Origin: Dasania marina DSM 21967
Lineage (GTDB): Bacteria; Pseudomonadota; Gammaproteobacteria; Pseudomonadales; Dasaniaceae
Direction: 5' to 3'
NCBI RefSeq assembly: GCF_000373485.1
Contig: NZ_KB891576.1
Span: forward strand, 62,001 to 126,000
DNA length: 64,000 nucleotides
Shown here: positions 1-64,000 of the stretch, one piece after another
Layout of the letters: each line of letters begins with the position of its first letter
Position numbering within the stretch: position 1 is the first letter of the stretch
Notes under the pieces: generated by a model
Database searches by the model: none
What the model was told of the DNA's origin: nothing
Seen by the model: only the letters and a program-made list of their open reading frames with translations
Translations under genes and position numbers: made by a program

Positions 1-792
1 CACCACAATACGGTTGCTACCTTGACGCTGTACCAACGGCTCTGACACGCCCAATTCGTTAACGCGGTTGCGCAGCGTGGTTAAGTTTTGGCTTACGGCG
101 TAGTCTGTAATCTCTTTGATTTTGGATTCGGAAATCATCCAACGCAATTGAAAGCTGTTGTCACTATTATTATCTTCGCGCACTAACTCGGGGTATTCGC
201 TGCGAATTTTTTTACTGGCTTGCTGACGTAACTCTTCGGTTTTAAATTTACCGACAATAAATCCGCCCTGCTTATCTAAGCTTACAAAGCCGCGAATCTT
301 TTCTTCCCGCAGCTGCCGCTTAATACCGGCATTATAAATTTCCATGCGCTTAGCCAGCGCCGCTTGGGTATCCACTTCTAATAAAAAGTGTACCCCGCCG
401 CTTAAGTCCAAGCCCAATTTCATAGGCTCTGCGCCCCAGCTGCTTAACCAGTCGGGGGTAGTGGTGGCCAGATTTAAGGCCACCACATAGCCGTCACCCA
501 AGGCGCGCTGTATCACGCTCTGGGCGTGCAATTGATCATCCCTATGCTGTAAACGAATTAAGGCGTTTTTGGCATTATCGCCTATCTCTTCACCAAAATA
601 AGCGATATCAGCCTCTTGCAGGGCTAGCGTGACACGGCTTAGCGCCTTGTCATCGATTAAGGTGGTACTACTGTCACCGGATATTTGCACCGCCGGGTCG
701 GGGACATATAGATTGGGTGCGGCATAAAAGAAACCCACGCTGACAACAAACGCTATCAGCAGGTATTTCCAAAGAGGGTATGTATTTAGCAT
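1..792 (-). CDS. secD: Protein translocase subunit SecD, N-terminal part (runs off the window)
   Basis: Reading the minus strand from an ATG at 792 gives an open frame of 264 codons to the window edge. The N-terminus (MLNTYPLWKYLLIAF...) is a membrane segment followed by the DPAVQISG stretch typical of SecD, and later the LGLDLSGGVHFLLEV motif of the first periplasmic domain. SecD works with SecF and YajC at the Sec translocon, using the proton or sodium gradient to pull exported proteins across the inner membrane. GGAAC before the ATG is a plausible ribosome site. The C-terminal membrane domain lies outside the window. SecD normally follows yajC; here the next gene upstream is purL, which is unusual. 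Confidence 0.93.
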   Translation of the reverse strand, partial: MLNTYPLWKYLLIAFVVSVGFFYAAPNLYVPDPAVQISGDSSTTLIDDKALSRVTLALQEADIAYFGEEIGDNAKNALIRLQHRDDQLHAQSVIQRALGDGYVVALNLATTTPDWLSSWGAEPMKLGLDLSGGVHFLLEVDTQAALAKRMEIYNAGIKRQLREEKIRGFVSLDKQGGFIVGKFKTEELRQQASKKIRSEYPELVREDNNSDNSFQLRWMISESKIKEITDYAVSQNLTTLRNRVNELGVSEPLVQRQGSNRIVV

Positions 793-878
793 AACTGTTC
801 CATTATTAGCGCCGCCTTTATAGCCGCGCCCTAGTTGTTCTTTTTTATTAATGCCTTACGGCGCTTTATAAAATAGGC

Positions 879-3800
879 TTAGCCCACCCAAACCCGCGCA
901 TTGCGGAATAGACGCATCCAAGCGCCGTCTTCATCCCACTCATCAGGCTGCCACGAGTTTTGCACGGCGCGGAATACGCGCTCGGGGTGCGGCATCATGA
1001 TAGTGACACGGCCATCGGCGCTGCTAACTGCACTAATACCTTCCGGTGAACCGTTGGGGTTGGCAGGGTAACGCTCGGTGACTTGTAGGTGGTTATCGAT
1101 ATAACGCATACCTACGTGATCAGTTTCGGCCAAGGCTTGCTGCTGCTTATCACTGCTAAACTCAGCGCGGCCCTCACCGTGAGCAATCGCTACCGGCATA
1201 TACGAGCCAGCCATCCCCTTCAGTAATATGGAGGGTGATTGTTGAATTTCAACCAGTGCCACTCGCGCCTCAAATTGCTCAGAGCTATTGCGTACAAAAC
1301 GCGGCCAGTGATCGGCACCGGGGATAAGGCTCTTAAGGTTGGACATCATCTGGCAACCATTACACACCCCCAAGCTAAAGGTGTCTTCGCGGTGGAAGAA
1401 AGTTTCGAACTGGTCACGGGCGCGCTTGTTAAACAAGATGGTCTTGGCCCAGCCTTCACCGGCCCCCAATACATCACCGTAGGAGAAACCACCACAGGCA
1501 GCTAAACCTCTAAATTCATCTAGGGTGACACGACCCGATAAGATGTCGCTCATGTGTACATCTACCGCAGTAAAACCGGCCTTATCAAAGGCCGCTGCCA
1601 TTTCCATTTGGCCGTTTACGCCCTGCTCACGCAGTATCGCCACTTTGGGCTTGTTACGTTTTTTGAGGAACTTAGCGGCCACATCTTTATTGGGGTCGTA
1701 GCTAAGCTGGGTAGAAAGGCCGGGGTTATCCTCGCTGATTAACGCAAACTCTTGCTCAGCACACTCGGGGTTATCGCGTAGCGCCTGTATACGGTAGCTA
1801 ACCTCAGACCACATTTGCTGGTAGTGGCTGCGGGGCTGGCTAAGCAGCACGTTATCACCGCGGCTAATCGTGATTTGATCGTCTTCATTGACCTCACCGA
1901 TAAGCTTAACCGCATCGGCCAAGCCCTGATCGGCAAAGGCTTTGATTACACTTTTTAAGCTGCGGCGCTTCACTTGCAATACCGCGCCCAGCTCTTCGTT
2001 AAACAGCACGGCTAAGTCCTGCTCACCCAGCGCCTTGATATCGATAGTGATACCGCAATGGCCAGCAAAGGCCATTTCACAAAGCGTGGTAAACAAGCCA
2101 CCGTCAGATCTATCGTGATAGGCGATGGCCCACTCTTTAGCCAACACCTTTTGCATGGCATTGAAAAACCCTTTTAAATGCTCGGGGTTGTCGACATCAG
2201 CAGCGCTATCACCAATTTGGTTATACACCTGCGCTAAGCAGCTGGCCCCTAAACGGTTTTTACCTAGGCCTAAGTCGATTAACAGTAAATCACTATTACC
2301 GAGGTCGGTGCGCAATTGCGGGGTAAGCGATAACCGCACATCGGTAACCGGGCTAAACGCCGAAATCACTACTGACATGGGCGAGGTTACCGTCTTGGTA
2401 TGGTTGCCCGCCTCCCAAGTGGTTTGCATAGACATAGAGTCTTTACCTACCGGGATAGTCAGGCCCAAAGCCGGACATAACTCCATGCCTACCGCTTTGA
2501 CGGTGTCATACAGCTTTTCGTCTTCACCGGGGTGGCCTGCGGCACACATCCAGTTGGCGGATAATTTAATGTCTTTAATATCACCTATGGCACTACAGGC
2601 GATATTGGTTAGCGCCTCGCCTACTGCCATACGGCCTGAGGCCGGCGCATTGATTAACGCCATAGGGGTACGCTCACCCATGGCCATGGTTTCACCGGCA
2701 TAGCTATCATAGGAAACCGTAGTCACCGCGCTGTCGGCTACCGGCACCTGCCAAGGGCCCACCATTTGATCTCTGGCGACCATGCCGGTAATGCTGCGAT
2801 CACCGATGGTAATCAAAAAGTTTTTGCTGGCCACAGTAGGCAGCTTGAGTATGCGTTCGGCAGCCTCCTCTAGTTCGACAAAACGGCTGTTAAACTTCAC
2901 CCCTTTTACTTTAATGCGATCTAACATGCGATGCATTTTCGGTGCCTTGCCAAACAGTACTGACATGGGTAAATCAACCGGGTTGTTTTCGAAATGGCTA
3001 TCGCCCACCCGTAGATGCTTCTCATCGGTGGCCTCGCCCACTACCGCATAAGGGCAGCGCTCGCGCTCACAAATTTGTTCAAAGGTCGCTAGGTCTTCGG
3101 GCTTCACCGCCAACACATAGCGCTCTTGCGATTCATTACACCAAATCGCTAGGGGCGACATACCCGGTTCGTCGTTGGCTACGTTGCGCAACTCAAAGTT
3201 ACCGCCGCGATTGCCGTCTTTAACTAACTCGGGGAAGGCGTTAGATAATCCACCGGCACCGACATCGTGAATAAAAGCTATGGGCGTGTTCTCGCCCATA
3301 GCCCAGCAGCGATCTATCACCTCTTGGCAGCGACGCTCCATTTCTGGGTTTTGACGCTGTACCGAGGCAAAGTCTAAATCTTCGGTAGAGCTACCCGAAG
3401 CCATGCTGGAAGCGGCACCACCGCCCAAACCAATTTGCATGGCAGGGCCGCCTAGGGCAATCAACTTACAGCCGGCGGGGAATTCAGTTTTTATCACGTG
3501 TTCGGCTTTGATGTTGCCGTAACCACCGGCAATCATAATAGGCTTGTGGTAACCGCGACGCTCTATGCCGGCTGGGCCATTGACGGTTTCTTCATAGGTA
3601 CGGAAGTAACCACATAAGTTGGGACGGCCAAACTCATTATTAAAGGCCGCGCCACCGACGGGACCCTCTATCATAATATCCAGCGCCGAAACGATACGCT
3701 CAGGTTTGCCGTAATTCAGCTCCCAGGGCTGGTTAAACTCGGGAAGATGTAGGTTGGACACGGTAAAACCCGTAAGGCCTACCTTGGGCTTAGAGCCCTT

Positions 3801-4769
3801 TCCCACCGCGCCTTCGTCGCGTATCTCACCACCAGAGCCAGTACCTGCGCCCGAGAAAGGGGCTATCGCTGTGGGATGGTTATGGGTTTCCACCTTCATT
3901 AACAGGTGTATATCTTCGTGGTGGTAGTTGTAAGTATAGGTTTCGGGGTCGGGGTAAAAACGCCCGCCTTTGCTACCGGCAACCACTGCGGCATTATCGG
4001 AGTAAGCCGACAAGACATTTTCACCGCCCAATTCGTTGGTGTTTTTTATCATGCTAAACAGCGAGTGCTTTTGCTTCTTGCCGTTAATCGTCCAGCTGGC
4101 ATTAAAAATTTTGTGGCGGCAATGCTCGGAGTTAGCTTGCGCAAACATCATCAGCTCTACATCGCTGGGGTTGCGCCCCAAGCCTTTAAAGCTCTCAAGC
4201 AAGTAATCAATTTCATCATCGGCCAAGGCTAGGCCCAACTCTTCATTAGCTTTAACCAATGCTTTGCGGCCGCCTTTAAGCATATTAACGGTGGCCATAG
4301 GCGCAGGCTGTTCGTGCTCAAACAAAACCTTAGCATGATCCAACTTGGTATATACCGCCTCTACCATGCGGTCATGTATCAGTGATTTGATTAAATCTGC
4401 CTGTTCAGACTTTAAGCTCTTCTTGCCTATAATGGTAAAGGCTATGCCGCGCTCTATACGCTTCACCGCTTTTAAACCACAGTTGTGAGCAATATCGGTG
4501 GCCTTACTGGACCAGGGGGAAATAGTACCGGGGCGTGGCAACACTAAAAATAATAGGCCTTCGGCCTCAGCCGCTTTAGCTTTGGGGCCGTAGCTAAGCA
4601 GCTTCTCTAAAACTTTTTGTTTGGTTTTAGGTAGGTCGCCGTCTAGGTCGGAAAAGTGGACGAACTCTGCGTAAATACCTTCTAGGCCGGGAATGGACTT
4701 TGTGAGTTGAGCAACAAGCTTTTCGATACGAAACTCGGATAGTGCTGGGGCGCCACGGTTTATCAGCAT
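879..4769 (-). CDS. purL: Phosphoribosylformylglycinamidine synthase (FGAM synthase)
   Basis: This is the single-chain, 1296-residue proteobacterial PurL, which uses ATP and glutamine to convert FGAR to FGAM in de novo purine synthesis in the cytoplasm. The N-terminal linker domain is followed by two AIRS-like ATP-binding halves (for example [28 protein letters not shown] and the later [25 protein letters not shown] region). A class I glutamine amidotransferase domain closes the protein, with the nucleophile Cys at about 1136 in GVCNGCQMM and the catalytic His/Glu in the PHPERVFR segment near the C-terminus. The length is that of the E. coli enzyme. mltF lies divergently upstream and tadA beyond it, as in E. 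coli. No damage seen. Confidence 0.98.
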
Positions 4770-4974
4770 GCTGAATTCATTCCTTCCTGAGGGGAGTTAT
4801 AAAAAGCCCTCATTCTACTCGATTTCTCACAAAAGAGTTATGTTTCTGTCAGCCTAATTAAGGTGCTAAACCCTAGCATTTGCCCAAATAGCAGTGACAC
4901 AACTAAAACACTGTACACTTTTTCAACAATCATAGGCCGATACAAGCCCAAGCAAGGCTGCTAAAATAAGCAGC

Positions 4975-6435
4975 ATGCACTCACAATTATTCTCACTATG
5001 CACAACCACGCTAGCTAGCCCCCTACGCTACACGCTTAGCTACCTGTGCTTAGTGTTTTTATTAACGGCCTGCCATAGCGACTCAAGCACTCACGACCCC
5101 AAAACTCAGCTTAAAGTTGTTACCCGCAATGGCCTAACCACTTACTACCAAGATAAAGACGGCCCCACCGGTTTTGAATATGAATTAGTTAAACGCTACG
5201 CTGATTCGCAAAACCTAGAGTTGGAATTTGTCTCTGTACACAGCCTGGACGATATTTTTTCCGCACTGCGCGAAAACCGCGCCGACCTAGCCGCAGCCGG
5301 CCTAACCATTACCCCAGAGCGACAGCAACAGTGGTTATTCTCACCCTCTTATTTAGATGTGCAGCAGTGGCTAATCTACAACCGTAAAACTCACCTCAAA
5401 CCCAAAACCATAGCCGACCTTATCGGCACCCGCATCGTAATTATGACCAGTAGCAGCCACGGCGAAATTTTACAGCAGCTACAGCAACAGCACCCAGAGC
5501 TAAGCTGGCACGCAGCGCCCGATGCTGAAACTATCGATTTGCTAGACATGGTCGCTAACGGCGAAAGTGATTACACCATCATCGACTCTAATGACTTTAT
5601 CGCCAACCGCGGTTTTTACCCCACCCTGCGCTCGGCCTTTGAGCTGGGGCAGCCAGGGCAGCTAGCATGGGCACTACCCAACAATGCTCACAGTAATCAA
5701 CGAATGGCGTCCTTAGAGGCTTTTTTTAAAGAGATTATGGAAGACGGCACTCTGCAACAATTGCAGGAGCGTTTTTACAGCCACGCCGAAGAGCAAAAAC
5801 AAGTTAGCACTAATACCTTTGCCAAAGCCGTGGAGAGCAAGCTACCCCAGTATCGTGAGCTGATAGAAAAAACCGCGCAACAATACGGCATGGACTGGCG
5901 CTTACTGGCCTCTATTAGCTATCAGGAATCACATTGGAACCCACGTGCCCGCTCGCCCACCGGCGTACGCGGCATGATGATGCTTACCCAGGGCACCGCC
6001 AGAGAAATGAATATTATTAACCGCGTGGATGTAGAGCAAAGCCTAAAAGGCGGCGCGGCTTATTATAAAAAAATAAAACGTAAACTACCCCGAGCGATTA
6101 AAGAACCCGATAGAAGCTGGTTTGCTCTGGCGGCCTATAACCTAGGCCTAGGACATATCAAAGACGTGAGAAAAATAACCCAACAACAAGGTGGCAACCA
6201 CAACCAATGGGCCGATCTAAAAACTCGCCTACCGCTGCTACAAAAACGCAATTGGTATAGAAACACCAAATACGGTTACGCCCGCGGCCAAGAGGCCCTA
6301 ACCTATGTGCAAAACATACGGCATTATTATAATTATTTACAGTGGTCGGAACTCAGCCAAAATCGCACCCCGCCGCCGAAACAAATGGATCAATATTTAC
6401 CGGAAAGTTTACTGGGAAGTTTTGATGCGTTATAA
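4975..6435 (+). CDS. mltF: Membrane-bound lytic murein transglycosylase F
   Basis: A 486-residue lipoprotein with the MltF architecture. The N-terminus has a hydrophobic signal ending in a lipobox (LLTAC, about residues 29-33). A periplasmic solute-binding-like domain of SBP family 3 type follows (about 45-275, with FEYELVKRYADSQ and ADLAAAGLTITPERQQQW). The C-terminal SLT domain (about 290-450) carries the catalytic Glu at about 318 in SYQESHWNP, then GVRGMMMLTQGTA and AAYNLGLGHI. It cleaves peptidoglycan glycan strands to 1,6-anhydromuropeptides at the outer membrane, and the SBP-like domain is a regulatory module. The purL-mltF-tadA neighbourhood supports the name. It is transcribed divergently from purL across about 200 bp. 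Confidence 0.95.
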   Translation: MHSQLFSLCTTTLASPLRYTLSYLCLVFLLTACHSDSSTHDPKTQLKVVTRNGLTTYYQDKDGPTGFEYELVKRYADSQNLELEFVSVHSLDDIFSALRENRADLAAAGLTITPERQQQWLFSPSYLDVQQWLIYNRKTHLKPKTIADLIGTRIVIMTSSSHGEILQQLQQQHPELSWHAAPDAETIDLLDMVANGESDYTIIDSNDFIANRGFYPTLRSAFELGQPGQLAWALPNNAHSNQRMASLEAFFKEIMEDGTLQQLQERFYSHAEEQKQVSTNTFAKAVESKLPQYRELIEKTAQQYGMDWRLLASISYQESHWNPRARSPTGVRGMMMLTQGTAREMNIINRVDVEQSLKGGAAYYKKIKRKLPRAIKEPDRSWFALAAYNLGLGHIKDVRKITQQQGGNHNQWADLKTRLPLLQKRNWYRNTKYGYARGQEALTYVQNIRHYYNYLQWSELSQNRTPPPKQMDQYLPESLLGSFDAL

Positions 6436-6445
6436 AAAAGTCTAT

Positions 6446-6528
6446 AGCTCCTAGTCTATAGTCGCTAGTAAAAGCAGGACTCCGGTTTTCACCGGAGTGA
6501 CGATTCTAGCGACTACAAACTAGGAACT
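6446..6528. repeat. Palindromic intergenic element overlapping the tadA 3' region
   Basis: Two 23-bp arms at 6446-6468 and 6506-6528 are inverted copies with only 3 mismatches. They flank a small hairpin with 8-bp stems (ACTCCGGT / ACCGGAGT, loop TTTC) at 6479-6498. The 9-mer AGTCGCTAG or its complement (CTAGCGACT) appears at least four times between 6460 and 6550, and the last copies lie inside the final codons and stop of tadA. It could act as a shared terminator for the convergent mltF and tadA, or be a small mobile palindromic unit. A weaker look-alike lies around 14195-14215. Confidence 0.6.
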
Positions 6529-6533
6529 AGCGA

Positions 6534-7019
6534 CTATTCTCTAGCGACTTTCTTTTTATCCGCACGCCGCTTTTTAAAAAACGCACTGAGCATAACCCCG
6601 CATTCTTCTGCCAACACGCCGCCCTGATACTCGACTTTGTGATTTAAGTATTCATTGTCAAATACACAGGGATTACTGACCACCACTCCAGCCTTGGGCT
6701 CGGTAGCGCCATACACTATACGACCAATCCGGGCATGAACAATGGCCCCCGCACACATGGTGCAGGGCTCTAAGGTAATGTATAAGGTGGAATTAGGTAG
6801 GCGGTAATTGGCTTGTTGCTGGGCAGCATCACGCATAGCCATTACCTCAGCATGAGCGGTGGGGTCGTTACGACTAATAGGGCAGTTATAGCCCTGCCCC
6901 AATAGCTGATCATCGGCTACCAGTACCGCGCCTACGGGCACTTCACCTAGGGCAGCACCTTGCTCAGCTAGGGCCAAAGCCTTGGCCATCCAATATTCAT
7001 CACTACTCAACGCCAGCAC
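6534..7019 (-). CDS. tadA: tRNA-specific adenosine deaminase
   Basis: TadA deaminates A34 to inosine in the anticodon of tRNA-Arg(ACG). The cytidine/deoxycytidylate deaminase fold is clear: EVPVGAVLV near the N-terminus, the zinc and proton-shuttle motif PTAHAE, and the second zinc motif PCTMCAGA. Downstream come GRIVYGATEPKAGVV and a basic C-terminal tail. The frame opens at a GTG at 7019; a TTG three codons in (spaced better from AGAGG) or the ATG at about 6989 are alternatives, but DEYWMAKALALA aligns with the N-terminal helix of E. coli TadA, so the start should be upstream of that ATG. The last few codons are built from the palindromic element at 6446-6550. Confidence 0.95.
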   Translation of the reverse strand: MLALSSDEYWMAKALALAEQGAALGEVPVGAVLVADDQLLGQGYNCPISRNDPTAHAEVMAMRDAAQQQANYRLPNSTLYITLEPCTMCAGAIVHARIGRIVYGATEPKAGVVVSNPCVFDNEYLNHKVEYQGGVLAEECGVMLSAFFKKRRADKKKVARE

Positions 7020-7132
7020 ACCTCTTACACAGACACCATTAAAAGGTGGATCATAACAAGCAAGCGCCCGTTAAAATAGCCACTTAACCTTGCGCATCAG
7101 TAACAACGCAGGCATTAAAAAGTAGCAACACA

Positions 7133-7675
7133 TTATGGAGACTCTCTAATCACCTGCCTAGCCACAGTTAATAACTGCGAATCCATACTCAAATTTGCCT
7201 TTTGCGCGCGAGCCTGGAAAACATCAAAGCGCATACGATTATCCACCTTAATAAAATTAATAATACCCGGCCCCTGCTGATTAACTAGCTCGGTCACCGT
7301 CACTACAGGTTGCAGCGCTAGTTGGGATATAATTTTGTGTTTATTGCTCAGCTCAACGCCTGCCATATAAACTAGCTGTACTGAAGTAAGCTCAACACTA
7401 TCTAAACCACGATAAACAGAAAACGAGCGCCCCTCCGTCAAACGATCTGCAACTATATACTCTAATTCAGCCGCTAACACATCGTCACCCAATATCAGCA
7501 TTATCACGGGATCATCGCTATTCGCAAAAACCTCTGACGGCCAACGAATATAGCTACAAAACTTATATAAAAAAGCGGCTTTAATACGCGTTTCTACCGA
7601 AACATTATCCGCCCAACTGACACTCAAAAAACTAATAAGTAGAATGCTGCATGCGCTGACAACTCGCCTGCGCAT
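7133..7675 (-). CDS. YfiR-family (DUF4154) periplasmic protein
   Basis: A small exported protein, about 180 residues, with an N-terminal signal peptide (MRRRVVSACSILLISFLSVSWA). The mature part has the YfiR/DUF4154 signature: VETRIKAAFLYKFCSYIRWP near the start, a VIMLILGDD strand, and GIINFIKVDNRMRFDV in the C-terminal half. YfiR proteins are periplasmic and in Pseudomonas restrain the diguanylate cyclase YfiN; many family members instead sit beside TonB receptors or sensor kinases. The ATG at 7675 shares a base with the TAA of the receptor gene (TAATG), preceded by AGGTGGGG, so I prefer it to the upstream GTG at 7687. No cyclase or kinase accompanies it here, so its partner is unknown. Confidence 0.85.
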   Translation of the reverse strand: MRRRVVSACSILLISFLSVSWADNVSVETRIKAAFLYKFCSYIRWPSEVFANSDDPVIMLILGDDVLAAELEYIVADRLTEGRSFSVYRGLDSVELTSVQLVYMAGVELSNKHKIISQLALQPVVTVTELVNQQGPGIINFIKVDNRMRFDVFQARAQKANLSMDSQLLTVARQVIRESP

Positions 7676-9576
7676 TACAAACCCCACCTAAGCGATAGAT
7701 AAACACTGCGTTCAATTTCGCTGCGCGTAGGGCCAGCGCCAAATTCTGGATGCTGACCATCAAAAAGATTACGCCCCGTTACAGCTATCTCTACATTTTT
7801 TTGCCACTGCCAAGCTACGCGCATATCAACAGCCACATAGGCGGGCACCTCGGGCTGTGGCAAAGCGCCTACCCGGCGCACGGTAACATCCAATTGCGTC
7901 GTTCTACTCATATCCCACTGCGAACGCAGCGACCATTGATGGGAGGGGTCATTGCCCTCGCTCTCGCCATTATTGAGGTCGGTACTATCGGATTTCACAT
8001 CAAAACGCTGCTGCTGTATTAACAGCCCTGCATTTAATTGCCAATCATCGTTTGGCCGCCAACTACCCCAAGCTTCTACGCCCTGTGAGCGCCCCTCCAG
8101 ACCATTGGCAAGAGTAAACGGTCCTAAGCCATTAGACTCCACTGAACGCAAGTAATCATATTCGGCGTAAAACGTGCTTAGCGACCAGCTTACTGCCGCT
8201 AACGACTGGCGATAACCCAGTTCATAAACCTGTGCCGTTTCAGATCTAAAATCAGGGCCACCGGCAATTTGATAAGGCTTATCACCCGGAATAAAAAAAT
8301 CGCTATCTATACGCGAAGGCGTACGCACCGCACGCGATACCGCCCCCCAGAGTAATTGGCTGTTATCGATATTCCATGCCAACCTAGCTGCAGGCATAAA
8401 CTCTGTGCCCGAATACTCGTTGTGCTCTAGCCGTCCATCTAAGGTTGCCACCAAGGACGAGCTTAATTTAATTTCATCTTGAAAAAAAAGTGAATACCAT
8501 TCTAAGGTTTTAGTTGCCGGCAAAAAAGCCAACATGGCCGTATTATTAATATCGTCTTTAGCAACACGGTAGTCTGCGCCCCACTGCACACTGTGCGCCG
8601 CCAGTGGCTGAAAGTGATAGCGCAGCTCTATATACGAGCTGCGTAAATGTTCGGTAAAAATGCCGGGGTAATCTCTAGCGGTGTAATCATGGTAGGCCGT
8701 CATGGCAACGCCCTCATGGGCCCCCAATTGCCGCTGCCAATGCAGTATTATATTGGCACCAGAGGTTTCTTTATCGCCTGCGGCGGTTTGTTCTAAATCA
8801 CCTCTATAGGCATCGCCCTGTAATTGCAGGCTGTCGTCACCGTAGTCCCAATCTAAGCGAAAGCCGGTTTGCAGACTATCCCAACTATCTTCTTGTTCAC
8901 CACCATCAGCGCGCTCACTATGCTCTCTATCTGAAAGCTTGGCGTAGGCTCTATAATGCGCATTATCACCCAATTCACCGCCATGGCGCACAGCGGTGTT
9001 TCGCTCTACGTTACCGGCCCCCGCACTAATAAAACTACTTTGTGTATCGCCCGCCGGGCGAGTAATAATATTAATCACACCGTTAACCGCATTCGCCCCC
9101 CAGATAGCAGCGGCAGGGCCACTAATCACTTCTATGCGATCCACATCCGCCAGTAACACATCTTGAGCATCCCAAAAAACACCTGAAAACAGTGGCGTAT
9201 AAACCATACGGCCATCAATTAATACCTGTAATTTATTACTCACTGTGCCATTAAAACCACGAGCACTAATGGCGTAACTATTAGCATCAACTTGTGCTAC
9301 TTGTAGATTGGGGGCTAAACGTAAGGCTTCGGGTAAGCTTGTGGCGCCAGAACGGCGTATATCATTTTGCGTGATAACAAAAATAGCGGCTGGGGTATGC
9401 GAAAGTACCGATTGTTTTTTAGCGGCAGAGGTTATTTTTATATTCGCTAACTGCTCTAGGCTTAAATCGGCCAGCGACAATTGTTCAACAGCTTCATGGC
9501 TGGCAAAAGCCGACACTGATATCGGCAACACCATAAACAGATGCCAACATACTTTTTTTATATCACCCTGGAACAC
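7675..9576 (-). CDS. TonB-dependent outer-membrane receptor (CirA/BtuB-like)
   Basis: A 633-residue TonB-dependent receptor with a signal peptide (about residues 1-25). The plug domain is about residues 45-170: VITQNDIRRSGATSLPEALRLAPN, then ARGFNGTVSNKLQVLIDGR and RIEVISGPAAAIWGANAVNGVINIITR. A 22-strand-type barrel follows and ends in a terminal aromatic-containing strand (YLSLRWGL). Such receptors import siderophores, cobalamin or other scarce ligands using TonB energy; the ligand cannot be read from sequence. It is translationally coupled to the downstream YfiR-like gene, a pairing seen elsewhere. No Fur box or riboswitch was recognised upstream. Confidence 0.9.
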   Translation of the reverse strand: MFQGDIKKVCWHLFMVLPISVSAFASHEAVEQLSLADLSLEQLANIKITSAAKKQSVLSHTPAAIFVITQNDIRRSGATSLPEALRLAPNLQVAQVDANSYAISARGFNGTVSNKLQVLIDGRMVYTPLFSGVFWDAQDVLLADVDRIEVISGPAAAIWGANAVNGVINIITRPAGDTQSSFISAGAGNVERNTAVRHGGELGDNAHYRAYAKLSDREHSERADGGEQEDSWDSLQTGFRLDWDYGDDSLQLQGDAYRGDLEQTAAGDKETSGANIILHWQRQLGAHEGVAMTAYHDYTARDYPGIFTEHLRSSYIELRYHFQPLAAHSVQWGADYRVAKDDINNTAMLAFLPATKTLEWYSLFFQDEIKLSSSLVATLDGRLEHNEYSGTEFMPAARLAWNIDNSQLLWGAVSRAVRTPSRIDSDFFIPGDKPYQIAGGPDFRSETAQVYELGYRQSLAAVSWSLSTFYAEYDYLRSVESNGLGPFTLANGLEGRSQGVEAWGSWRPNDDWQLNAGLLIQQQRFDVKSDSTDLNNGESEGNDPSHQWSLRSQWDMSRTTQLDVTVRRVGALPQPEVPAYVAVDMRVAWQWQKNVEIAVTGRNLFDGQHPEFGAGPTRSEIERSVYLSLRWGL

Positions 9577-10068
9577 ACAAACATCTCCAGTCAGTTAACC
9601 ACGGCTACTACAATATGACTCAGTATGGGTCACATCGCTCAAAAAGCAAAAAAGGAGCGGGCTCTCATCTAATGGCCAAACTATCGAGTATCATTGCATT
9701 AACACTAATAATCTCAATGCAAGTATTAACCACTATACTGCAGAGGATTGCCCATCTTTGTGAGGGAGTGTCTACTTATGCTTTAGTAAAATTGGCTGCG
9801 GTACTTTCTCAAGGTTATTCAATTGAACTGTTTTTAAAATTACTCTGCAACAGTAGGAGGTATTGGAAACGCTTATTCTAGAGTCGAGTAACAGCCCAAA
9901 ACCCGCCTACTTATGCCTTATTTCTATTCGCTTATCCAGCACAGCTATGCTGCACGCTTGTATCAAATTTTTACAGCGAAATAGGGGAGAGATTTAAACA
10001 CAGGATATTACCCACCAACACCACTTAAGTTATCAACTTGGCCGAAAAGTGGGCAATAATTTATTTAA
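9577..10068. other. Intergenic region, no supported gene
   Basis: About 490 bp between the TonB receptor start and the 3' end of the FadB-like gene. It should hold the receptor promoter near 9577-9650. A short plus-strand open frame (9615-9881, hydrophobic start MAKLSSIIALTLIISM at 9672) is present, but the AGGAG is too far from that ATG and no family is recognised. The stretch 9935-9980 is AT-rich with small imperfect repeats. Nothing else is supported. Confidence 0.5.
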
Positions 10069-12189
10069 TTAGATCGCTGATTTAAAGCCCTCACCCTCTG
10101 CCGCCATACGCCGCAGTAATGGCGCTGGCTGCCAATATAAAGACCCTTGCGAAGCATGGAACTCTTCAACACGTTTCAGCACATTTATTAAACTCACTGT
10201 TTCGGCATAATAAATCGGCCCACCTCGATAACGAGGAAAACCGTAGCCATTAGCCAAAATCAAGTCAATATCTGACGGCCTCTGGGCAATACCCTCTTCT
10301 AGCAAGTGGCACGCCTCATTAATAATTGTATAGAGTAATCGCTCGACAATTTCTTTCGCCTCTAGCTTGCGTTGCGGCACACCAAGATGTTTAGCTTCAG
10401 CGACTATTAAGTGCTCTACCGCTGGGTCCACATCACGTTGCCGCGTCTTTGGGTCATAGCTATAAAAGCCAGCACTGCTTTTTTGGCCTAAACGCCCCTG
10501 CTCAACCAAAACATTGCCAATATGAAAATAACAGGGATCATCGGGCAAGTCGGTACGTGCTTGCCGCGCTTTGTAGCCTATGTCTAACCCTGCCATATCC
10601 AGCACTGACAAGGGGCCCATAGCCATTCCCCAATCCACCATCGCTTGATCCACTTGCGATGGCGTCGCCCCTTCTAGCAATAGCATCTGCGCCTCACGAC
10701 AATAGGCGCTAAATAAACGGTTACCAACAAAACCATAACCAACGCCCACCAAGGCCGTTACTTTGCCGATTTTTTTACCTAATTGCATAACCGTAGCAAT
10801 AACGTCGTCACTGCTGTGTTCGCCACGTACCACTTCCAACAATTTCATAATATTGGCAGGGCTGAAAAAATGCATACCAATCACATCTTCAGGTCGCTGG
10901 GTAAAAGCCGCTATTTTGTTCAGATCAAGATATGAAGTATTGCTGGCCAATATCGCTCCAGGCTTACAAACTCTGTCCAGCTCTTGAAACACTTGTTTCT
11001 TTACTTCCAGCGATTCAAACACAGCCTCAACAACGAGGTCAACGTCGGCCAGTTCGTCATAGTTCAAGCATCCCTTAATTAGAGAGAGTCTTTGCTCTAC
11101 CTGGCTTTCTGTCATACGTCCTTTTTTAGCACTGTCACGGTAATTTTTATCGATGGTCGCAAGCCCCCGCTCCAACGCGGCTGATTGCGCCTCTAGCAGC
11201 GTGACCGGAATACCAGCATTAGCAAAACACATCGTGATACCAGCGCCCATAGTACCGGCACCAATCACTGCAACTTTCGCTACCGAACGCGGTTGCACCG
11301 TTTTATCCAAATCGAGAATTTTGGTCGCCTGCCGCTCAGCAAAAAACTGGTAACGTAAGGCCTTAGACTGAGGCGAAGTCATGCACTCTAAAAACAGTTC
11401 GCGTTCACGCTTTAGACCTTCTAATAGAGACAACTGAGTAGCCGCTTCTACCGCGGACACAATACAGTGCGGCGAAAGGAATCCGCGGTAGCGCTTAGCT
11501 ACTCGCTCCCTAGTATCAGCAATTAACTGGGCCGTATCGCTGTTGCACTCTATAGCCAGCTCACCTGTACGCCGAATGGGGTTTGTTGCCCCTACGCCTT
11601 CATCGATCAGCTGATTAGCAAATTGCAGGGCGCCATCGAGTAAATTATCATTCACCACCCGATCAATTATTCCTATCTCCAATGCTTTTTGAGCCGCTAC
11701 TGGCTTACCATTGAGTATCATTTCCATAGCCTTCTCAACGCCGACTAACCGTGGCAAACGCTGGGTGCCCCCGCCTCCAGGCAACAATCCTAGGTTAACC
11801 TCGGGTAATCCCATGCTGGCCGATGATAGCGCACAACGGTAATGACAAGCTAAAGCCACTTCCAAACCACCCCCTAAAGCAGTTCCGTGTATAGCAGCGA
11901 CAATCGGTTTAGCTGAACCTTCCAGCGCAGCTAACACTTCAGCTAAAGCTGGACTTTGTGGCGGCTTGCCAAATTCTTTAATATCAGCCCCAGCGATAAA
12001 GGTTTTGCCTTTGCAGTACAGTACGATGGCCGCCACGTCATCGGAGTGCGCCTGCTCAATTGCCCCCAGAATACCGCCACGTAATGCCTGCGACAAAGCG
12101 TTTACCGGCGGGTTATCCAGTTGAATCACACCAACCCTATCTTGTTTATAATAATCAACGACTGTCACTATAGGATCCTTGTTAAACAT
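10069..12189 (-). CDS. Fused enoyl-CoA hydratase / 3-hydroxyacyl-CoA dehydrogenase (FadB/FadJ-like)
   Basis: A 706-residue bifunctional beta-oxidation enzyme. The N-terminal crotonase domain (about 1-190) keeps both catalytic glutamates, E110 in GGGLEVAL and E130 in LPEVNLG, with the oxyanion loop at AGADIKEF. The C-terminal dehydrogenase has the NAD motif GAGTMGAG (310-317), the catalytic His at 440 in GMHFFSPAN, and two C-terminal helical domains. It would hydrate an enoyl-CoA and oxidise the 3-hydroxyacyl-CoA. It is the last gene of a thioesterase-thiolase-FadB run (17 bp after the thiolase), inside the aromatic-CoA island, so a ring-derived dicarboxylyl-CoA is a likelier substrate than a plain fatty acyl-CoA. 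Its exact physiological substrate is inference. The start could be a few codons downstream. Confidence 0.93.
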   Translation of the reverse strand: MFNKDPIVTVVDYYKQDRVGVIQLDNPPVNALSQALRGGILGAIEQAHSDDVAAIVLYCKGKTFIAGADIKEFGKPPQSPALAEVLAALEGSAKPIVAAIHGTALGGGLEVALACHYRCALSSASMGLPEVNLGLLPGGGGTQRLPRLVGVEKAMEMILNGKPVAAQKALEIGIIDRVVNDNLLDGALQFANQLIDEGVGATNPIRRTGELAIECNSDTAQLIADTRERVAKRYRGFLSPHCIVSAVEAATQLSLLEGLKRERELFLECMTSPQSKALRYQFFAERQATKILDLDKTVQPRSVAKVAVIGAGTMGAGITMCFANAGIPVTLLEAQSAALERGLATIDKNYRDSAKKGRMTESQVEQRLSLIKGCLNYDELADVDLVVEAVFESLEVKKQVFQELDRVCKPGAILASNTSYLDLNKIAAFTQRPEDVIGMHFFSPANIMKLLEVVRGEHSSDDVIATVMQLGKKIGKVTALVGVGYGFVGNRLFSAYCREAQMLLLEGATPSQVDQAMVDWGMAMGPLSVLDMAGLDIGYKARQARTDLPDDPCYFHIGNVLVEQGRLGQKSSAGFYSYDPKTRQRDVDPAVEHLIVAEAKHLGVPQRKLEAKEIVERLLYTIINEACHLLEEGIAQRPSDIDLILANGYGFPRYRGGPIYYAETVSLINVLKRVEEFHASQGSLYWQPAPLLRRMAAEGEGFKSAI

Positions 12190-12205
12190 TTTATTTAGCT
12201 AATTT

Positions 12206-13414
12206 TTATACGCGCTCAATCACTAGCGCAATACCTTGGCCCATGCCGATACACATGGTGGCCAAACCGTAGCGACCGCCACTAAGCTCTAGCTGACGCA
12301 ATGCCGTTAGCATAATTCGTGCACCAGAAGCACCCAAAGGATGGCCCATTGCAATAGCGCCACCGTTGGGGTTCACCCTACTGTCATTGCTAGCTACGCC
12401 CATCTGCTGTAAACAACCTAGCGCTTGCGCAGCAAATGCTTCATTCAATTCAATAACGTCCATATCAGCTAAGGACAAGCCAGCGCGAGCCAGTGCTTTA
12501 CGGGATGCCTCTACCGGCCCCAAGCCCATTATGCGAGGTTCAATTCCGCTGATAGCCCCGGTTAATATTCTTCCCCTAGGAAGCAACTCGCATTTCTCTC
12601 CAGCAGATAATCCACCCAGCAACAAGGCTGACGCGCCATCGTTAATGCCAGAAGCATTACCGGCGGTGACAACGCCGGAGGCGAACATGGGGTTTAAGTT
12701 AGAAAGTTTTTCAAAGGTGGACTCTGGCCTGGGGTGCTCATCCTTATCGACAAGTATGGCCGGGTTGTTGCGTCCACGGCCTACCTCGACGCCGATAATT
12801 TCTCCTTCGAAATAACCCGCTTCAAAAGCACGCTGATATTTAGCTTGTGAATCTGCAGCGAAGCGGTCACAGGCTTCACGGCCAATCGCCAACTCCCGCG
12901 CTACATTTTCAGCGGTTTCTGGCATGCTATGGTCACCGAATGCAGCTATCAAATCGGGGTTTGGAAAGCGTGTGCCTATGGTCGTATCAAATACACTCAC
13001 GTCACGACTGAATGCTTTTTCCGCCTTGGCCATCACAAACGGCGCCCGACTCATGGATTCAACACCACAAGCCACATAAAAATCCCCTTCACCACAACGC
13101 AATGCCCTTGATACGTCCAATACCGCAGCCAAACTACTACCACAAAGCCTATTAACCGTTTGCCCACCCACAGTAACGGGTAGGCCCGATAACAGGCCTG
13201 CCATTCTCGCCACATTACGGCAGTCTTCCCCCGCCTGATTTGTGGCACCGGCTATGACTTCTTCTATAAATGGTGCGACTTGTGGATGGCGCTCAATCAA
13301 CTTACGAATAGTAAAGCCTAATAAGTTATCCGCGCGTAGCGGGGCTAAAACTCCCCCGTGACGGCCAAAAGGGGTACGGAGCCCGTCGTATATATATGCA
13401 GATTCAAGAGACAT
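12206..13414 (-). CDS. Acetyl-CoA acyltransferase (thiolase; beta-ketoadipyl-CoA-thiolase-like)
   Basis: A 402-residue degradative thiolase with all catalytic residues: the acyl-accepting Cys at 91 (NRLCGSSLAAV), His at 358 (GHPLGASGAR), Cys at 388 (MCIGMGQG), and the NEAFAAQ motif. It cleaves a 3-oxoacyl-CoA with CoA to acetyl-CoA and a shortened acyl-CoA in the cytosol. Resemblance to the beta-ketoadipyl-CoA thiolase group (PaaJ/PcaF), together with its neighbours, suggests it handles a dicarboxylyl-CoA made after ring opening. It sits between the thioesterase and the FadB-like gene, all on the minus strand with short gaps, so co-transcription is likely. The ATG at 13414 starts MSLESAYIYDGLRTPFGR, the normal thiolase N-terminus. 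Confidence 0.95.
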   Translation of the reverse strand: MSLESAYIYDGLRTPFGRHGGVLAPLRADNLLGFTIRKLIERHPQVAPFIEEVIAGATNQAGEDCRNVARMAGLLSGLPVTVGGQTVNRLCGSSLAAVLDVSRALRCGEGDFYVACGVESMSRAPFVMAKAEKAFSRDVSVFDTTIGTRFPNPDLIAAFGDHSMPETAENVARELAIGREACDRFAADSQAKYQRAFEAGYFEGEIIGVEVGRGRNNPAILVDKDEHPRPESTFEKLSNLNPMFASGVVTAGNASGINDGASALLLGGLSAGEKCELLPRGRILTGAISGIEPRIMGLGPVEASRKALARAGLSLADMDVIELNEAFAAQALGCLQQMGVASNDSRVNPNGGAIAMGHPLGASGARIMLTALRQLELSGGRYGLATMCIGMGQGIALVIERV

Positions 13415-13455
13415 TTTTCCACCAGAAATAAATTAAGACATTGTGAGAGCTTTTA

Positions 13456-13878
13456 TTAATCCGTTAAAAACTCGGCCATACGCTCACGCAGAGGGGCCGG
13501 GATAGAGATACTTTTTCCTTCGTTGTTACCAGAGGTATAGACCAACACATTCTGGGATTTGAGTACGGGCACACCATTATTAAACGCTTCAATTACCAGT
13601 GTAATCGAACCCCGCCCCAGCTTGTGAACCACCAATGTGAAATCCAGGATATCACCCATACGACTAGGAGATGAAAACTCACATTCAATCTTAACTGTCG
13701 GAACACCATCGTTACGTTCTATTATCAAATGAGTAAACGACCAATCAAGGGCAGATGCAAACCACTCTTCCACCACGGCATTAATCATCTCAAAATAGCG
13801 GGGGAAAAATACTATCCCGGCCGGATCACAGTCAGCGAAACGCACGGGTAACTTAATGTTAAACGTTTTATTAGTCAT
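13456..13878 (-). CDS. Acyl-CoA thioesterase, 4-hydroxybenzoyl-CoA thioesterase family
   Basis: A 140-residue hotdog-fold thioesterase. The active-site motif FADCDPAGIVFFPRYFE places the catalytic Asp at 18, the same motif and position type as Pseudomonas 4-hydroxybenzoyl-CoA thioesterase (Asp17). Aryl-CoA thioesterases of this kind often accompany CoA-dependent aromatic pathways, where they release CoA from stalled or excess thioesters. In this island a proofreading or overflow role on anthraniloyl-CoA or a related aryl-CoA is inferred. It is the first gene of the thioesterase-thiolase-FadB run and has a 14-bp perfect palindrome just upstream. Confidence 0.9.
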   Translation of the reverse strand: MTNKTFNIKLPVRFADCDPAGIVFFPRYFEMINAVVEEWFASALDWSFTHLIIERNDGVPTVKIECEFSSPSRMGDILDFTLVVHKLGRGSITLVIEAFNNGVPVLKSQNVLVYTSGNNEGKSISIPAPLRERMAEFLTD

Positions 13879-14283
13879 TTACATACCTCTCCACTTTACA
13901 GATAAATATCGATATTTTAGAAAAAAATAATGCAACATTGTATCAATAACGCTACGTCTTTAAATAATGTTTACAGGTAAGCTCTACACAGCGAAGCTGT
14001 TGCGCCTTTAATTCTACGCCGTCCATAACAGTGCAAGTATAATAAAGAGACGATAAGCAACGGCTTACTTATGTTATTCGCGCAGCTCATAATGACCTAA
14101 AAAAGATAGAGCTAGCGTTTATAAAAGTTACCACCACCATTTGCCACAAACGAATAGCAGCCAGCACAGCTGCTCCGCATGAAAACCCTAAAATAAAAGT
14201 CTATAAGCTATGGTCGCTATACCGCTTTCAATAATCGGAGCCTAATGGCAGTGATAAACGACTAGACACCGATACCTCGCTGT
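13879..14283. other. Intergenic region inside the catabolic island
   Basis: About 400 bp between the iorB-like gene and the thioesterase. It probably holds the promoter of the thioesterase-thiolase-FadB run, with the palindrome at 13904-13917. No coding region is supported. Around 14195-14215 a short stretch (AGTCTATAAGCTATGG, then TCGCTAT) resembles an arm of the palindromic element at 6446-6528 and may be a decayed copy. Confidence 0.45.
13904..13917. promoter_or_regulatory. 14-bp perfect palindrome upstream of the thioesterase gene
   Basis: AAATATCGATATTT is a perfect dyad 26 bp before the thioesterase ATG. Its AATATC/GATATT core resembles the inner arms (AATATCTT/AAGATATT) of the large dyad at 21336-21383. 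A regulator site is plausible, but short AT-rich palindromes also occur by chance. Confidence 0.35.
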
Positions 14284-15783
14284 TTAGGCTAATGCCTTTG
14301 CCAGCGCCTTGCCATCATCATCCGCTAGCGCAGCTTCTCGCCATAGTGCTACCGTAGCCGCAGGCGTTTGCGAAGACTGTTCGACACGAGTCAGAATTGT
14401 CTTCAATTGACGACTGGTACGTGAACGGGTTTCCCCGTAACCCTTGATTAAGCGCCCGCATTCGGCCAACTCTAGTGCCTGTTCAAACTGTCCTCGGGTA
14501 GCAGCGTTGCGTACTTCCTGCAACCAGACACTGAACAAAGCATATTCTTCGGAGTATGCGAGACTACTTCGACGCCAACGCCTCATGCCGGCAAGTAATC
14601 GCATCACCAGAAACACACTTACTGTATTGGTACGCAGCTTCTTGCCATTGGTAAAGCGACTCATCAGCGCCGAAACTATTTTGGAAGACTGCATACGACG
14701 CCCTAAACTAGCTGGCAGCATGCCACAGAATTCCTCAATTCTCGGCCGGAAAAAATCGGTTATATGTATTAATTGATCCGGATCGGCCTTGACCTCTTCA
14801 CGTACTTTTTCCATCCGCGTAGCGCGAGTTTTCAACTGCGCCACCCTGGGCACATCTTCAAAACACATCCAGAGCGAGAGATATCGGGCGGTCTCACGCG
14901 TCAAGGCAGAGTCTTCAAAACCGTTATCGAGGTCGCGAACAGCTTCCATTTCCAGTAAAAACTGTCTAGCGTAATCATAATCCTGATAGTCAACAAGCTT
15001 CACCAGCGCATGGTACATAGTTTCACGACAGGACTCAGGGAAGTCGTCCAAACGGGCCAGTAGTTTGCCTCCCTCAGCCGTCTTGGCTTTTTTGAGTACG
15101 GTGAAAACGTCTGGGGATACGGCTGAAACTTCAGGCTCAAACTGTTGTACTCCACCAGCGCTGGCTGCTTCGTAACTGGCGTGAAAAGCCGCAAGATTAG
15201 TTTTGACAGCCTTACCGGTTGCTTCGATCACCGCCACATAACTTGCTTTAGCAAACGGCAACACACCGGCCCCTGCCAGAGCACCCAACATAACCGAAGA
15301 GATCACTGAATTATGCTGTCTAGCCAACTCAGCCATATCGAAATGAATATACTCACGAGCATAACGCCCGGCGATTGCCTGCACTGTTTCAGGATCAATA
15401 GTACCGTCACCCAGATTTATCTTCTCCGTGATACCGTAAACCCGGTGATCAGACGCAATCAGGGCTGTACGATCAGGGGTAACAAAACCGCGCTGCACCA
15501 GACGCCCGGCTTCGGCCACCTCGGATGCAATGGCAATGTCTATATCACCCTGCGCGGGAAATAATGACATGACAGGCTGTGTTCCTTCTGGAATATCTGC
15601 ACGGGGAAACATTTCCAAGTAATAAATCGTAGCACCTGTACGCTGCGCAACACCGGCCAGAAAGGTACTTTGGCATAACCAGTTTTCGCGATCTGCTACG
15701 TCAATCACCCAATTAGTTAATACACCGCCACCCTCTCCACCGAGAGCGGCAATAACCATATTTATAGTGCTATCTCTGCTCAT
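14284..15783 (-). CDS. Indolepyruvate-oxidoreductase-type beta subunit with long C-terminal extension (IorB-like)
   Basis: This pairs with the IorA-like gene. The N-terminal 200 residues are the gamma-type 2-oxoacid:ferredoxin oxidoreductase domain (IAALGGEGGGVLTNWVIDVA, then AGVAQRTGATIYYLEMFP and IASEVAEAGRLVQRG). About 280 further residues form a helical, basic extension of the kind found in the IorB family often labelled DUF6537, with no obvious cofactor motif. I choose the ATG at 15783, not the GTG 45 bases upstream: it overlaps the IorA stop as ATGA and has GGGAG 9 bases before it. The complex decarboxylates an aryl-2-oxoacid to an aryl-CoA. In this context isatinate (2-aminophenylglyoxylate) is a strong candidate; indolepyruvate is the default alternative. 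Confidence 0.88.
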   Translation of the reverse strand: MSRDSTINMVIAALGGEGGGVLTNWVIDVADRENWLCQSTFLAGVAQRTGATIYYLEMFPRADIPEGTQPVMSLFPAQGDIDIAIASEVAEAGRLVQRGFVTPDRTALIASDHRVYGITEKINLGDGTIDPETVQAIAGRYAREYIHFDMAELARQHNSVISSVMLGALAGAGVLPFAKASYVAVIEATGKAVKTNLAAFHASYEAASAGGVQQFEPEVSAVSPDVFTVLKKAKTAEGGKLLARLDDFPESCRETMYHALVKLVDYQDYDYARQFLLEMEAVRDLDNGFEDSALTRETARYLSLWMCFEDVPRVAQLKTRATRMEKVREEVKADPDQLIHITDFFRPRIEEFCGMLPASLGRRMQSSKIVSALMSRFTNGKKLRTNTVSVFLVMRLLAGMRRWRRSSLAYSEEYALFSVWLQEVRNAATRGQFEQALELAECGRLIKGYGETRSRTSRQLKTILTRVEQSSQTPAATVALWREAALADDDGKALAKALA

Positions 15784-17960
15784 AGGGATTTCACTCCCTG
15801 TATATTTTCTTCTTTCGTCTGCAACCAACCGATCACAGTTTGCCGTACTTTACCTAACATACGATCGCGCCACCCTGGATTGTAAATCAAATCTACCCTA
15901 GAAAATGAAGGGCAAAGTACTGCGGTATGAACGTTCTCACCACAAACACCACAACCCACACAACTATTATCAACGTAAGAAACCGGGTCTTTACGCAGCG
16001 GGTCTGGGTTTGCTTTGATAGTAAGAGAGGGGCAACCCGAAAGGCGAATACAAGCGTGATCACCGGTGCAGGTGTCACTATCAATAACAAAACGCGCCCG
16101 CAACGTTCGCTTGCCTTCAGCGACCGAGCGTTTCATCAGCGGCTTGATCCGCCGCTGACGATTTAACATACATTCACCCTCAGCAATCACAACTTTTAAA
16201 CCTTCTTGCGGCGTAGTGAGCGCCTCACGCAAGGTGTCTTTCATCGCCTCAATATTGTAAGTGCTCACGGTGCGAATCCAATTCACGCCTGCGCCACGGC
16301 AAGCAGCTTCAATAAACTGCGGATGCTCACGGTTATGACTGTCAGTATCCATGGTCGTCGCGATGATTTTATTAGGCTCTACTATAGATGGAATATCCTG
16401 CCCGCCGGTTGCTGCTGCATAACCATTATTAACAATAATCAACAAGCCATCGTGCTTATTGAACACGGCACTGGTCACACCGCTGGTCAATCCGTTATGC
16501 CAAAAACCCCCATCCCCCATAATACTAATGGCTTTGTGAGGCAGAGTATGGCGAATACCAGAGGAGCTGGCCAAAGACAGGCCGTAGCCCATAATGGTAT
16601 TCCCTAGATTAAACGGTGCTAGGGTAGCGAATGAATGACAACCGATATCCGAGCTAATGTGGAACGGACCAATCTCTTCCTGTAGCTGTTTTACTGCAGA
16701 GAATAAAGGCCTTTCTGGGCACCCCGTACACAAACCGGAAGGCCGAGGCGGAACGTTAGCCAGCAACTCTTGCTGATCCTGCTCTGACAGCGGAGTTTCC
16801 ATCTCGGCTACCCGCTCACTGCTTAATGTAGGCGTAAGGCCAGCGGCTTCCATAAAGCGAGCTAAGCCGAGCAGCATTACTTGGCCAGTATATTCTCCCG
16901 CCATTGGCATTATGTCTTTGCCGAAAATCCGAGTCTGTATATCCTGACGTCGCAGCACGGTGTTAATACCTTGCTCCACGTATTCTGGCTGACCTTCCTC
17001 CAACACCAAAATTTGCTTTTTATCGGCGCAGAAACGAACCAACTCATCCGGCACCAATGGATAGGCAACATTCATCACATAGATAGGAATATCTGACTTG
17101 CCCATTACGTCAGACATACCCTGCCGCTGTAGCGCCCTAATCAATGTGTTGTAACAGCCGCCCTGAACGATAATACCGATATCCTGATGTTTGCCAGGGA
17201 AAAACTCGTTGAGCGCATGTTCTTGAATAAATTGTCTTGCCGCAGGCAATCGTGAAGATATTTTTTCCTGCTCTTGGGCGTAAATATTCGGCGGCAGAAT
17301 GATTTTTTCCGCCTCGCGGTTAGGCGTCACAGTATTAGTCTTATTGTACTTCGGTGATTTGTTATCACTGGCGATAAACTCTCCAGAGACGTGACAACCA
17401 CGAATACGCATCATAAAAAATACTGGCGTATTGCTAGCCTCAGATAACTCAAAACCTTTTTCTACCAAGTTGACAATGCTTGGCAAATTAGGCCTTGGGT
17501 CTAATAGCCACATTTGCGCTTTCATGGCAAAGGCATAGGTTCGCTCCTGCATGATGCTGGAGCCCTCACCATAGTCTTCGCCAACGATGACCAATGCTCC
17601 GCCGGTCACACCGGAAGATGCTAGGTTAGACAACGCATCGGACGCAACATTGGTACCTACCGTCGACTTCCAGGTAACAGCACCACGTAAGGGATAGTTA
17701 ATAGAGGCGCTTAGCATAGCTGCAGCCGTAGCCTCGCTACCCGCAGCTTCAAAATGCACACCCAACTCACCCAAAATTTCTTGCGAGTCGCTGAGCACAT
17801 CCATCAATGCAGATATCGGCGCCCCTTGGTAACCGCTGACATAAGACACGCCAGACTGCAGCAACGCTTTAGTGATGGCGAGAATGCCTTCACCTTTAAA
17901 CACGTCACCTTCACCGGCACGTAGTTTTAGGACTTCTTGAGAAAACGAACGTTCAGCCAT
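15780..17960 (-). CDS. Indolepyruvate-oxidoreductase-type alpha subunit (IorA-like, TPP and Fe-S)
   Basis: A 726-residue thiamine-diphosphate-dependent 2-oxoacid oxidoreductase subunit. The N-terminal pyrimidine-binding domain contains GYQGAPISALMDVLSD and FEAAGSEATAAAMLSASI. The TPP-binding domain is at about 478-515 (MGDGGFWHNGLTSG, then VNNGYAAATGGQ). A C-terminal ferredoxin-like domain is at about 627-690 with CVGCGVCGENVH and LCPSF; the other half has only three spaced cysteines (CTGDHACIRLSGCP), fewer than a classic two-cluster domain. It oxidatively decarboxylates an aryl-2-oxoacid and, with CoA, yields an aryl-CoA. It lies 6 bp after the cyclase and overlaps iorB by 4 bp, so all three are one transcript. 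The cyclase product isatinate is an aryl-2-oxoacid, which fits. Confidence 0.92.
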   Translation of the reverse strand: MAERSFSQEVLKLRAGEGDVFKGEGILAITKALLQSGVSYVSGYQGAPISALMDVLSDSQEILGELGVHFEAAGSEATAAAMLSASINYPLRGAVTWKSTVGTNVASDALSNLASSGVTGGALVIVGEDYGEGSSIMQERTYAFAMKAQMWLLDPRPNLPSIVNLVEKGFELSEASNTPVFFMMRIRGCHVSGEFIASDNKSPKYNKTNTVTPNREAEKIILPPNIYAQEQEKISSRLPAARQFIQEHALNEFFPGKHQDIGIIVQGGCYNTLIRALQRQGMSDVMGKSDIPIYVMNVAYPLVPDELVRFCADKKQILVLEEGQPEYVEQGINTVLRRQDIQTRIFGKDIMPMAGEYTGQVMLLGLARFMEAAGLTPTLSSERVAEMETPLSEQDQQELLANVPPRPSGLCTGCPERPLFSAVKQLQEEIGPFHISSDIGCHSFATLAPFNLGNTIMGYGLSLASSSGIRHTLPHKAISIMGDGGFWHNGLTSGVTSAVFNKHDGLLIIVNNGYAAATGGQDIPSIVEPNKIIATTMDTDSHNREHPQFIEAACRGAGVNWIRTVSTYNIEAMKDTLREALTTPQEGLKVVIAEGECMLNRQRRIKPLMKRSVAEGKRTLRARFVIDSDTCTGDHACIRLSGCPSLTIKANPDPLRKDPVSYVDNSCVGCGVCGENVHTAVLCPSFSRVDLIYNPGWRDRMLGKVRQTVIGWLQTKEENIQGVKSL

Positions 17961-17966
17961 CTGTCA

Positions 17967-18758
17967 TTATCTCCCGGGTACCAGTGCAAGAACGCGTGAA
18001 GGGCTACCTGACCCTCCGCGTATTTTGAGCGGCGCGGCAATAATTATTGCACCCGTAGCCGGTAATTGATCAAGATTACAAAGACTCGCGAGACCACATT
18101 TATTGGCTCCATGCATCAGATTGTGACAGGGGAACATCGGATCTTGAACGGGAGCTTGGCCCGCATCTGTGCCTACGGTTTCTACCCCTACCCCTGCTAT
18201 ATCACGCTCTGTGGTAAGAAAAGTAACCGTGGCTGGATCCCAACCTGGTGTGTGGCCACCATCCTCACGCATGCCTAAGTATTCGTCACTGTCCATTTTT
18301 TTGGACCAGTCAGTGCGGTACAACACCCAGGCGCCTTTGGGGATTTCACCATGCTTGGCCTCCCACGCCTTAATAAAATCGACATCCATTAAGAAATCAG
18401 GATCAGCCGCAGCTTCTGCCACCGCGTCAATCACAACTGCAGGTGCTACAAAACTTTTTAGTGGTAGCGTCTCAGTGGTGTTATTTTCAAGATCTTTACC
18501 CGACACCCAGTGGATAGGGGCGTCAAAGTGGGTGCCTGTGTGCTCCCCGCACTTTAAATTATTCCAGTACCACGCAGGGCCTTTGTCGTTGTAACGGGAG
18601 ATAGTCTCAATACTAAACGGCCAGGATTCTCCCCAACCAAAATCAGTTGGCAACTGCAGAGTAGGAGTACCTGGATGCAGCGTAGCAGTGAGATCTAGAA
18701 TGCGAATGCTTCCATCCAACAGACCTAGTGCAACGGTTTCCAATATGGAATTACTCAT
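17967..18758 (-). CDS. Isatin-hydrolase-like metal-dependent cyclase-family hydrolase
   Basis: A 263-residue member of the cyclase / kynurenine-formamidase-like fold. The metal motif GEHTGTHFDAPIHW puts H73, H77 and D79 at the positions I recall for the Mn-binding residues of the Labrenzia isatin hydrolase, with H83 as a further candidate catalytic residue. Other stretches also look like that enzyme from memory: AADPDFL, IKAWEAKHGEI, VGTDAGQAP and IIIAAPLKI. It would hydrolyse the amide ring of isatin to isatinate in the cytosol. The length matches isatin hydrolase and exceeds KynB (about 210). It is first in a cyclase-iorA-iorB transcript with GAGGAAAT before the ATG. An N-formylkynurenine or other cyclic-amide substrate is the alternative. 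Confidence 0.87.
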   Translation of the reverse strand: MSNSILETVALGLLDGSIRILDLTATLHPGTPTLQLPTDFGWGESWPFSIETISRYNDKGPAWYWNNLKCGEHTGTHFDAPIHWVSGKDLENNTTETLPLKSFVAPAVVIDAVAEAAADPDFLMDVDFIKAWEAKHGEIPKGAWVLYRTDWSKKMDSDEYLGMREDGGHTPGWDPATVTFLTTERDIAGVGVETVGTDAGQAPVQDPMFPCHNLMHGANKCGLASLCNLDQLPATGAIIIAAPLKIRGGSGSPSRVLALVPGR

Positions 18759-18787
18759 ATTATTTCCTCGGTTATTGTATTAGGTAT

Positions 18788-18809
18788 CCGTATAGCAGCA
18801 GCTATACGG
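18788..18809. promoter_or_regulatory. Hairpin in the leader of the cyclase gene
   Basis: Arms CCGTATAGC (18788-18796) and GCTATACGG (18801-18809) form a perfect 9-bp stem with a 4-base loop, ending 30 bp before the cyclase ATG. There is no T-run, so it is not a terminator; it may be an operator, or an RNA stem that sets relative expression of the genes on either side. Another inverted repeat (TATCATG/CATGATA) lies at 18835-18863. Confidence 0.4.
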
Positions 18810-18946
18810 TCTTCGCCAAAACGAGCAACATCGGTATCATGTACGCAACGCAAGCTCATGATATTTCATTACATCCATTTTATTTTGACCCCTAACATAG
18901 CTAGGGGGTGTTTCGGTTATAGTAACCGTTAAAAAAAGTGTTATTG

Positions 18947-21295
18947 CTACTCTTTATAATGACGCTTTGGTTTGGCTTTCCGCTGTAGTTGCAGCTGCGT
19001 TTCACGCGCCTTACCTAATACGCTGTACGCCTGCTGCTGGCCAGACAGATATTGATGTTCCCAACCCTGATCGTCCTTAACCCCATAGCTAGCCGCCGCC
19101 TGTCGGGTAAAATACGGATTCCATAAATGCGGGCGCCCTATCGCTACCAAGTCAGCACGACGAGTATGCAGAATAGTATTTATTTGTGCCGCGTCGCTAA
19201 TACTGCCAACAGTCATGGTCGCCATCTTCTTAACATTGCGAATGGCCTCAGAGAACTCCACCTGGAACATACGGCCATAAATAGGCTTTTGATCGGATAC
19301 CGTCTGCCCTGCAGAAACGTCAATCAGATCACAGCCCGCATCGCTAAAGGCTTCGGCAATAGCAAACGTATCGGCTTCAGTGATACCACCTTCTTTCCAA
19401 TCAGAGGCCGAAATTCGCACCGACATGGGCTTGGATTCTGGCCAAACTTCGCGCATAGCGTTAAACACCAGCAACGGAAACCGCAGACGGTTTTCTACAC
19501 TACCACCAAACTCATCGCTACGCTGATTGGTCAACGGTGACAAGAAACAAGCTAACAAGTAACCATGCGCACAGTGAAGCTCTATCATGTCAAAGCCTGC
19601 GCGATCTGCCCGCTGCGTAGCAGCACGAAAATCGTCAACAATCCTATCCATGCCTGCTTGATCCAGCTCTTGGGGCACCTGCGAGATGCCATCAAAATAC
19701 GGGATTGGAGAGGCTGAACACAGCGGCCAGTTTTTATCCGTCGTCTCGATTGGCATATCCATTTTTTCCCAGCCCAGCTGAGTTGACCCCTTGCGACCAG
19801 AGTGTCCCAACTGCATACACATTTTGGTATCGGTATGCTCATGAGCAAAGTCGACAATGCGCGCCCACTGGGATTCTTGTTCATCCGTCCACATACCTGG
19901 GCAACCAAGGGTGATTCGCGCATCTGGTGAGGGGCAGGTCATCTCGGTATAAACCATCCCCATCCCGCCAGTGGCATGGCCAGAATAATGTACCAGATGC
20001 CAATCGGTGAGGTTACCGTTTTCATCCGCCGAGTATTGTGCCATAGGCGACATAACCACGCGGTTGCGCAATTCCATCTCACGGAGTTTGAATTTAGTAA
20101 ACATCGGGGTCGGTCGACTGTCACGGTAATCGTAACCTGTCTCTTGGAAGTAGCGTTGGTACCACTCGGTATCGACTTTTTCCACAAATTTAGAGTCACG
20201 CAAAATCAGATTGTCATAAGTAACAGACTTTGCCCGGCACATCACTACCATGGCAAATTGCATGGTCTCCATATCCCAGGAACGGTCCATGTGTTCAAAC
20301 CAAGACAGGGATACGTCGGCATTATGCTGCACGATTTGGGCGGGCACTCGGCGTAACTGATCATACTTCCGAAAAACCTTCTCCACACTCTCGTCTGCAT
20401 GTTCGATTACCGCATCGTGCAGACCAATGGCACACTCCATAGCCAGCTTCGTGCCTGAACCAATTGAAAAATGCGCCGAAGCCTTGGCGTCACCGAGAAT
20501 AACAATGTTTTTATAATGCCAATTATTGCAAAAAATACGTGGGAAATGTCGCCACAGAGAGCGATTCAGTATCAGCGAATGCCCCTCAAGCTCTTCGGCA
20601 AAAATAGCCTCCAGCTTTTGCTTGGAATCCTCCTCATTAACTTCTTCAAAACCCCAACCCTGCCAGCACTCGTCAGACATTTCAAATACCCAGGTAGATT
20701 TCCCTGGTTCGTATTGGTAGGTGTGAGCACAGATCAAACCGTGTTCGGTTTCTTTAAAGAAATAGGTGAAATCTTTCAGCGGACGAGTAGAGCCCATCCA
20801 ACAGAATCGATTGGACTTCATCACCGTGCTAGGTTTGAAGTGATCCTTATAATATTCACGAATCGGTGATGCGATACCATCGGCAGCTAAAATAATGTCA
20901 GAATCGGCAAATTGCATTTCCAGATCTTCCGGATTAATACGAGCTTCAAACGTCATCTTAACGCCAACCTCACGGCATCGCTCTTGCAACATAGTCAGTA
21001 ATCCGACCCGAGAAATCCCACAGAAGCCATTACCCTCGCAACGAACCTCTTCGCCCTTACGCTGGATAACAATATCATCCCAGTAGGCGAATTTGTCGCG
21101 GATACGCTCGTAAGATTCCAAATCCCGGGACAAGAATTCATCCAATGTTTCATCGGAAAAAACCACCCCAAAACCAAAAGTGTCATCAGCGCGGTTTTGC
21201 TCAAAGAGCTCGATTTCCCAATCGGGCTGCGCTTTTTTGGTTAGCAGCGCAAAATACAAGCCCCCCGGGCCACCACCAATTACTGTAATTTTCAT
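18947..21295 (-). CDS. Bifunctional aryl-CoA monooxygenase/reductase (anthraniloyl-CoA monooxygenase type)
   Basis: A 782-residue fusion. The N-terminal FAD hydroxylase domain (about 1-380) starts MKITVIGGGPGGLYFALL with GxGxxG at residues 7-12 and has the second FAD motif GDAKASAHFSIGSG. The C-terminal half (about 397-745) is an Old Yellow Enzyme domain: MFTKFKLREMELRNRVVMSPM, QLGHSGRKGS, ELHCAHGYLLACFLSPLTN. This matches 2-aminobenzoyl-CoA monooxygenase/reductase of Azoarcus evansii, which hydroxylates anthraniloyl-CoA at C5 and reduces the ring to 2-amino-5-oxocyclohex-1-enecarboxyl-CoA. The ATG at 21295 is chosen because GAGGAGA precedes it and the FAD motif begins there. It diverges from marR across a large dyad. 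Salicylyl-CoA 5-hydroxylases share this fusion and are the main alternative. Confidence 0.9.
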   Translation of the reverse strand: MKITVIGGGPGGLYFALLTKKAQPDWEIELFEQNRADDTFGFGVVFSDETLDEFLSRDLESYERIRDKFAYWDDIVIQRKGEEVRCEGNGFCGISRVGLLTMLQERCREVGVKMTFEARINPEDLEMQFADSDIILAADGIASPIREYYKDHFKPSTVMKSNRFCWMGSTRPLKDFTYFFKETEHGLICAHTYQYEPGKSTWVFEMSDECWQGWGFEEVNEEDSKQKLEAIFAEELEGHSLILNRSLWRHFPRIFCNNWHYKNIVILGDAKASAHFSIGSGTKLAMECAIGLHDAVIEHADESVEKVFRKYDQLRRVPAQIVQHNADVSLSWFEHMDRSWDMETMQFAMVVMCRAKSVTYDNLILRDSKFVEKVDTEWYQRYFQETGYDYRDSRPTPMFTKFKLREMELRNRVVMSPMAQYSADENGNLTDWHLVHYSGHATGGMGMVYTEMTCPSPDARITLGCPGMWTDEQESQWARIVDFAHEHTDTKMCMQLGHSGRKGSTQLGWEKMDMPIETTDKNWPLCSASPIPYFDGISQVPQELDQAGMDRIVDDFRAATQRADRAGFDMIELHCAHGYLLACFLSPLTNQRSDEFGGSVENRLRFPLLVFNAMREVWPESKPMSVRISASDWKEGGITEADTFAIAEAFSDAGCDLIDVSAGQTVSDQKPIYGRMFQVEFSEAIRNVKKMATMTVGSISDAAQINTILHTRRADLVAIGRPHLWNPYFTRQAAASYGVKDDQGWEHQYLSGQQQAYSVLGKARETQLQLQRKAKPKRHYKE

Positions 21296-21335
21296 AAATT
21301 GTCTCCTCAATATATAAACCGCACCTATATGCAAA

Positions 21336-21383
21336 TATATTACAGGATAATATCTTACATGCAAGATATTAAACTGTAATATA
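21336..21383. promoter_or_regulatory. Nested 48-bp dyad operator between the monooxygenase and marR
   Basis: Outer arms TATATTACAG (21336-21345) and CTGTAATATA (21374-21383) and inner arms AATATCTT (21349-21356) and AAGATATT (21363-21370) are exact inverted repeats sharing one centre at 21359.5. The block lies 41 bp before the monooxygenase ATG and 130 bp before marR, the expected place for a MarR operator controlling both directions. The outer half-site (ATATTAC) recurs at 23477. Confidence 0.75.
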
Positions 21384-21512
21384 CCTCCTTGTGCGTTTTA
21401 TATTGCAGACTATCGGCCAACCCTTATAATCGCGTGAAAAACACCGCAGCGGCTTGCGCTACAATAGTCCCCCGCCCCTTGCACTACAACCCTGAACTGG
21501 ACAACGACTTTC

Positions 21513-21995
21513 ATGGAAAAACTAAAAAACCTGCAAATGGACGAGATGGATACTACCTATGTAAAACTCTGGTTGCTGCTAGCTAAGAACTCCAAAGCTA
21601 TTGAGCAGGAAATGGAGGCCCGCTTTCACAGAAACTTCAAGCAAAGCATGTCACGATTTGACGTTTTGTCTCAGCTGGACCGTTCCGATCCTGAATGGCT
21701 CCCTGTCGGCAAGCTAGCCAAAAAACTCATTGCCTCCAAGGGTAATATTACTCGTTTGGTAGATCGCATGATCGACGAGGGCTTAATCGACCGACGCGCC
21801 AGCCCTGAAGACCGCCGCATCATCCACCTTGGGCTCACCACCAAAGGACGCGAACTGTTTGTCGAAATGGCCATAGCGCACGCCGAATGGGCAAAGTCCA
21901 TGTTGGATAGCTTGGACCCAGAACACACACAACAGCTGCTGGCTCTATTAAATGAACTTAAAAAAACACTCAATGTGTCTAACAGCAACACATAG
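21513..21995 (+). CDS. MarR-family transcriptional regulator
   Basis: A 160-residue winged-helix regulator. Helical dimerisation segments flank the DNA-binding domain: MSRFDVLSQLDR, VGKLAKKLIASKGNITRLVDRMIDEGLI (recognition helix), then the wing SPEDRRIIHLGLTTKGREL. MarR proteins are usually repressors released by small aromatic or aryl-CoA ligands; several regulate aromatic catabolic operons through CoA thioesters. Its position, divergent from the monooxygenase with a 48-bp nested dyad between them, marks it as the probable local regulator of this island. An upstream in-frame stretch exists, but the ATG at 21513 (MEKLKNLQMDEMDTTYVKLW) gives the normal family length. Confidence 0.93.
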   Translation: MEKLKNLQMDEMDTTYVKLWLLLAKNSKAIEQEMEARFHRNFKQSMSRFDVLSQLDRSDPEWLPVGKLAKKLIASKGNITRLVDRMIDEGLIDRRASPEDRRIIHLGLTTKGRELFVEMAIAHAEWAKSMLDSLDPEHTQQLLALLNELKKTLNVSNSNT

Positions 21996-22093
21996 ACGGC
22001 AGGCAACAGGCCGCTAGAGCTTCAAAACATATGCCTATGATCAACTGAAAGCCTGTCTACAGGCGTTCAAATAACTCATTATTCCAGCAGCCC

Positions 22094-22855
22094 CTACATG
22101 ACCTCTCCGCCAGCTACCGCAATTGCTTGTCCGGTAACTGCCGAGGCCCCTGGCGAACATAACCACATAACTGCACTAGCAACCTCCTCAGGCTGCACAA
22201 GACGCCCCTGTGGATTGGATTGTGTTAACTCTGCAAGCGCTTCCTTTTCACTACGCCCGGTTTTCTCTACGATATTCTTTATAGAATCACGCACCAACTC
22301 AGTATCAGTATAGCCCGGGCAAACAGCGTTCACGGTTATGCCTTTAGTCGCAGTTTCCAAAGCCAAAGAGCGGGTCAACCCCAAAACACCATGTTTGGCG
22401 GCGCAGTAAGCAGCAACATAACCGTAGCCCTTCAAAGCTGCCGTACTGGCAATATTAATGATTCGCCCCTCACCGGATTCGCGCATCTGTTTAAGCGATT
22501 CCCGGCAACAATAAAAAACACCGTTAAGATTGACCGCCATCATTTGTAACCAATGCTCGTCATCCATTTTATGAACAGGCGAGGTATGAGCCTGGCCAGC
22601 GTTGTTGATCATAATATCTATAGGGCCAAACACTTCTTTCGCCTGATTGAATGCCGCTGTTACGCAATCGCTTTGCGTGACATCTAAGGCTATAGCTTGA
22701 GCTTGGGGCAGCTGACTCGCTTTTTCCTGCAGCGGCGCCAATGTACGCCCCATCAAAGTTACTCTAGCCCCTTCTTTAGCTAGCGAATCGACTATGGCAG
22801 CCCCTATCCCCTTACCGGCGCCGGTGACTACTGCGTGTTTGCCTTTTAACAACAT
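22094..22855 (-). CDS. Short-chain dehydrogenase/reductase (3-hydroxyacyl-CoA-dehydrogenase-like)
   Basis: A classical SDR of about 253 residues. It has the cofactor motif TGAGKGIG (11-18), NNAG (84-87), and the catalytic S137, Y150 and K154 (YCAAK). No Arg is visible after the first glycine motif's second strand except GRT at 36-38, so NADP use is possible but undecided. The ATG at 22855 starts MLLKGKHAVVTGAG, a natural SDR beginning; the open frame extends 9 codons upstream to a TTG. In this island it probably oxidises or reduces the oxo/hydroxy group on the dearomatised ring CoA ester. It is convergent with marR, about 100 bp away. Azoarcus aminobenzoate clusters also carry an SDR, as I recall. 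Confidence 0.9.
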   Translation of the reverse strand: MLLKGKHAVVTGAGKGIGAAIVDSLAKEGARVTLMGRTLAPLQEKASQLPQAQAIALDVTQSDCVTAAFNQAKEVFGPIDIMINNAGQAHTSPVHKMDDEHWLQMMAVNLNGVFYCCRESLKQMRESGEGRIINIASTAALKGYGYVAAYCAAKHGVLGLTRSLALETATKGITVNAVCPGYTDTELVRDSIKNIVEKTGRSEKEALAELTQSNPQGRLVQPEEVASAVMWLCSPGASAVTGQAIAVAGGEVM

Positions 22856-23631
22856 ATTTAAACCATCCGAATTAGGGAGCAATAAAAAATCAAATCATGC
22901 CATGCCGTTTTGATACGAAATAGCACCTTTTAAAAAACCAACAGACTTACGAGTAGCTACCAAGCATCACACGGGGTTCGTCATGCGCCACTTCGCAGGT
23001 ATTAACCACCGCTAGGTTCATCACAGCACAAATTATGTCGAATTCATTGTCGACACTGTTGCCCAGTGCATTAATACATATGCAAGGGCTGGACTGGCAA
23101 CCTACATCTTCGCACTATTTAACAACTAACCCCTAAATAAGGTACCTAAAAAGGTAAGCCCGCTCGACTTTTGTTGACCGGGTTATCATACCTCTCGGGT
23201 CATGATCAACTCAGCCTAGCCAAGCTGTACATTCACCGATATCAACCCTGTAGAGTAAGGCCAAAAACTTCGTAACAGTTGACCCTCCATACTCGAGGTA
23301 GCAGCCTACCCTAACAATAATGCGCGCAACATATTTGACTATAAACTTCTCATCGGTCAATTGGTCAATTGGTCAGCCAACTAACGCTAGGGAGCGTCCC
23401 GATCGACCCCCCATCACAATAGCAATTCCTAACATTGCGCTTATTCTATAAGGTGTCAGCAAGTGATCAAGACTTTATATTACACATAATATATTTGCCA
23501 GTAATATTTTTATACCCTACACTATCACTATCAAACGGGTGTGGTCTCACCCAAAGCATCACCCGACCCAGAATTAAGGCTAACTTATCCAGTGAAAGGT
23601 ATTGTTGGTAGATTTCGACAGGAGCAGAGCA
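22856..23631. other. Long intergenic region between the SDR and the crotonase
   Basis: About 775 bp without a supported gene. It holds the SDR promoter side near 22880, a tandem GGTCAATT tract at about 23356-23376, and a candidate MarR operator at 23477-23507. The middle part (about 23100-23450) has no good reading frame on either strand; it could be a decayed insertion, but no transposase fragment was recognisable. Confidence 0.5.
23477..23507. promoter_or_regulatory. Second candidate MarR operator, before the crotonase operon
   Basis: ATATTAC (23477-23483) and GTAATAT (23501-23507) are exact inverted half-sites, the same heptamer as the outer arms at 21336-21383, although the spacing is 17 bp here against 29 bp there. 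The site lies about 125 bp before the crotonase ATG in an AT-rich, promoter-like stretch. Confidence 0.6.
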
Positions 23632-24459
23632 ATGAGCACAAAGAACAACTTAGAGCCGACGTCTTTTACGCCCAAACATTTCCTTTGGAACTATGACAAT
23701 GGCCTAGCCACCATCACCTTAAATATCCCCGAGCGCAAAAACCCACTTACCTTTGACTCTTACGCCGAACTGCGTGACACCTTCCGTGACCTGGTGTACT
23801 GCAGAGAGGTAAAAGCAGTGGTAATTACTGGGTCTGGTAACAACTTTTGCTCTGGCGGAGATGTGCACGACATCATCGGCCCTCTGACCAAAATGGATAT
23901 GCGCGAACTGCTGGACTTTACCCGTATGACTGGCGATCTAGTCAAGGCCATGCGTCACTGCCCGCAACCTATACTAGCTGCCGTGGACGGGATATGCGTC
24001 GGCGCCGGCGCCATTATCGCCATGGCCAGCGATCTACGCTACGGTACCGAAAACAGCAAGGTTGCTTTTCTTTTTACTCGCGTTGGCTTGGCCGGCTGCG
24101 ACATGGGTGCCTGCGCAATACTGCCACGCATAATCGGCCAAGGGCGCGCTTCGGAACTCCTCTATACCGGCCGTATTATGCGCGCCCCCGAAGCTGAACG
24201 GTGGGGGTTTTTTAATCGCCTATGCAGCCCTGAATCCATTTTGGAAGAAACTCAAGCCGTTGCTCGAGATCTAGTGGCAGGCCCGACCTTTGCCCACGGA
24301 ATTACCAAGACCATGCTTCATCAAGAGTGGAATATGGGTATCGATCAGGCTATTGAAGCCGAAGCTCAGGCGCAAGCTATCTGCATGCAAACTGCAGATT
24401 TCGAGCGCGCTTATCAAGCGTTTATCAATAAAGCCTCCCCTCTTTTTGAAGGCAACTAA
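23632..24459 (+). CDS. Crotonase-family enzyme (enoyl-CoA hydratase/hydrolase-like)
   Basis: A 275-residue crotonase. The oxyanion region ([11 protein letters not shown], about 71-81) and [19 protein letters not shown] (120-138) are clear. The two glutamates of classical enoyl-CoA hydratase are not at their usual places (A-I-I at the first, R150/D157 region at the second), so plain hydration is uncertain. A ring-opening C-C hydrolase role, as in BadI-type crotonases, is possible for a cyclic 2-oxo-carboxyl-CoA, and is inference. The ATG at 23632 follows AGGAG by 8 bases and is preferred to the TTG at 23602. It is followed 16 bp later by the acyl-CoA dehydrogenase, so it heads the plus-strand operon. 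Confidence 0.9.
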
Positions 24460-24475
24460 TTTTTGGGTGTAACAG

Positions 24476-25657
24476 ATGACAGAACAACAGACCATAGACA
24501 AAAGCTATTTACAATGGCCTTTTTTGGCGGACAACCACCGCCAGCTGGCCGATGACATCGAAAACTGGGCACAGCAACATGTAGACTCAGCCCCCCACGG
24601 AGACATCGATGTCGACTCAGAATGCATAAAATTGGTGCGCCAATTAGCTGCGGGGGGGATCTTGGCCCACTCAGTTGCTCAGCGCCAATCTGGCGAAAAG
24701 CTCGATGTAAGAAGTATGTGCCTAATACGCGAAACACTTGCTCGCCACTCCGGCCTAGCGGATTTCGCCTTCGCTATGCAGTGCTTAGGCAGTGTACCCA
24801 TCAGCCTTTTTGGTAATGACGCGCAACAACAACAATACCTAACAGCGGTTCGTGCCGGAAACAATATTGCCGCTTTCGCCCTAACAGAACCCGAAGCAGG
24901 TTCCGACGTAGCCGCGATGAGCACCGCTGCCGTGCGCAAAGGCAACGATTATGTGCTTAGTGGCGAAAAGACCTTTATTTCCAACGGCGGAATCGCCGAT
25001 TTCTACATCGTTTTTGCCCGCACTGGCGGCGCCGGCGCCAAAGGGATTAGCGCATTTATTCTCGATGCCGACACGGTTGGGCTGGAAATCGTAGAGCGCA
25101 TCGAAACCATCGCGCCTCACCCATTGGCCCGCCTTAAATTTAACGACTGCCTCATGCCAGCGAGCAAGCGACTAGGTGAAGAAGGCGAAGGCTTCAAGAT
25201 CGCCATGGCCTCCTTGGATACTTGCCGCTCTACCGTAGGTGCCGCAGCTCTTGGGTTTTCCCGACGCGCGCTGAGCGAGGCCCTGCAACGTACCGGCAGC
25301 CGTAAACTGTTTGGCGAACCGATGATCAAGATCCCTGGTGTGCAGACGCAACTAGCGGAAATGGCATTAAATATCGATACCAGTGCCCTACTGATCTATC
25401 GCGCCGCCTGGGAAAAGGACTGCAATTCTGATCGAATTACCCGCGAAGCGGCCATGGCAAAATTACATGCCACAGACTCTGCTCAGAAAACCATCGATGC
25501 CGCGGTCCAACTGTTTGGCGGTTTGGGCGTAACCAAAGGCGTCAAAGTTGAAGAACTTTACCGCGACATTCGCGCCTTGCGGATCTACGAAGGGGCCTCT
25601 GAAGTGCAGAAATTAATCATCGCACGGCAGACACTACTAAACGCGGGCATGATCTAA
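24476..25657 (+). CDS. Acyl-CoA dehydrogenase
   Basis: A 393-residue FAD-dependent acyl-CoA dehydrogenase with the three-domain ACAD order. Marker motifs are ALTEPEAGSDVAAM and SGEKTFISNGGIADFYIVFART in the middle domain, and IYEGASEVQKLIIAR at the C-terminus with the probable catalytic base E372. It would oxidise a saturated acyl-CoA to the 2,3-enoyl-CoA and pass electrons to electron-transfer flavoprotein. Placed between a crotonase and a Rid protein, it likely acts on a dicarboxylyl- or alicyclic-CoA from the opened ring. The 393-residue length is normal for the family. The ribosome site before the ATG is weak, so coupling to the upstream gene is possible. Confidence 0.94.
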   Translation: MTEQQTIDKSYLQWPFLADNHRQLADDIENWAQQHVDSAPHGDIDVDSECIKLVRQLAAGGILAHSVAQRQSGEKLDVRSMCLIRETLARHSGLADFAFAMQCLGSVPISLFGNDAQQQQYLTAVRAGNNIAAFALTEPEAGSDVAAMSTAAVRKGNDYVLSGEKTFISNGGIADFYIVFARTGGAGAKGISAFILDADTVGLEIVERIETIAPHPLARLKFNDCLMPASKRLGEEGEGFKIAMASLDTCRSTVGAAALGFSRRALSEALQRTGSRKLFGEPMIKIPGVQTQLAEMALNIDTSALLIYRAAWEKDCNSDRITREAAMAKLHATDSAQKTIDAAVQLFGGLGVTKGVKVEELYRDIRALRIYEGASEVQKLIIARQTLLNAGMI

Positions 25658-25721
25658 AGTAACAAACTCACGCCTACTGCTAGGCCGCCATCATTAAACG
25701 ATAACCACACGGAAAAACACC

Positions 25722-26141
25722 ATGCAGATAATTCAACCCGAAGGCTGGAAACAACCCAAAGGCTACTCCAACGGAATTTTGGCCGAAGGCAAAACCCTCT
25801 ATATCGGCGGACAAATCGGCTGGGACATCAACGAGCAATTCCAGAGTGACGACTTTGTCCAGCAAGTCCATCAAACACTGCTTAATACGGCCGCCATATT
25901 GAAAGCCTCTGGCGCAGGGCCTGAACACATAACCCGTATGACTTGGTATATTACCGATAAACAAGCGTACCTTAGCTCGGCTAAAGAAGTGGGGCGAGTT
26001 TACCGAGATGTGATTGGCCGAAATTTTCCTGTTATGGCCATGGTGCAAGTGGTAGCCCTGATGGAAGATCAAGCGAAAGTAGAAATAGAAACCACAGCCG
26101 TCATTCCACATGACAATACTAAGGAACAGCACCCCAGTTAA
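25722..26141 (+). CDS. Rid-family (YjgF/YER057c/UK114) protein lacking the key arginine
   Basis: A 139-residue Rid-fold protein: GILAEGKTLYIGGQIGWDIN, then FVQQVHQTLLNTAAILKASGAGPEHITRMTWYITD and KVEIETTAVIP. In archetypal RidA the arginine of FPARS (Arg105) is needed to hydrolyse enamine/imine intermediates. Here the segment reads NFPVMAMVQV with Met at that position, so it belongs to another Rid subgroup whose chemistry is less certain. Its place at the end of the crotonase-ACAD operon suggests a role with the amino-cyclohexene (enamine) intermediate made from anthraniloyl-CoA. Similar small proteins sit in Azoarcus aminobenzoate clusters, as I recall. Confidence 0.9.
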   Translation: MQIIQPEGWKQPKGYSNGILAEGKTLYIGGQIGWDINEQFQSDDFVQQVHQTLLNTAAILKASGAGPEHITRMTWYITDKQAYLSSAKEVGRVYRDVIGRNFPVMAMVQVVALMEDQAKVEIETTAVIPHDNTKEQHPS

Positions 26142-26180
26142 TCATTGGCCCTGAAAAGCGCCAGCCAAACTATCAGTAAG

Positions 26181-26201
26181 AGCATCTACCCGCTAGATGC
26201 T
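26181..26201. terminator. Hairpin after the Rid gene, possible terminator
   Basis: AGCATCTA (26181-26188) pairs with TAGATGCT (26194-26201), and flanking AGCCAAA/TTTGGCT (26163-26169, 26201-26207) can extend it. There is no strong T-run, so termination here is only suggested. The convergent kinase gene ends at 26392; the rest of this 250-bp gap shows nothing else. Confidence 0.35.
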
Positions 26202-26391
26202 TTGGCTATCGGAATATGGATTATATGCTGCAAGGTATCTATGCGTGATCTAGTAGAGGCTGGAATTGCCATTTGAAATATAGAATACCGCCGGATAGAA
26301 AACGAGGGCGGAGAATGGCCGAGAACTTTTCTAGATATAGGTCGGCCTACTTCCCTAAATTACGGGTAAGTACAAATTAGATATCGAAAAG

Positions 26392-28455
26392 CTAATGCTG
26401 AGAAATATTTTTCAATATGCAATATTTCAAACGCTTAGGGTCTATAGGCTTACTGAGATAATCATCCATTCCTGCCGCCAAAAAACGCTCTTTATCGCCA
26501 ACCATGCCATGGGCTGTCATGGCAATAATAGGTATGCTATCCCAGTGTGATCGCCTGCGTATCTCCTGGGTGGCGGTAACACCATCCATCACAGGCATAT
26601 CGATATCCATAAAAATTAATGCATATTTTTCGCTATTGCTACCATCTATTTTAACAACGGCCTCTAAGCCATTGTCAACCACATCAACTTCCATATTAAA
26701 ATGTTCCAACATGCCTTTTGCTACAGTCTGATTTACCAGATTGTCTTCAGCAAGTAGCACTTTAAGGCCCGCGGGAATGTGCTCTTGTTTGTCATCAGCG
26801 TGCTTGTCAGCACCCTGCTGAGTGCTGATAGTAGCTGAGGAAGAAAGTGGCACCGGAATAAAAAAACTAAACTCAGCACCCTTACCTTTAACACTGCTTA
26901 CGCTGATGCCGCCGCCCATTAAATCAAGCAATTGCTGGCATATCGCTAAACCCAAGCCTGTGCCCCCATACTTTCTAGTCGTTGAACCATCCGCCTGCGT
27001 AAAAGCTTGAAATATTTTTTGCTGCTGCGCCAAGTCCAATCCTATGCCACTATCGACAACGGTAAATATCAAATCTATAGCGGCATCAGCACGCGCTATC
27101 GCACTGATAGATAAACGCACCTCGCCTTGATCAGAAAACTTAATAGCATTACTCAGTAAATTCGTTAACACCTGCATTACCCGCGACTCATCAGCGCGTA
27201 CAATGTCGGGAACAGTGTCAGCAATCTCAACAACTAACTGTAAGCCCTTCTCTTCTGCGGTATAGCTAAATAAGCGCTCTATTTTTAGTGCTAAGCCAGC
27301 CACCTCAAAATCTTGCTTATCTATCTCCAGCTTGCCTGCTTCGGCTTTAGAGTAATCTAAAATGTCATCTATAATTCTCAGTAATGAATGTGACGCTAAC
27401 TGTATATTGCCAATTTGCTCTTGCTGTTTATCGGATATAAGCGATTTCCCTAGCAGATAAGCCATACCTACCACCGCATTCATGGGGGTACGTATTTCAT
27501 GGCTCATCCTAGCTAAAAACTCACTTTTTGCCTTATTAGCCAGCTCAGCCTCTTGCCGCCGTAAGGTCTCCTGGCTCACTCGCTGAATTTCAACAATCAG
27601 GAACAAGCCAAAAACAATAATAAGAAAAACAATAATAATGCCAGCAATAACGGTTATTTTAAATTTACCCAAATCAGGGCCACCACGAAAGCTGCCATCA
27701 AAAAACCAACGAAAATGCCAGTTCGCCCCTGCTGACAAAAAACGCGTATCCAGTGAGTAAGCGATAGTCTCGACGACATCACCATTAACTGACAATGTTG
27801 CTAAACGCTCACCCACAATAGACTCTATGGAAAGCTGACCATTAAAGCCTGGCTCATTTTTTAGCAACGATAAATCATGTAACAATGCCTCTAGGTGAAC
27901 CACTGACACCACGAATAAACCTTGCTCATGACCACCGCCCACAGCACTGATCAATAAACTTCTTGCATCAGTCGCGTTGTCACTCATGGGATAAAAATAC
28001 AATCTGTCATCATTAGCGGCGGTTTTTACCGCGCCAGCAATTATTGAGTCAGGCATAAATTTGGCACCTACCTGTAACATAGAGTCAACAACTGAGGAAT
28101 GCATCACGGTGATTTCACCACTATCAGCTGCACGGCTAAGCACCGCAACCTCTACGGTGCGATTTTTCTCCCAACTGTATTCCAAGCGCTCTATAGCAGT
28201 AAAAAATTCATCTTCTGACACATACTCCGATGCCTCGTGATGTATCAGCACCGTCAATAAAGTTTCTTGATACTGCTGCAACCAACTCAGCCACGTACCG
28301 GAAGCATCTTGCGCCGCAACACTAGCCTGTTGTTGCCAAGAATTATGCGCTGCCCGCCATTGATCCATGGCGAATAAAACTATCATTGTGCTAATGAAAA
28401 CAAGAAAAATAAGGCCGCCTATAAATAGACGTATTGACGATGGTGAAACCCGCAT
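26392..28455 (-). CDS. Hybrid sensor histidine kinase (TorS-like partner of TorT)
   Basis: A 687-residue inner-membrane hybrid kinase. One membrane segment lies near residues 9-29 and a second near 265-290, with a periplasmic sensor domain of about 235 residues between them. A HisKA domain follows (phospho-His in [14 protein letters not shown]), then a HATPase (N box [14 protein letters not shown] box [19 protein letters not shown]), and a C-terminal receiver with its Asp in [14 protein letters not shown]. Unlike E. coli TorS it ends at the receiver, with no Hpt domain. The TorT-like periplasmic protein gene lies 10 bp upstream in the same transcript, so the two probably form one periplasmic sensing unit. 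The cognate response regulator is not in the window. Confidence 0.9.
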
Positions 28456-28465
28456 AAACGCTCAG

Positions 28466-29536
28466 CTATTTAATGGATAGTTCAGCAGAAAAACCGTTAG
28501 GCGCTAAAATAGTGTCGGTATCAATATGCTGAATATTACTTTGATCGATGATTTGTACTCTAGGCCCCGCATGCTTATAAAAAGGCCTGCCCTCTAAAAC
28601 CCTTACCGCCTGATCTATGGCGATCTGCCCCTGCAACACGGCAGCAATACTGGGTGCTGCCAACACTTGCTTTCTGGCTATCGCATTATAAATACTGCGG
28701 GTCATATAAGAGGAAATTAATACCGGCTTGTTATCGCCGGGATAGCGTCTCATCATAGGTAAGGCGGCCAATATCGCTGCGGCATTACCCACTATCACAT
28801 CGATATCGTTATGTTCAGCAAAAGTTTTTTGTAATAACGCCCCTTGTACTTTACGACCCACATCACCGTATTGGGTAGTAATGATATTAATAGGATAGCC
28901 TGCTAAGGCATCCACTAAACCACGGTTACCCATTTCCACCCATGAAGCCGACTGTGGCCCGGGAAACCAAGCCACATTTAAAGGCCTTTGCTGCTGGCGC
29001 TGTAGCTCAATAATATATTGGCCGGTCACTGTGCCTACATGATAAAAAGAAACCAGTGAACGGGCACTCAACACTAGGCTAGACATGCCGTTAACTAGAT
29101 CGATAACCGGTATATTTTTGGCGATGAGCTCAGCAACTAAATCATTAAGGCCTTCACTATCTATAGCGGCAATAAGTACCGCCTGCGCGCCTTGCGCAAC
29201 ACATTGTTCTATCTGCTCTATCTGATAGTTCAAGTTATCATAGCCACCGGCCGGATAGAGCTCTAACGCCACTCCCAAACGTCGTGCCTCTTGCGCCACG
29301 CCATAATTTAGCGCCATCCAATAGTCATCTTTTAAATGGGGAATACTCACGCATAAGCGCCACTTTTTACTGGCCTTAGTTAGAGCGGTATAGTTAAGCT
29401 GCCTGCTCGCGCCCTCTATATTAAAAGAGTTTACTGCTGAATCCACCACCACAGGAAACCACGGCTTTTGCTGCGCCCATGTAGGCATAGACACAGCAAC
29501 GATTAAAAATGCAGCAATAATTTTTATTATATTCAT
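28466..29536 (-). CDS. TorT-like periplasmic sugar-binding-fold sensor protein
   Basis: A 356-residue exported protein with a signal peptide ending near WAQ (about residues 1-22) and a type I periplasmic-binding (LacI/ribose-binding) fold. The beginning WRLCVSIPHLKDDYWMALNYGVAQEA and the NIPVIDLVNG segment look like TorT. In E. coli, TorT binds TMAO and presents it to TorS to switch on TMAO respiration. Here it is followed 10 bp later by a hybrid kinase, so a two-protein sensor is likely. The ligand may not be TMAO: no torR, torC or torA is in the window. The ATG at 29536 gives a proper signal peptide. Confidence 0.85.
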   Translation of the reverse strand: MNIIKIIAAFLIVAVSMPTWAQQKPWFPVVVDSAVNSFNIEGASRQLNYTALTKASKKWRLCVSIPHLKDDYWMALNYGVAQEARRLGVALELYPAGGYDNLNYQIEQIEQCVAQGAQAVLIAAIDSEGLNDLVAELIAKNIPVIDLVNGMSSLVLSARSLVSFYHVGTVTGQYIIELQRQQQRPLNVAWFPGPQSASWVEMGNRGLVDALAGYPINIITTQYGDVGRKVQGALLQKTFAEHNDIDVIVGNAAAILAALPMMRRYPGDNKPVLISSYMTRSIYNAIARKQVLAAPSIAAVLQGQIAIDQAVRVLEGRPFYKHAGPRVQIIDQSNIQHIDTDTILAPNGFSAELSIK

Positions 29537-29634
29537 GCCCTGCCTTTTATTAATGGTCGCTATCTTATATAGCCCATAAAGCTAATAACGTACACCATTT
29601 CACACTGTTTAATAACCACGGTTAAACTCAGCTC

Positions 29635-29662
29635 AAAAAAAACGGCGCTAGTAGCGCCGTTT
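29635..29662 (-). terminator. Rho-independent terminator after guaA
   Basis: On the minus strand the near-perfect stem ACGGCGCTA/TAGCGCCGT (29642-29660) is followed by eight T residues (29635-29642). It lies 25 bp past the guaA stop. Confidence 0.88.
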
Positions 29663-29686
29663 CTTCAAGTGTTTAAACCGTTAACA

Positions 29687-31267
29687 CTACTCCCACTCTA
29701 TAGTGGCTGGCGGCTTGCTAGAAACATCATAAGTTACCCGCGACACACCACTAATTTCATTAATAATGCGGTTGGATACTTTTTCTAATAAATCATAGGG
29801 CAAGTGCGCCCATCTAGCCGTCATAAAGTCTATGGTTTCAACCGCACGCAGGGCAATCACGTAGGCATAGCGGCGAGCATCGCCCACCACACCCACCGAC
29901 TTAACCGGTAAAAACACCGCAAAAGATTGGCTGGTTTTGTGATACCAATCGGCAGCGTGCAGCTCTTCTAAAAAGATGGCATCGGCTTCGCGTAAAATAT
30001 CAGCATATTCTTTTTTCACTTCGCCTAAAATACGTACCCCCAAACCTGGGCCGGGGAAGGGATGCCTATAGACCATGTCATAAGGTAGGCCTAACTCTAA
30101 GCCCACTTTACGCACTTCGTCTTTAAATAATTCGCGCAGCGGCTCTACCAATTCAAACTGCATATCATCAGGCAAACCACCGACATTGTGGTGCGACTTT
30201 ATGACATGAGCCTTACCGGTAGCGGCAGCAGCAGATTCAATCACGTCAGGGTAAATCGTACCCTGCGCCAACCATTTCACATTTTTTAATTTTGATGCTT
30301 CTTCATCAAAAATATCAATAAAGGTATTGCCTATGATTTTTCGTTTTTTCTCTGGGTCGCTTTCGCCCTTAAGATTATTCAAAAACAATTCTTCGGCATC
30401 AGCGCGTATCACTTTTACACCCATGTTTTTGGCGAACATCTCCATGACTTGGACGCCTTCGTTTTTGCGCAGTAGGCCATTGTCGACAAATACACAGGTT
30501 AGCTGATCACCTATAGCGCGATGTAATAAAGCCGCCACCACGGAAGAGTCCACCCCGCCGGATAAGCCTAGTAAAACTTTATCGCCGCCTACCTTCGCTT
30601 TTACATTGGCAATAGCATCTTCAATAATATTGGCCGCTGTCCACAAAGCGTCACAGCCACATAACTCTAATAACAGGTGCTCAAAAATACGCTTGCCCTG
30701 TAGGGTATGGGTCACTTCAGGGTGAAACTGCACACCAAAAAAGCGTTTCTCGGGGTGATACATGCCTGCGATGGGACAAGATTCCGTAGAGGCCATTAAC
30801 TCAAAGCCTTCGGGCATCACTACCACCTTATCGCCATGGCTCATCCACACATCCAACAACGCCGCACCGGTGTCGGTGTTTACATGGTCTTTAATATCGT
30901 GCAGCAAGGCTGATTCGCCTTCGACCTTAACCTGGGCATAACCAAACTCGTGTATCTCAGAACCTTCTACCTTGCCGCCCATTTGCTCGGCCATGGTTTG
31001 CATGCCGTAGCATATACCTAATACCGGCACACCCAAATTAAACACTAACTCTGGTGCACGGGGCGATTGCGCCTTGGTAACTGATTCTGGGCCGCCCGCT
31101 AAAATAATGCCCTTGGGATTAAACGCTTTAATATCTTCATCGCTAATATCAAAGGCACGTATCTCACAATACACGCCTATTTCACGCACTCGACGTGCAA
31201 TCAGCTGGGTATATTGCGAGCCAAAATCTAAAATTAAAACTTTCTGGGCGTGAATATCACGTGGCAT
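29687..31267 (-). CDS. guaA: GMP synthase (glutamine-hydrolysing)
   Basis: The 526-residue enzyme converts XMP to GMP with ATP and glutamine. The N-terminal class I amidotransferase has its nucleophile Cys in VLGICYGMQ and the catalytic His/Glu in [11 protein letters not shown]. The ATP pyrophosphatase domain has the P-loop-like [20 protein letters not shown]. The C-terminal dimerisation domain is marked by [17 protein letters not shown] and ends in the conserved [22 protein letters not shown]. It is downstream of guaB, as in most bacteria, but an intrinsic terminator lies between the two genes. All key residues are present. Confidence 0.98.
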
Positions 31268-31322
31268 AGTCAGCGATCTCTAAAACAATAAAAAAGAAAA
31301 GGTCATTACACATAAGTAAAAA

Positions 31323-31343
31323 GGGGCAGCCTGTGGCTGCCCC
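31323..31343 (-). terminator. Terminator or attenuator between guaB and guaA
   Basis: The stem GGGGCAGCC/GGCTGCCCC with a 3-base loop is followed on the minus strand by five T residues (31318-31322). It starts 10 bp after the guaB stop and 50 bp before the guaA ATG, so it should reduce read-through from guaB into guaA. Confidence 0.75.
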
Positions 31344-31352
31344 TGCTACTGT

Positions 31353-32822
31353 TTATGCGCGTGGATAATTCGGTGCTTCCTTGGTGATACTGACGTCATG
31401 CACATGACTTTCGTTCATGCCTGCGGCAGTCACCTGCACAAACTTAGGTTTAGTGCGCATGGTTTGCATATCGGGGCTGCCGGTATAACCCATGGCCGAA
31501 CATAAACCGCCCATTAATTGATGCACTATGGCCGACAAAGGGCCTTTATACGGTACCCGGCCTTCTATGCCTTCGGGTACTAATTTTTCTACCCCGCCAT
31601 CGACACTTTGAAAGTATCTATCACTAGAGCCTTGCGTTTGTGCCATAGCACCCAACGAGCCCATGCCGCGGTAGGATTTATAAGTACGGCCTTGGTACAA
31701 CTCTACTTCGCCAGGCGCCTCTTCCGTGCCGGCAAACATGCTGCCCATCATCACCGAGCTAGCGCCAGCGGCTATGGCTTTAGATATATCGCCAGAAAAA
31801 CGTATACCGCCATCGGCTATCACTGGCACATCGTGCTCACGTAGGGCCATGGCAACATTGGCTATCGCTGACATTTGTGGCACACCTATACCCGTAACTA
31901 TACGCGTAGTACAAATAGAGCCTGGGCCTATACCCACTTTAACCGCGTCGGCACCGGCTTCAACCAAGGCCAAAGCAGCCTCAGCCGTGGCGATATTACC
32001 ACCCACCACTTGTATTTCGGGGTATTTTTGTTTGATTAAGCGCACACGCTCAATTACGTTTTTAGAATGGCCGTGTGCGGTATCAACGACCAACACATCC
32101 ACACCCGCCTCTATTAATGCCGCAACGCGGTCATCGGTATCGGCACTGGTACCCACAGACGCACCCACCCGTAAACGACCGTCGTGGTCTTTACAAGCTT
32201 TGGGATAGGTTTGCGCCTTGTTCATATCTTTAACAGTAATCATGCCGCACAATTTAAAGTCGTCATTAACCACTAATACTTTTTCTATGCGGTGTTTGTG
32301 TAATAGCTCACGTACCACTTCTAAATCTTCACCTTCTTTCACGGTGACTAATTTTTCTTTAGAGGTCATGATTTTAGCAACGGGAGCATTGAGATCTGTT
32401 TCAAAGCGCACATCACGGCTGGTGACTATGCCCACTAAATCGCCCTTATCAATAACCGGGACACCGGAGATATTATATTTCTCACGGATCTCAAACAATT
32501 TAGAGATGGGTTCATCGGCATTAATGGTAATAGGATCTTTTACCACGCCACTTTCATATTTTTTAACTGAGCGCACCTGCTGGGCCTGCTCGGCTATGGT
32601 CATGCTTTTATGAATAATGCCTATGCCGCCCTCTTGCGCAATGGCAATGGCTAGGCGAGCTTCGGTCACCGTATCCATAGCCGCCGAGACCAGTGGCATG
32701 TTTAGGGTGATACCGCGAGTGAGGCGCGTAGTTAAATCGACATCTTTTGCGGTGACTTCAGAATAGCCAGGCAGCAATAAAACATCGTCGAAGGTTAAGG
32801 CTTGTTCAGCAATGCGCAACAT
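31353..32822 (-). CDS. guaB: Inosine-5'-monophosphate dehydrogenase
   Basis: A 489-residue IMP dehydrogenase, the committed step to guanine nucleotides (IMP to XMP with NAD). The N-terminus [23 protein letters not shown] is diagnostic. A CBS-domain pair is inserted at about 95-210 ([22 protein letters not shown] and [11 protein letters not shown]). The active-site loop holds the catalytic Cys in [13 protein letters not shown], and the mobile flap follows (RGMGSLGAM, then [10 protein letters not shown]-like [13 protein letters not shown]). The length is standard. About 215 bp upstream separate it from divergent xseA and contain both promoters; no riboswitch was recognised. Confidence 0.98.
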
Positions 32823-33037
32823 ATTAGATTCCAGTTGATCTGCTGTAAAAAGAAACGCCGCTTTGACACGGGTATAAATTAGCCCCGCATTGTAAGCTAT
32901 TGATAAGCCAAGGTAAATACGAAAGCCCTGTGTTTATGGGGCTTTCCTAAAACTAAGCCAAACCTTATCCCAGCCCTAAACCCAGCTACAGCGACAAGAA
33001 CTTATGCAATTACAAGGGTTTATGTTTCAATAGCGCC

Positions 33038-34402
33038 ATGCTTACACCTCAAAACCCCGCCAATAATCGCACCGTACTCAGCGTAGCTGAGCTTAATCGC
33101 CAGGCCAAACGCTTACTGGAATCGGAATTTCCCAATGTTTGGATAGAGGGCGAGCTTTCCAACTTCTCGCAGCCCTCCTCCGGCCATTGGTATTTTAGTT
33201 TAAAGGATGCCAGCGCCCAAGTGCGCTGCGCCATGTTTCGCGGCAGTAATTTGCGGCTACGGTTTCAACCTCAGGCTGGGCAAAAAGTGGTAATTAGAGC
33301 CAAGCTCAGCCTGTACGAGGCTCGCGGCGACTATCAGTTAATCGCCGAATATATGGAGCCCGCCGGTGCCGGCGACTTGGCTCGTGCCTTTGAAGAGCTA
33401 AAAGCTAAGCTTAGCTTAGAAGGCCTGTTTGACCCTGCCATAAAACAAGCCCTACCCGAACACCCCAAGCACATAGCCGTTATCACCTCCCCCACGGGGG
33501 CTGCCATCCGCGACATTTTAACGGTACTCAAACGCCGCCACGCCGGCATACGGGTCACCATTTTACCGGTGGCGGTACAGGGCAATGAGGCGGCCGGGCA
33601 AATAGCTAAGGCTATAGCCACCGCCAACCACTTGGCCGCCAGCGAGCAGGCCAGCTTTGATGTTATTTTGCTAGGTAGAGGTGGCGGCTCACAAGAGGAT
33701 TTATGGGCCTTTAACGAGGAGATAGTTGCCCGCGCCATCGCCGCCAGCGAGTTGCCCTTGGTTAGCGCGGTAGGCCACGAGACCGATTTCACCATAGCCG
33801 ACTTTTGCGCCGACCTGCGGGCTGCCACCCCCTCGGCCGCAGCCGAGCTGCTCAGCCCCGACCTCAGCGAACAAATAGCAACGCTGGCAGGCTACCAGCA
33901 ATGGTTAATCAGCTTTATGCAGCAGCGACTCAAGCAGCAGCAACAGCAATTGGGCTGGCTGTCCAGCCGCCTGCGCCACCCCGGTAGCCGTTTAGCAGAA
34001 CAACAGCAACGGCTGGATGAATTAGACATACGTCTGCAACAGGCCTGGCAGAAAAACCGCAACCACAACAGCCATCGCGCCGACTTGCTGCGTATACGCC
34101 TACAGGCTTGTCAGCCTCTTAGCTTAATCAACGGCCTGCGCCAGCACAGCCTCAACCTGTTAAAACAGCTGAAACAGTTACACGCGCAACAATTACAGCG
34201 ACAGCAACAACAGCTGAAGAGCACCATGCAACGGCTGCACACGGTCAGCCCGCTGGCGACCTTAGAGCGGGGTTATTCCATACTGTCGGATCAGCGAGGG
34301 CAAGTAATCAACAAGATTGAGCAAGTACAGGCAGGCCAGCAATTAGAAGCCAAGCTCAGTAACGGCAGGCTCAGCTGCGTGGTGGCCGATGTTGGTAAGT
34401 AA
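33038..34402 (+). CDS. xseA: Exodeoxyribonuclease VII large subunit
   Basis: A 454-residue XseA. The N-terminal OB-fold domain (about 10-105) includes FPNVWIEGELSNFSQPSSGHWYFSLKD. The catalytic domain carries KHIAVITSPTGAAIRDIL and ILLGRGGGSQEDLWAFNEE, with SAVGHETDFTIADFCADLRAATPSAAAE. A long glutamine-rich coiled coil (about 285-400) follows, and the C-terminal beta segment reads ATLERGYSILSDQRG. With XseB it degrades single-stranded DNA. xseB is not in the window. It is divergent from guaB, the usual gammaproteobacterial arrangement, and ends 7 bp from the convergent CRP-like gene with no terminator between them. Confidence 0.97.
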   Translation: MLTPQNPANNRTVLSVAELNRQAKRLLESEFPNVWIEGELSNFSQPSSGHWYFSLKDASAQVRCAMFRGSNLRLRFQPQAGQKVVIRAKLSLYEARGDYQLIAEYMEPAGAGDLARAFEELKAKLSLEGLFDPAIKQALPEHPKHIAVITSPTGAAIRDILTVLKRRHAGIRVTILPVAVQGNEAAGQIAKAIATANHLAASEQASFDVILLGRGGGSQEDLWAFNEEIVARAIAASELPLVSAVGHETDFTIADFCADLRAATPSAAAELLSPDLSEQIATLAGYQQWLISFMQQRLKQQQQQLGWLSSRLRHPGSRLAEQQQRLDELDIRLQQAWQKNRNHNSHRADLLRIRLQACQPLSLINGLRQHSLNLLKQLKQLHAQQLQRQQQQLKSTMQRLHTVSPLATLERGYSILSDQRGQVINKIEQVQAGQQLEAKLSNGRLSCVVADVGK

Positions 34403-34409
34403 AAACGGG

Positions 34410-35060
34410 TTAATATTCCGACGGTAAGCGGCCGTGAATAATAATTTGTCGGCCCTCAAAGCTAATATAGTCACCCGCCACCAAGTCTTTGAGTATGCGC
34501 GCCACCATCTCGCGAGAGGCACCCACCCTATCGGCTATATCCTGCTGGGTAAGCTTCTCGGGGATAATAGAACTCACTTCATCTCTGGGCGTAGCCATAT
34601 CACTGAGCACATTAACCACCCGGCCATAAACATCTTGCAGCGCCAGCAACTTCACATCCAAGGTCAACTTACGCACTCTACGAGCGAGGTTGCGTATTAG
34701 CACCTTTGCGATATTGGGCTGCTCATCTAAAACCCGGTTAAAGTCCTCTTTATAAATAATACAAAAATTCGATTTATCCATGGTGCGCACGGAGGCTGAG
34801 CGCTTATCGTCATCCAGCAGTGCCAGCTCACCAAAATGCTCACCGGCCTTCATGGTATTCATAATAAATTCCTTGCCCGCCTTATCGCTGCAATACACCT
34901 TTACTCGGCCCGAATTAATGATGTACAGGGAGTCGGCATAATCCCCTTCATTAATCACCACGGTGTTTTTAGCATAAGTGCGCACTACCACTTTCTCCGC
35001 CATTAATGCTAGCTCCTGCGGATTTAAGCCCTTGAAAATATCCAGTTTTCCGAGAATCAT
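34410..35060 (-). CDS. CRP/FNR-family transcriptional regulator (CRP-like)
   Basis: A regulator of about 216 residues. The N-terminal cyclic-nucleotide-binding fold contains the phosphate-binding-cassette sequence GEHFGELALLDDDKRSASVR, whose Glu, Arg and Ser match the cAMP contacts of E. coli CRP. The C-terminal helix-turn-helix TQQDIADRVGASREMVARILKDL closely follows the CRP recognition motif. No FNR-type cysteines are seen, so cAMP or a related nucleotide is the likely ligand. The ATG at 35060 is chosen; a GTG four codons upstream is also possible. It diverges from a class III adenylate/guanylate cyclase gene about 290 bp away, suggesting a local cyclic-nucleotide circuit. A separate global crp could exist elsewhere. 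Confidence 0.88.
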   Translation of the reverse strand: MILGKLDIFKGLNPQELALMAEKVVVRTYAKNTVVINEGDYADSLYIINSGRVKVYCSDKAGKEFIMNTMKAGEHFGELALLDDDKRSASVRTMDKSNFCIIYKEDFNRVLDEQPNIAKVLIRNLARRVRKLTLDVKLLALQDVYGRVVNVLSDMATPRDEVSSIIPEKLTQQDIADRVGASREMVARILKDLVAGDYISFEGRQIIIHGRLPSEY

Positions 35061-35352
35061 TATTATTACCACTTATTATAATTGTTATTCTCAAGGCTAA
35101 GCGCACACGGCCATCCCTTGACTCCATCCCATGGCACGAACGGTAGCTCCGCTACCTTTCTACCACCTTGCCCCACGTAATAGTGCCAAAAATATAACAC
35201 AGCATTGCCACATTGCCAGTTTTCACTTATTGACTACCCCAATACGGTACTATCGCTTTAGCCATACTAGGATATACTTAATTGCGTTTGCTCAGTAGTA
35301 GCGGCTAAATATCCAATAATACTAAAAAAAATATCCTTAGCATGGTGGCTCT

Positions 35353-36858
35353 ATGAACACACTCACTCCCGGCCACGTAGCCGCAGCCAACAGGCCATCT
35401 AAAAATTGGCCGGCAACAGCCCGCCTGATTATTACTGCCACCACCGAACTCTATAGCAACCAATACCAACAACACGGTGTCATCCATAGCGATTTTAGCA
35501 AACTACTTATCGCCGCCGAAAAACTAGAGCAGCTCAGCCTACAACAGGAGCACGGCGCCATACCCGAGCACCAAAAAATCTGGCACGACCTACGAAATGT
35601 AATGGCTGCCCTGCAAGGCTACGTAGAGTTAATTCAAGAAGAACAACAGGTCGATGAAAAATCCCAGCAGCAGCTAGAACACATAGACCGCCTCACCCTG
35701 CAATTACTAGAGTTTGATAACAAACACAAATTTCCGGCCAGCAGCTTATACACCGACAATACCGCTAACCCCAAGCTCGTTGTTAGCGGTAGTATTTTAA
35801 TAGTCGATGACCAACGTGAAAGCCGCGAGCTAATACGCCGCCACTTACTGCGCGACCAACACCAAGTGCTAGAGGCTGCATCCGGGCCAGAAATGCTAGC
35901 GCTGCTAGAGCACCAAACGGTAGACCTCATACTGCTAGATTTAATTCTACCCGAGATGGATGGCCACGAACTGCTGGCGCGACTGAAACAACATCAGAAA
36001 TGGCGTGCCATACCCGTTATCGTAATATCGGGCAATAAAGATACCGAGCGCGTAATACGCTGCATAGAAGCCGGCGCCGAAGATTATTTATTCAAACCTA
36101 TTAACCCTGTACTACTAAAAGCGCGCATTAGCGCAGGGGTTGAGCGTAAGCGCTGGCTAGACAAAGAGCAGCGCTATAGGCATGAGCTGGAAAAAAGCCA
36201 AACCTTTATCCGCAAAATTTTTGGCCGCTATGTTTCTGAAGAGATAGCCGACACCCTATTACAAAACCCCGACGCCCTAGACTTGGGTGGCACCCAGTGC
36301 AAAGCCACCATCATGATGGCTGACATACGCGGTTTCACCACCATAGCCGAGCAATTACCGCCACAACAGGTGGTACGCTTGCTTAATAATTATTTAGGCG
36401 CCATGTCTGAAATCATTATGAATCACAATGGCACTGTTAATGAATTTATCGGTGACGCCATACTGGCTATATTCGGCGCCCCCATAAACCGCGAAGACGA
36501 TAGCGACAGAGCCATACAGTGCGCACTGGCCATGCAAAACGCTATGGCCACTATCAACCAACAAAACATAAAAGAATACTTACCCGCTATACAAATGGGT
36601 ATTAGCATCAATACCGGGCCAGTCATCGCCGGCAACATAGGCTCTTTAAAGCGCACCAAATACGGTGTGGTTGGCCACACCGTTAATCAAACAGCACGGA
36701 TAGAAGATGCTTGCCCTGCCGGTAAAATCCTTATTTCTGAATCCACCCTAATCGACTCTACCGCCATACTGTCCATAGGCAAAAGCCAAACCATACAAGC
36801 CAAAGGCATCTTAGCTGCCATCAATATTTTTCAGCTCAACGATGCCGCCCTTCCATAA
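35353..36858 (+). CDS. HisKA-like/receiver/class III nucleotide cyclase fusion protein
   Basis: A 501-residue soluble signalling protein in three parts. Residues about 70-130 resemble a histidine-kinase dimerisation helix pair with the H-box-like HDLRNVMAALQGYVE, but no ATPase domain follows. A receiver domain at about 148-265 has VDDQRESRELI, the phospho-acceptor Asp in LILLDLILPEMDG and a Lys in YLFKPINP. The C-terminal class III cyclase (about 305-480) carries the metal Asp motifs MMADIRGFTTIAEQL and FIGDAILAIFGAP and later KRTKYGVVGHTVNQTARIE. Phosphorylation would control cAMP (or cGMP) synthesis. A stand-alone receiver and a kinase follow in the same operon (gaps of 12 and 8 bp). Confidence 0.88.
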   Translation: MNTLTPGHVAAANRPSKNWPATARLIITATTELYSNQYQQHGVIHSDFSKLLIAAEKLEQLSLQQEHGAIPEHQKIWHDLRNVMAALQGYVELIQEEQQVDEKSQQQLEHIDRLTLQLLEFDNKHKFPASSLYTDNTANPKLVVSGSILIVDDQRESRELIRRHLLRDQHQVLEAASGPEMLALLEHQTVDLILLDLILPEMDGHELLARLKQHQKWRAIPVIVISGNKDTERVIRCIEAGAEDYLFKPINPVLLKARISAGVERKRWLDKEQRYRHELEKSQTFIRKIFGRYVSEEIADTLLQNPDALDLGGTQCKATIMMADIRGFTTIAEQLPPQQVVRLLNNYLGAMSEIIMNHNGTVNEFIGDAILAIFGAPINREDDSDRAIQCALAMQNAMATINQQNIKEYLPAIQMGISINTGPVIAGNIGSLKRTKYGVVGHTVNQTARIEDACPAGKILISESTLIDSTAILSIGKSQTIQAKGILAAINIFQLNDAALP

Positions 36859-36870
36859 ACAGGACAGACT

Positions 36871-37242
36871 ATGGACACCATTTTATTAGTAGAAGATAAC
36901 GAAATGAACCGCGACATGCTGTCGCGACGCTTGCAGCGTAAAGGTTATAAAGTGGTATCCGCCATTAACGGTGAAGATGCGGTCACCATAGCCAAGCAGT
37001 TGAAACCCCACCTCATTCTAATGGATATGGAACTGCCCATTAAAGACGGCTGGACCGCCAGCAAAGAAATCAAACAACTACTACCTAGCATTCCCATTAT
37101 CGCCCTCACCGCCCATGCCTTTGAGGGCGACAAAGAAAAGGCCTTAGCGGCGGGTTGTAATGACTACGCCACCAAACCAGTAGACTTTAATGCCCTGCTG
37201 GGCTTACTCAGTCGCTACCACGACAAAAACTACCAAATATAA
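36871..37242 (+). CDS. Stand-alone response-regulator receiver (CheY-like)
   Basis: A 123-residue single receiver domain: ILLVEDNEMNRDMLSRRLQRKGY, phospho-acceptor Asp in HLILMDMELPIKDG, and the switch residues in IIALTAHAF and YATKPVDF. There is no output domain. Its place between a receiver-cyclase protein and a histidine kinase suggests a shuttle or phosphate sink in one phosphorelay. The operon order is cyclase, receiver, kinase. Confidence 0.9.
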   Translation: MDTILLVEDNEMNRDMLSRRLQRKGYKVVSAINGEDAVTIAKQLKPHLILMDMELPIKDGWTASKEIKQLLPSIPIIALTAHAFEGDKEKALAAGCNDYATKPVDFNALLGLLSRYHDKNYQI

Positions 37243-37250
37243 AAACCATC

Positions 37251-38837
37251 ATGAGCTTACGCGATCGACTCACCCTAGCTGTTATTACAATTTTGGTCTT
37301 ATTCTCTATTAATGTAGGTACAGACTCTTGGAGTAATAACACCCGTAAAGCCAGCATGAAAAAACTGCAAGAGGCCGTACAGGGGCAGCTGGAAATATCG
37401 GCTATTAAACAAAACCTAGACAGCATTTACCGCAACGTATCGTTGCACAGCTCATACCAACAAACAGCCGCGAAAAGAATTAGCCTAGAAGATACCACGC
37501 AAGCCTTAGTTGACATCAAACAACTACAAAACGATATGCAAAAAATGGGTTTATTAGTCAATAAATTCAATGCTGACAACTTCCAACGACTCTGGCAGCA
37601 ATTTTCCCAACTCAGCCAAAGCTGGGAGAGTTTTTATAGGAATAATAACCCCCATAGCGATAACACGTTCTACATTCATAACAGCGCCTTACAATACCAA
37701 CAGGTTTTATCCTTACTGCAACAACAAAAAGACCAACTCATCACTATAGTCGAAAGCCAAAATATAGAAATAAATAAAACCGAAGACCTTACCAATCGCA
37801 TCACCATAGTGGTGTTTTTTATCTCCATCATACTCACTATAGGCTTGGGGGTTATTTTAATACGCTACACCAATAGCGAACTCAACCGCCTCAAGCAAGG
37901 TGCCATTATTATTGGTAATGGTAATTTTGATTATCGCATACCCATTAAAAATAAAGATGAGCTAGGTGCGGTAGCTGAGTCTTTTAATATTATGTCTACA
38001 AAAATGAAACACGCGATGCATGAAGTCCATACGGCCAAAACCCAAGCCGACCAGGCCAATCGTTCCAAGAGTGATTTTTTGGCCAACATCAGCCATGAAC
38101 TACGCACACCACTCAACGCCATCATAGGCTATAGCGAAATGATGCTAGAGGATTTACAGTGCGGTGACATTGACAAAGAAGAACAAGCCAAAGATTTGAT
38201 TAAAGTGCTATACGCCGGCCGCCATCTGCTCAGCCAAATTAATGATGTATTAGACTTCTCTAAAATTGAATCGGGCAATATGACTATCTATAAAGAACGC
38301 TTTAACCCCAATCAAATATTACAAGAAGTAGTTAACACCATACGGCCGCTGGCAAGAAAAGGCGACAACACCCTATTTTTTGACAACAGCCAAATTGCCC
38401 CAGACCTACACACTGACATCACCAAATTTCGGCAGATATTTTTTAATCTACTCAGTAATGCTTGTAAGTTCACCCAACATGGCGACATACATTTACGCGT
38501 GCTGTATGACCAAAAAACACCCGAGCGGGTACAGTTTGTGGTTAGCGATACCGGCATAGGCATGAGCGCCGATCAGCTTAAAGTGGTATTCGACCCCTTT
38601 ATTCAGGCTGACACCTCCACCACCCGCCGCTATGGCGGCACCGGCTTGGGCCTAGCCCTGTGCAAACAGTACTGCCAATTAGCCGAAGCCAGCATCCATG
38701 CCCACAGCCAACCCGATAAAGGTTCACAATTTTATGTAGAATTCGCTACCCTAGTAAACCAACAAGTAGCTGGCCAACCATTAGCCGGCCAACAGCACAG
38801 CAGCGATACCACACCAACCAGCTCCGCCGCTATCTGA
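37251..38837 (+). CDS. Membrane sensor histidine kinase with HAMP domain
   Basis: A 528-residue inner-membrane kinase. The first membrane segment is near residues 7-24 and the second near 183-203, with a helical periplasmic region of about 155 residues between them. A HAMP linker follows (RYTNSELNRLKQGAIIIGNG, ending DELGAVAESFNIM). HisKA has its phospho-His in FLANISHELRTPLNAIIGYS, and the ATPase domain has NLLSNACKFTQHG and the G box GTGLGLALCKQ. There is no receiver of its own, so it probably phosphorylates the two receiver proteins encoded just upstream. It may thereby set the activity of the cyclase. Confidence 0.92.
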   Translation: MSLRDRLTLAVITILVLFSINVGTDSWSNNTRKASMKKLQEAVQGQLEISAIKQNLDSIYRNVSLHSSYQQTAAKRISLEDTTQALVDIKQLQNDMQKMGLLVNKFNADNFQRLWQQFSQLSQSWESFYRNNNPHSDNTFYIHNSALQYQQVLSLLQQQKDQLITIVESQNIEINKTEDLTNRITIVVFFISIILTIGLGVILIRYTNSELNRLKQGAIIIGNGNFDYRIPIKNKDELGAVAESFNIMSTKMKHAMHEVHTAKTQADQANRSKSDFLANISHELRTPLNAIIGYSEMMLEDLQCGDIDKEEQAKDLIKVLYAGRHLLSQINDVLDFSKIESGNMTIYKERFNPNQILQEVVNTIRPLARKGDNTLFFDNSQIAPDLHTDITKFRQIFFNLLSNACKFTQHGDIHLRVLYDQKTPERVQFVVSDTGIGMSADQLKVVFDPFIQADTSTTRRYGGTGLGLALCKQYCQLAEASIHAHSQPDKGSQFYVEFATLVNQQVAGQPLAGQQHSSDTTPTSSAAI

Positions 38838-38873
38838 ACCTACCACTAGTCGACCATAAGCCAAAACCCTATC

Positions 38874-39482
38874 GTGTCTTACTTAGTACCCCAATCAGCC
38901 GTGCGTTTTGAATTAGAAGAAAAACGCAGCCGCTTTATTTGCTACCTACAACCGGTACATTCCCGTGCTCAGGCGTTGGGCTTTTTAACCCAGCTGAAAC
39001 AGCAATACCCCGATGCCAGCCACCACTGCTGGGCCTATGTCATAGGCAACCCACAAAATCCCCAGAGTATGGCCGCCAATGATGACGGTGAGCCCTCGGG
39101 CACCGCGGGCAAGCCCATGCTGCAAGTGCTGCAATACCGCCAAATCGGTAATATCATCGCCGTGGTAGTGCGTTATTTTGGCGGCACCAAACTGGGCGTT
39201 GGCGGCCTAGTGCGCGCCTATACCGCGGCCGTGCAACAGGCCACCGAGCAACTCGCGCTACAACAACACGTGCCGCTGAGCCAGCTCAAGCTGCAATGTA
39301 GCTACCCTTGCGAAGCCATTGTTCGCCACCTCATCGAGCAAGTTCAGGGCCGCATAGTGGATGCCGACTACGGCGCCGATGTGAAGCTGTGCTTAGAACT
39401 ACCCAGCGCCGAGCAAGCGGCGCTACTAAGCCAACTAGGCAACCAAGCACCGGGTCAATTTAGCCGTTTAGATACGGAATAA
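38874..39482 (+). CDS. yigZ: YigZ / IMPACT-family protein
   Basis: A 202-residue YigZ-like protein starting at a GTG. The IMPACT domain is clear: EEKRSRFICYLQPVHSRAQAL, HHCWAYVIG, NDDGEPSGTAGKPMLQVLQ and VVRYFGGTKLGVGGLVRAYTAAVQ. A second small domain of RNA-binding type forms the C-terminal third. The molecular role of bacterial YigZ is still unclear; eukaryotic IMPACT relates to translation control. It lies 36 bp after the kinase. Confidence 0.93.
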   Translation: MSYLVPQSAVRFELEEKRSRFICYLQPVHSRAQALGFLTQLKQQYPDASHHCWAYVIGNPQNPQSMAANDDGEPSGTAGKPMLQVLQYRQIGNIIAVVVRYFGGTKLGVGGLVRAYTAAVQQATEQLALQQHVPLSQLKLQCSYPCEAIVRHLIEQVQGRIVDADYGADVKLCLELPSAEQAALLSQLGNQAPGQFSRLDTE

Positions 39483-39645
39483 ACCCTAGCGCCCCCTTTA
39501 TTCATAAGGCTTATCGCGCAGATAAACCACAGCGCGCTGGAAAAGTCACCCCAAACTGCTTATGCTTGCGGCTTTTATTATTAAAGCGCAATGGGCTAAT
39601 AACCCACGGTCATTAACCCATAACCATCATTAATTAAACGCTTAC

Positions 39646-40827
39646 ATGCCTATTCTTTTTATTACAGTTGTTATCGACCTCATTGGATTTGGCATCGTTA
39701 TCCCTATACTGCCTTTTATCGGTTTAGAGATAGGCCTTAGCAGTTTTGATATAGGCGTACTGATCGCCATTTACTCTATCTGCTCCGGCATCTGTGGCCC
39801 GTTTTGGGGCAAGCTTAGCGACAAGTGGGGGCGCAAACCCATTATGTTGTTTTGCCTATTTGGCGGCGCAGTAGGTTACGGCCTACTGGCACAGGCCGAT
39901 AGTTACTGGAGCATCTTTTTTGCCCGCGCACTGGGCGGTGTGATGGCCGGTAACTTCGGCATAGCCTCCGCCATCGTCGCCGACATCACCACTAACGAAA
40001 ACCGCGCCAAGGGCATGGGTGCCATAGGCGCCGCCTTTGGCATAGGCATGACCGTAGGCCCCTTTTTGGGCGGGGTATTGGCCGGCGACCACTACAACCT
40101 AGCACTGCCCTCCATGGTGGCCGCCGGGCTTTCGCTATCAGCCATGCTGGCGGGCTTTCTGTTTTTAAAAGAAAGCCTAGGCCCAGAGCAGCGCTTATTA
40201 AAAGCACAGCAACCCGCCGACAAAAGCTCCTTATACGGCATGATGAAACAAACCGGCAACCGCTGGCTGTGCCTGCAATATTTTTTACACAACCACAGCG
40301 TTAGCCTTATGGGTTATCTGTTTCCGCTGTGGGTAGCGGCCATGCTGGGCTGGGGCCCTAAAGAAACCGGCTATGTGTTTGGCGCCCAAGGGGTAGTGGC
40401 GGTATTAATTCAAGGCGGCTTGATGGGCCGTCTAGTCAAACATGTGGGTGAATTAAAACTACTGGCCATTGGTATAACCGGCTTAATAACGGGCTATAGC
40501 ATAGCGCTGTTTTTTCAAAGCGAAGTCGGTATAGTCACCGCGTTTTTTGTGGCGATTACCGGCGCCACCTTTTGTATGCCCGTGCTCAACTCACTGCTAT
40601 CACAACGCACACCTGAAGCCATACGCGGCCGCATGATGGGCACCGCCACCTCCATATCGGCACTGGGTAGAATGTCAGCCCCTATCGCCGGTGGCATAAT
40701 GCTCACCCTGTTTGGCTACAGCGCCGCCTGGATACTGGGCATAGTGATGGGCTGCATTTATCTCAGCTGGGTAGTACATGAACTGCGGCAAGCCAAACGC
40801 CAAGCCATTATCACTGAGCATGGCTGA
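39646..40827 (+). CDS. MFS transporter, tetracycline-efflux (TetA-like) group
   Basis: A 393-residue, twelve-segment major facilitator protein. The N-terminus ITVVIDLIGFGIVIPILPF is the signature of the DHA1/TetA-type drug:H+ antiporter family, and motif A follows in GKLSDKWGRKPIMLFCLFGG. The later loop reads SQRTPEAIRGRMMGTATSISALGR, similar to TetA proteins. It would export a small compound using protons across the inner membrane. The substrate cannot be read from sequence, and resistance should not be assumed. Its end overlaps the start of truC by 8 bp. Confidence 0.88.
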   Translation: MPILFITVVIDLIGFGIVIPILPFIGLEIGLSSFDIGVLIAIYSICSGICGPFWGKLSDKWGRKPIMLFCLFGGAVGYGLLAQADSYWSIFFARALGGVMAGNFGIASAIVADITTNENRAKGMGAIGAAFGIGMTVGPFLGGVLAGDHYNLALPSMVAAGLSLSAMLAGFLFLKESLGPEQRLLKAQQPADKSSLYGMMKQTGNRWLCLQYFLHNHSVSLMGYLFPLWVAAMLGWGPKETGYVFGAQGVVAVLIQGGLMGRLVKHVGELKLLAIGITGLITGYSIALFFQSEVGIVTAFFVAITGATFCMPVLNSLLSQRTPEAIRGRMMGTATSISALGRMSAPIAGGIMLTLFGYSAAWILGIVMGCIYLSWVVHELRQAKRQAIITEHG

Positions 40828-41554
40828 ACCGTTAGCCATCATCTACCGCGACCAATACCTGGTCGCCATTAATAAACCCTCGGGCTTATTAGTACACCGC
40901 AGCATGATAGACAGGCACGAAACCCGCTTTGCCCTGCAATTGCTGCGCGACCAATTAGGCCAACACGTCTACCCCATACACCGCTTAGATAAACCTACCT
41001 CCGGGGTACTGATATTCGCCCTTAGCGCAGACATCGCCCGCCAGCTCAGCCGCTACTTTCACGATAAAGTCGTCAGCAAAACCTATTGGGCGGTAGTCCG
41101 TGGCTACACCCCAGAAGCCGGCACCATAGATCACCCTCTAAAAGAAAAGCTGGATAAAATCAGCGACAAAAAAAGCCGTCTAGACAAACCCGCACAAGAA
41201 GCTATCAGCCACTACCAACGGCTGGCCACCATAGAGCTGCCCTACTGTGTTGATCGCTACCCGCAAAGCCGCTACTCGCTAGTGCAAGTCAAACCCGAGA
41301 CCGGCCGCAAACACCAAATACGCCGCCACCTAAAACACCTAGGCCACCCCATTATAGGCGATGCCAAACACGGCAAAGGCATACACAACCGTTTTTTCCA
41401 ACAGCAGTTTAACTGCCATAGGCTATTGTTAGCCTGCACAGAAATGTGCCTGCCCCACCCAGTAAGCCAACAGCCGCTGCGCTTACAAGCCGGGCTGGAT
41501 GCCAGCATGACTGCCCTCCTCCAACGTTTTAACTGGCCGCAGCCCGCACAATAG
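40820..41554 (+). CDS. truC: tRNA pseudouridine synthase C (RluA family)
   Basis: A protein of about 244 residues of the RluA pseudouridine synthase family. The catalytic motif HRLDKPTSGVLIFALS contains the Asp nucleophile, and the later PETGRKHQIRRHLKHLGHPIIGD is the second family motif. The short N-terminus with no S4 domain and the YRDQYLVAINKPSGLLVHRS beginning match TruC, which modifies U65 of tRNAs. The ATG at 40820, overlapping the MFS stop by 8 bp, gives MAEPLAIIYRDQYL, the natural start; an ATG at 40778 lies inside the MFS gene and is less likely. RluA-type enzymes for other positions are the alternative. Confidence 0.9.
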   Translation: MAEPLAIIYRDQYLVAINKPSGLLVHRSMIDRHETRFALQLLRDQLGQHVYPIHRLDKPTSGVLIFALSADIARQLSRYFHDKVVSKTYWAVVRGYTPEAGTIDHPLKEKLDKISDKKSRLDKPAQEAISHYQRLATIELPYCVDRYPQSRYSLVQVKPETGRKHQIRRHLKHLGHPIIGDAKHGKGIHNRFFQQQFNCHRLLLACTEMCLPHPVSQQPLRLQAGLDASMTALLQRFNWPQPAQ

Positions 41555-41637
41555 ATCACAAAGCCCAGCGCTTTGCGGTAGAATGGCGCTTTTACACATT
41601 TAGCCGTTTACACATAACGCTATAGATAGAGCACAAC

Positions 41638-42486
41638 ATGGACCAAAGCAGCACCGTACAGCTGGGTAAAACCAACACCCTCAGCATTAGCAAAATTAAC
41701 GCCGTAGGCGCCATGTTAGATGGCGGCCCGCTGGGAGCTATACTGCTCACCGCCACCGCCAATACCCCCAGCCTCACCGTGGGCGCGAATATAGACGTGT
41801 TTGTATATTTAGATGCCGAAGGCGAGCTGGCCGCCACCACCCTGAAACCGAAAGCACAGCTGGGCGAAATCGCCTGGCTACAAGTGGCCGACGTTACCAA
41901 CGTAGGCGGTTTTTTAGATTGGGGCCTACCCAAAGATTTGTTTATCCCCTTTGCCGAGCAACAGTTCGAGTTGCAAGCAGGCCGCCATGTATTAGCGAAA
42001 GTGTATTTGGATAAAAAGAATCGCCTCACCGCCTCCACTCGCCTAGACCATCTATTAACCGACGACGAGCACGACTTTAGCGAAGGCGAAAAAGTAAACT
42101 TAGTCATCGCCGAAAAAACCGAACTGGGCTACAAGGCCATTATCAACCACCACTGCTTCGGCCTACTCTACGACAACGAATTAATCCAGCCACTAAAAAA
42201 AGGCCAGAACCACATAGGCTATATCAAAAAAATTCGCAGCGACCATAAAATAGACCTCAGCCTCAACCCCATAGGCTTTAACCAAGAACAACACGACGCC
42301 GTCGCCAATAGCATTTTAGAAAAACTAAAAGAAAACGACGGCTTTATGCTACTCAACGACAAAAGCCCACCCGAAGCCATCTACCGCGTGTTTGGCGTCA
42401 GCAAAAAAGCCTTTAAAAAAGCCTGTGGCACGCTATATAAGAAAAAGATTATCACTATAGAAAAGCAAGGGATTAGGTTGTGCTAG
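41638..42486 (+). CDS. S1-like RNA-binding protein, CvfB/YitL family
   Basis: A 282-residue protein with several S1-like beta-barrel stretches and a C-terminal winged helix. Family markers are VTNVGGFLDWGLPKDLFIPFAEQ, ILAKVYLD-like VLAKVYLDKKNRLTAS, GYIKKIRSDHKIDLSLNP and the terminal FGVSKKAFKKACGTLYKKKII. CvfB-type proteins bind RNA and influence virulence or post-transcriptional control in Staphylococcus; their role in gammaproteobacteria is not well defined. A 110-bp heptamer repeat tract begins just after the stop. Confidence 0.9.
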   Translation: MDQSSTVQLGKTNTLSISKINAVGAMLDGGPLGAILLTATANTPSLTVGANIDVFVYLDAEGELAATTLKPKAQLGEIAWLQVADVTNVGGFLDWGLPKDLFIPFAEQQFELQAGRHVLAKVYLDKKNRLTASTRLDHLLTDDEHDFSEGEKVNLVIAEKTELGYKAIINHHCFGLLYDNELIQPLKKGQNHIGYIKKIRSDHKIDLSLNPIGFNQEQHDAVANSILEKLKENDGFMLLNDKSPPEAIYRVFGVSKKAFKKACGTLYKKKIITIEKQGIRLC

Positions 42487-42492
42487 GCGCAC

Positions 42493-42602
42493 AAGCTGTA
42501 AGCTGTAAGCTGTAAGCTGTAAGCTGTAAGCTGTAAGCTGTAAGCTGTAAGCTGTAAGCTGTAAGCTGTAAGCTGTAAGCTGTAAGCTGTAAGCTGTAAG
42601 CT
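42493..42602. repeat. Heptamer tandem repeat (AAGCTGT), about 15.7 copies
   Basis: The 7-mer AAGCTGT is repeated without interruption over 110 bp directly after the cvfB-like gene. Each unit contains the AGCT palindrome. A degenerate tail of related words (GCTTGAAGCTTG, CTTGTCGC) follows at 42647-42710. Perfect identity of the units suggests recent slippage, so copy number may vary between strains. It lies between two convergent genes. Confidence 0.95.
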
Positions 42603-42707
42603 AATAATTTTGATTAGCCCCCACCTACCCTGTCAATGTTTTTCTTACAATTTGAAGCTTGCCGCTGCTGTGATTTTTCTTGCCGCTTGAAGCTTGTCAC
42701 TTGTCGC

Positions 42708-42737
42708 TGCCTTAATTTTTTTGCAAAAAATTAAGGC
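42708..42737. terminator. 30-bp perfect palindrome at the ybfF-like stop codon
   Basis: The arms TGCCTTAATTTTTTG / CAAAAAATTAAGGCA meet without a loop and include the stop and last codons of the minus-strand hydrolase gene. With T-runs on both strands it could end transcription in both directions between the convergent genes, but a loopless stem is not the classic form. Confidence 0.55.
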
Positions 42738-43524
42738 ACAATAAATTAAACGCCTCCGGCTTTTCTGCATGCAACCAATGGCCGGTGTTTTGTATCACTT
42801 TCACGCTGGCCTTGGGGAATAACTGCAATATGCGCTCGCGGTGTTGCGGTAAGATGTAATCCGACTGCTCGCCTTTGATAAATAATACTTCGCCCGGATA
42901 TGCCGTTTGCTGGTCTAATCCAGCTTTAATCTCTGCGTAGTTGGCTTCTAAGGCAGCCACGTTCATGCGCCAGGCAAAACGCTTGTCATCGCCCCTATAC
43001 ATGCTGCGTAATAAAAACTGCCTCACTGCGGGCTCTTGTACGTGGGCGGCCAGCATGGCGTCGGCGTCGCGGCGGTTGTTTACGGCGCTAAAATCGACGG
43101 CTTTCAAACCGGCAAACACCGCGTCGTGGCTTGCCTCGTAAGCCACCGGCGAAATATCCGCCACTATCAGCTTGCTAACCCGCTCAGGCTGCGACAGCGC
43201 CAACTGCATGGCTACCTTGCCGCCCATGGAGTGGCCCAGCACATGGGCCTGTGCAATGCCCTGGGCGTCCATATAGGCCAACACGTCACTGGCCATTAAG
43301 GGGTAACTCATCAACGGGCTATGGGGTGATAAACCGTGATTGCGTAAATCCAAACTGTGTACGTTATAGTGCTCGGCCAAGGCCTTAGCCACCGCCCCTA
43401 AATTGATCCCCATACCAAACAGGCCGTGTAGCAAAATCACCGACTCTCTGCCAGGCATGGCAGTACTAGGTTGTTCAAGGTGGGCATGTAGTTGCAGGGC
43501 CTGTTCTAGGGGCAGCTCGCTCAT
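42712..43524 (-). CDS. Alpha/beta-hydrolase, YbfF-like esterase
   Basis: A 270-residue alpha/beta hydrolase. The oxyanion region VILLHGLFGMGINLGAVAKAL, the nucleophile elbow GHSMGG, an acid in the KGEQSDYILPQHR segment and the His in NTGHWLHAEKPEAFN are all present. The sequence pattern and length are those of YbfF, an esterase of E. coli with activity on acyl-CoA and short esters. A broader role is not clear. The 3' end is built into a perfect 30-bp palindrome. Confidence 0.9.
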   Translation of the reverse strand: MSELPLEQALQLHAHLEQPSTAMPGRESVILLHGLFGMGINLGAVAKALAEHYNVHSLDLRNHGLSPHSPLMSYPLMASDVLAYMDAQGIAQAHVLGHSMGGKVAMQLALSQPERVSKLIVADISPVAYEASHDAVFAGLKAVDFSAVNNRRDADAMLAAHVQEPAVRQFLLRSMYRGDDKRFAWRMNVAALEANYAEIKAGLDQQTAYPGEVLFIKGEQSDYILPQHRERILQLFPKASVKVIQNTGHWLHAEKPEAFNLLCLNFLQKN

Positions 43525-43628
43525 TATTTATTCTCGGCTTCTCATATGGGTATACGGTTGTTAGAATCACTCAGCAAATTCATCACATAAGCCAGTAGGC
43601 CTTACTTAGGGCCGTAATAGGACTCAAC

Positions 43629-44510
43629 GTGCGCATTATACTCATTACCCTAACATTACTCATCAGTGCTTGTAGCAATAACGGCAGCATCTCTGAAAAA
43701 GGCGCTTCCGCATTCCCCTATCGTTACAATAACGAAATCGTTAAAGCCAAACCCATTAAAAAAGTCATCGTCGCCAATACCAGTTTTGGCCGTCCAGTCA
43801 TGTCACATTTACGTAAAGCCGACAGTCGCGTAAAGCGCCACGTAAAAGAATTTTTAAAAGATAGCGGCTACCAAGTGTTACCCGAATACCATTTTGAAAA
43901 CGCATGGAAACAAGCGGTACGCAGCTACGGCCAGCCCTACGACCCCAGCACCGGCCGCATAGACAACGTCACTTGGCAGCGCGTGATGTACACCGCCGGG
44001 CAAACCCTTAAAAAACAAACCGATACCGATGCCATCGTCTTTGCTGACGTCATCGAACACAACGCCCAACACAACAACGGCCTACAACACTTGGCCCGCT
44101 TTAACGGCGTCAACCGCAAACCCATGTTAAGAGGTGCCGACAAATCGATACCCTTAGGTTTTGATTGGAACCAAGAGATTAAAGCTGCATCATTATTAGT
44201 TAACATTTACAACATAGACTTACAGCGCGTGTTAATGAACTACGGCGGTATTTCTACCACCCAAGAGTTGGACACCAAAAAAGCCGACCCCGTATGGGTG
44301 CGCAGACGCAAACTACTCTCTAGCGAAGACGATATAGAAGAAGCCATGGCCATCGCCTTCCACCCTTTTATAAAAATGTCTGACTACCCCGGCAAAGAAC
44401 AGCCGTACGAAACGCTGCTTAATAACCAGAGCTCAGATCAGAGCACCGATCAAAGCACCGATCAAAATGCTGATAGCTCAGCGACTGAACAGGCGGAGCC
44501 CGCCCAGTGA
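43629..44510 (+). CDS. Lipoprotein of unknown function
   Basis: A 293-residue exported lipoprotein starting at a GTG, with a signal and lipobox LLISAC near residues 10-15. I do not recognise a family. Central segments include VIVANTSFGRPVMSHLRKADSRVKRHVKEFL, a DTDAIVFADVIEHNAQ strand-like stretch, and PLGFDWNQEIKAASLLVNIYNI, which may be beta strands of an envelope domain. The C-terminus is a low-complexity tail with repeated STDQ units (codons for SDQSTDQSTDQNAD, about 275-290). It is translationally coupled (GTGA overlap) to the HisA-like gene, an odd pairing of an envelope protein with a cytosolic enzyme. Confidence 0.7.
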   Translation: MRIILITLTLLISACSNNGSISEKGASAFPYRYNNEIVKAKPIKKVIVANTSFGRPVMSHLRKADSRVKRHVKEFLKDSGYQVLPEYHFENAWKQAVRSYGQPYDPSTGRIDNVTWQRVMYTAGQTLKKQTDTDAIVFADVIEHNAQHNNGLQHLARFNGVNRKPMLRGADKSIPLGFDWNQEIKAASLLVNIYNIDLQRVLMNYGGISTTQELDTKKADPVWVRRRKLLSSEDDIEEAMAIAFHPFIKMSDYPGKEQPYETLLNNQSSDQSTDQSTDQNADSSATEQAEPAQ

Positions 44511-45271
44511 CCCTGTTTAGACCTTGCATAGATTTACACCAAGGCCAAGTGAAACAAATTGTAGGTGGCAGCCTTACCGAACAAGGGGCTGCCACTAACT
44601 TTGTGAGCAGCCACGATGCCCGCTACTACGCCCAGCTATACCAACAGCGGCAACTCAACGGCGGCCACGTTATCGCTTTGGGCCCCGGCAATAAAGAGCA
44701 AGCCATTAGTGCGCTACAAGCCTGGCCCCAGGGTTTACAATTTGGCGGCGGCATCAACCCCGAAAACGCCAGCGAGTTTTTGAACGCCGGCGCCTCACAC
44801 CTAATCGTTACCTCTTACTTATTTGAAGGCGGCGAATTCTGCTGGCAGCGGCTAGAAAAAATCAAAGCTGAGTGCGGTAAAGACAGGCTGGTATTAGATT
44901 TAAGCTGCCGCAAAACTGACAGCGGCTGGCACATCGCCACCGACCGCTGGCAAACCATTACCAATACTGCGGTTAATGCCGACACCTTAAAAGAATTGGC
45001 CAGCCACTGCGCTGAGTTTTTAATTCATGCGGCTGATGTGGAGGGTTTGCAGGGGGGTATAGATAAGGAGTTGGTGACGCTGTTAGGGCAGCATTGCAGT
45101 ATTCCTGTTACCTATGCCGGTGGCGCAAGGTCGTTGCAGGATTTGCAGGAGGTAGATCGGCTTTCTATGGGTAAGGTGGATTTGACCATAGGTAGTGCTT
45201 TGGATATTTTTGGGGGTAGTGGTGTTACTTTGGATGAGTGTGTGGATTGGAATAAGAGGCAGGTTGGTTAG
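44507..45271 (+). CDS. Eukaryotic-type HisA homologue (HIS6-like ProFAR isomerase)
   Basis: A 254-residue TIM-barrel protein whose motifs follow yeast and plant HIS6 rather than bacterial HisA: FRPCIDLHQGQVKQIVGGSL, VIALGPGNKEQAISAL, LQFGGGINPENASEFLNAGASHLIVTSYLFEGG, LVLDLSCRKT, EFLIHAADVEGLQGGIDKELV, and KVDLTIGSALDIFGG. HIS6 isomerises ProFAR to PRFAR in histidine synthesis. The catalytic Asp residues of the class appear in CIDLH and in the HAADVEG segment. It is not in a his operon here; a lipoprotein gene overlaps it upstream. From about 45010 to the end the gene turns GT-rich and leaves the codon use of the first three quarters, suggesting a mosaic origin. Confidence 0.87.
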   Translation: MTLFRPCIDLHQGQVKQIVGGSLTEQGAATNFVSSHDARYYAQLYQQRQLNGGHVIALGPGNKEQAISALQAWPQGLQFGGGINPENASEFLNAGASHLIVTSYLFEGGEFCWQRLEKIKAECGKDRLVLDLSCRKTDSGWHIATDRWQTITNTAVNADTLKELASHCAEFLIHAADVEGLQGGIDKELVTLLGQHCSIPVTYAGGARSLQDLQEVDRLSMGKVDLTIGSALDIFGGSGVTLDECVDWNKRQVG

Positions 45272-45330
45272 CCTCCCCGCCATATCGTACAACACCCCTC
45301 ATCCGCGCATTCAGGTTTTATTACACTGTC

Positions 45331-45353
45331 ATACCGGCGAACGCCGGTATCCA
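45331..45353. repeat. REP-like palindromic repeat, left copy
   Basis: ATACCGGCG AA CGCCGGTAT (45331-45350) is a short perfect hairpin followed by CCA. The same 23 bases occur in inverted orientation at 46969-46991. The CCGG stem resembles the CCGG stem in the element at 6479-6498. It begins 60 bp after the HisA-like gene. Confidence 0.8.
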
Positions 45354-45531
45354 CGGCCTTTTCTTCTTTGTTATCGTAGCAACCTGCTTGGCCGGGTTCC
45401 GCCCTGCTAGGCGGGTTACTTTCTTTTGCTTGCCCAAAAGAAAGCTAACCAAAGAAAAAGGCACCCTAGTCCGTCGTCGGCTACGCCGATCCCCTGCGCT
45501 ACTCAATTTTTAACGGTCGTTCCGTTAAAAA

Positions 45532-45577
45532 TCTCCGTTGCTCGGCGACTCCCAAGGGGAGTTTGGGTGCTTCGTAG
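45532..45577. repeat. Dispersed intergenic repeat, left copy
   Basis: A 46-bp block (TCTCCGTTGCTCGGCGACT..., with GGTGCTTCGTAG at its end) that recurs inverted at 47088-47133 with few changes. It belongs to a longer element that includes the CTTTCTTTTGCTTGCCC/AAAGAAAG inverted words (45419-45447) and a hairpin ATTTTTAACGG/CCGTTAAAAAT just before the block. No gene is supported in 45272-45778. Confidence 0.75.
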
Positions 45578-45633
45578 CGAGTTTGGTGGGGCATAGAGCT
45601 TAGGTGATAGTGTTGTGAATAATTTACATAAAA

Positions 45634-45723
45634 ATGCCTAGGCATGGCTGTTTGAAGATGTGTATATTTAGGCATGAATGTGTGGAGATGTACGTATCGG
45701 TTTAAATGTAGGCATAGTGCCTA
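45634..45723. promoter_or_regulatory. TAGGCA operator-like cluster upstream of the HEPN-like gene
   Basis: Three copies of TAGGCA in 90 bp: the perfect palindrome ATGCCTAGGCAT (45634-45645), TAGGCAT (45669-45675) and the dyad TAGGCATAGTGCCTA (45709-45723). The last ends 55 bp before the ATG of the following gene. Such clustering suggests binding sites for a regulator, perhaps autoregulation. Confidence 0.5.
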
Positions 45724-45778
45724 AATATAGATATGCTAGTTAATAAAACTGTTAGAGCTAAAATTAAAGTGAGTATCC

Positions 45779-46381
45779 ATGTTTGATAAGAGCAGTAGTT
45801 CTGTTTGGCTGAGTTATGCTGACAATAGTTATATAGCAACACGCTTATTATGGTTTACAGGATTTCTAATTGAAACCCCTGTAAATTCACATAGAACAAT
45901 TGAACTCTATATTAAGGCTTTTTTGGTTGGTAATGGTATTCAAGTAAAAATGGGATCACCTGCTTGGGGGCATAAATTAAGTGACCTTTATAAATCTGCA
46001 GTTGAAATAGATCCTAGCATTGAAAGTAAAGATGTATATAGGCGGGTAAAATTTTTTGAAAGATACTTTGATTTCGTTAGATATCCAAGCGATAAAGTTT
46101 GTCCAGATGATGGAAGCTTGACGTGGTTTAGTTTCGATTCAAATATAGCGCCTTTAGATGAGTTAGTTGCATTTATTCGCCCAAGGGTTTCACTTGATCT
46201 AACAGATTGGAGTAAAACTAATATATGTAACTTATTAGCTGATGAAGAAAATGCACAACCACATCAATTACGCGCACTAAAAGATGGAAATAATTTTATC
46301 GATACCATTAATACAAATATTACGACATCTCCACATGTTGTTTTTGACTGTGATTTTAATTTTGACGAAGCAGGTTGCTGA
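45779..46381 (+). CDS. Orphan protein, possible HEPN-like domain
   Basis: A 200-residue protein I do not recognise. The N-terminal half has a helix pattern like HEPN proteins: RTIELYIKAFLVGNGIQ followed by WGHKLSDLYKSAVEI, then RRVKFFERYFDFVRYP. The catalytic RxxxxH of RNase HEPN proteins is not obvious. The C-terminal half is acidic and hydrophilic. The gene is AT-richer than its neighbours and lies between dispersed repeats, with TAGGCA sites upstream, which suggests horizontal gain. No nucleotidyltransferase partner is adjacent, so a standard HEPN-MNT toxin pair is not shown. Confidence 0.6.
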   Translation: MFDKSSSSVWLSYADNSYIATRLLWFTGFLIETPVNSHRTIELYIKAFLVGNGIQVKMGSPAWGHKLSDLYKSAVEIDPSIESKDVYRRVKFFERYFDFVRYPSDKVCPDDGSLTWFSFDSNIAPLDELVAFIRPRVSLDLTDWSKTNICNLLADEENAQPHQLRALKDGNNFIDTINTNITTSPHVVFDCDFNFDEAGC

Positions 46382-46525
46382 TATAGCTCTAACAAAAACC
46401 TAAAAAAGACAAATAAGTAGTGGGATCAGATGAAACTTTGAAATTTTCAACATACCGACCAAACTGGTAACAGTCTTAGCCAAAAACTCTCACCAACCAA
46501 ACAATACAACAGGAGCACCACCACC

Positions 46526-46939
46526 ATGAAATACCCCATAGAAGGTTCCTGCCAATGCGGTCAGCTCACTTACAAATTACATGAAGCACCAAAAATGGTG
46601 ATTGCCTGTCACTGTACCGAGTGCCAGAAGTTATCGACGGCGCCTTTTAGTGTGACGGCGATGGTGCCGGCGGATACTATCGAGTTTAGTGGTGAGCTGA
46701 AGGAATGGAGCCGTTCTTCTGATAGTGGTAATACGAGTAGTGGAAAATTTTGCCCTAGTTGCGGCAACCGTGTGTACCACTACAACCCTGACGATCCATC
46801 CATAGTAAAACTAAAGCTTAAACCCGTAAACATGGCTGACGATAGCATATTCGAACCTACGGCACATATTTGGGTAAGTGAAAAATTAAGTTGGTTTGAT
46901 ATACCAGAAGGCGCAAAGGTTTTTGATAAACAGCCGTAG
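46526..46939 (+). CDS. GFA-family zinc-binding protein (Mss4-like fold)
   Basis: A 137-residue member of the glutathione-dependent formaldehyde-activating/CENP-V family. Zinc-binding cysteines are in SCQCGQLTY, ACHCTECQKLS and KFCPSCGNRVYHY. The fold is a small beta sheet with two zinc sites. Many members are annotated for formaldehyde handling but few have a proven reaction. AGGAG lies upstream of the ATG, within CAGGAGCACC. It sits in the repeat-rich accessory patch and is not clearly linked to its neighbours. Confidence 0.9.
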   Translation: MKYPIEGSCQCGQLTYKLHEAPKMVIACHCTECQKLSTAPFSVTAMVPADTIEFSGELKEWSRSSDSGNTSSGKFCPSCGNRVYHYNPDDPSIVKLKLKPVNMADDSIFEPTAHIWVSEKLSWFDIPEGAKVFDKQP

Positions 46940-46968
46940 TATCGCTGTGTCATCGAAATCCAAGCCAC

Positions 46969-46991
46969 TGGATACCGGCGTTCGCCGGTAT
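46969..46991. repeat. REP-like palindromic repeat, right copy (inverted)
   Basis: Exact reverse complement of 45331-45353. It lies 30 bp after the GFA gene. Confidence 0.8.
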
Positions 46992-47087
46992 AGCCTTCCC
47001 CATTAACACAGCGTGACCCACGTAGTGCTATTGCCATCAAACCTAACAACGCGCTACTCAACAACCTACTATCACAAACCTCCCCCT

Positions 47088-47133
47088 CTACGAAGCACCC
47101 GTTCCCCTTGGCAGTCGCCGAGCAACGGAGAGA
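47088..47133. repeat. Dispersed intergenic repeat, right copy (inverted)
   Basis: Inverted, slightly diverged copy of 45532-45577 (CTACGAAGCACC ... CGAGCAACGGAGA). Since REP precedes this block on both sides, the two pairs are not one mirrored flank and were probably inserted separately. Confidence 0.75.
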
Positions 47134-47619
47134 ATTAGCGGGGCGAAGCAGCGACGCATGTCTGAGCCTTTTGAAGATTTATTATCTTCAAAAGGTGAGT
47201 TCGGAAGCGACCGCTAATTTTTGATTCAAATACGCTAAGGCGTATTTTCACCCTACGGGCGCCTTTAGAAAACATGCGTCCAAATTGCTAAGCAATTTGT
47301 GGGCACGCAAAGGCCTCTTATCGCCCGGCAAGGCGAAACATCGCTAAAAACACAGTGAGATAATAAAAAAGCAAAAGCCCCACCCCTCCCAGCAAAACAA
47401 CCTAATTTTTTAAACAAGCTAATCCAGCAGCATGCACTATCCTTTATAAACCAACACAAAACCCCCTTATATGGCCTTTTCAAAACAAAGAAGGCATAAG
47501 CTTGTTATGATGGCTTAGCAAAAAACCCCGTGTTTTAGCCGCAGTACCGCTAAAAACTCCATTCACCTCAAACCGGCCTGCCTATCGAGAGCTTACCGGC
47601 ACCGAACAAGAGAGCTAAC
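47134..47619. other. Hairpin-rich intergenic stretch before the porin
   Basis: No supported gene. Three strong small hairpins lie here: CCTTTTGAAGAT/ATCTTCAAAAGG (47167-47195, 12-bp stem), AAATACGC/GCGTATTT (47228-47247, loop TAAG) and CAAATTGC/GCAATTTG (47281-47299, loop TAA). The last two share a GC-TAA-GC tip with the hairpin at 63092-63120. The porin promoter should be near 47540-47610. Confidence 0.6.
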
Positions 47620-48711
47620 ATGCAATGCCTACAGAAACGCCTAGCCTACCCGCTTGCATTTTTTAGCCTTATGGCAGAGCCTCTTAGCGCTAGCGCCGAG
47701 GCCGAAAGCACACTATCTGCAGGTGTGTGGGGTAATTACAAATACCTGCCCGGTGACAAATCCAATACCAATAGCGGTGGTGAGTTCACCGACGAAGCAC
47801 TGATTATTTATGCCGATGGTGATGCCCAAGACGAAGGTGACTGGCTGTACTCGGCTGAGATGCGTATAGGCCCCGGTAGTTTTACTGACCCCGACAATAA
47901 TTCCAGTGGCAGTGAATTCGCCCTACACAAAGCTTGGGTGGGCTGGCGTTGGGGTGAAAACTCCATCTTGCGGGTGGGTAAATCACAAATACCCTTTGGC
48001 TGGAAAACCAGTAACTTCTGGCCCGGCGATATGTTGCTGGCAGGCTACGGCGACCAAATGGACGTAGGCCTAAAACTCAGCCACGAGCACCAGCAGTTTC
48101 ACTATGACTTCGCGTTTTATCTGGCTGACGACTGGGGCGGTAGCAGTACCGACACCCTTGATGACAACGGCCACTGGGGTAGCTCTACCACCTACCGCAA
48201 GGTGCAAACCTGGGTGGCTAATGGGCTATGGCAGGCCAACGAGCAGCACGCCATAGGCCTGTCACTGCAAAGCGGCCAACTACAAGACCTTACCGGCACG
48301 CCGGACAAGCCTACCAGTGGCGCCCATCAGGCTTTCGCGCTGTACTATTTAGGTGAAATCGACAATCTATTTTTAAAAGCCTCTTATATACAGCAATCGC
48401 GGGACTTACCTAAGGCTCACTGGCAGAGTGCCCTACTGCCGGAAACCATTAAAAACAACCGTTTGGCGGCCGAGATAGGCTATCACTGGGGGCCCTGGAC
48501 CTTTTACCTAGACGCCACCGCTGCCCAGCCCAAAACCAAAGGCAGCCGTGCCGATACCGTTACCGCCTATGTACCGGGGGTTAAATACGACTATGGCCCC
48601 GGCTGGATCTATGTAGAATATTTACAACAAAATGGCTTTGTAGACCGCAATGGTCAGGTAGGTGAAGGCGACTTCGATGCACTGTATATCACCTTGGATT
48701 TTTACCTGTAG
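47620..48711 (+). CDS. Outer-membrane porin (phosphate-selective porin O/P-like)
   Basis: A 363-residue protein with a signal peptide cleaved near SASA (about residue 27) and a beta-barrel pattern. Segments such as FALHKAWVGWRWGENSILRVGKSQIPFGWKTSNFWPGD look like the OprO/OprP-type porin family, and the chain ends in an aromatic strand (LYITLDFYL). It would let small solutes cross the outer membrane. It lies 40 bp upstream of a BCCT carrier in the same direction, so the two may be the outer and inner steps of one uptake route. Ion selectivity cannot be judged by eye. Confidence 0.83.
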   Translation: MQCLQKRLAYPLAFFSLMAEPLSASAEAESTLSAGVWGNYKYLPGDKSNTNSGGEFTDEALIIYADGDAQDEGDWLYSAEMRIGPGSFTDPDNNSSGSEFALHKAWVGWRWGENSILRVGKSQIPFGWKTSNFWPGDMLLAGYGDQMDVGLKLSHEHQQFHYDFAFYLADDWGGSSTDTLDDNGHWGSSTTYRKVQTWVANGLWQANEQHAIGLSLQSGQLQDLTGTPDKPTSGAHQAFALYYLGEIDNLFLKASYIQQSRDLPKAHWQSALLPETIKNNRLAAEIGYHWGPWTFYLDATAAQPKTKGSRADTVTAYVPGVKYDYGPGWIYVEYLQQNGFVDRNGQVGEGDFDALYITLDFYL

Positions 48712-48751
48712 CCATTAACTCCACACACAGTAACTGTAAACGGATAGCATT

Positions 48752-50755
48752 ATGAGTAAACAAACAGACCTAGCCTCTGATCCTGAAGAGAAGAAAAAGA
48801 GCTGGATAAAAGTTAATCCTCCGGTTTTTATCGGCTCAGTCACATTGTGTCTGATATTTGTGCTCTTTACAGTTCTTGCGCCGCAACTGGCTAACCACTT
48901 GTTCTCAGCGATTAATGGCTGGGTGGTTCACACCGCGGGTTGGTTTTATGTGTTGGCGGTGGCGCTGTTTTTATTGTTTGTGGTGATTATAGCGCTATCA
49001 AGTTACGGCCATATCAAACTAGGCCCAGACCATAGCGAGCCGGATTACAGTTTTTTATCCTGGTTCGCCATGTTGTTTTCCGCCGGCATGGGCATAGGCC
49101 TAATGTTTTTTGGTGTTGCCGAACCCGTCATGCATACCATGAACCCACCCGTAGGTGACGCCGGCACCGTTGAAGCCGCGCGTCAGGCTATGCGCATCAC
49201 GTTTTTTCACTGGGGCATGCATGCTTGGGCGATCTATGCGGTAGTCGCGTTGGCACTGGCTTATTTTTCCTTTCGGCATAATTTACCGCTGACGATACGT
49301 TCAGCGTTTTACCCACTGATAGGCGATAAAATTTACGGCCCTATAGGCCACGCTATCGATATATTTGCAGTGTTAGGCACGCTGTTTGGGGTGGCGACAT
49401 CGCTGGGGTTTGGGGTTATCCAGGTCAACTCCGGCCTCAACTATCTATTTGATGTGCCAGTGAATACCAACTGGCAAATGGCATTAATCGCCATCATCAC
49501 CTGTTTCGCTACTATTTCAGTAGCGAAGGGTTTAGATGGAGGCATACGTCGTGTATCTGAACTGAACCTGATACTGGCTGTTATTTTACTGGTGTTTGTC
49601 TTGGCGGTAGGGCCTACCGTGTATTTACTACAAGCCTATGTGCAAAACGTAGGGGCCTATTTATCGGGGCTGGTAGAAACTACCTTCAACCTCTATGCCT
49701 ATGAACCCGGCGACTGGATCGGCGGCTGGACTCTATTTTACTGGGGTTGGTGGATAGCATGGTCACCGTTTGTGGGTATGTTTATCGCACGGGTTTCCCG
49801 TGGCCGCACCATACGCGAATTCGTTACCGGCGTATTAATCGTACCGGTAGGCTTTACCTTTATGTGGATGACGTTTTTTGGCAATAACGCCCTGCATATG
49901 ATTTTGGATCTGGGCAATGTGCAATTGCCGGCAGCGGTCGCCGCTGACACTTCAGTAGCACTGTTTCAATTTCTGGAGTACTTGCCACTCTCAACTATCT
50001 CCTCGCTAATTGCCACCGTGCTAGTGATTACCTTTTTTGTCACTTCGTCTGACTCCGGCTCACTGGTGGTGGATATGTTAACTTCCGGCGGTGAAGAGGA
50101 AACCCCAGTTTGGCAGCGTATCTTCTGGTCGGTGCTAGAGGGTTGTATTGCGGCCGCGCTGTTAGCCGCTGGCGGCCTAGCGGCACTACAAACCGTCGTC
50201 ATTGCCAGCGCCCTACCCTTTGCCATTATTATGCTCTTTATGTGCTGGGGCTTGGTACGCGCTTTGCGGCTAGAGGTGGTGAAACAAGTTACCTCGCGCG
50301 AGGCTATGATTGCACCGCGCCTACCACCCCGGCCCGGTGGCTGGCAGCAACGGTTGTCGCGCATAGTGCACCAACCCGGCCACGAAGAGGTAATGAGTTT
50401 TCTAGAGAACGTGGTAGAACCCTCACTAAAAAAGGTGGTGGATGAATTAACCAAACGCGCGCTAGACGCACGCGTCACTAACGACAAACAGGGCCGAGTT
50501 TGGATAGAAGTAGACCACGGCGATGAGCAAGAATTTTTCTATTCTGTACATGCACGCCCCTACATCCCTCCCACCTACATCATGCGCGACACCACCCGCC
50601 GCCGCGATGAAGAACTACGCTACTATCGCGCGGAAGTTTACTTAAGCGAAGGCGGACAAGACTACGACATCATGGGCTGGGCCGACGACCAAGTCATAGC
50701 CGACGTACTAGACCAGTATGAAAAACATATGCATTTTCTTAGTGCGGTGCGTTAG
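48752..50755 (+). CDS. BCCT-family betaine/carnitine/choline transporter (BetT-like)
   Basis: A 667-residue secondary transporter with about 12 membrane segments (residues about 20-510) and a soluble C-terminal region of some 150 residues. Family motifs are MGIGLMFFGVAEPVMH and the TM8 signature FYWGWWIAWSPFVGMFIARVSRGRTIREFV. The long cytoplasmic tail resembles BetT, where it senses osmotic stress. It would import choline, betaine or a related quaternary amine with sodium or protons. It follows a porin gene by 40 bp. No bet genes are nearby, so the solute is not fixed. Confidence 0.93.
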   Translation: MSKQTDLASDPEEKKKSWIKVNPPVFIGSVTLCLIFVLFTVLAPQLANHLFSAINGWVVHTAGWFYVLAVALFLLFVVIIALSSYGHIKLGPDHSEPDYSFLSWFAMLFSAGMGIGLMFFGVAEPVMHTMNPPVGDAGTVEAARQAMRITFFHWGMHAWAIYAVVALALAYFSFRHNLPLTIRSAFYPLIGDKIYGPIGHAIDIFAVLGTLFGVATSLGFGVIQVNSGLNYLFDVPVNTNWQMALIAIITCFATISVAKGLDGGIRRVSELNLILAVILLVFVLAVGPTVYLLQAYVQNVGAYLSGLVETTFNLYAYEPGDWIGGWTLFYWGWWIAWSPFVGMFIARVSRGRTIREFVTGVLIVPVGFTFMWMTFFGNNALHMILDLGNVQLPAAVAADTSVALFQFLEYLPLSTISSLIATVLVITFFVTSSDSGSLVVDMLTSGGEEETPVWQRIFWSVLEGCIAAALLAAGGLAALQTVVIASALPFAIIMLFMCWGLVRALRLEVVKQVTSREAMIAPRLPPRPGGWQQRLSRIVHQPGHEEVMSFLENVVEPSLKKVVDELTKRALDARVTNDKQGRVWIEVDHGDEQEFFYSVHARPYIPPTYIMRDTTRRRDEELRYYRAEVYLSEGGQDYDIMGWADDQVIADVLDQYEKHMHFLSAVR

Positions 50756-50948
50756 GTTTTTATTTTGTTTTTTAGCGGCCCTGAAACTCACGTTATGGGC
50801 CGTTAACAACGCCAATAACTGCTACTCCTCAGGCTGCCGGAGCTTGAACCTCTCCCGATAATGTAGACACCTCCATCAATATAGGGAGCAGAACATACCT
50901 GCCCCCTCACAAAAGCCTGGCAACTCAAAAAACTTTCAAATATACCAA

Positions 50949-52619
50949 TCAATAACTGCTGTACCAATCAGGAATAATGACATTGTTTTTCTTGGCGTAT
51001 TGCTGCCAGCGTTTAATCATGGCTTGTAGCTTTTGTGGGTGTTTAGCCGCTAAGTTTTTCTGCTCGCCGGGGTCAGTGACTAGGTTGTAGAGCTGCCAAG
51101 CATCATTACCATAAGGGGCTTGTTGATGAAGCAGCTTCCAGTCACCGTGACGATAACCTCGCCTGCCAATTAACTCCCAACCTGCCTCAGGCAGTGCCGA
51201 GGTATCCACGCTGTTTACCAATAAAGAGCGGCCGGTGATGGGTAAAACTTCTCTGCCCAAAAATTGCCCTGCCGGCGCTTCAACACCCACCAGCTGCAAC
51301 AGTGTAGGCATCACATCTTTTACCGTAACAAATTGTGTTGATAGTGGCTGCGCAAAAGTTTTTTGAGGGTAGGTGATAAACGCAGGAGCTTTAATGCCGC
51401 CTTCAGATGTATACGCTTTGTAATGTTTATAGGGGCCAGCGGTAGCCCGTGCCCAGTTGGGGCCGACTAAAAGATATGAGTCGGGCTTGCCCATATTCTC
51501 GTAACGGTTGTTGCAGCACTTCTCTACCCAGGGAATAGCCTCCACTAGGCCGTGCTCCAGATCGTGGCCTTCGGCACCGTTATCCGACATAAAAAATATA
51601 ATGGTATTGTCGTACTGCCCTGTGCTTTTTAAATAATTAAGCAACTTACCCATATAAATATCGACGTCGTCTAACATGGCGGCGTAAATTTCCATTTTGC
51701 GTTGTTCGTAGTGCTTCTTTTCTTCATCTAAGTCAGCCCAGGCGGGCTCACCTTGCAAGCGAGGCACTGGTTTACTATCCGCCGGCACAACACCTTGGGC
51801 TATGGCGTTGTTAATACGCTGCTCATGCAGCTGGTCATAACCCTGCTCGTATTTACCTCTATATTTTGCAATAGACTCCGCCGGCGCCTGTAGCGGCCAA
51901 TGCACTGCCGAATAAGCCAGGTAGGCAAAGAAGGGTTTGTTTTGCTGTTTACCGGAGTCTATATACTGCATCAATTTTTCGGTAAAAAATTGTGTCGAGT
52001 AAAAATCTTCAGGGAGCTTAACCAACTTGCCATCTTCACGGTATTGAGCACCACCTTCAAACAAACCCAAGTCATCAAAATGGCCACCGCCACCATTTAA
52101 TAAAGCATATGATTTGTCGAAACCTCGCGCCGCCGGGCTGTGCTCAGCCTGCTTACCTAAATGCCACTTACCGGTCATATAGGTGTTGTAACCGGCCTGT
52201 TGTAAAACTTCTGCTAGGTTAGCTGCTCTGTCGTTTAAGTAGCCCTCATAGCCTGGCTGCCCCTTTTGGTTGGGCGATAATAGTTCGGCCATATTGCCTA
52301 GGCCAACCAAGTGATTGTCTGCGCCGGTTAACAACATCGCTCTGGTGGGCGAGCAAGTAGGTGCAGTGTAAAAATTAGTTAAGCGCATGCCGCTATTGGC
52401 GAGTTGATCTAAATTGGGCGTTTCAATCTCTCCGCCAAAGCTGCCTAGGTCGGTAAACCCCAGATCATCAACAACGATTAATAGTATATTGGGGCGCTGG
52501 CTGCTAGTAGCATTGGCCGCTACAGACTGGCCAGTAACAGTTTCTTGTTCAGGTTTTAACCACGTACAGGCCGTAACCATAGCAACAATCGCAACAGCTA
52601 CTAAAAACGACTTTTGCAT
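50949..52619 (-). CDS. Arylsulfatase-type sulfatase (formylglycine class), lipoprotein
   Basis: A 556-residue type I sulfatase. The N-terminal signal ends in a lipobox-like VTAC (about residues 15-18). The formylglycine motif TCSPTRAMLLTG supplies the Cys to be modified; the metal ligands are in VVDDLGFTDLGSFGGEIETPNLD and MSDNGAEGHD, with the GKWHLGK lysine/histidine. The length and the YKHYKAYTSEGGIKAPAF segment resemble Pseudomonas AtsA. It would release sulfate from a sulfate ester in the envelope. It needs a maturase (not seen here). It is the last gene of a receptor-HDAC-MFS-sulfatase run, so it may act on an imported conjugate. Confidence 0.93.
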   Translation of the reverse strand: MQKSFLVAVAIVAMVTACTWLKPEQETVTGQSVAANATSSQRPNILLIVVDDLGFTDLGSFGGEIETPNLDQLANSGMRLTNFYTAPTCSPTRAMLLTGADNHLVGLGNMAELLSPNQKGQPGYEGYLNDRAANLAEVLQQAGYNTYMTGKWHLGKQAEHSPAARGFDKSYALLNGGGGHFDDLGLFEGGAQYREDGKLVKLPEDFYSTQFFTEKLMQYIDSGKQQNKPFFAYLAYSAVHWPLQAPAESIAKYRGKYEQGYDQLHEQRINNAIAQGVVPADSKPVPRLQGEPAWADLDEEKKHYEQRKMEIYAAMLDDVDIYMGKLLNYLKSTGQYDNTIIFFMSDNGAEGHDLEHGLVEAIPWVEKCCNNRYENMGKPDSYLLVGPNWARATAGPYKHYKAYTSEGGIKAPAFITYPQKTFAQPLSTQFVTVKDVMPTLLQLVGVEAPAGQFLGREVLPITGRSLLVNSVDTSALPEAGWELIGRRGYRHGDWKLLHQQAPYGNDAWQLYNLVTDPGEQKNLAAKHPQKLQAMIKRWQQYAKKNNVIIPDWYSSY

Positions 52620-52673
52620 AAAGCCTCCTAACAGATTTTTAACATTATTATTAAGCGCTTGTTTAAGACATCA

Positions 52674-53855
52674 TTAACCATTCAATGAAAAATCAGTTTT
52701 CACTTTAGTTAAAGAAAACACAGGCAAAAACAACAGCAAGCAAATACTCATACCGACTATTCCCAACCAAATAACCGGCATGTAATTAGTTCCGTTTATC
52801 AGCAAGGCGGCAACCGCAGGGCCAGTCGCCAAACCACCGCCCATAAAAATATTGGCTACAACAATAGCGCGCCCGGTTTTATCGGTGCTCGCAATAGAGG
52901 CCAATAAAAAAGGCAGCACAAATGTCCAGGCGAATTTAAATAAGGATGCGCCCATCAAATAAGCCATCTCCGATGTGTCGCCCAGTAATAGTAACAGCGA
53001 AATAAGAACGGTAATAAAACCTGCAACACCGGGTATGACACGCCCTATGCGTTTATTGAGTACAGTAGCTGAAAGCGCTCCTACTATGCCCATAAAGGAA
53101 GCTACAGAAAGGTGGTAGCCTATGGTTTTGGCATCTAGGCCAGAGGCATTTCCTATGCGTTCCAAATAGGACCAAACCCCACTTAAAGCAATATAAAAAA
53201 GATAAATACCGCTAATACCTAGGCAAGCAAGTAACAGAGGACGATAACCCGTCTCTGTTTTATCGTTGGCGGCCTCTATATGTTTAGCCGTACGCCCCTG
53301 CGGTATCATCTTAAAAAAGAAAGCCAGCACCACTAACGCCAAAGCGGCAATCAAAAAAACACTTTTTACCCCCCACATAGGCACGATATGTGGCATAAGA
53401 GCCAAGCCCACTGTACCCACGCAGAGCTGGCCAACCACCCACAAACCAAAATTTCTATCGGGATTATCTGTCATGCCTATAGAGGCCAAACATATTGACA
53501 TGGCCGTACCCCCCAGTAGCCCCGACACAAATCTAATAATGAGTAATTCCGAAAAGCTGCTAAGGTTAGCGGTTATAAGGTGACAAACCGCGAGTAATAC
53601 TAAGCAAGGTAATATGACCTTGCGCCAGTTCACCTTATTAAGCCATAGCAGCGCTGGCAAGGTGGCCAGCCCCATACCGGCCATATCCGCTGAAATAAGA
53701 TAGCCAGCTTGCTGCGGCGTCAAACCTAGTTCGCTAACAAAAGCACCCACCAAGCCAGGAGCGATGATCAATACAAATGAGGTCAGTGCCCCCAGTGCAA
53801 CCAATGTCGCAATAGCGTAGGGGCTATTCACGTTATACGCTTTTTGTTTAATCAC
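52674..53855 (-). CDS. Major facilitator superfamily transporter
   Basis: A 393-residue, twelve-segment MFS protein (YAIATLVALGALTSFVLIIAPGLVGAFVSELGL at the start, and IIRFVSGLLGGTAMSICLASIGM in the middle of the N-terminal half). No sharp substrate-specific motif is recognised. It lies 55 bp before the sulfatase and 20 bp after the HDAC-like gene on one strand, so it probably moves the compound processed by those enzymes across the inner membrane. Import or export is not decided. Confidence 0.87.
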   Translation of the reverse strand: MIKQKAYNVNSPYAIATLVALGALTSFVLIIAPGLVGAFVSELGLTPQQAGYLISADMAGMGLATLPALLWLNKVNWRKVILPCLVLLAVCHLITANLSSFSELLIIRFVSGLLGGTAMSICLASIGMTDNPDRNFGLWVVGQLCVGTVGLALMPHIVPMWGVKSVFLIAALALVVLAFFFKMIPQGRTAKHIEAANDKTETGYRPLLLACLGISGIYLFYIALSGVWSYLERIGNASGLDAKTIGYHLSVASFMGIVGALSATVLNKRIGRVIPGVAGFITVLISLLLLLGDTSEMAYLMGASLFKFAWTFVLPFLLASIASTDKTGRAIVVANIFMGGGLATGPAVAALLINGTNYMPVIWLGIVGMSICLLLFLPVFSLTKVKTDFSLNG

Positions 53856-53874
53856 CGCGTTTGCTTCCCGTTTA

Positions 53875-54999
53875 TTATTTTAAATTAGCCAACAGAGCTT
53901 CGGCTGCACGTATGGCCTCGTCTTGGTGTGGCTGTAAATCTTGGCCGCCTAATGCCGCCATAATTTCGAGAAAAGGATCTGTTACATCGGTTTTAATACC
54001 CGATAATTCCTCTAACACTGCCAGCCCATAAAAAGGTACCGTGGCTGGGTTGTAACCGCCTTCATGGCACATAACCACTCGGCCATCACACACTTCATCG
54101 GCCACCTTCATGATTTTTCTGGTTAAGTTACGGTAACCTTCGCTATGCATTTGCATGCGGCCCATAGGGTCATGGGCGCCGGCATCAAAACCCGAAGGTA
54201 CTATAATCAATTCCGGTTTATAGGCTTGCAGCGCCGGTATAACAACTCGGTCGAACGCCGCCTCATAGGCCCCCACCCCACTACCTGGAGGCAAGGGAAT
54301 ATTCATATTATAGCCCTCACCTGCGCCAGTCCCGATCTCTGTAGTAAAACCCGAATCAGCAGGAAAACACCGATCCTGATGTATGGAAATAGTTAAGGCT
54401 CTAGGGTCTTCCCAAAAACCGGCCTGGGTACCGTTACCGTGGTGTACATCCCAATCTACGGTCGCGATACGTTTTAAAGCACGCACCTCTAAGGCATGCA
54501 AACCCGCCAGTACCGCATTGGCAAACATACAAAAGCCCATGGCCATGTCGGCCAGCGCATGGTGGCCCGGCGGGCGTACCAGCGCGTAGGCATTATCGAC
54601 CTCACCATTTAGCACGGCATCCACCGCGCTAATCACACCACCCGCAGAGAGTAGAGCGATATCATAAGTGCCCCTGCCCACAGGGGAAAAAATACCCCCA
54701 TCACCGCCATGTGCCGCACTTAAGGCCTTAATATTGTCTAAATGCTCACGCGTATGGTGGCGTAGAATCTCTGCTTCGGTAGCAGGGCGTGCTTGAATAG
54801 ATTCCAGTTTCGCCAATAAGCCACTAACCTCCAGCAGGTTACGAAAGCGGCGTTTAGTTTCAGGGTTTTCAACATGCTCCCCAGGCTGTACAGGGTTGCC
54901 ATAGGGCATAATACCCGCGTAATTACCGGTGTTATGCCACATATATATTTCGTGGTACATAAAGCCAGTTTTTAATGATTTGTTGGTTGCTGAAGTCAC
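53875..54999 (-). CDS. Class II histone-deacetylase-like amidohydrolase
   Basis: A 374-residue enzyme of the HDAC/acetylpolyamine amidohydrolase superfamily. Active-site stretches are intact: VRPPGHHA, the zinc motif TVDWDVHHGNGTQ, GEGYNMNIPLP, and VPSGFDAGAHDPMGRMQM with the second zinc Asp. The chain matches the bacterial HDAH length. These enzymes hydrolyse N-acyl-lysine, N-acetylpolyamine or similar amides. As histones are absent, a small-molecule amide imported by the local receptor is likelier. It lies between a TonB receptor and an MFS gene. The substrate is unknown. Confidence 0.93.
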   Translation of the reverse strand: MTSATNKSLKTGFMYHEIYMWHNTGNYAGIMPYGNPVQPGEHVENPETKRRFRNLLEVSGLLAKLESIQARPATEAEILRHHTREHLDNIKALSAAHGGDGGIFSPVGRGTYDIALLSAGGVISAVDAVLNGEVDNAYALVRPPGHHALADMAMGFCMFANAVLAGLHALEVRALKRIATVDWDVHHGNGTQAGFWEDPRALTISIHQDRCFPADSGFTTEIGTGAGEGYNMNIPLPPGSGVGAYEAAFDRVVIPALQAYKPELIIVPSGFDAGAHDPMGRMQMHSEGYRNLTRKIMKVADEVCDGRVVMCHEGGYNPATVPFYGLAVLEELSGIKTDVTDPFLEIMAALGGQDLQPHQDEAIRAAEALLANLK

Positions 55000-55039
55000 T
55001 TTGCGCCTTCCTATAATCGTTTATGTAAGAAAAATAAGA

Positions 55040-55062
55040 GCCCATGCACTATGACAATGGGC
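55040..55062 (-). terminator. Hairpin between the TonB receptor and HDAC-like genes
   Basis: GCCCAT (55040-55045) pairs with ATGGGC (55057-55062). On the minus strand it is followed by TCTTATTTTTC, so it could be a weak terminator that lowers expression past the receptor gene. Confidence 0.5.
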
Positions 55063-55099
55063 CCTTCCCCTCCATGTGGGAGTCGGAGGGAAATTCCTC

Positions 55100-57421
55100 T
55101 TAAAAGTGGTAAGTTGCATCCACGCCATAAGTAGCGCCGATGTTGTAAGTCGAAAAGACGTTGTTATACGACGGAATTATCCAGGTAAACTCTTCGTATT
55201 CATCATTGCCAATATTTTTACCCCAGGCCGCAACCGACCACGTTTGATCCCCGGATAAATAACCGATCCGCAAGTTGACCACATCTCTGGAGTCCACTTG
55301 CGTGCGCTCAAAATTATTGGGCTCGGCAAACGTCTCACTTTTATAGCCCCATTCGGCACGGTAAGTCAGCTCGCCATCGAAAACACCCTGTGTATATTGA
55401 ACGGCCGCGCTGGCGGTTAACTCTGGTGCCAGTGTCAGTTGATTGCCATTGCAGCTTTCAACATTGATAGGCAGAGTAGATCCGGTAAAAACATTACTGT
55501 TAAAGTTATCAATGGCGTTAATATCACCGCCGCAGTTATCAAAGTCTGTGTACTCACTATCGATATAACCAACACTGGCTTCGACCTGTAGGTTTTCAGT
55601 TAATAAGGCCAGTATCTCACCTTCAAAACCAAATATTTCTGCAGCTTTTGCATTGTTGATTGCAAACCCAACGCCTACGTCAGTCACCGCTAGTCGTTGC
55701 ACCTGCAAATCTTCATAGTCGGTAAAGAACAGCGCGGCATTGACACGAACACGGCCATCCACTAAGTCAGCTTTATAACCCAATTCATACGACCAAACCG
55801 TTTCGCTATCAAATCCTATATCCGCACTGGGTACAATATCCGGGTTAAAACCGCCACTTTTGAACCCTCTAGATGCAGAAACATAAGCACTGGAGTTGTC
55901 ACTGAGGGTATAATTCAACGCGATATTCCCCGAGATCGCTTCATCGTCTATATCTGGCGCAGTAGTTAAACTGGGGTGTGATGTGAACGTGCTATTCACT
56001 TGGCGAAAATCCATTTCTTTTGATTCTTCGGTGTAACGCAAACCTAAACTCAAAGTAAGATCTTGGTTTAGGTGATAGTTGCTATTAAAAAATAGCGCCA
56101 CAGCCTGTGTATCAATTTCACTTTCGCTACTAATGGCACCGATAGGCGCTAAGGTAAACCCGTTCACATTAGTTGCACCCACTAAGAATGCAGGGGTAGC
56201 TATAGAGGTAGCACGACTCGCCTCTGCTGTTTGATCCAAATAATAAAACCCAACCATCCAGTTATAGTCTTCATTGTCCATAGATTCTAAACGCAGCTCT
56301 TGAGTAAAACTGTCTGAGCTATCACCAAACAATGAATGTGATCCAGCAATAGGCCGGGAGTCATCATCGGCCCCCAAATCAAAATCAGCTATTCGGTAAG
56401 CGGTTATCGAGGTGATGGCCATACCGTTGTCCAGCATCCAATTAACATGCAACGACGCTCCACCAACCTCTCGGTTTTCAAAAGTAGGGCCATCCTGTGA
56501 GCTCTGGTTGGGGTGCGCATCCCCCGAGTATGGATCAGTTGTCAATGTGCCTAGGTCACCACTAAAAGCAGGGGGGGAAAAGGGAAAATCCGGCGTATAA
56601 TTTAACTCGGAAAAGAACCTATCCATTTTCTGTTCCAGATAATCCGCGTTAAAACTAAGTTCTAACTTTTCGCTGGCATCCCAGTTTAAACCTAAGCGAA
56701 TACCTTTCTTGTCTTCTGTGTTGATATCTTTACCATTAAAATAATTTTTGGCGCTGCCATCACGCTCCTGCGAATACACACTGACTTTACCTGCCAAGTC
56801 ATCCGTTAATGGCCCGGTCATAAACAGAGAGGCGTTAACGGTATTAAAATTACCGATGGTGGCCTTTGCTGTTCCTTCAAACTCTTCGTGATTAGGTTTT
56901 TTTGTGGTGATATTAATAGCACCGGCTATGGTGTTACGGCCAAAGAGTGTGCCCTGCGGGCCGCGCAGTACTTCCACCTGCGCCACATCAGCCAAAGGCT
57001 GGTTAAACGCAACAGGGCGGCCTAAATACACCTGATCGATATAGGCCCCCATACCACTTTCAAAACCGATATTTCGCGTAGTTGTGACTATGCCGCGTAT
57101 GCCCATGCCAGAAAGCGCATTACCGCCACCGTCGTAAGCCATATTGGGAACACGATTAACCAAATCAACCGTTTCATTAGCGCCCATAGCCGTTAACTGG
57201 TCGCTGCCAAAAGCGGATACCGCTATGGGCACGTCCTGCAGGCTCTCCTCCCTCTTACGAGCGGTGACGACCACTTCCTCTAGAGCAAATTTTTCTGCCG
57301 CATGGGCAGAAACCGGAAACTGCGATGCCAAAAAGACACTGACCCCGCTCACCGCTACGGCTTTAGCGATTGCGTGATTAATCTTATTACGTCTAAATGG
57401 AAGCTGCTTAATGGTGTTCAT
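55100..57421 (-). CDS. TonB-dependent outer-membrane receptor (substrate-uptake type)
   Basis: A 773-residue TonB-dependent receptor with signal peptide (to about AHA, residue 41). The mature N-terminus reads FALEEVVVTARKREESLQDVPIAVSAF, the usual TonB-box/plug start of receptors used for carbon-compound uptake in marine and sphingomonad bacteria. Plug markers follow: GMGIRGIVTTTRNIGF and QVEVLRGPQGTLFGRNTIAGAINITTKKP. The barrel ends in an aromatic strand (GVDATYHF). It is the first gene of the run leading to HDAC, MFS and sulfatase. The MalT-type regulator gene lies upstream in the same direction. Ligand unknown, but the neighbours point to an amide- and sulfate-bearing compound. Confidence 0.93.
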   Translation of the reverse strand: MNTIKQLPFRRNKINHAIAKAVAVSGVSVFLASQFPVSAHAAEKFALEEVVVTARKREESLQDVPIAVSAFGSDQLTAMGANETVDLVNRVPNMAYDGGGNALSGMGIRGIVTTTRNIGFESGMGAYIDQVYLGRPVAFNQPLADVAQVEVLRGPQGTLFGRNTIAGAINITTKKPNHEEFEGTAKATIGNFNTVNASLFMTGPLTDDLAGKVSVYSQERDGSAKNYFNGKDINTEDKKGIRLGLNWDASEKLELSFNADYLEQKMDRFFSELNYTPDFPFSPPAFSGDLGTLTTDPYSGDAHPNQSSQDGPTFENREVGGASLHVNWMLDNGMAITSITAYRIADFDLGADDDSRPIAGSHSLFGDSSDSFTQELRLESMDNEDYNWMVGFYYLDQTAEASRATSIATPAFLVGATNVNGFTLAPIGAISSESEIDTQAVALFFNSNYHLNQDLTLSLGLRYTEESKEMDFRQVNSTFTSHPSLTTAPDIDDEAISGNIALNYTLSDNSSAYVSASRGFKSGGFNPDIVPSADIGFDSETVWSYELGYKADLVDGRVRVNAALFFTDYEDLQVQRLAVTDVGVGFAINNAKAAEIFGFEGEILALLTENLQVEASVGYIDSEYTDFDNCGGDINAIDNFNSNVFTGSTLPINVESCNGNQLTLAPELTASAAVQYTQGVFDGELTYRAEWGYKSETFAEPNNFERTQVDSRDVVNLRIGYLSGDQTWSVAAWGKNIGNDEYEEFTWIIPSYNNVFSTYNIGATYGVDATYHF

Positions 57422-57807
57422 ACAAATCTCCTACCTTCATGCTATTTATTATGATTTATGACAATGTGGAAATACTCTATGTGAACAAAACTACTACTTC
57501 GACTAACTGAGAACACCACTCATTATGGGTGTTCTATACCCCACCCCACCCCACCCGAAAGTAGGGCTAGGCTGAAATAGGTGGATATTTAACGTAAGGT
57601 TTCAAGTGGGATATGTAGCAGGAAATACTGAAATATATACGCCTAAAAACGGCTAAGTCTTTGAAATAAAAAGTTTTTGTATAATAGTGCAGCGCCACTT
57701 TTATAAATGACACTAAAAAGAAGGCGTGAAAATCATAGGTTTGAGTAGCCTTGGCGCAGGCTAACAAAAAAGGGGAATAAACTGTTACTAAGATTACCAA
57801 CGAAGTA
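57422..57807. other. Intergenic region between the MalT-type regulator and the TonB receptor
   Basis: About 385 bp. It should contain the receptor promoter and any site for the adjacent LuxR/MalT-type activator. A CCCCACCCCACCCC tract lies near 57540-57553. A minus-strand open frame at 57567-57800 is not supported by any recognisable protein pattern or ribosome site. Confidence 0.45.
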
Positions 57808-60564
57808 TTAACTGCTTATAAGCTTTAATTCCTGTGCGGTAATAACCGCCGCCGTACGGTTCTTAACGCCTAATTTTCCATAGATGTTTTTACCGTGCCA
57901 CTTAACGGTGTTTTCACTGATATGCAGCATATCGGCAATCAATTGATTGGATTTTCCTTCCGCGATTAACTTCAAAACATCCAGCTCTCTTTGGCTAAGA
58001 GGCTCAATCAGACCCATCTGGGCGCTCTGGTTAAGAGGCGACTGCAGGCGTGAGGCTTCTAGACCTATAGCCTGATTAAGTACTTCTAGCATATACCTAG
58101 ACATGGGGTTATTGGTAAGATCAGCCTCGCAGCACAACGCTAACACATCCGATAAGCCCGGCCCCTCATCGATAAAAATACGCAATAAGTCATTCGCCCC
58201 TGCCTGCGATAGCGCTAGCAGCATAGACTCTACAGCCTGTGATTGCTTGCCTGCCTTTAACTGAGCCTGAGCTAGCAACAGTAGCGACTCTATAGCCCTA
58301 TGCCCTAAGCCCAGCCGATACGCTATATTATAAAGCCCCTGGCTCACCGCTATCAGTGCATCCCACTGACCGCTGATCAGCAATAAACGGGCTTGAATAA
58401 ATTGCTGTTGAAACACCGCTCTATCCCACTGGCTATCAGCTTTTATAAAAGGATCATCTAGCGGAATTTCCAACAACGAAGCGGCCTGCAAGGCTTCAAA
58501 ATGCTTACCAGCGCGTAATAATAGTTTGATACGGTGGTAACTGACAAATAGACGGTGATAGTTATTTGATTTACTTAAGGGTAAAAAGTCGGCCAGGTGA
58601 TCCATTATTTTTAACGCGGTAGTGTAATCTTCTTTAGCGGCAAAGCATTTGGCTAAGGTTGTATAGCCCAACTGCAGCAAGCTGATATGGCCCACCTCCT
58701 CTATCAGCTTTAAGTTTGGCTGTAATAATTGTATAGCCTGCTCTTGTTGATTCATTTCATAGCAAATTGCACCACGCAAGACATTGAGCGCAGGGGTAAT
58801 GTAAACGGTTTCTTCGTGCCGGCTGAGCAAATCGGTTTGAAATTCATTAAGCACCCCTAGGGCCCGCTTTACGTTACCCTGGGTATATTCTATTAATCCC
58901 AAAAAGCACACCGAATACATCATGCCAAAATATGAATTAATTTTTTGGTGAGCAACCCGGGCATAGGAAATATGCTGTTTAGCCTTTTCAAACTCCCCTA
59001 GCACAAAATAACTATAGCCTTTAACGTTATTAATAACGCCTTCCATAAAGTCTTGATGGGAGTGCAGCTCTTCCGGCGAAAAACGAATCACATCAGCCAC
59101 ATTATCCAGCGACATACTAATACTGGCATTTAAAATGGCCATTTCATCGGCAAACTCTACCGCAGAATTTTTAGACAGCTCACCTTCAGCGGCCATGGTA
59201 GCGACTATTACTTCCAGCTGATCACGAATAACGATAGCCTCATCGATTTGATTCATATGATACAAAGCTGTGCTGTGCAGCAACATAAGATTGGGGCGCT
59301 TAAGGCGCACCTCCAGCGGTATTTTGTTAATCCACGCCGTAACCCTAGGCATACGCCCCTGCATAAACTCTTCTATTGCGCGCTGTTCTATCAGCTCTGC
59401 GGCAACGCTCATATCACCAGCACGCAGCGCATAGTCTACCGCCTCGCGTAGATAGCCGTTCTCTTTAAACCAGATACAGGCCTTGCGACAAAGGGTCTGG
59501 CTGCAATCTATAGCAGCGCATCTGGCAGCAGCTTGTAGAAATTCCTGAAACAAGTGATGAAAACGGTACCAGTTGCGGTCTTGATCAAGGGGGATAATAA
59601 ACAGATTATCCGCATCCAGTTTTTGTATTATTTGCTGCGAGCCTGATTGCTCTAAAACATAATCACAAAGATCACCATTCAAACGATCAAACACAGAACA
59701 GCTTAATAAAAAATCTTTTACTTCCTGCGGCTGTTGATTTAATACGGCGGCGGTAAGATAGTCTGCTACATCTTGAATATTCCCCGAAAAACGATGTATC
59801 ACCTCATCCTTATTTTCTGCTTCGCGCAGAGACAGCGAGGCCAGCTGTAAGCCTGCCGCCCAACCTTCGCAGTGTTCATTTAATGTTAATAGCTGTTCTT
59901 TAGAAAGCGGGAGCTTGCGTAGCTCCAGCATAAACTCCTCTGACTCATCAAAGTCAAAGCGCAGCTTTTCAGCGGGTATTTGCATTAAGTCATTTCTAAC
60001 TCGCAAATTAGCCAAAGGCAGTGCCGGAACTGAGCGACCAGAGATGACCACATGGAAATTAGCCGGCGATAAGTTCAGTAATAACTCCAGAAAATCTATA
60101 ATCTCTTCCGATTCAATAAAATGTATATCATCAAGAAACAGGTAGGTTTCTTTATCCAGCTGTATAAGGTCATTAACCAGTGAGCCCAAGGGTTTTGAAA
60201 TATCCAACACGGGAGTATTTTCGAGGTACTGCAAGGTGTCGGCACCGATTCTGGTGTCTATTTCCTGCAAAGCGGCTATCACATACCTTAAAAAAATTCT
60301 GGGATCGTTATCGTTAATATCCAGTGACAACCAGCAAACTGCATTGCCTGATCCCTGCAAACTTTCATACCACTGCCCCAGCAATGTGGTTTTTCCAAAG
60401 CCCGCTGGCGCTGTAATCAATGTTAATTTTCGGTGCACCGCGTGCGCTAATTTCTTAAGTAGCTTGTTACGTATGACAACTCCCGAATGATGAACCGGGG
60501 CAAAGAGTTTGGTTTTTATTAGGGCAGATAAATTATTTTTATTCATAAAGCATAACTTTGGCAT
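57808..60564 (-). CDS. MalT-type LuxR-family transcriptional regulator
   Basis: A 918-residue STAND/LAL regulator. The N-terminal ATPase has the P-loop APAGFGKTTLLGQWYESL and a Walker B-like TYLFLDDIHFI. A winged helix and a long TPR-like helical sensor domain (about 340-840) follow. The C-terminal LuxR helix-turn-helix is LSQRELDVLKLIAEGKSNQLIADMLHISENTVKWHGKNIYGKL. Such proteins bind ATP and an inducer and activate nearby catabolic or transport genes. It lies directly upstream of the TonB receptor run in the same orientation and is the likely activator. A TTGTTG-rich leader has no clear promoter. The first ATG has GAGG before it. Confidence 0.93.
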   Translation of the reverse strand: MPKLCFMNKNNLSALIKTKLFAPVHHSGVVIRNKLLKKLAHAVHRKLTLITAPAGFGKTTLLGQWYESLQGSGNAVCWLSLDINDNDPRIFLRYVIAALQEIDTRIGADTLQYLENTPVLDISKPLGSLVNDLIQLDKETYLFLDDIHFIESEEIIDFLELLLNLSPANFHVVISGRSVPALPLANLRVRNDLMQIPAEKLRFDFDESEEFMLELRKLPLSKEQLLTLNEHCEGWAAGLQLASLSLREAENKDEVIHRFSGNIQDVADYLTAAVLNQQPQEVKDFLLSCSVFDRLNGDLCDYVLEQSGSQQIIQKLDADNLFIIPLDQDRNWYRFHHLFQEFLQAAARCAAIDCSQTLCRKACIWFKENGYLREAVDYALRAGDMSVAAELIEQRAIEEFMQGRMPRVTAWINKIPLEVRLKRPNLMLLHSTALYHMNQIDEAIVIRDQLEVIVATMAAEGELSKNSAVEFADEMAILNASISMSLDNVADVIRFSPEELHSHQDFMEGVINNVKGYSYFVLGEFEKAKQHISYARVAHQKINSYFGMMYSVCFLGLIEYTQGNVKRALGVLNEFQTDLLSRHEETVYITPALNVLRGAICYEMNQQEQAIQLLQPNLKLIEEVGHISLLQLGYTTLAKCFAAKEDYTTALKIMDHLADFLPLSKSNNYHRLFVSYHRIKLLLRAGKHFEALQAASLLEIPLDDPFIKADSQWDRAVFQQQFIQARLLLISGQWDALIAVSQGLYNIAYRLGLGHRAIESLLLLAQAQLKAGKQSQAVESMLLALSQAGANDLLRIFIDEGPGLSDVLALCCEADLTNNPMSRYMLEVLNQAIGLEASRLQSPLNQSAQMGLIEPLSQRELDVLKLIAEGKSNQLIADMLHISENTVKWHGKNIYGKLGVKNRTAAVITAQELKLISS

Positions 60565-60683
60565 ACACCTCTGAGTGTGAAAAGCTTAGTGCTGGCTGGT
60601 ATTAAATTTAGTCGCCGCCAGTATTCTACACACAATTGCCGCTGGCGGTTAAGCCACAAGCTTACAAAAGCTTAGCTGAAAAC

Positions 60684-60712
60684 AAAAAATCCCCGCAATG
60701 CGGGGATTTTTT
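60684..60712. terminator. Bidirectional rho-independent terminator after cysH
   Basis: The stem ATCCCCGC/GCGGGGAT (60689-60696, 60700-60707) is flanked by A6 on the left and T6 on the right, so it works on either strand. It ends the minus-strand cysH transcript. Confidence 0.93.
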
Positions 60713-60717
60713 AAATA

Positions 60718-61422
60718 CTATTTCAAAATAGTCACCGGCGCTTCCGCCACGTGCAAACCACACTCCTGGCCACCTTCACGCTGCTCCCACCACCAACGGC
60801 CGGCGCGTACATCTTCGCCTGGCTGCACTGCACGGGTACAAGGGGCGCAACCTATGCTGGGGAAGCCTTGGTCGTGTAAAGGGTTGTAGGGTACGTGCTC
60901 GGCGTGCAGGTATTGCCACAACTCGGCCTCTGTCCAGCTAGCCAGCGGGTTGTATTTCCACAGGTCATTGCCCTCGTCCCACTCTTTAGCGTCTATACCG
61001 GCGCGTGAGAGGGATTGCTCGCTGCGCATGCCGGTAATCCACGCTTCTTTACCGGATAAGGCGCGTTTTAATGGCTCTACTTTACGTATATAACAGCAGC
61101 TTTTGCGGGATTCTAAGGAATTGTAAAAACCATTAATACCGTTTTCAGCCACGTAATTTTGGGTGGCTTCGGCCTGGGGGTAATACACATGCACGCGGTA
61201 ATCGTAACGCGACTCTATGGTAGAGAGCAGGTTTACCGTTTCGGGGTGCAGGCGGCCGGTATCCAGCGAGAAAATATCGATAGCAATTTTGTTACGCAAA
61301 ATCACATGGGTTAGCAGCATGTCTTCTGCGCCCAAGCTGTTAGCCAAAACTATGCCCTTGTGCGCTTGCGCCATGGCCTGTAAATCGGCGATTAGGGTGT
61401 TTACTTTGTCTGCCAATGTCAC
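60718..61422 (-). CDS. cysH: Assimilatory phosphoadenylyl/adenylyl-sulfate reductase (APS-reductase type)
   Basis: A 234-residue reductase of sulfate assimilation that makes sulfite from an activated sulfate. The PP-loop part starts VLANSLGAEDMLLTHV, and FSLDTGRLHPET follows. The cysteine pair C109-C110 in SRKSCCYIRKVEPL and the pair C192/C195 in GCAPCTRAV are the [4Fe-4S] ligands of APS-specific enzymes; the catalytic Cys is 221 in ECGLH. This indicates APS rather than PAPS as substrate, as in Pseudomonas. Thioredoxin would be the reductant. It is in the same direction as cysG and the cysI fragment. Confidence 0.93.
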   Translation of the reverse strand: MTLADKVNTLIADLQAMAQAHKGIVLANSLGAEDMLLTHVILRNKIAIDIFSLDTGRLHPETVNLLSTIESRYDYRVHVYYPQAEATQNYVAENGINGFYNSLESRKSCCYIRKVEPLKRALSGKEAWITGMRSEQSLSRAGIDAKEWDEGNDLWKYNPLASWTEAELWQYLHAEHVPYNPLHDQGFPSIGCAPCTRAVQPGEDVRAGRWWWEQREGGQECGLHVAEAPVTILK

Positions 61423-61567
61423 GGCAATCTCCTACTTTTTAAAAACGAAGCTATACGTACTTAAGCCCAAAGGCTTAGTGAAGTCGCGTATTATGGGAAA
61501 TATTAAACATGAAATAAAATACTAACTATCACTAAGCTAATAACTAAAAAGCATAACCTAGTGAGGG

Positions 61568-62968
61568 CTAGTATAGCGGCTTAGCGCCAAACCAGTGGTA
61601 GTCGCCCAACTGCTCACAAACCTCACCCACCAAGATGATAGCCGGTGATTTCACCTCGTGACGCTGTATTAGCTGGGCTAAGTCTTTAAGCTCACCGCCT
61701 ACGCTACGCTGCTGGGGGCGGCTGGCGTTTTCTATAATCGCCACTGGCGTATTAGGGGCACGGCCATGCTGTATCAACTGCCGCTGTATATCCGCTGATT
61801 GATGCAGGCCCATATAAATAGCTAGGGTTTGCTGGCTTTTGGCTAGGCTAGCCCAGTCTAGGTCGCCACCCTCTTGCCCGTGGCCGGTAACAAATACAGT
61901 GGACTGGGCATAGTCGCGGTGGGTTAAGGCCACACCGGTATAAGCCGCTGCTGCTGCCGCTGCGGTAATGCCCGGCACTACGTCAAAACTAATGCCCGCC
62001 TCGTCTAAGGCCTGCAGCTCTTCGCCGCCACGGCCAAATACAAAGGGGTCGCCGCCCTTGAGGCGCACTACCCGATTACCCGCCAGCGCTGAGGCGACTA
62101 AGCGCGCCTGTATCTCTTCTTGCGGCACGCTGTGAAAGCCTTTGGTTTTGCCTACATAGATAAAATCGGCATCGCGTCTGGCGCGCTCTAAAATACTTTT
62201 ATCGACTAGGGCGTCGTAAAAAATGACATCGGCCTGCTGTAAACGCAGCTGCGCTTTTAAGGTCAGCAATTCGGCATCACCGGGGCCTGCGCCGACTAGG
62301 CTAACGTGGCCTAGCTTTAACGTTTCCCTATTGGCACTGCAATCATCTAACAATTGTTGGGCTAACTGCTCAGCTTGTTGCTGTTGGCCGCCAGCGAGTT
62401 GCTGAGTAATTTCAGAATCTAACAAGCGCTCCCAAAAGTTGCGACGGCTATCAAAAGTGGGCAGGCTTTGTTTTACTTTATCGCGCCAACGGCCCATAAG
62501 CTGGGCAACATCGGCAATGGCCTGAGGCAGTAAATTATCGATTTGCGCCCGTAGGCGGCGCGCTAATACCGGTGCGTTACCACCACTGGAAATAGCTACT
62601 TGTATATCGCCGCGATCTACCACTGCCGGCATAATAAATTCGCTATGCTGAGGGTCGTCGACACTATTACACCAGATGCATTGCGCTACGGCGGCGGCCT
62701 GCACTTGCTGATTCACTGCGCTGTCGTCGGTAGCGGCTACCACCAACCAACATTGAGTGACGTCATCGGCGCTAAAGTTTTTTAGGTGTAAGGTCAGCTG
62801 CTGTTGCTGCGCCCAGCCCTGCACCGTGGCGCAAGCTTTAGCTGCCACTACGTGTATATCGGCACCGGCTTTTTGTAGCATCTCAATTTTTCTAGTGGCT
62901 ACTTTACCGGCGCCTACCACCAACACTTTTTTATGCTGCAGGTCGGCAAATATAGGGAAAAACTTCAT
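61568..62968 (-). CDS. cysG: Siroheme synthase (multifunctional CysG)
   Basis: A 466-residue fusion. The N-terminal SirC-like domain (about 1-205) holds the NAD motif VLVVGAGKVATRKIEML and the precorrin-2 dehydrogenase/ferrochelatase activity (ISSGGNAPVLARRLR). The C-terminal uroporphyrinogen-III methyltransferase domain (about 215-460) begins VSLVGAGPGDAELLTLKAQ and contains RLKGGDPFVFGRGGEE and VVPGITAAAAAAAYTGVALTHRD. Together they make siroheme, the cofactor of the sulfite reductase encoded next to it. The neighbouring cysI and cysH support this role. Confidence 0.96.
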   Translation of the reverse strand: MKFFPIFADLQHKKVLVVGAGKVATRKIEMLQKAGADIHVVAAKACATVQGWAQQQQLTLHLKNFSADDVTQCWLVVAATDDSAVNQQVQAAAVAQCIWCNSVDDPQHSEFIMPAVVDRGDIQVAISSGGNAPVLARRLRAQIDNLLPQAIADVAQLMGRWRDKVKQSLPTFDSRRNFWERLLDSEITQQLAGGQQQQAEQLAQQLLDDCSANRETLKLGHVSLVGAGPGDAELLTLKAQLRLQQADVIFYDALVDKSILERARRDADFIYVGKTKGFHSVPQEEIQARLVASALAGNRVVRLKGGDPFVFGRGGEELQALDEAGISFDVVPGITAAAAAAAYTGVALTHRDYAQSTVFVTGHGQEGGDLDWASLAKSQQTLAIYMGLHQSADIQRQLIQHGRAPNTPVAIIENASRPQQRSVGGELKDLAQLIQRHEVKSPAIILVGEVCEQLGDYHWFGAKPLY

Positions 62969-63036
62969 AGTCAGTCGTTACGCCTGATAGTTTTGCTTGA
63001 TAGCCACTGTCGCTACAGCCCTTGCTCATCATTAAC

Positions 63037-63085
63037 AAAAAAGCCTTATTCAGGGCCTGTATAACACAGTGAATAAGGCTTTTTA
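63037..63085 (-). terminator. Terminator between cysI and cysG
   Basis: The inverted arms GCCTTATTC (63043-63051) and GAATAAGGC (63071-63079) are flanked by A6 and T5, giving a hairpin usable on either strand. It follows the cysI stop on the minus strand. Confidence 0.8.
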
Positions 63086-63091
63086 TTATGG

Positions 63092-63120
63092 AAGATTTCT
63101 TCGCTAAGCGAAGAAATCTT
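63092..63120. repeat. Strong hairpin downstream of cysI
   Basis: AAGATTTCTTCGC / GCGAAGAAATCTT form a perfect 13-bp stem with a TAA loop. The GC-TAA-GC tip recalls the hairpins at 47228 and 47281. No T-run follows directly; it may protect the cysI transcript end. Confidence 0.65.
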
Positions 63121-63161
63121 ATGCGCTTTTAAGTTTATTTAAAAACGAAGCTTCTTTCTAT

Positions 63162-64000
63162 TTAGGCTTCTTTACGATGAAAGTCCTGTGGGCCTTCATA
63201 GGCTTTAATCTCGCCGGTACGCACTAAGAAATCACCAAAACGCTCATCGGTTTTACGAGTAGCGGCGTACTTGCCTAACAGTTCATCGGCAATAGTCAAA
63301 ATTTCTGACTCGTCGATATTCTCTTCATACAAAGCACTAAAACGCTCACCGTGGCCACCGGCACCTAGGTACATATTGTAGCGGCCTGGGCCTTTACCGA
63401 TAAAGCTCATTTCAGCTAACACTGCACGGCCACAGCCGTTGGGGCAGCCTTGCATGCGTATAGTAATAGGCTGATCGGCAATACCGTGTTTTTCGGCTAG
63501 TTTCTCTATATGGGTTACTAAGCTAGGCAAGTAACGCTCACTCTCAGCCATGGCCAAGGGGCAAGTAGGCAGTGCCACACAGGCCATAGAGTTTTGGCGT
63601 ATTAGCGATACTTGTGGCCCAGTTTGTAAACCGTACTGCTCTACCAAAGCTTCAATTTGCGGGCGATTTTCCGGCGTAATATTAGCAATAATAATATTTT
63701 GGTTAGGGGTCATGCGGAAGTCACCTTGGTGTACTTCGGCAATGGCGCGCATACCCGTTAATAATTGCAAACCTTGCTCGGCGTCATCTTTGATGCGGCC
63801 GTTTTCTATAAATAAGTTTAGGTGCCAGTTACCGTCGTGGCCCTCTATCCAACCGTAGCGATCGCTGTTGCTGATAAATTCAAAAGGCCTATCAGCTTGC
63901 AGTTTAAAACCACAGCGCTTTTCTAGCTCTTCTTTAAACCATTCTATGCTGCGGTCACCAATAGTGTATTTAAAGCGGGCAAAGCGACGCTCGACACGAT
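63162..64000 (-). CDS. cysI: Sulfite reductase hemoprotein, C-terminal part (runs off the window)
   Basis: The minus-strand frame is open from the window edge to the stop at 63162, about 279 codons. It contains DRSIEWFKEELEKRCGF, the siroheme/[4Fe-4S] cysteine motifs CVALPTCPLA (two Cys, five apart) and MQGCPNGCGRA, and the terminal FGDFLVRTGEI. It reduces sulfite to sulfide with six electrons. The N-terminal half lies outside. The family also includes ferredoxin-nitrite reductases, but the cysG and cysH neighbours favour sulfite. The apparent internal start near 63770 is only a TTG inside the gene. Confidence 0.92.
   Translation of the reverse strand, partial: RVERRFARFKYTIGDRSIEWFKEELEKRCGFKLQADRPFEFISNSDRYGWIEGHDGNWHLNLFIENGRIKDDAEQGLQLLTGMRAIAEVHQGDFRMTPNQNIIIANITPENRPQIEALVEQYGLQTGPQVSLIRQNSMACVALPTCPLAMAESERYLPSLVTHIEKLAEKHGIADQPITIRMQGCPNGCGRAVLAEMSFIGKGPGRYNMYLGAGGHGERFSALYEENIDESEILTIADELLGKYAATRKTDERFGDFLVRTGEIKAYEGPQDFHRKEA

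Follow-up and report, generated by a model that had tools for sequence, protein, structure and literature searches.

Gene content and layout of the locus

The window, that is, the whole stretch of 64,000 nt analysed here (Dasania marina DSM 21967, contig NZ_KB891576.1, positions 62,001-126,000), carries all twelve named genes as open reading frames between positions 10069 and 26141, and the enzyme inventory of the preliminary description was borne out by these frames together with Pfam and NCBIfam domain assignments. The placement of the genes in one 16-kb block also holds, but the block consists of two divergent arms, a minus-strand arm (10069-21295 and the SDR gene) and a plus-strand arm (23632-26141 and the MarR gene). 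The features, in window coordinates, are as follows.

10069..12189, minus strand: crotonase-3-hydroxyacyl-CoA dehydrogenase fusion, FadJ-like, 706 aa (PF00378, PF02737 and PF00725; under the FadJ/FadB cut-offs)
12206..13414, minus strand: thiolase, 3-oxoadipyl-CoA thiolase-like (NF006001, 618.8 bits, below the cut-off of 622)
13456..13878, minus strand: 4HBT-type acyl-CoA thioesterase (PF13279)
14284..15783, minus strand: IorB, 2-oxoacid:acceptor oxidoreductase beta subunit (POR and DUF6537; NF006179, 580.5 bits, above the cut-off of 348)
15780..17960, minus strand: IorA, TPP and Fe-S alpha subunit (PF02775; TIGR03336, 283.9 bits, below the cut-off of 650.9)
17967..18758, minus strand: predicted isatin hydrolase (cyclase, PF04199; 59% and 54% identical to two isatin hydrolases of the PDB)
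18947..21295, minus strand, ATG at 21295: ACMR-type 2-aminobenzoyl-CoA monooxygenase/reductase fusion (FAD_binding_3 and Oxidored_FMN)
21348..21371, no strand: 24-bp palindrome that may serve as the MarR operator, located between the ACMR and MarR genes (11/12 bp self-complementary)
21513..21995, plus strand: MarR-family regulator (PF01047)
22094..22855, minus strand, ATG at 22855: SDR dehydrogenase of the abm module (PF00106)
23632..24459, plus strand, ATG at 23632: crotonase-fold enzyme (ECH) of the abm module (NF006107/PRK08258, 489 bits, above 330)
24476..25657, plus strand: acyl-CoA dehydrogenase, ACAD (profile match; each of the two A. evansii abm clusters has a homologue at 55% identity)
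25722..26141, plus strand: Rid-superfamily protein (TIGR00004, 57.9 bits, below the cut-off of 106)

The reading frames of IorB and IorA share 4 bases. The longest frame of the crotonase begins at TTG 23602 and its profile query at 23641, and the ACMR query sequences started one codon upstream of the ATG. The abm (aminobenzoyl-CoA) module comprises here ACMR, SDR, crotonase, ACAD and Rid. The central 20 bases of the palindrome have no second copy within 3 mismatches in the window, and a scan of promoters (15 v 23) and terminators (22 v 19) did not rise above shuffles.

Assignment of the island enzymes

The cyclase is predicted to hydrolyse isatin to isatinate, and its proposed identity as an isatin hydrolase is well supported by comparison with solved enzymes, which it matches at E 5e-100 (59% identity to PDB 5nmp, 54% to 5nnb). 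Against the isatin hydrolases of known structure (4j0n, 5nna, 5nnb and 5nmp), which we take to be the Labrenzia and Ralstonia enzymes of the PMC6117287 paper, the metal and pocket residues are retained and the sequence comparison showed no difference. Residues W63, W65, H73, H77 and D79 are retained in 95 of 95 aligned rows and a GLAS motif lies at 222-225. The cyclase thus carries the Mn ligands, WxW pocket and GLAS motif of the published signature, given as HxxxHxD, WxW and GLAS/GLQC, with the GLAS variant reported for LaIHB (PMC6117287). An assignment as kynurenine formamidase was ruled out (TIGR03035, 34.7 v 223).

The ACMR-type assignment likewise held, as the predicted protein joins an FAD monooxygenase to an OYE-type reductase and resembles the ACMR of Aromatoleum evansii over its full length (45% identity over 771 columns). 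It scores 1003.9 bits against the curated cut-off of 1078 of NCBIfam PRK08255, a working threshold and no defining property of ACMR, on which the two A. evansii proteins reach 1392 and 1383 bits; the window protein appears to be an outlying 2-aminobenzoyl-CoA monooxygenase/reductase. The Rid protein is present as described, but without the catalytic residue of RidA imine deaminases, an arginine. The window protein has methionine at this position, as have 42 of 42 aligned rows (in which some genes are entered twice), whereas all three aligned PDB homologues have arginine.

Cysteines 631, 637, 643, 667, 670, 673 and 683 of IorA are retained in 48-49 of 49 rows. The IorA subfamily occurs in 7 of the 194 genomes of the order sample, and all 7 possess isatin hydrolase, one of them (G164) as a fragment (Fisher 4e-12). 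Outside the present genome, matches at E <= 1e-40 in this sample fall in six genomes with identities of 59-77%, each of which has isatin hydrolase (one the fragment), and one further match, at 29% identity, lies in a genome without it. In B. japonicum, indole-3-acetate (IAA) is reported to induce iorA 30.7-fold and iorB 7.6-fold (PMC3788728).

Comparison with known clusters

The abm clusters of A. evansii (copies L160 and L161) share ACMR, SDR, crotonase, ACAD, Rid and MarR with the window at 35-62% identity. They differ in their CoA ligase, which is absent here and in whose stead isatin hydrolase and IorAB are found, whereas the crotonase-dehydrogenase fusion and the thiolase are extra in the window; the combination of 2-aminobenzoate-CoA ligase with the ACMR module that marks an abm cluster is therefore lacking. 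No 2-aminobenzoate-type CoA ligase was found in this genome, the best ligase-family match reaching 235 bits against 352-383 bits for ligases within fetched ACMR neighbourhoods. The A. evansii abm ligases score approximately 370 bits, slightly under the curated 375, and ligases were therefore counted, genome-wide, at E <= 1e-90; the order-sample result is unchanged under either threshold. No ligase at E 1e-90 was found either in the six further genomes of the order sample that have both ACMR and cyclase. Being genome-wide, the count takes in G107, G181, G317, G290, G410 and G283, where the stretch fetched around ACMR holds no ligase. These comparisons argue for the suggestion, made earlier for this locus, that CoA chemistry may be entered without free anthranilate.

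In comparison with the iad loci of Variovorax, Bradyrhizobium and Achromobacter, the window cluster has no acyl-CoA synthetase (iadF), and the genome lacks homologues of both the iad dioxygenase and the iad thiolase, the best matches to the IAA dioxygenase (IadDE) and iad thiolase of L010 being a 36% partial one and one of 29%. A canonical iad locus was ruled out on this ground, and a Rieske cluster elsewhere in the genome (G000:C18) was rejected as iad on reading its frames. Because these homologues are absent, the link to indole or IAA drawn in the preliminary description finds no support in this genome. The iad loci also differ in their reported end product, anthranilate and not its CoA ester (PMC9613470, PMC12633357), and a nine-gene Variovorax iad region without iadAB is reported to restore anthranilate (PMC12633357). 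Deletion of Variovorax iadI, annotated as kynurenine formamidase, accumulates C8H7NO2, which does not fit the formula of isatin, and for this reason the authors suspect a broad amidase (PMC12633357). By gene order and annotation, iadI is the isatin-hydrolase homologue; were C8H7NO2 dioxindole, the product of the hydrolase would be no 2-oxoacid. In the iif indole route isatin is termed a dead end (cited in PMC6221969).

Distribution in other genomes

The preliminary description had proposed a synteny search, which proved positive, as cyclase, IorAB and ACMR are clustered in other genomes more often than chance would give. With the cyclase as query, 80 named loci were retrieved. Of these, 60 also contain IorA or IorB, ACMR or the crotonase that goes with it is found in 26, and two or more of three iad genes are found in 25; for the 55 loci of at least 20 kb these counts are 48, 20 and 23. 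Iad genes adjoin cyclase-IorAB-ACMR in L003, L010 and L013 and lie within approximately 30 kb of them in G003 and G047, while L063 (20.8 kb) combines iad genes, abm genes and ligase, with IorAB absent. The neighbours of the same genes in relatives include iad auxin-degradation genes in Haliea and a styrene-monooxygenase-type pair in Providencia. An ACAD-like neighbour in L009 (cluster c33) gave no sign of being an indole monooxygenase. SDR homologues at 44-63% identity are neighbours of ACMR in both the order sample and the class sample, and thioesterase homologues adjoin IorAB or cyclase in L004, L049, L062 and L078.

In the order sample a strong cyclase accompanies ACMR in 7 of 13 genomes, against 1 of the 181 that lack ACMR (Fisher 7e-9, ignoring kinship). 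The 13 divide into 7 with cyclase and no ligase and 6 with ligase and no such cyclase (E 1e-90; Fisher 6e-4), or 4 v 4 by genus (0.029). When the class sample adds its 15 ACMR genomes, with cyclase and IorAB sought in the retrieved ACMR neighbourhoods of 4-20 kb, the 28 comprise 8 with cyclase/IorAB only, 15 with ligase only, 3 with both and 2 with neither (Fisher 0.003); the latter two are 71% and 84% complete. A strict rule of ligase or IorAB was rejected, being broken by 3 of the 28, and across the wider sample the exclusion is a tendency. A ligase is also kept in 3 of the 11 genomes sampled that have cyclase/IorAB and ACMR, as it is in A. evansii and Achromobacter deleyi; for two of these 3, IorAB or IorB at a contig end was the sole basis of assignment. 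In a quick ACMR tree, adjacency to cyclase/IorAB requires 6 changes (rows with neither source excluded), and the window couples a Haliea-type IorA with an ACMR from a different clade.

Proposed route and alternatives

Isatin arises from indole and plant-hormone breakdown, and its hydrolysis product, isatinate, is 2-aminophenylglyoxylate. We consider it probable that the locus is a catabolic island for isatin leading through isatinate and anthraniloyl-CoA to ACMR and beta-oxidation, as supported, at the level of sequence, by the hydrolase identity, the ACMR type, the lack of an abm-type ligase and the conserved clustering. The hydrolase would open isatin to isatinate, and IorAB, with TPP and Fe-S centres, would convert isatinate and CoA by oxidative decarboxylation to anthraniloyl-CoA, with release of CO2 and reduction of an electron carrier, and would thereby stand in for the 2-aminobenzoate-CoA ligase, driven by ATP, that ordinary abm clusters use. 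ACMR would then hydroxylate and reduce the ring to 2-amino-5-oxocyclohexene-carboxyl-CoA; SDR, crotonases, ACAD, 3-hydroxyacyl-CoA dehydrogenase and thiolase would accomplish deamination, ring opening and beta-oxidation, and MarR may repress both arms. The complete lower pathway for isatin announced earlier is plausible in this form, in which the substrate of IorAB, the order of steps after ACMR and the regulation are what we infer. New here would be a ligase-free variant joining two known modules.

The thioesterase, whose gene adjoins that of IorB, could liberate anthranilate, the compound with which iad is reported to end (PMC9613470, PMC12633357), and isatinate might thus yield anthranilate, spontaneously or by IorAB and thioesterase, for use elsewhere, leaving ACMR as a neighbour fed by another ligase. 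We regard this as improbable, given that abm-type ligases are absent here and, at E 1e-90, from the six further order-sample genomes that combine ACMR and cyclase; moreover, six of 8 ring-dioxygenase alpha-subunit homologues were scanned, and none attains the anthranilate dioxygenase cut-off. The named families closest to IorAB are indolepyruvate oxidoreductases, which would suit a conversion of indolepyruvate to indoleacetyl-CoA in a mix of unrelated steps, yet IorA falls far under the equivalog cut-off of the indolepyruvate ferredoxin oxidoreductase alpha subunit (TIGR03336), and its closer matches in the order sample all accompany isatin hydrolase, which makes this reading very unlikely. 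Just as little probability attaches to a scheme in which the fusion enzyme and lower genes serve another aryl-CoA, such as salicylyl-CoA, with isatin opening as detoxification only: the NCBI family is indeed named salicylyl-CoA 5-hydroxylase/oxidoreductase, but the A. evansii ACMRs obtain their high scores on the same model, and ACMR is recurrently paired with cyclase-IorAB or a benzoate-type ligase.

Beyond this island, we lean towards the broader view that IorAB of isatin and iad clusters represents a new activity, a CoA-acylating isatinate oxidoreductase in aerobes, which needs neither ATP nor free anthranilate to form anthraniloyl-CoA and so links the breakdown of indole, auxin and isatin with the aminobenzoyl-CoA pathway across the Proteobacteria. 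Such a direct route would explain IorAB and give a role to two subunits of iad loci, iadA and iadB, to which the published iad passages concerned assign no reaction and which mark auxin-degrading loci protecting plant roots. It would also save the ATP of the ligase, prevent leakage of anthranilate and connect indole and auxin breakdown with the aminobenzoyl-CoA pathway through one reaction.

Genomic setting of the island

Cyclase, IorA and ACMR were not found, at the thresholds used, in any of five sampled family members (the congener G099, and G068, G127, G152 and G174), and no tadA was located at up to 19 kb from guaA in G099. Since guaA and tadA are adjacent in two genomes of the same family (L165, L166) and 22.7 kb apart here, the island likely arrived as an insertion between them.

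Organization of the catabolic block

The window corresponds to positions 62001-126000 of contig C2 of the 4.1-Mb genome, and its twelve catabolic genes (10069-26141) lie between guaBA (29687-32822) and tadA (6534-7019), among neighbours whose ORFs appear to be unrelated to them. Apart from the MarR gene, the block is arranged as follows:

Minus strand, in order: ACMR (2-aminobenzoyl-CoA monooxygenase/reductase fusion), isatin hydrolase, IorA, IorB, thioesterase, thiolase, crotonase/3-hydroxyacyl-CoA dehydrogenase; successive gaps 188, 6, -4, 405, 41 and 16 bases
Plus strand, in order: crotonase, acyl-CoA dehydrogenase (ACAD), Rid protein; gaps 16 and 64 bases
Minus strand: SDR, between MarR and the plus-strand arm

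MarR (plus strand) and ACMR are divergent, with 217 intergenic bases counted from the ACMR ATG at 21295. This spacer holds a 24-bp palindrome (11/12 bp self-complementary), the central 20 bases of which had no other copy in the window at up to three mismatches (0 of 100 shuffles). A second palindrome (10/11 bp) is located in the gap between isatin hydrolase and ACMR (18788-18809). Elsewhere in the window, ORFs for a sulfatase, an MFS transporter, a histone-deacetylase-like hydrolase and a TonB receptor form one minus-strand run (50949-57421).

Isatin hydrolase

The cyclase of the window shares 59% and 54% identity with the solved isatin hydrolases 5nmp and 5nnb, respectively. The isatin hydrolase signature consists of the metal ligands, a WxW/FxW pocket and GLQC or GLAS (PMC6117287; this and the other papers are cited for the parts covered here), and the cyclase carries it in full (W63, W65, H73, H77, D79 and GLAS at 222-225). 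The first five residues are invariant in 95/95 homologous rows, a few genes being represented twice, and position 224 of this alignment is A in 45 rows and Q in 49. Identification as a kynurenine formamidase was rejected, the likeness to that family being distant.

Candidate sources of anthraniloyl-CoA

If IorAB supplies anthraniloyl-CoA, ACMR clusters with IorAB would be expected to be free of the benzoate-type CoA ligase. Among the 194 genomes of the order sample, ACMR was detected in 13, the IorA subfamily of the window in 7, the ligase in 8 and a strong cyclase match in 8 (as fragments in two of these). At E 1e-90 no ligase was found in any of the seven genomes with ACMR and cyclase (G000, the genome of the window, G003, G008, G047, G113, G135 and G140), and all six with ACMR and no such cyclase (G073, G107, G131, G155, G181 and G184) had one, a split with a Fisher p of 6e-4 by genomes and 0.029 by genera (4 v 4). 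The eighth cyclase genome, the fragmented assembly G164, has IorA and no ACMR match at threshold. The best ligase-family match in the genome of D. marina scored 235 bits, and the Haliea (L003) and Sphingomonadales (L025) genomes have ACMR and no ligase at E 1e-90.

The class sample (369 genomes) contained ACMR in 17, 15 of them not in the order sample. With cyclase and IorAB sought in the 4-20 kb fetched around ACMR, these 15 comprised nine with ligase only, one with cyclase/IorAB only (G452), two with neither and three with both sources, namely G398, G284 (IorAB, no cyclase seen) and G407 (an IorB fragment). Pooling all 28 ACMR genomes gave 8 with cyclase/IorAB only, 15 with ligase only, 3 with both and 2 with neither (Fisher 0.003). 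The mutual exclusion of cyclase/IorAB and ligase is thus a tendency; 26/28 carry one or both of these plausible suppliers of the CoA ester. Neither sample was enriched for cyclase, whereas the locus set was, 80 of its loci having been fetched by cyclase from more than 577 candidates.

Upper pathways beside the core

In three loci (L003 from Haliea, L010 and L013) auxin-degradation (iad) genes adjoin the cyclase-IorAB-abm set, abm denoting the module of ACMR, SDR, crotonase, ACAD and Rid; the iad set of L010 encodes a Rieske oxygenase (alpha and beta), an SDR, a DUF35 protein, a thiolase and an acyl-CoA synthetase. In G003 and G047 iad genes adjoin ACMR, and cyclase-IorAB lies no more than about 30 kb away. 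One contig of A. evansii carries both an abm cluster with ligase (L160) and an iad locus that includes IorAB and cyclase (L038). Locus L063 combines iad genes, two cyclases and abm genes with ligase, and IorAB was not found in its 20.8 kb. The genome of D. marina yielded no homologue of the iad dioxygenase or of the iad thiolase.

A different arrangement was found in Providencia:

L027, 7315-20776 (also L037 and L039): indole-type cluster

In these three loci isatin hydrolase is flanked by an SDR, a styrene-monooxygenase-type flavoprotein, a flavin reductase, an FAD amine-oxidase-like protein and a MetA-type porin, followed by IorA, IorB, thioesterase and ACMR (cut off at the locus end), which suggests a route from indole to anthraniloyl-CoA. 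Thus, two different upper routes, iad and styrene-monooxygenase-type, lead into one shared core, and this favours isatin as their common point of entry.

The iad loci, isatin, isatinate and anthranilate are described in PMC9613470 and PMC12633357, the covered parts of which assign no reaction to IorAB; in B. japonicum indole-3-acetate induces iorA and iorB (PMC3788728). An iad region without iadAB restored anthranilate, and deletion of iadI led to accumulation of C8H7NO2, a formula different from that of isatin; according to the authors the enzyme may be an amidase of broad specificity, and they revise the first iad steps (PMC12633357). This weakens the case that the iad hydrolase acts on isatin alone. 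For indole degradation, PMC6221969 names as open questions what becomes of isatin and the gene cluster for anthranilate, and also cites a suggestion that the iif route yields isatin as a dead-end product; this route is described as reaching anthranilate through a dihydrodiol (PMC12538310). In the literature searched, with most subscription papers outside its reach, no paper joined 'isatin hydrolase' with 'anthraniloyl-CoA' and no earlier proposal of isatinate conversion to anthraniloyl-CoA was found.

ACMR and the lower module

ACMR, SDR, crotonase, ACAD and Rid are recurrently associated across loci. Both copies (L160 and L161) in A. evansii, the organism of the characterised ACMR, contain the same abm genes as the window, plus MarR and a benzoate-type CoA ligase. 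The NCBI family name, salicylyl-CoA 5-hydroxylase, is misleading for ACMR here, as the two A. evansii enzymes reach 1392 and 1383 on this model; the ACMR of the window scores 1003.9, below the cut-off of 1078. The A. evansii enzyme is cited in PMC3534580, which reports that Arthrobacter grown on anthranilate contains anthraniloyl-CoA together with another CoA ester, possibly cyclohexanedione-carboxyl-CoA. Two MaoC-like hydratase genes adjoin the module in several loci from Gammaproteobacteria (L010, at 14481-15465, L164 and L139); the window cluster lacks them.

The Rid protein of the preliminary description is a real gene (25722-26141), but the position of the RidA arginine (motif NFPAR in PDB RidA homologues) is occupied by Met in 42/42 Rid rows, the window included, picked at 45% identity or more and with a few genes present twice. 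Hence, the protein is no canonical imine deaminase; that it may nevertheless act on the enamine thioester produced by ACMR, through another mechanism, is speculation.

The cluster looks mosaic: the cyclase and IorA of the window are closest to those of Haliea (76% and 79%), the cyclase equally so to Exilibacterium, whereas its ACMR is closest to that of Sphingomonas (L015, 59%), compared with about 46% for Haliea. In a quick ACMR tree of 46 rows the window enzyme groups with Sphingomonas and Robiginitomaculum rows in a clade of their own; once rows that have neither source are set aside, 6 changes are required on this tree to explain where cyclase/IorAB occurs. The genome of D. marina carries a further aromatic cluster on contig C18 (L121, 441-15303), with ORFs for a Rieske oxygenase, a thiolase and CoA-transferase-like, muconate-cycloisomerase-like and intradiol-dioxygenase-like proteins.
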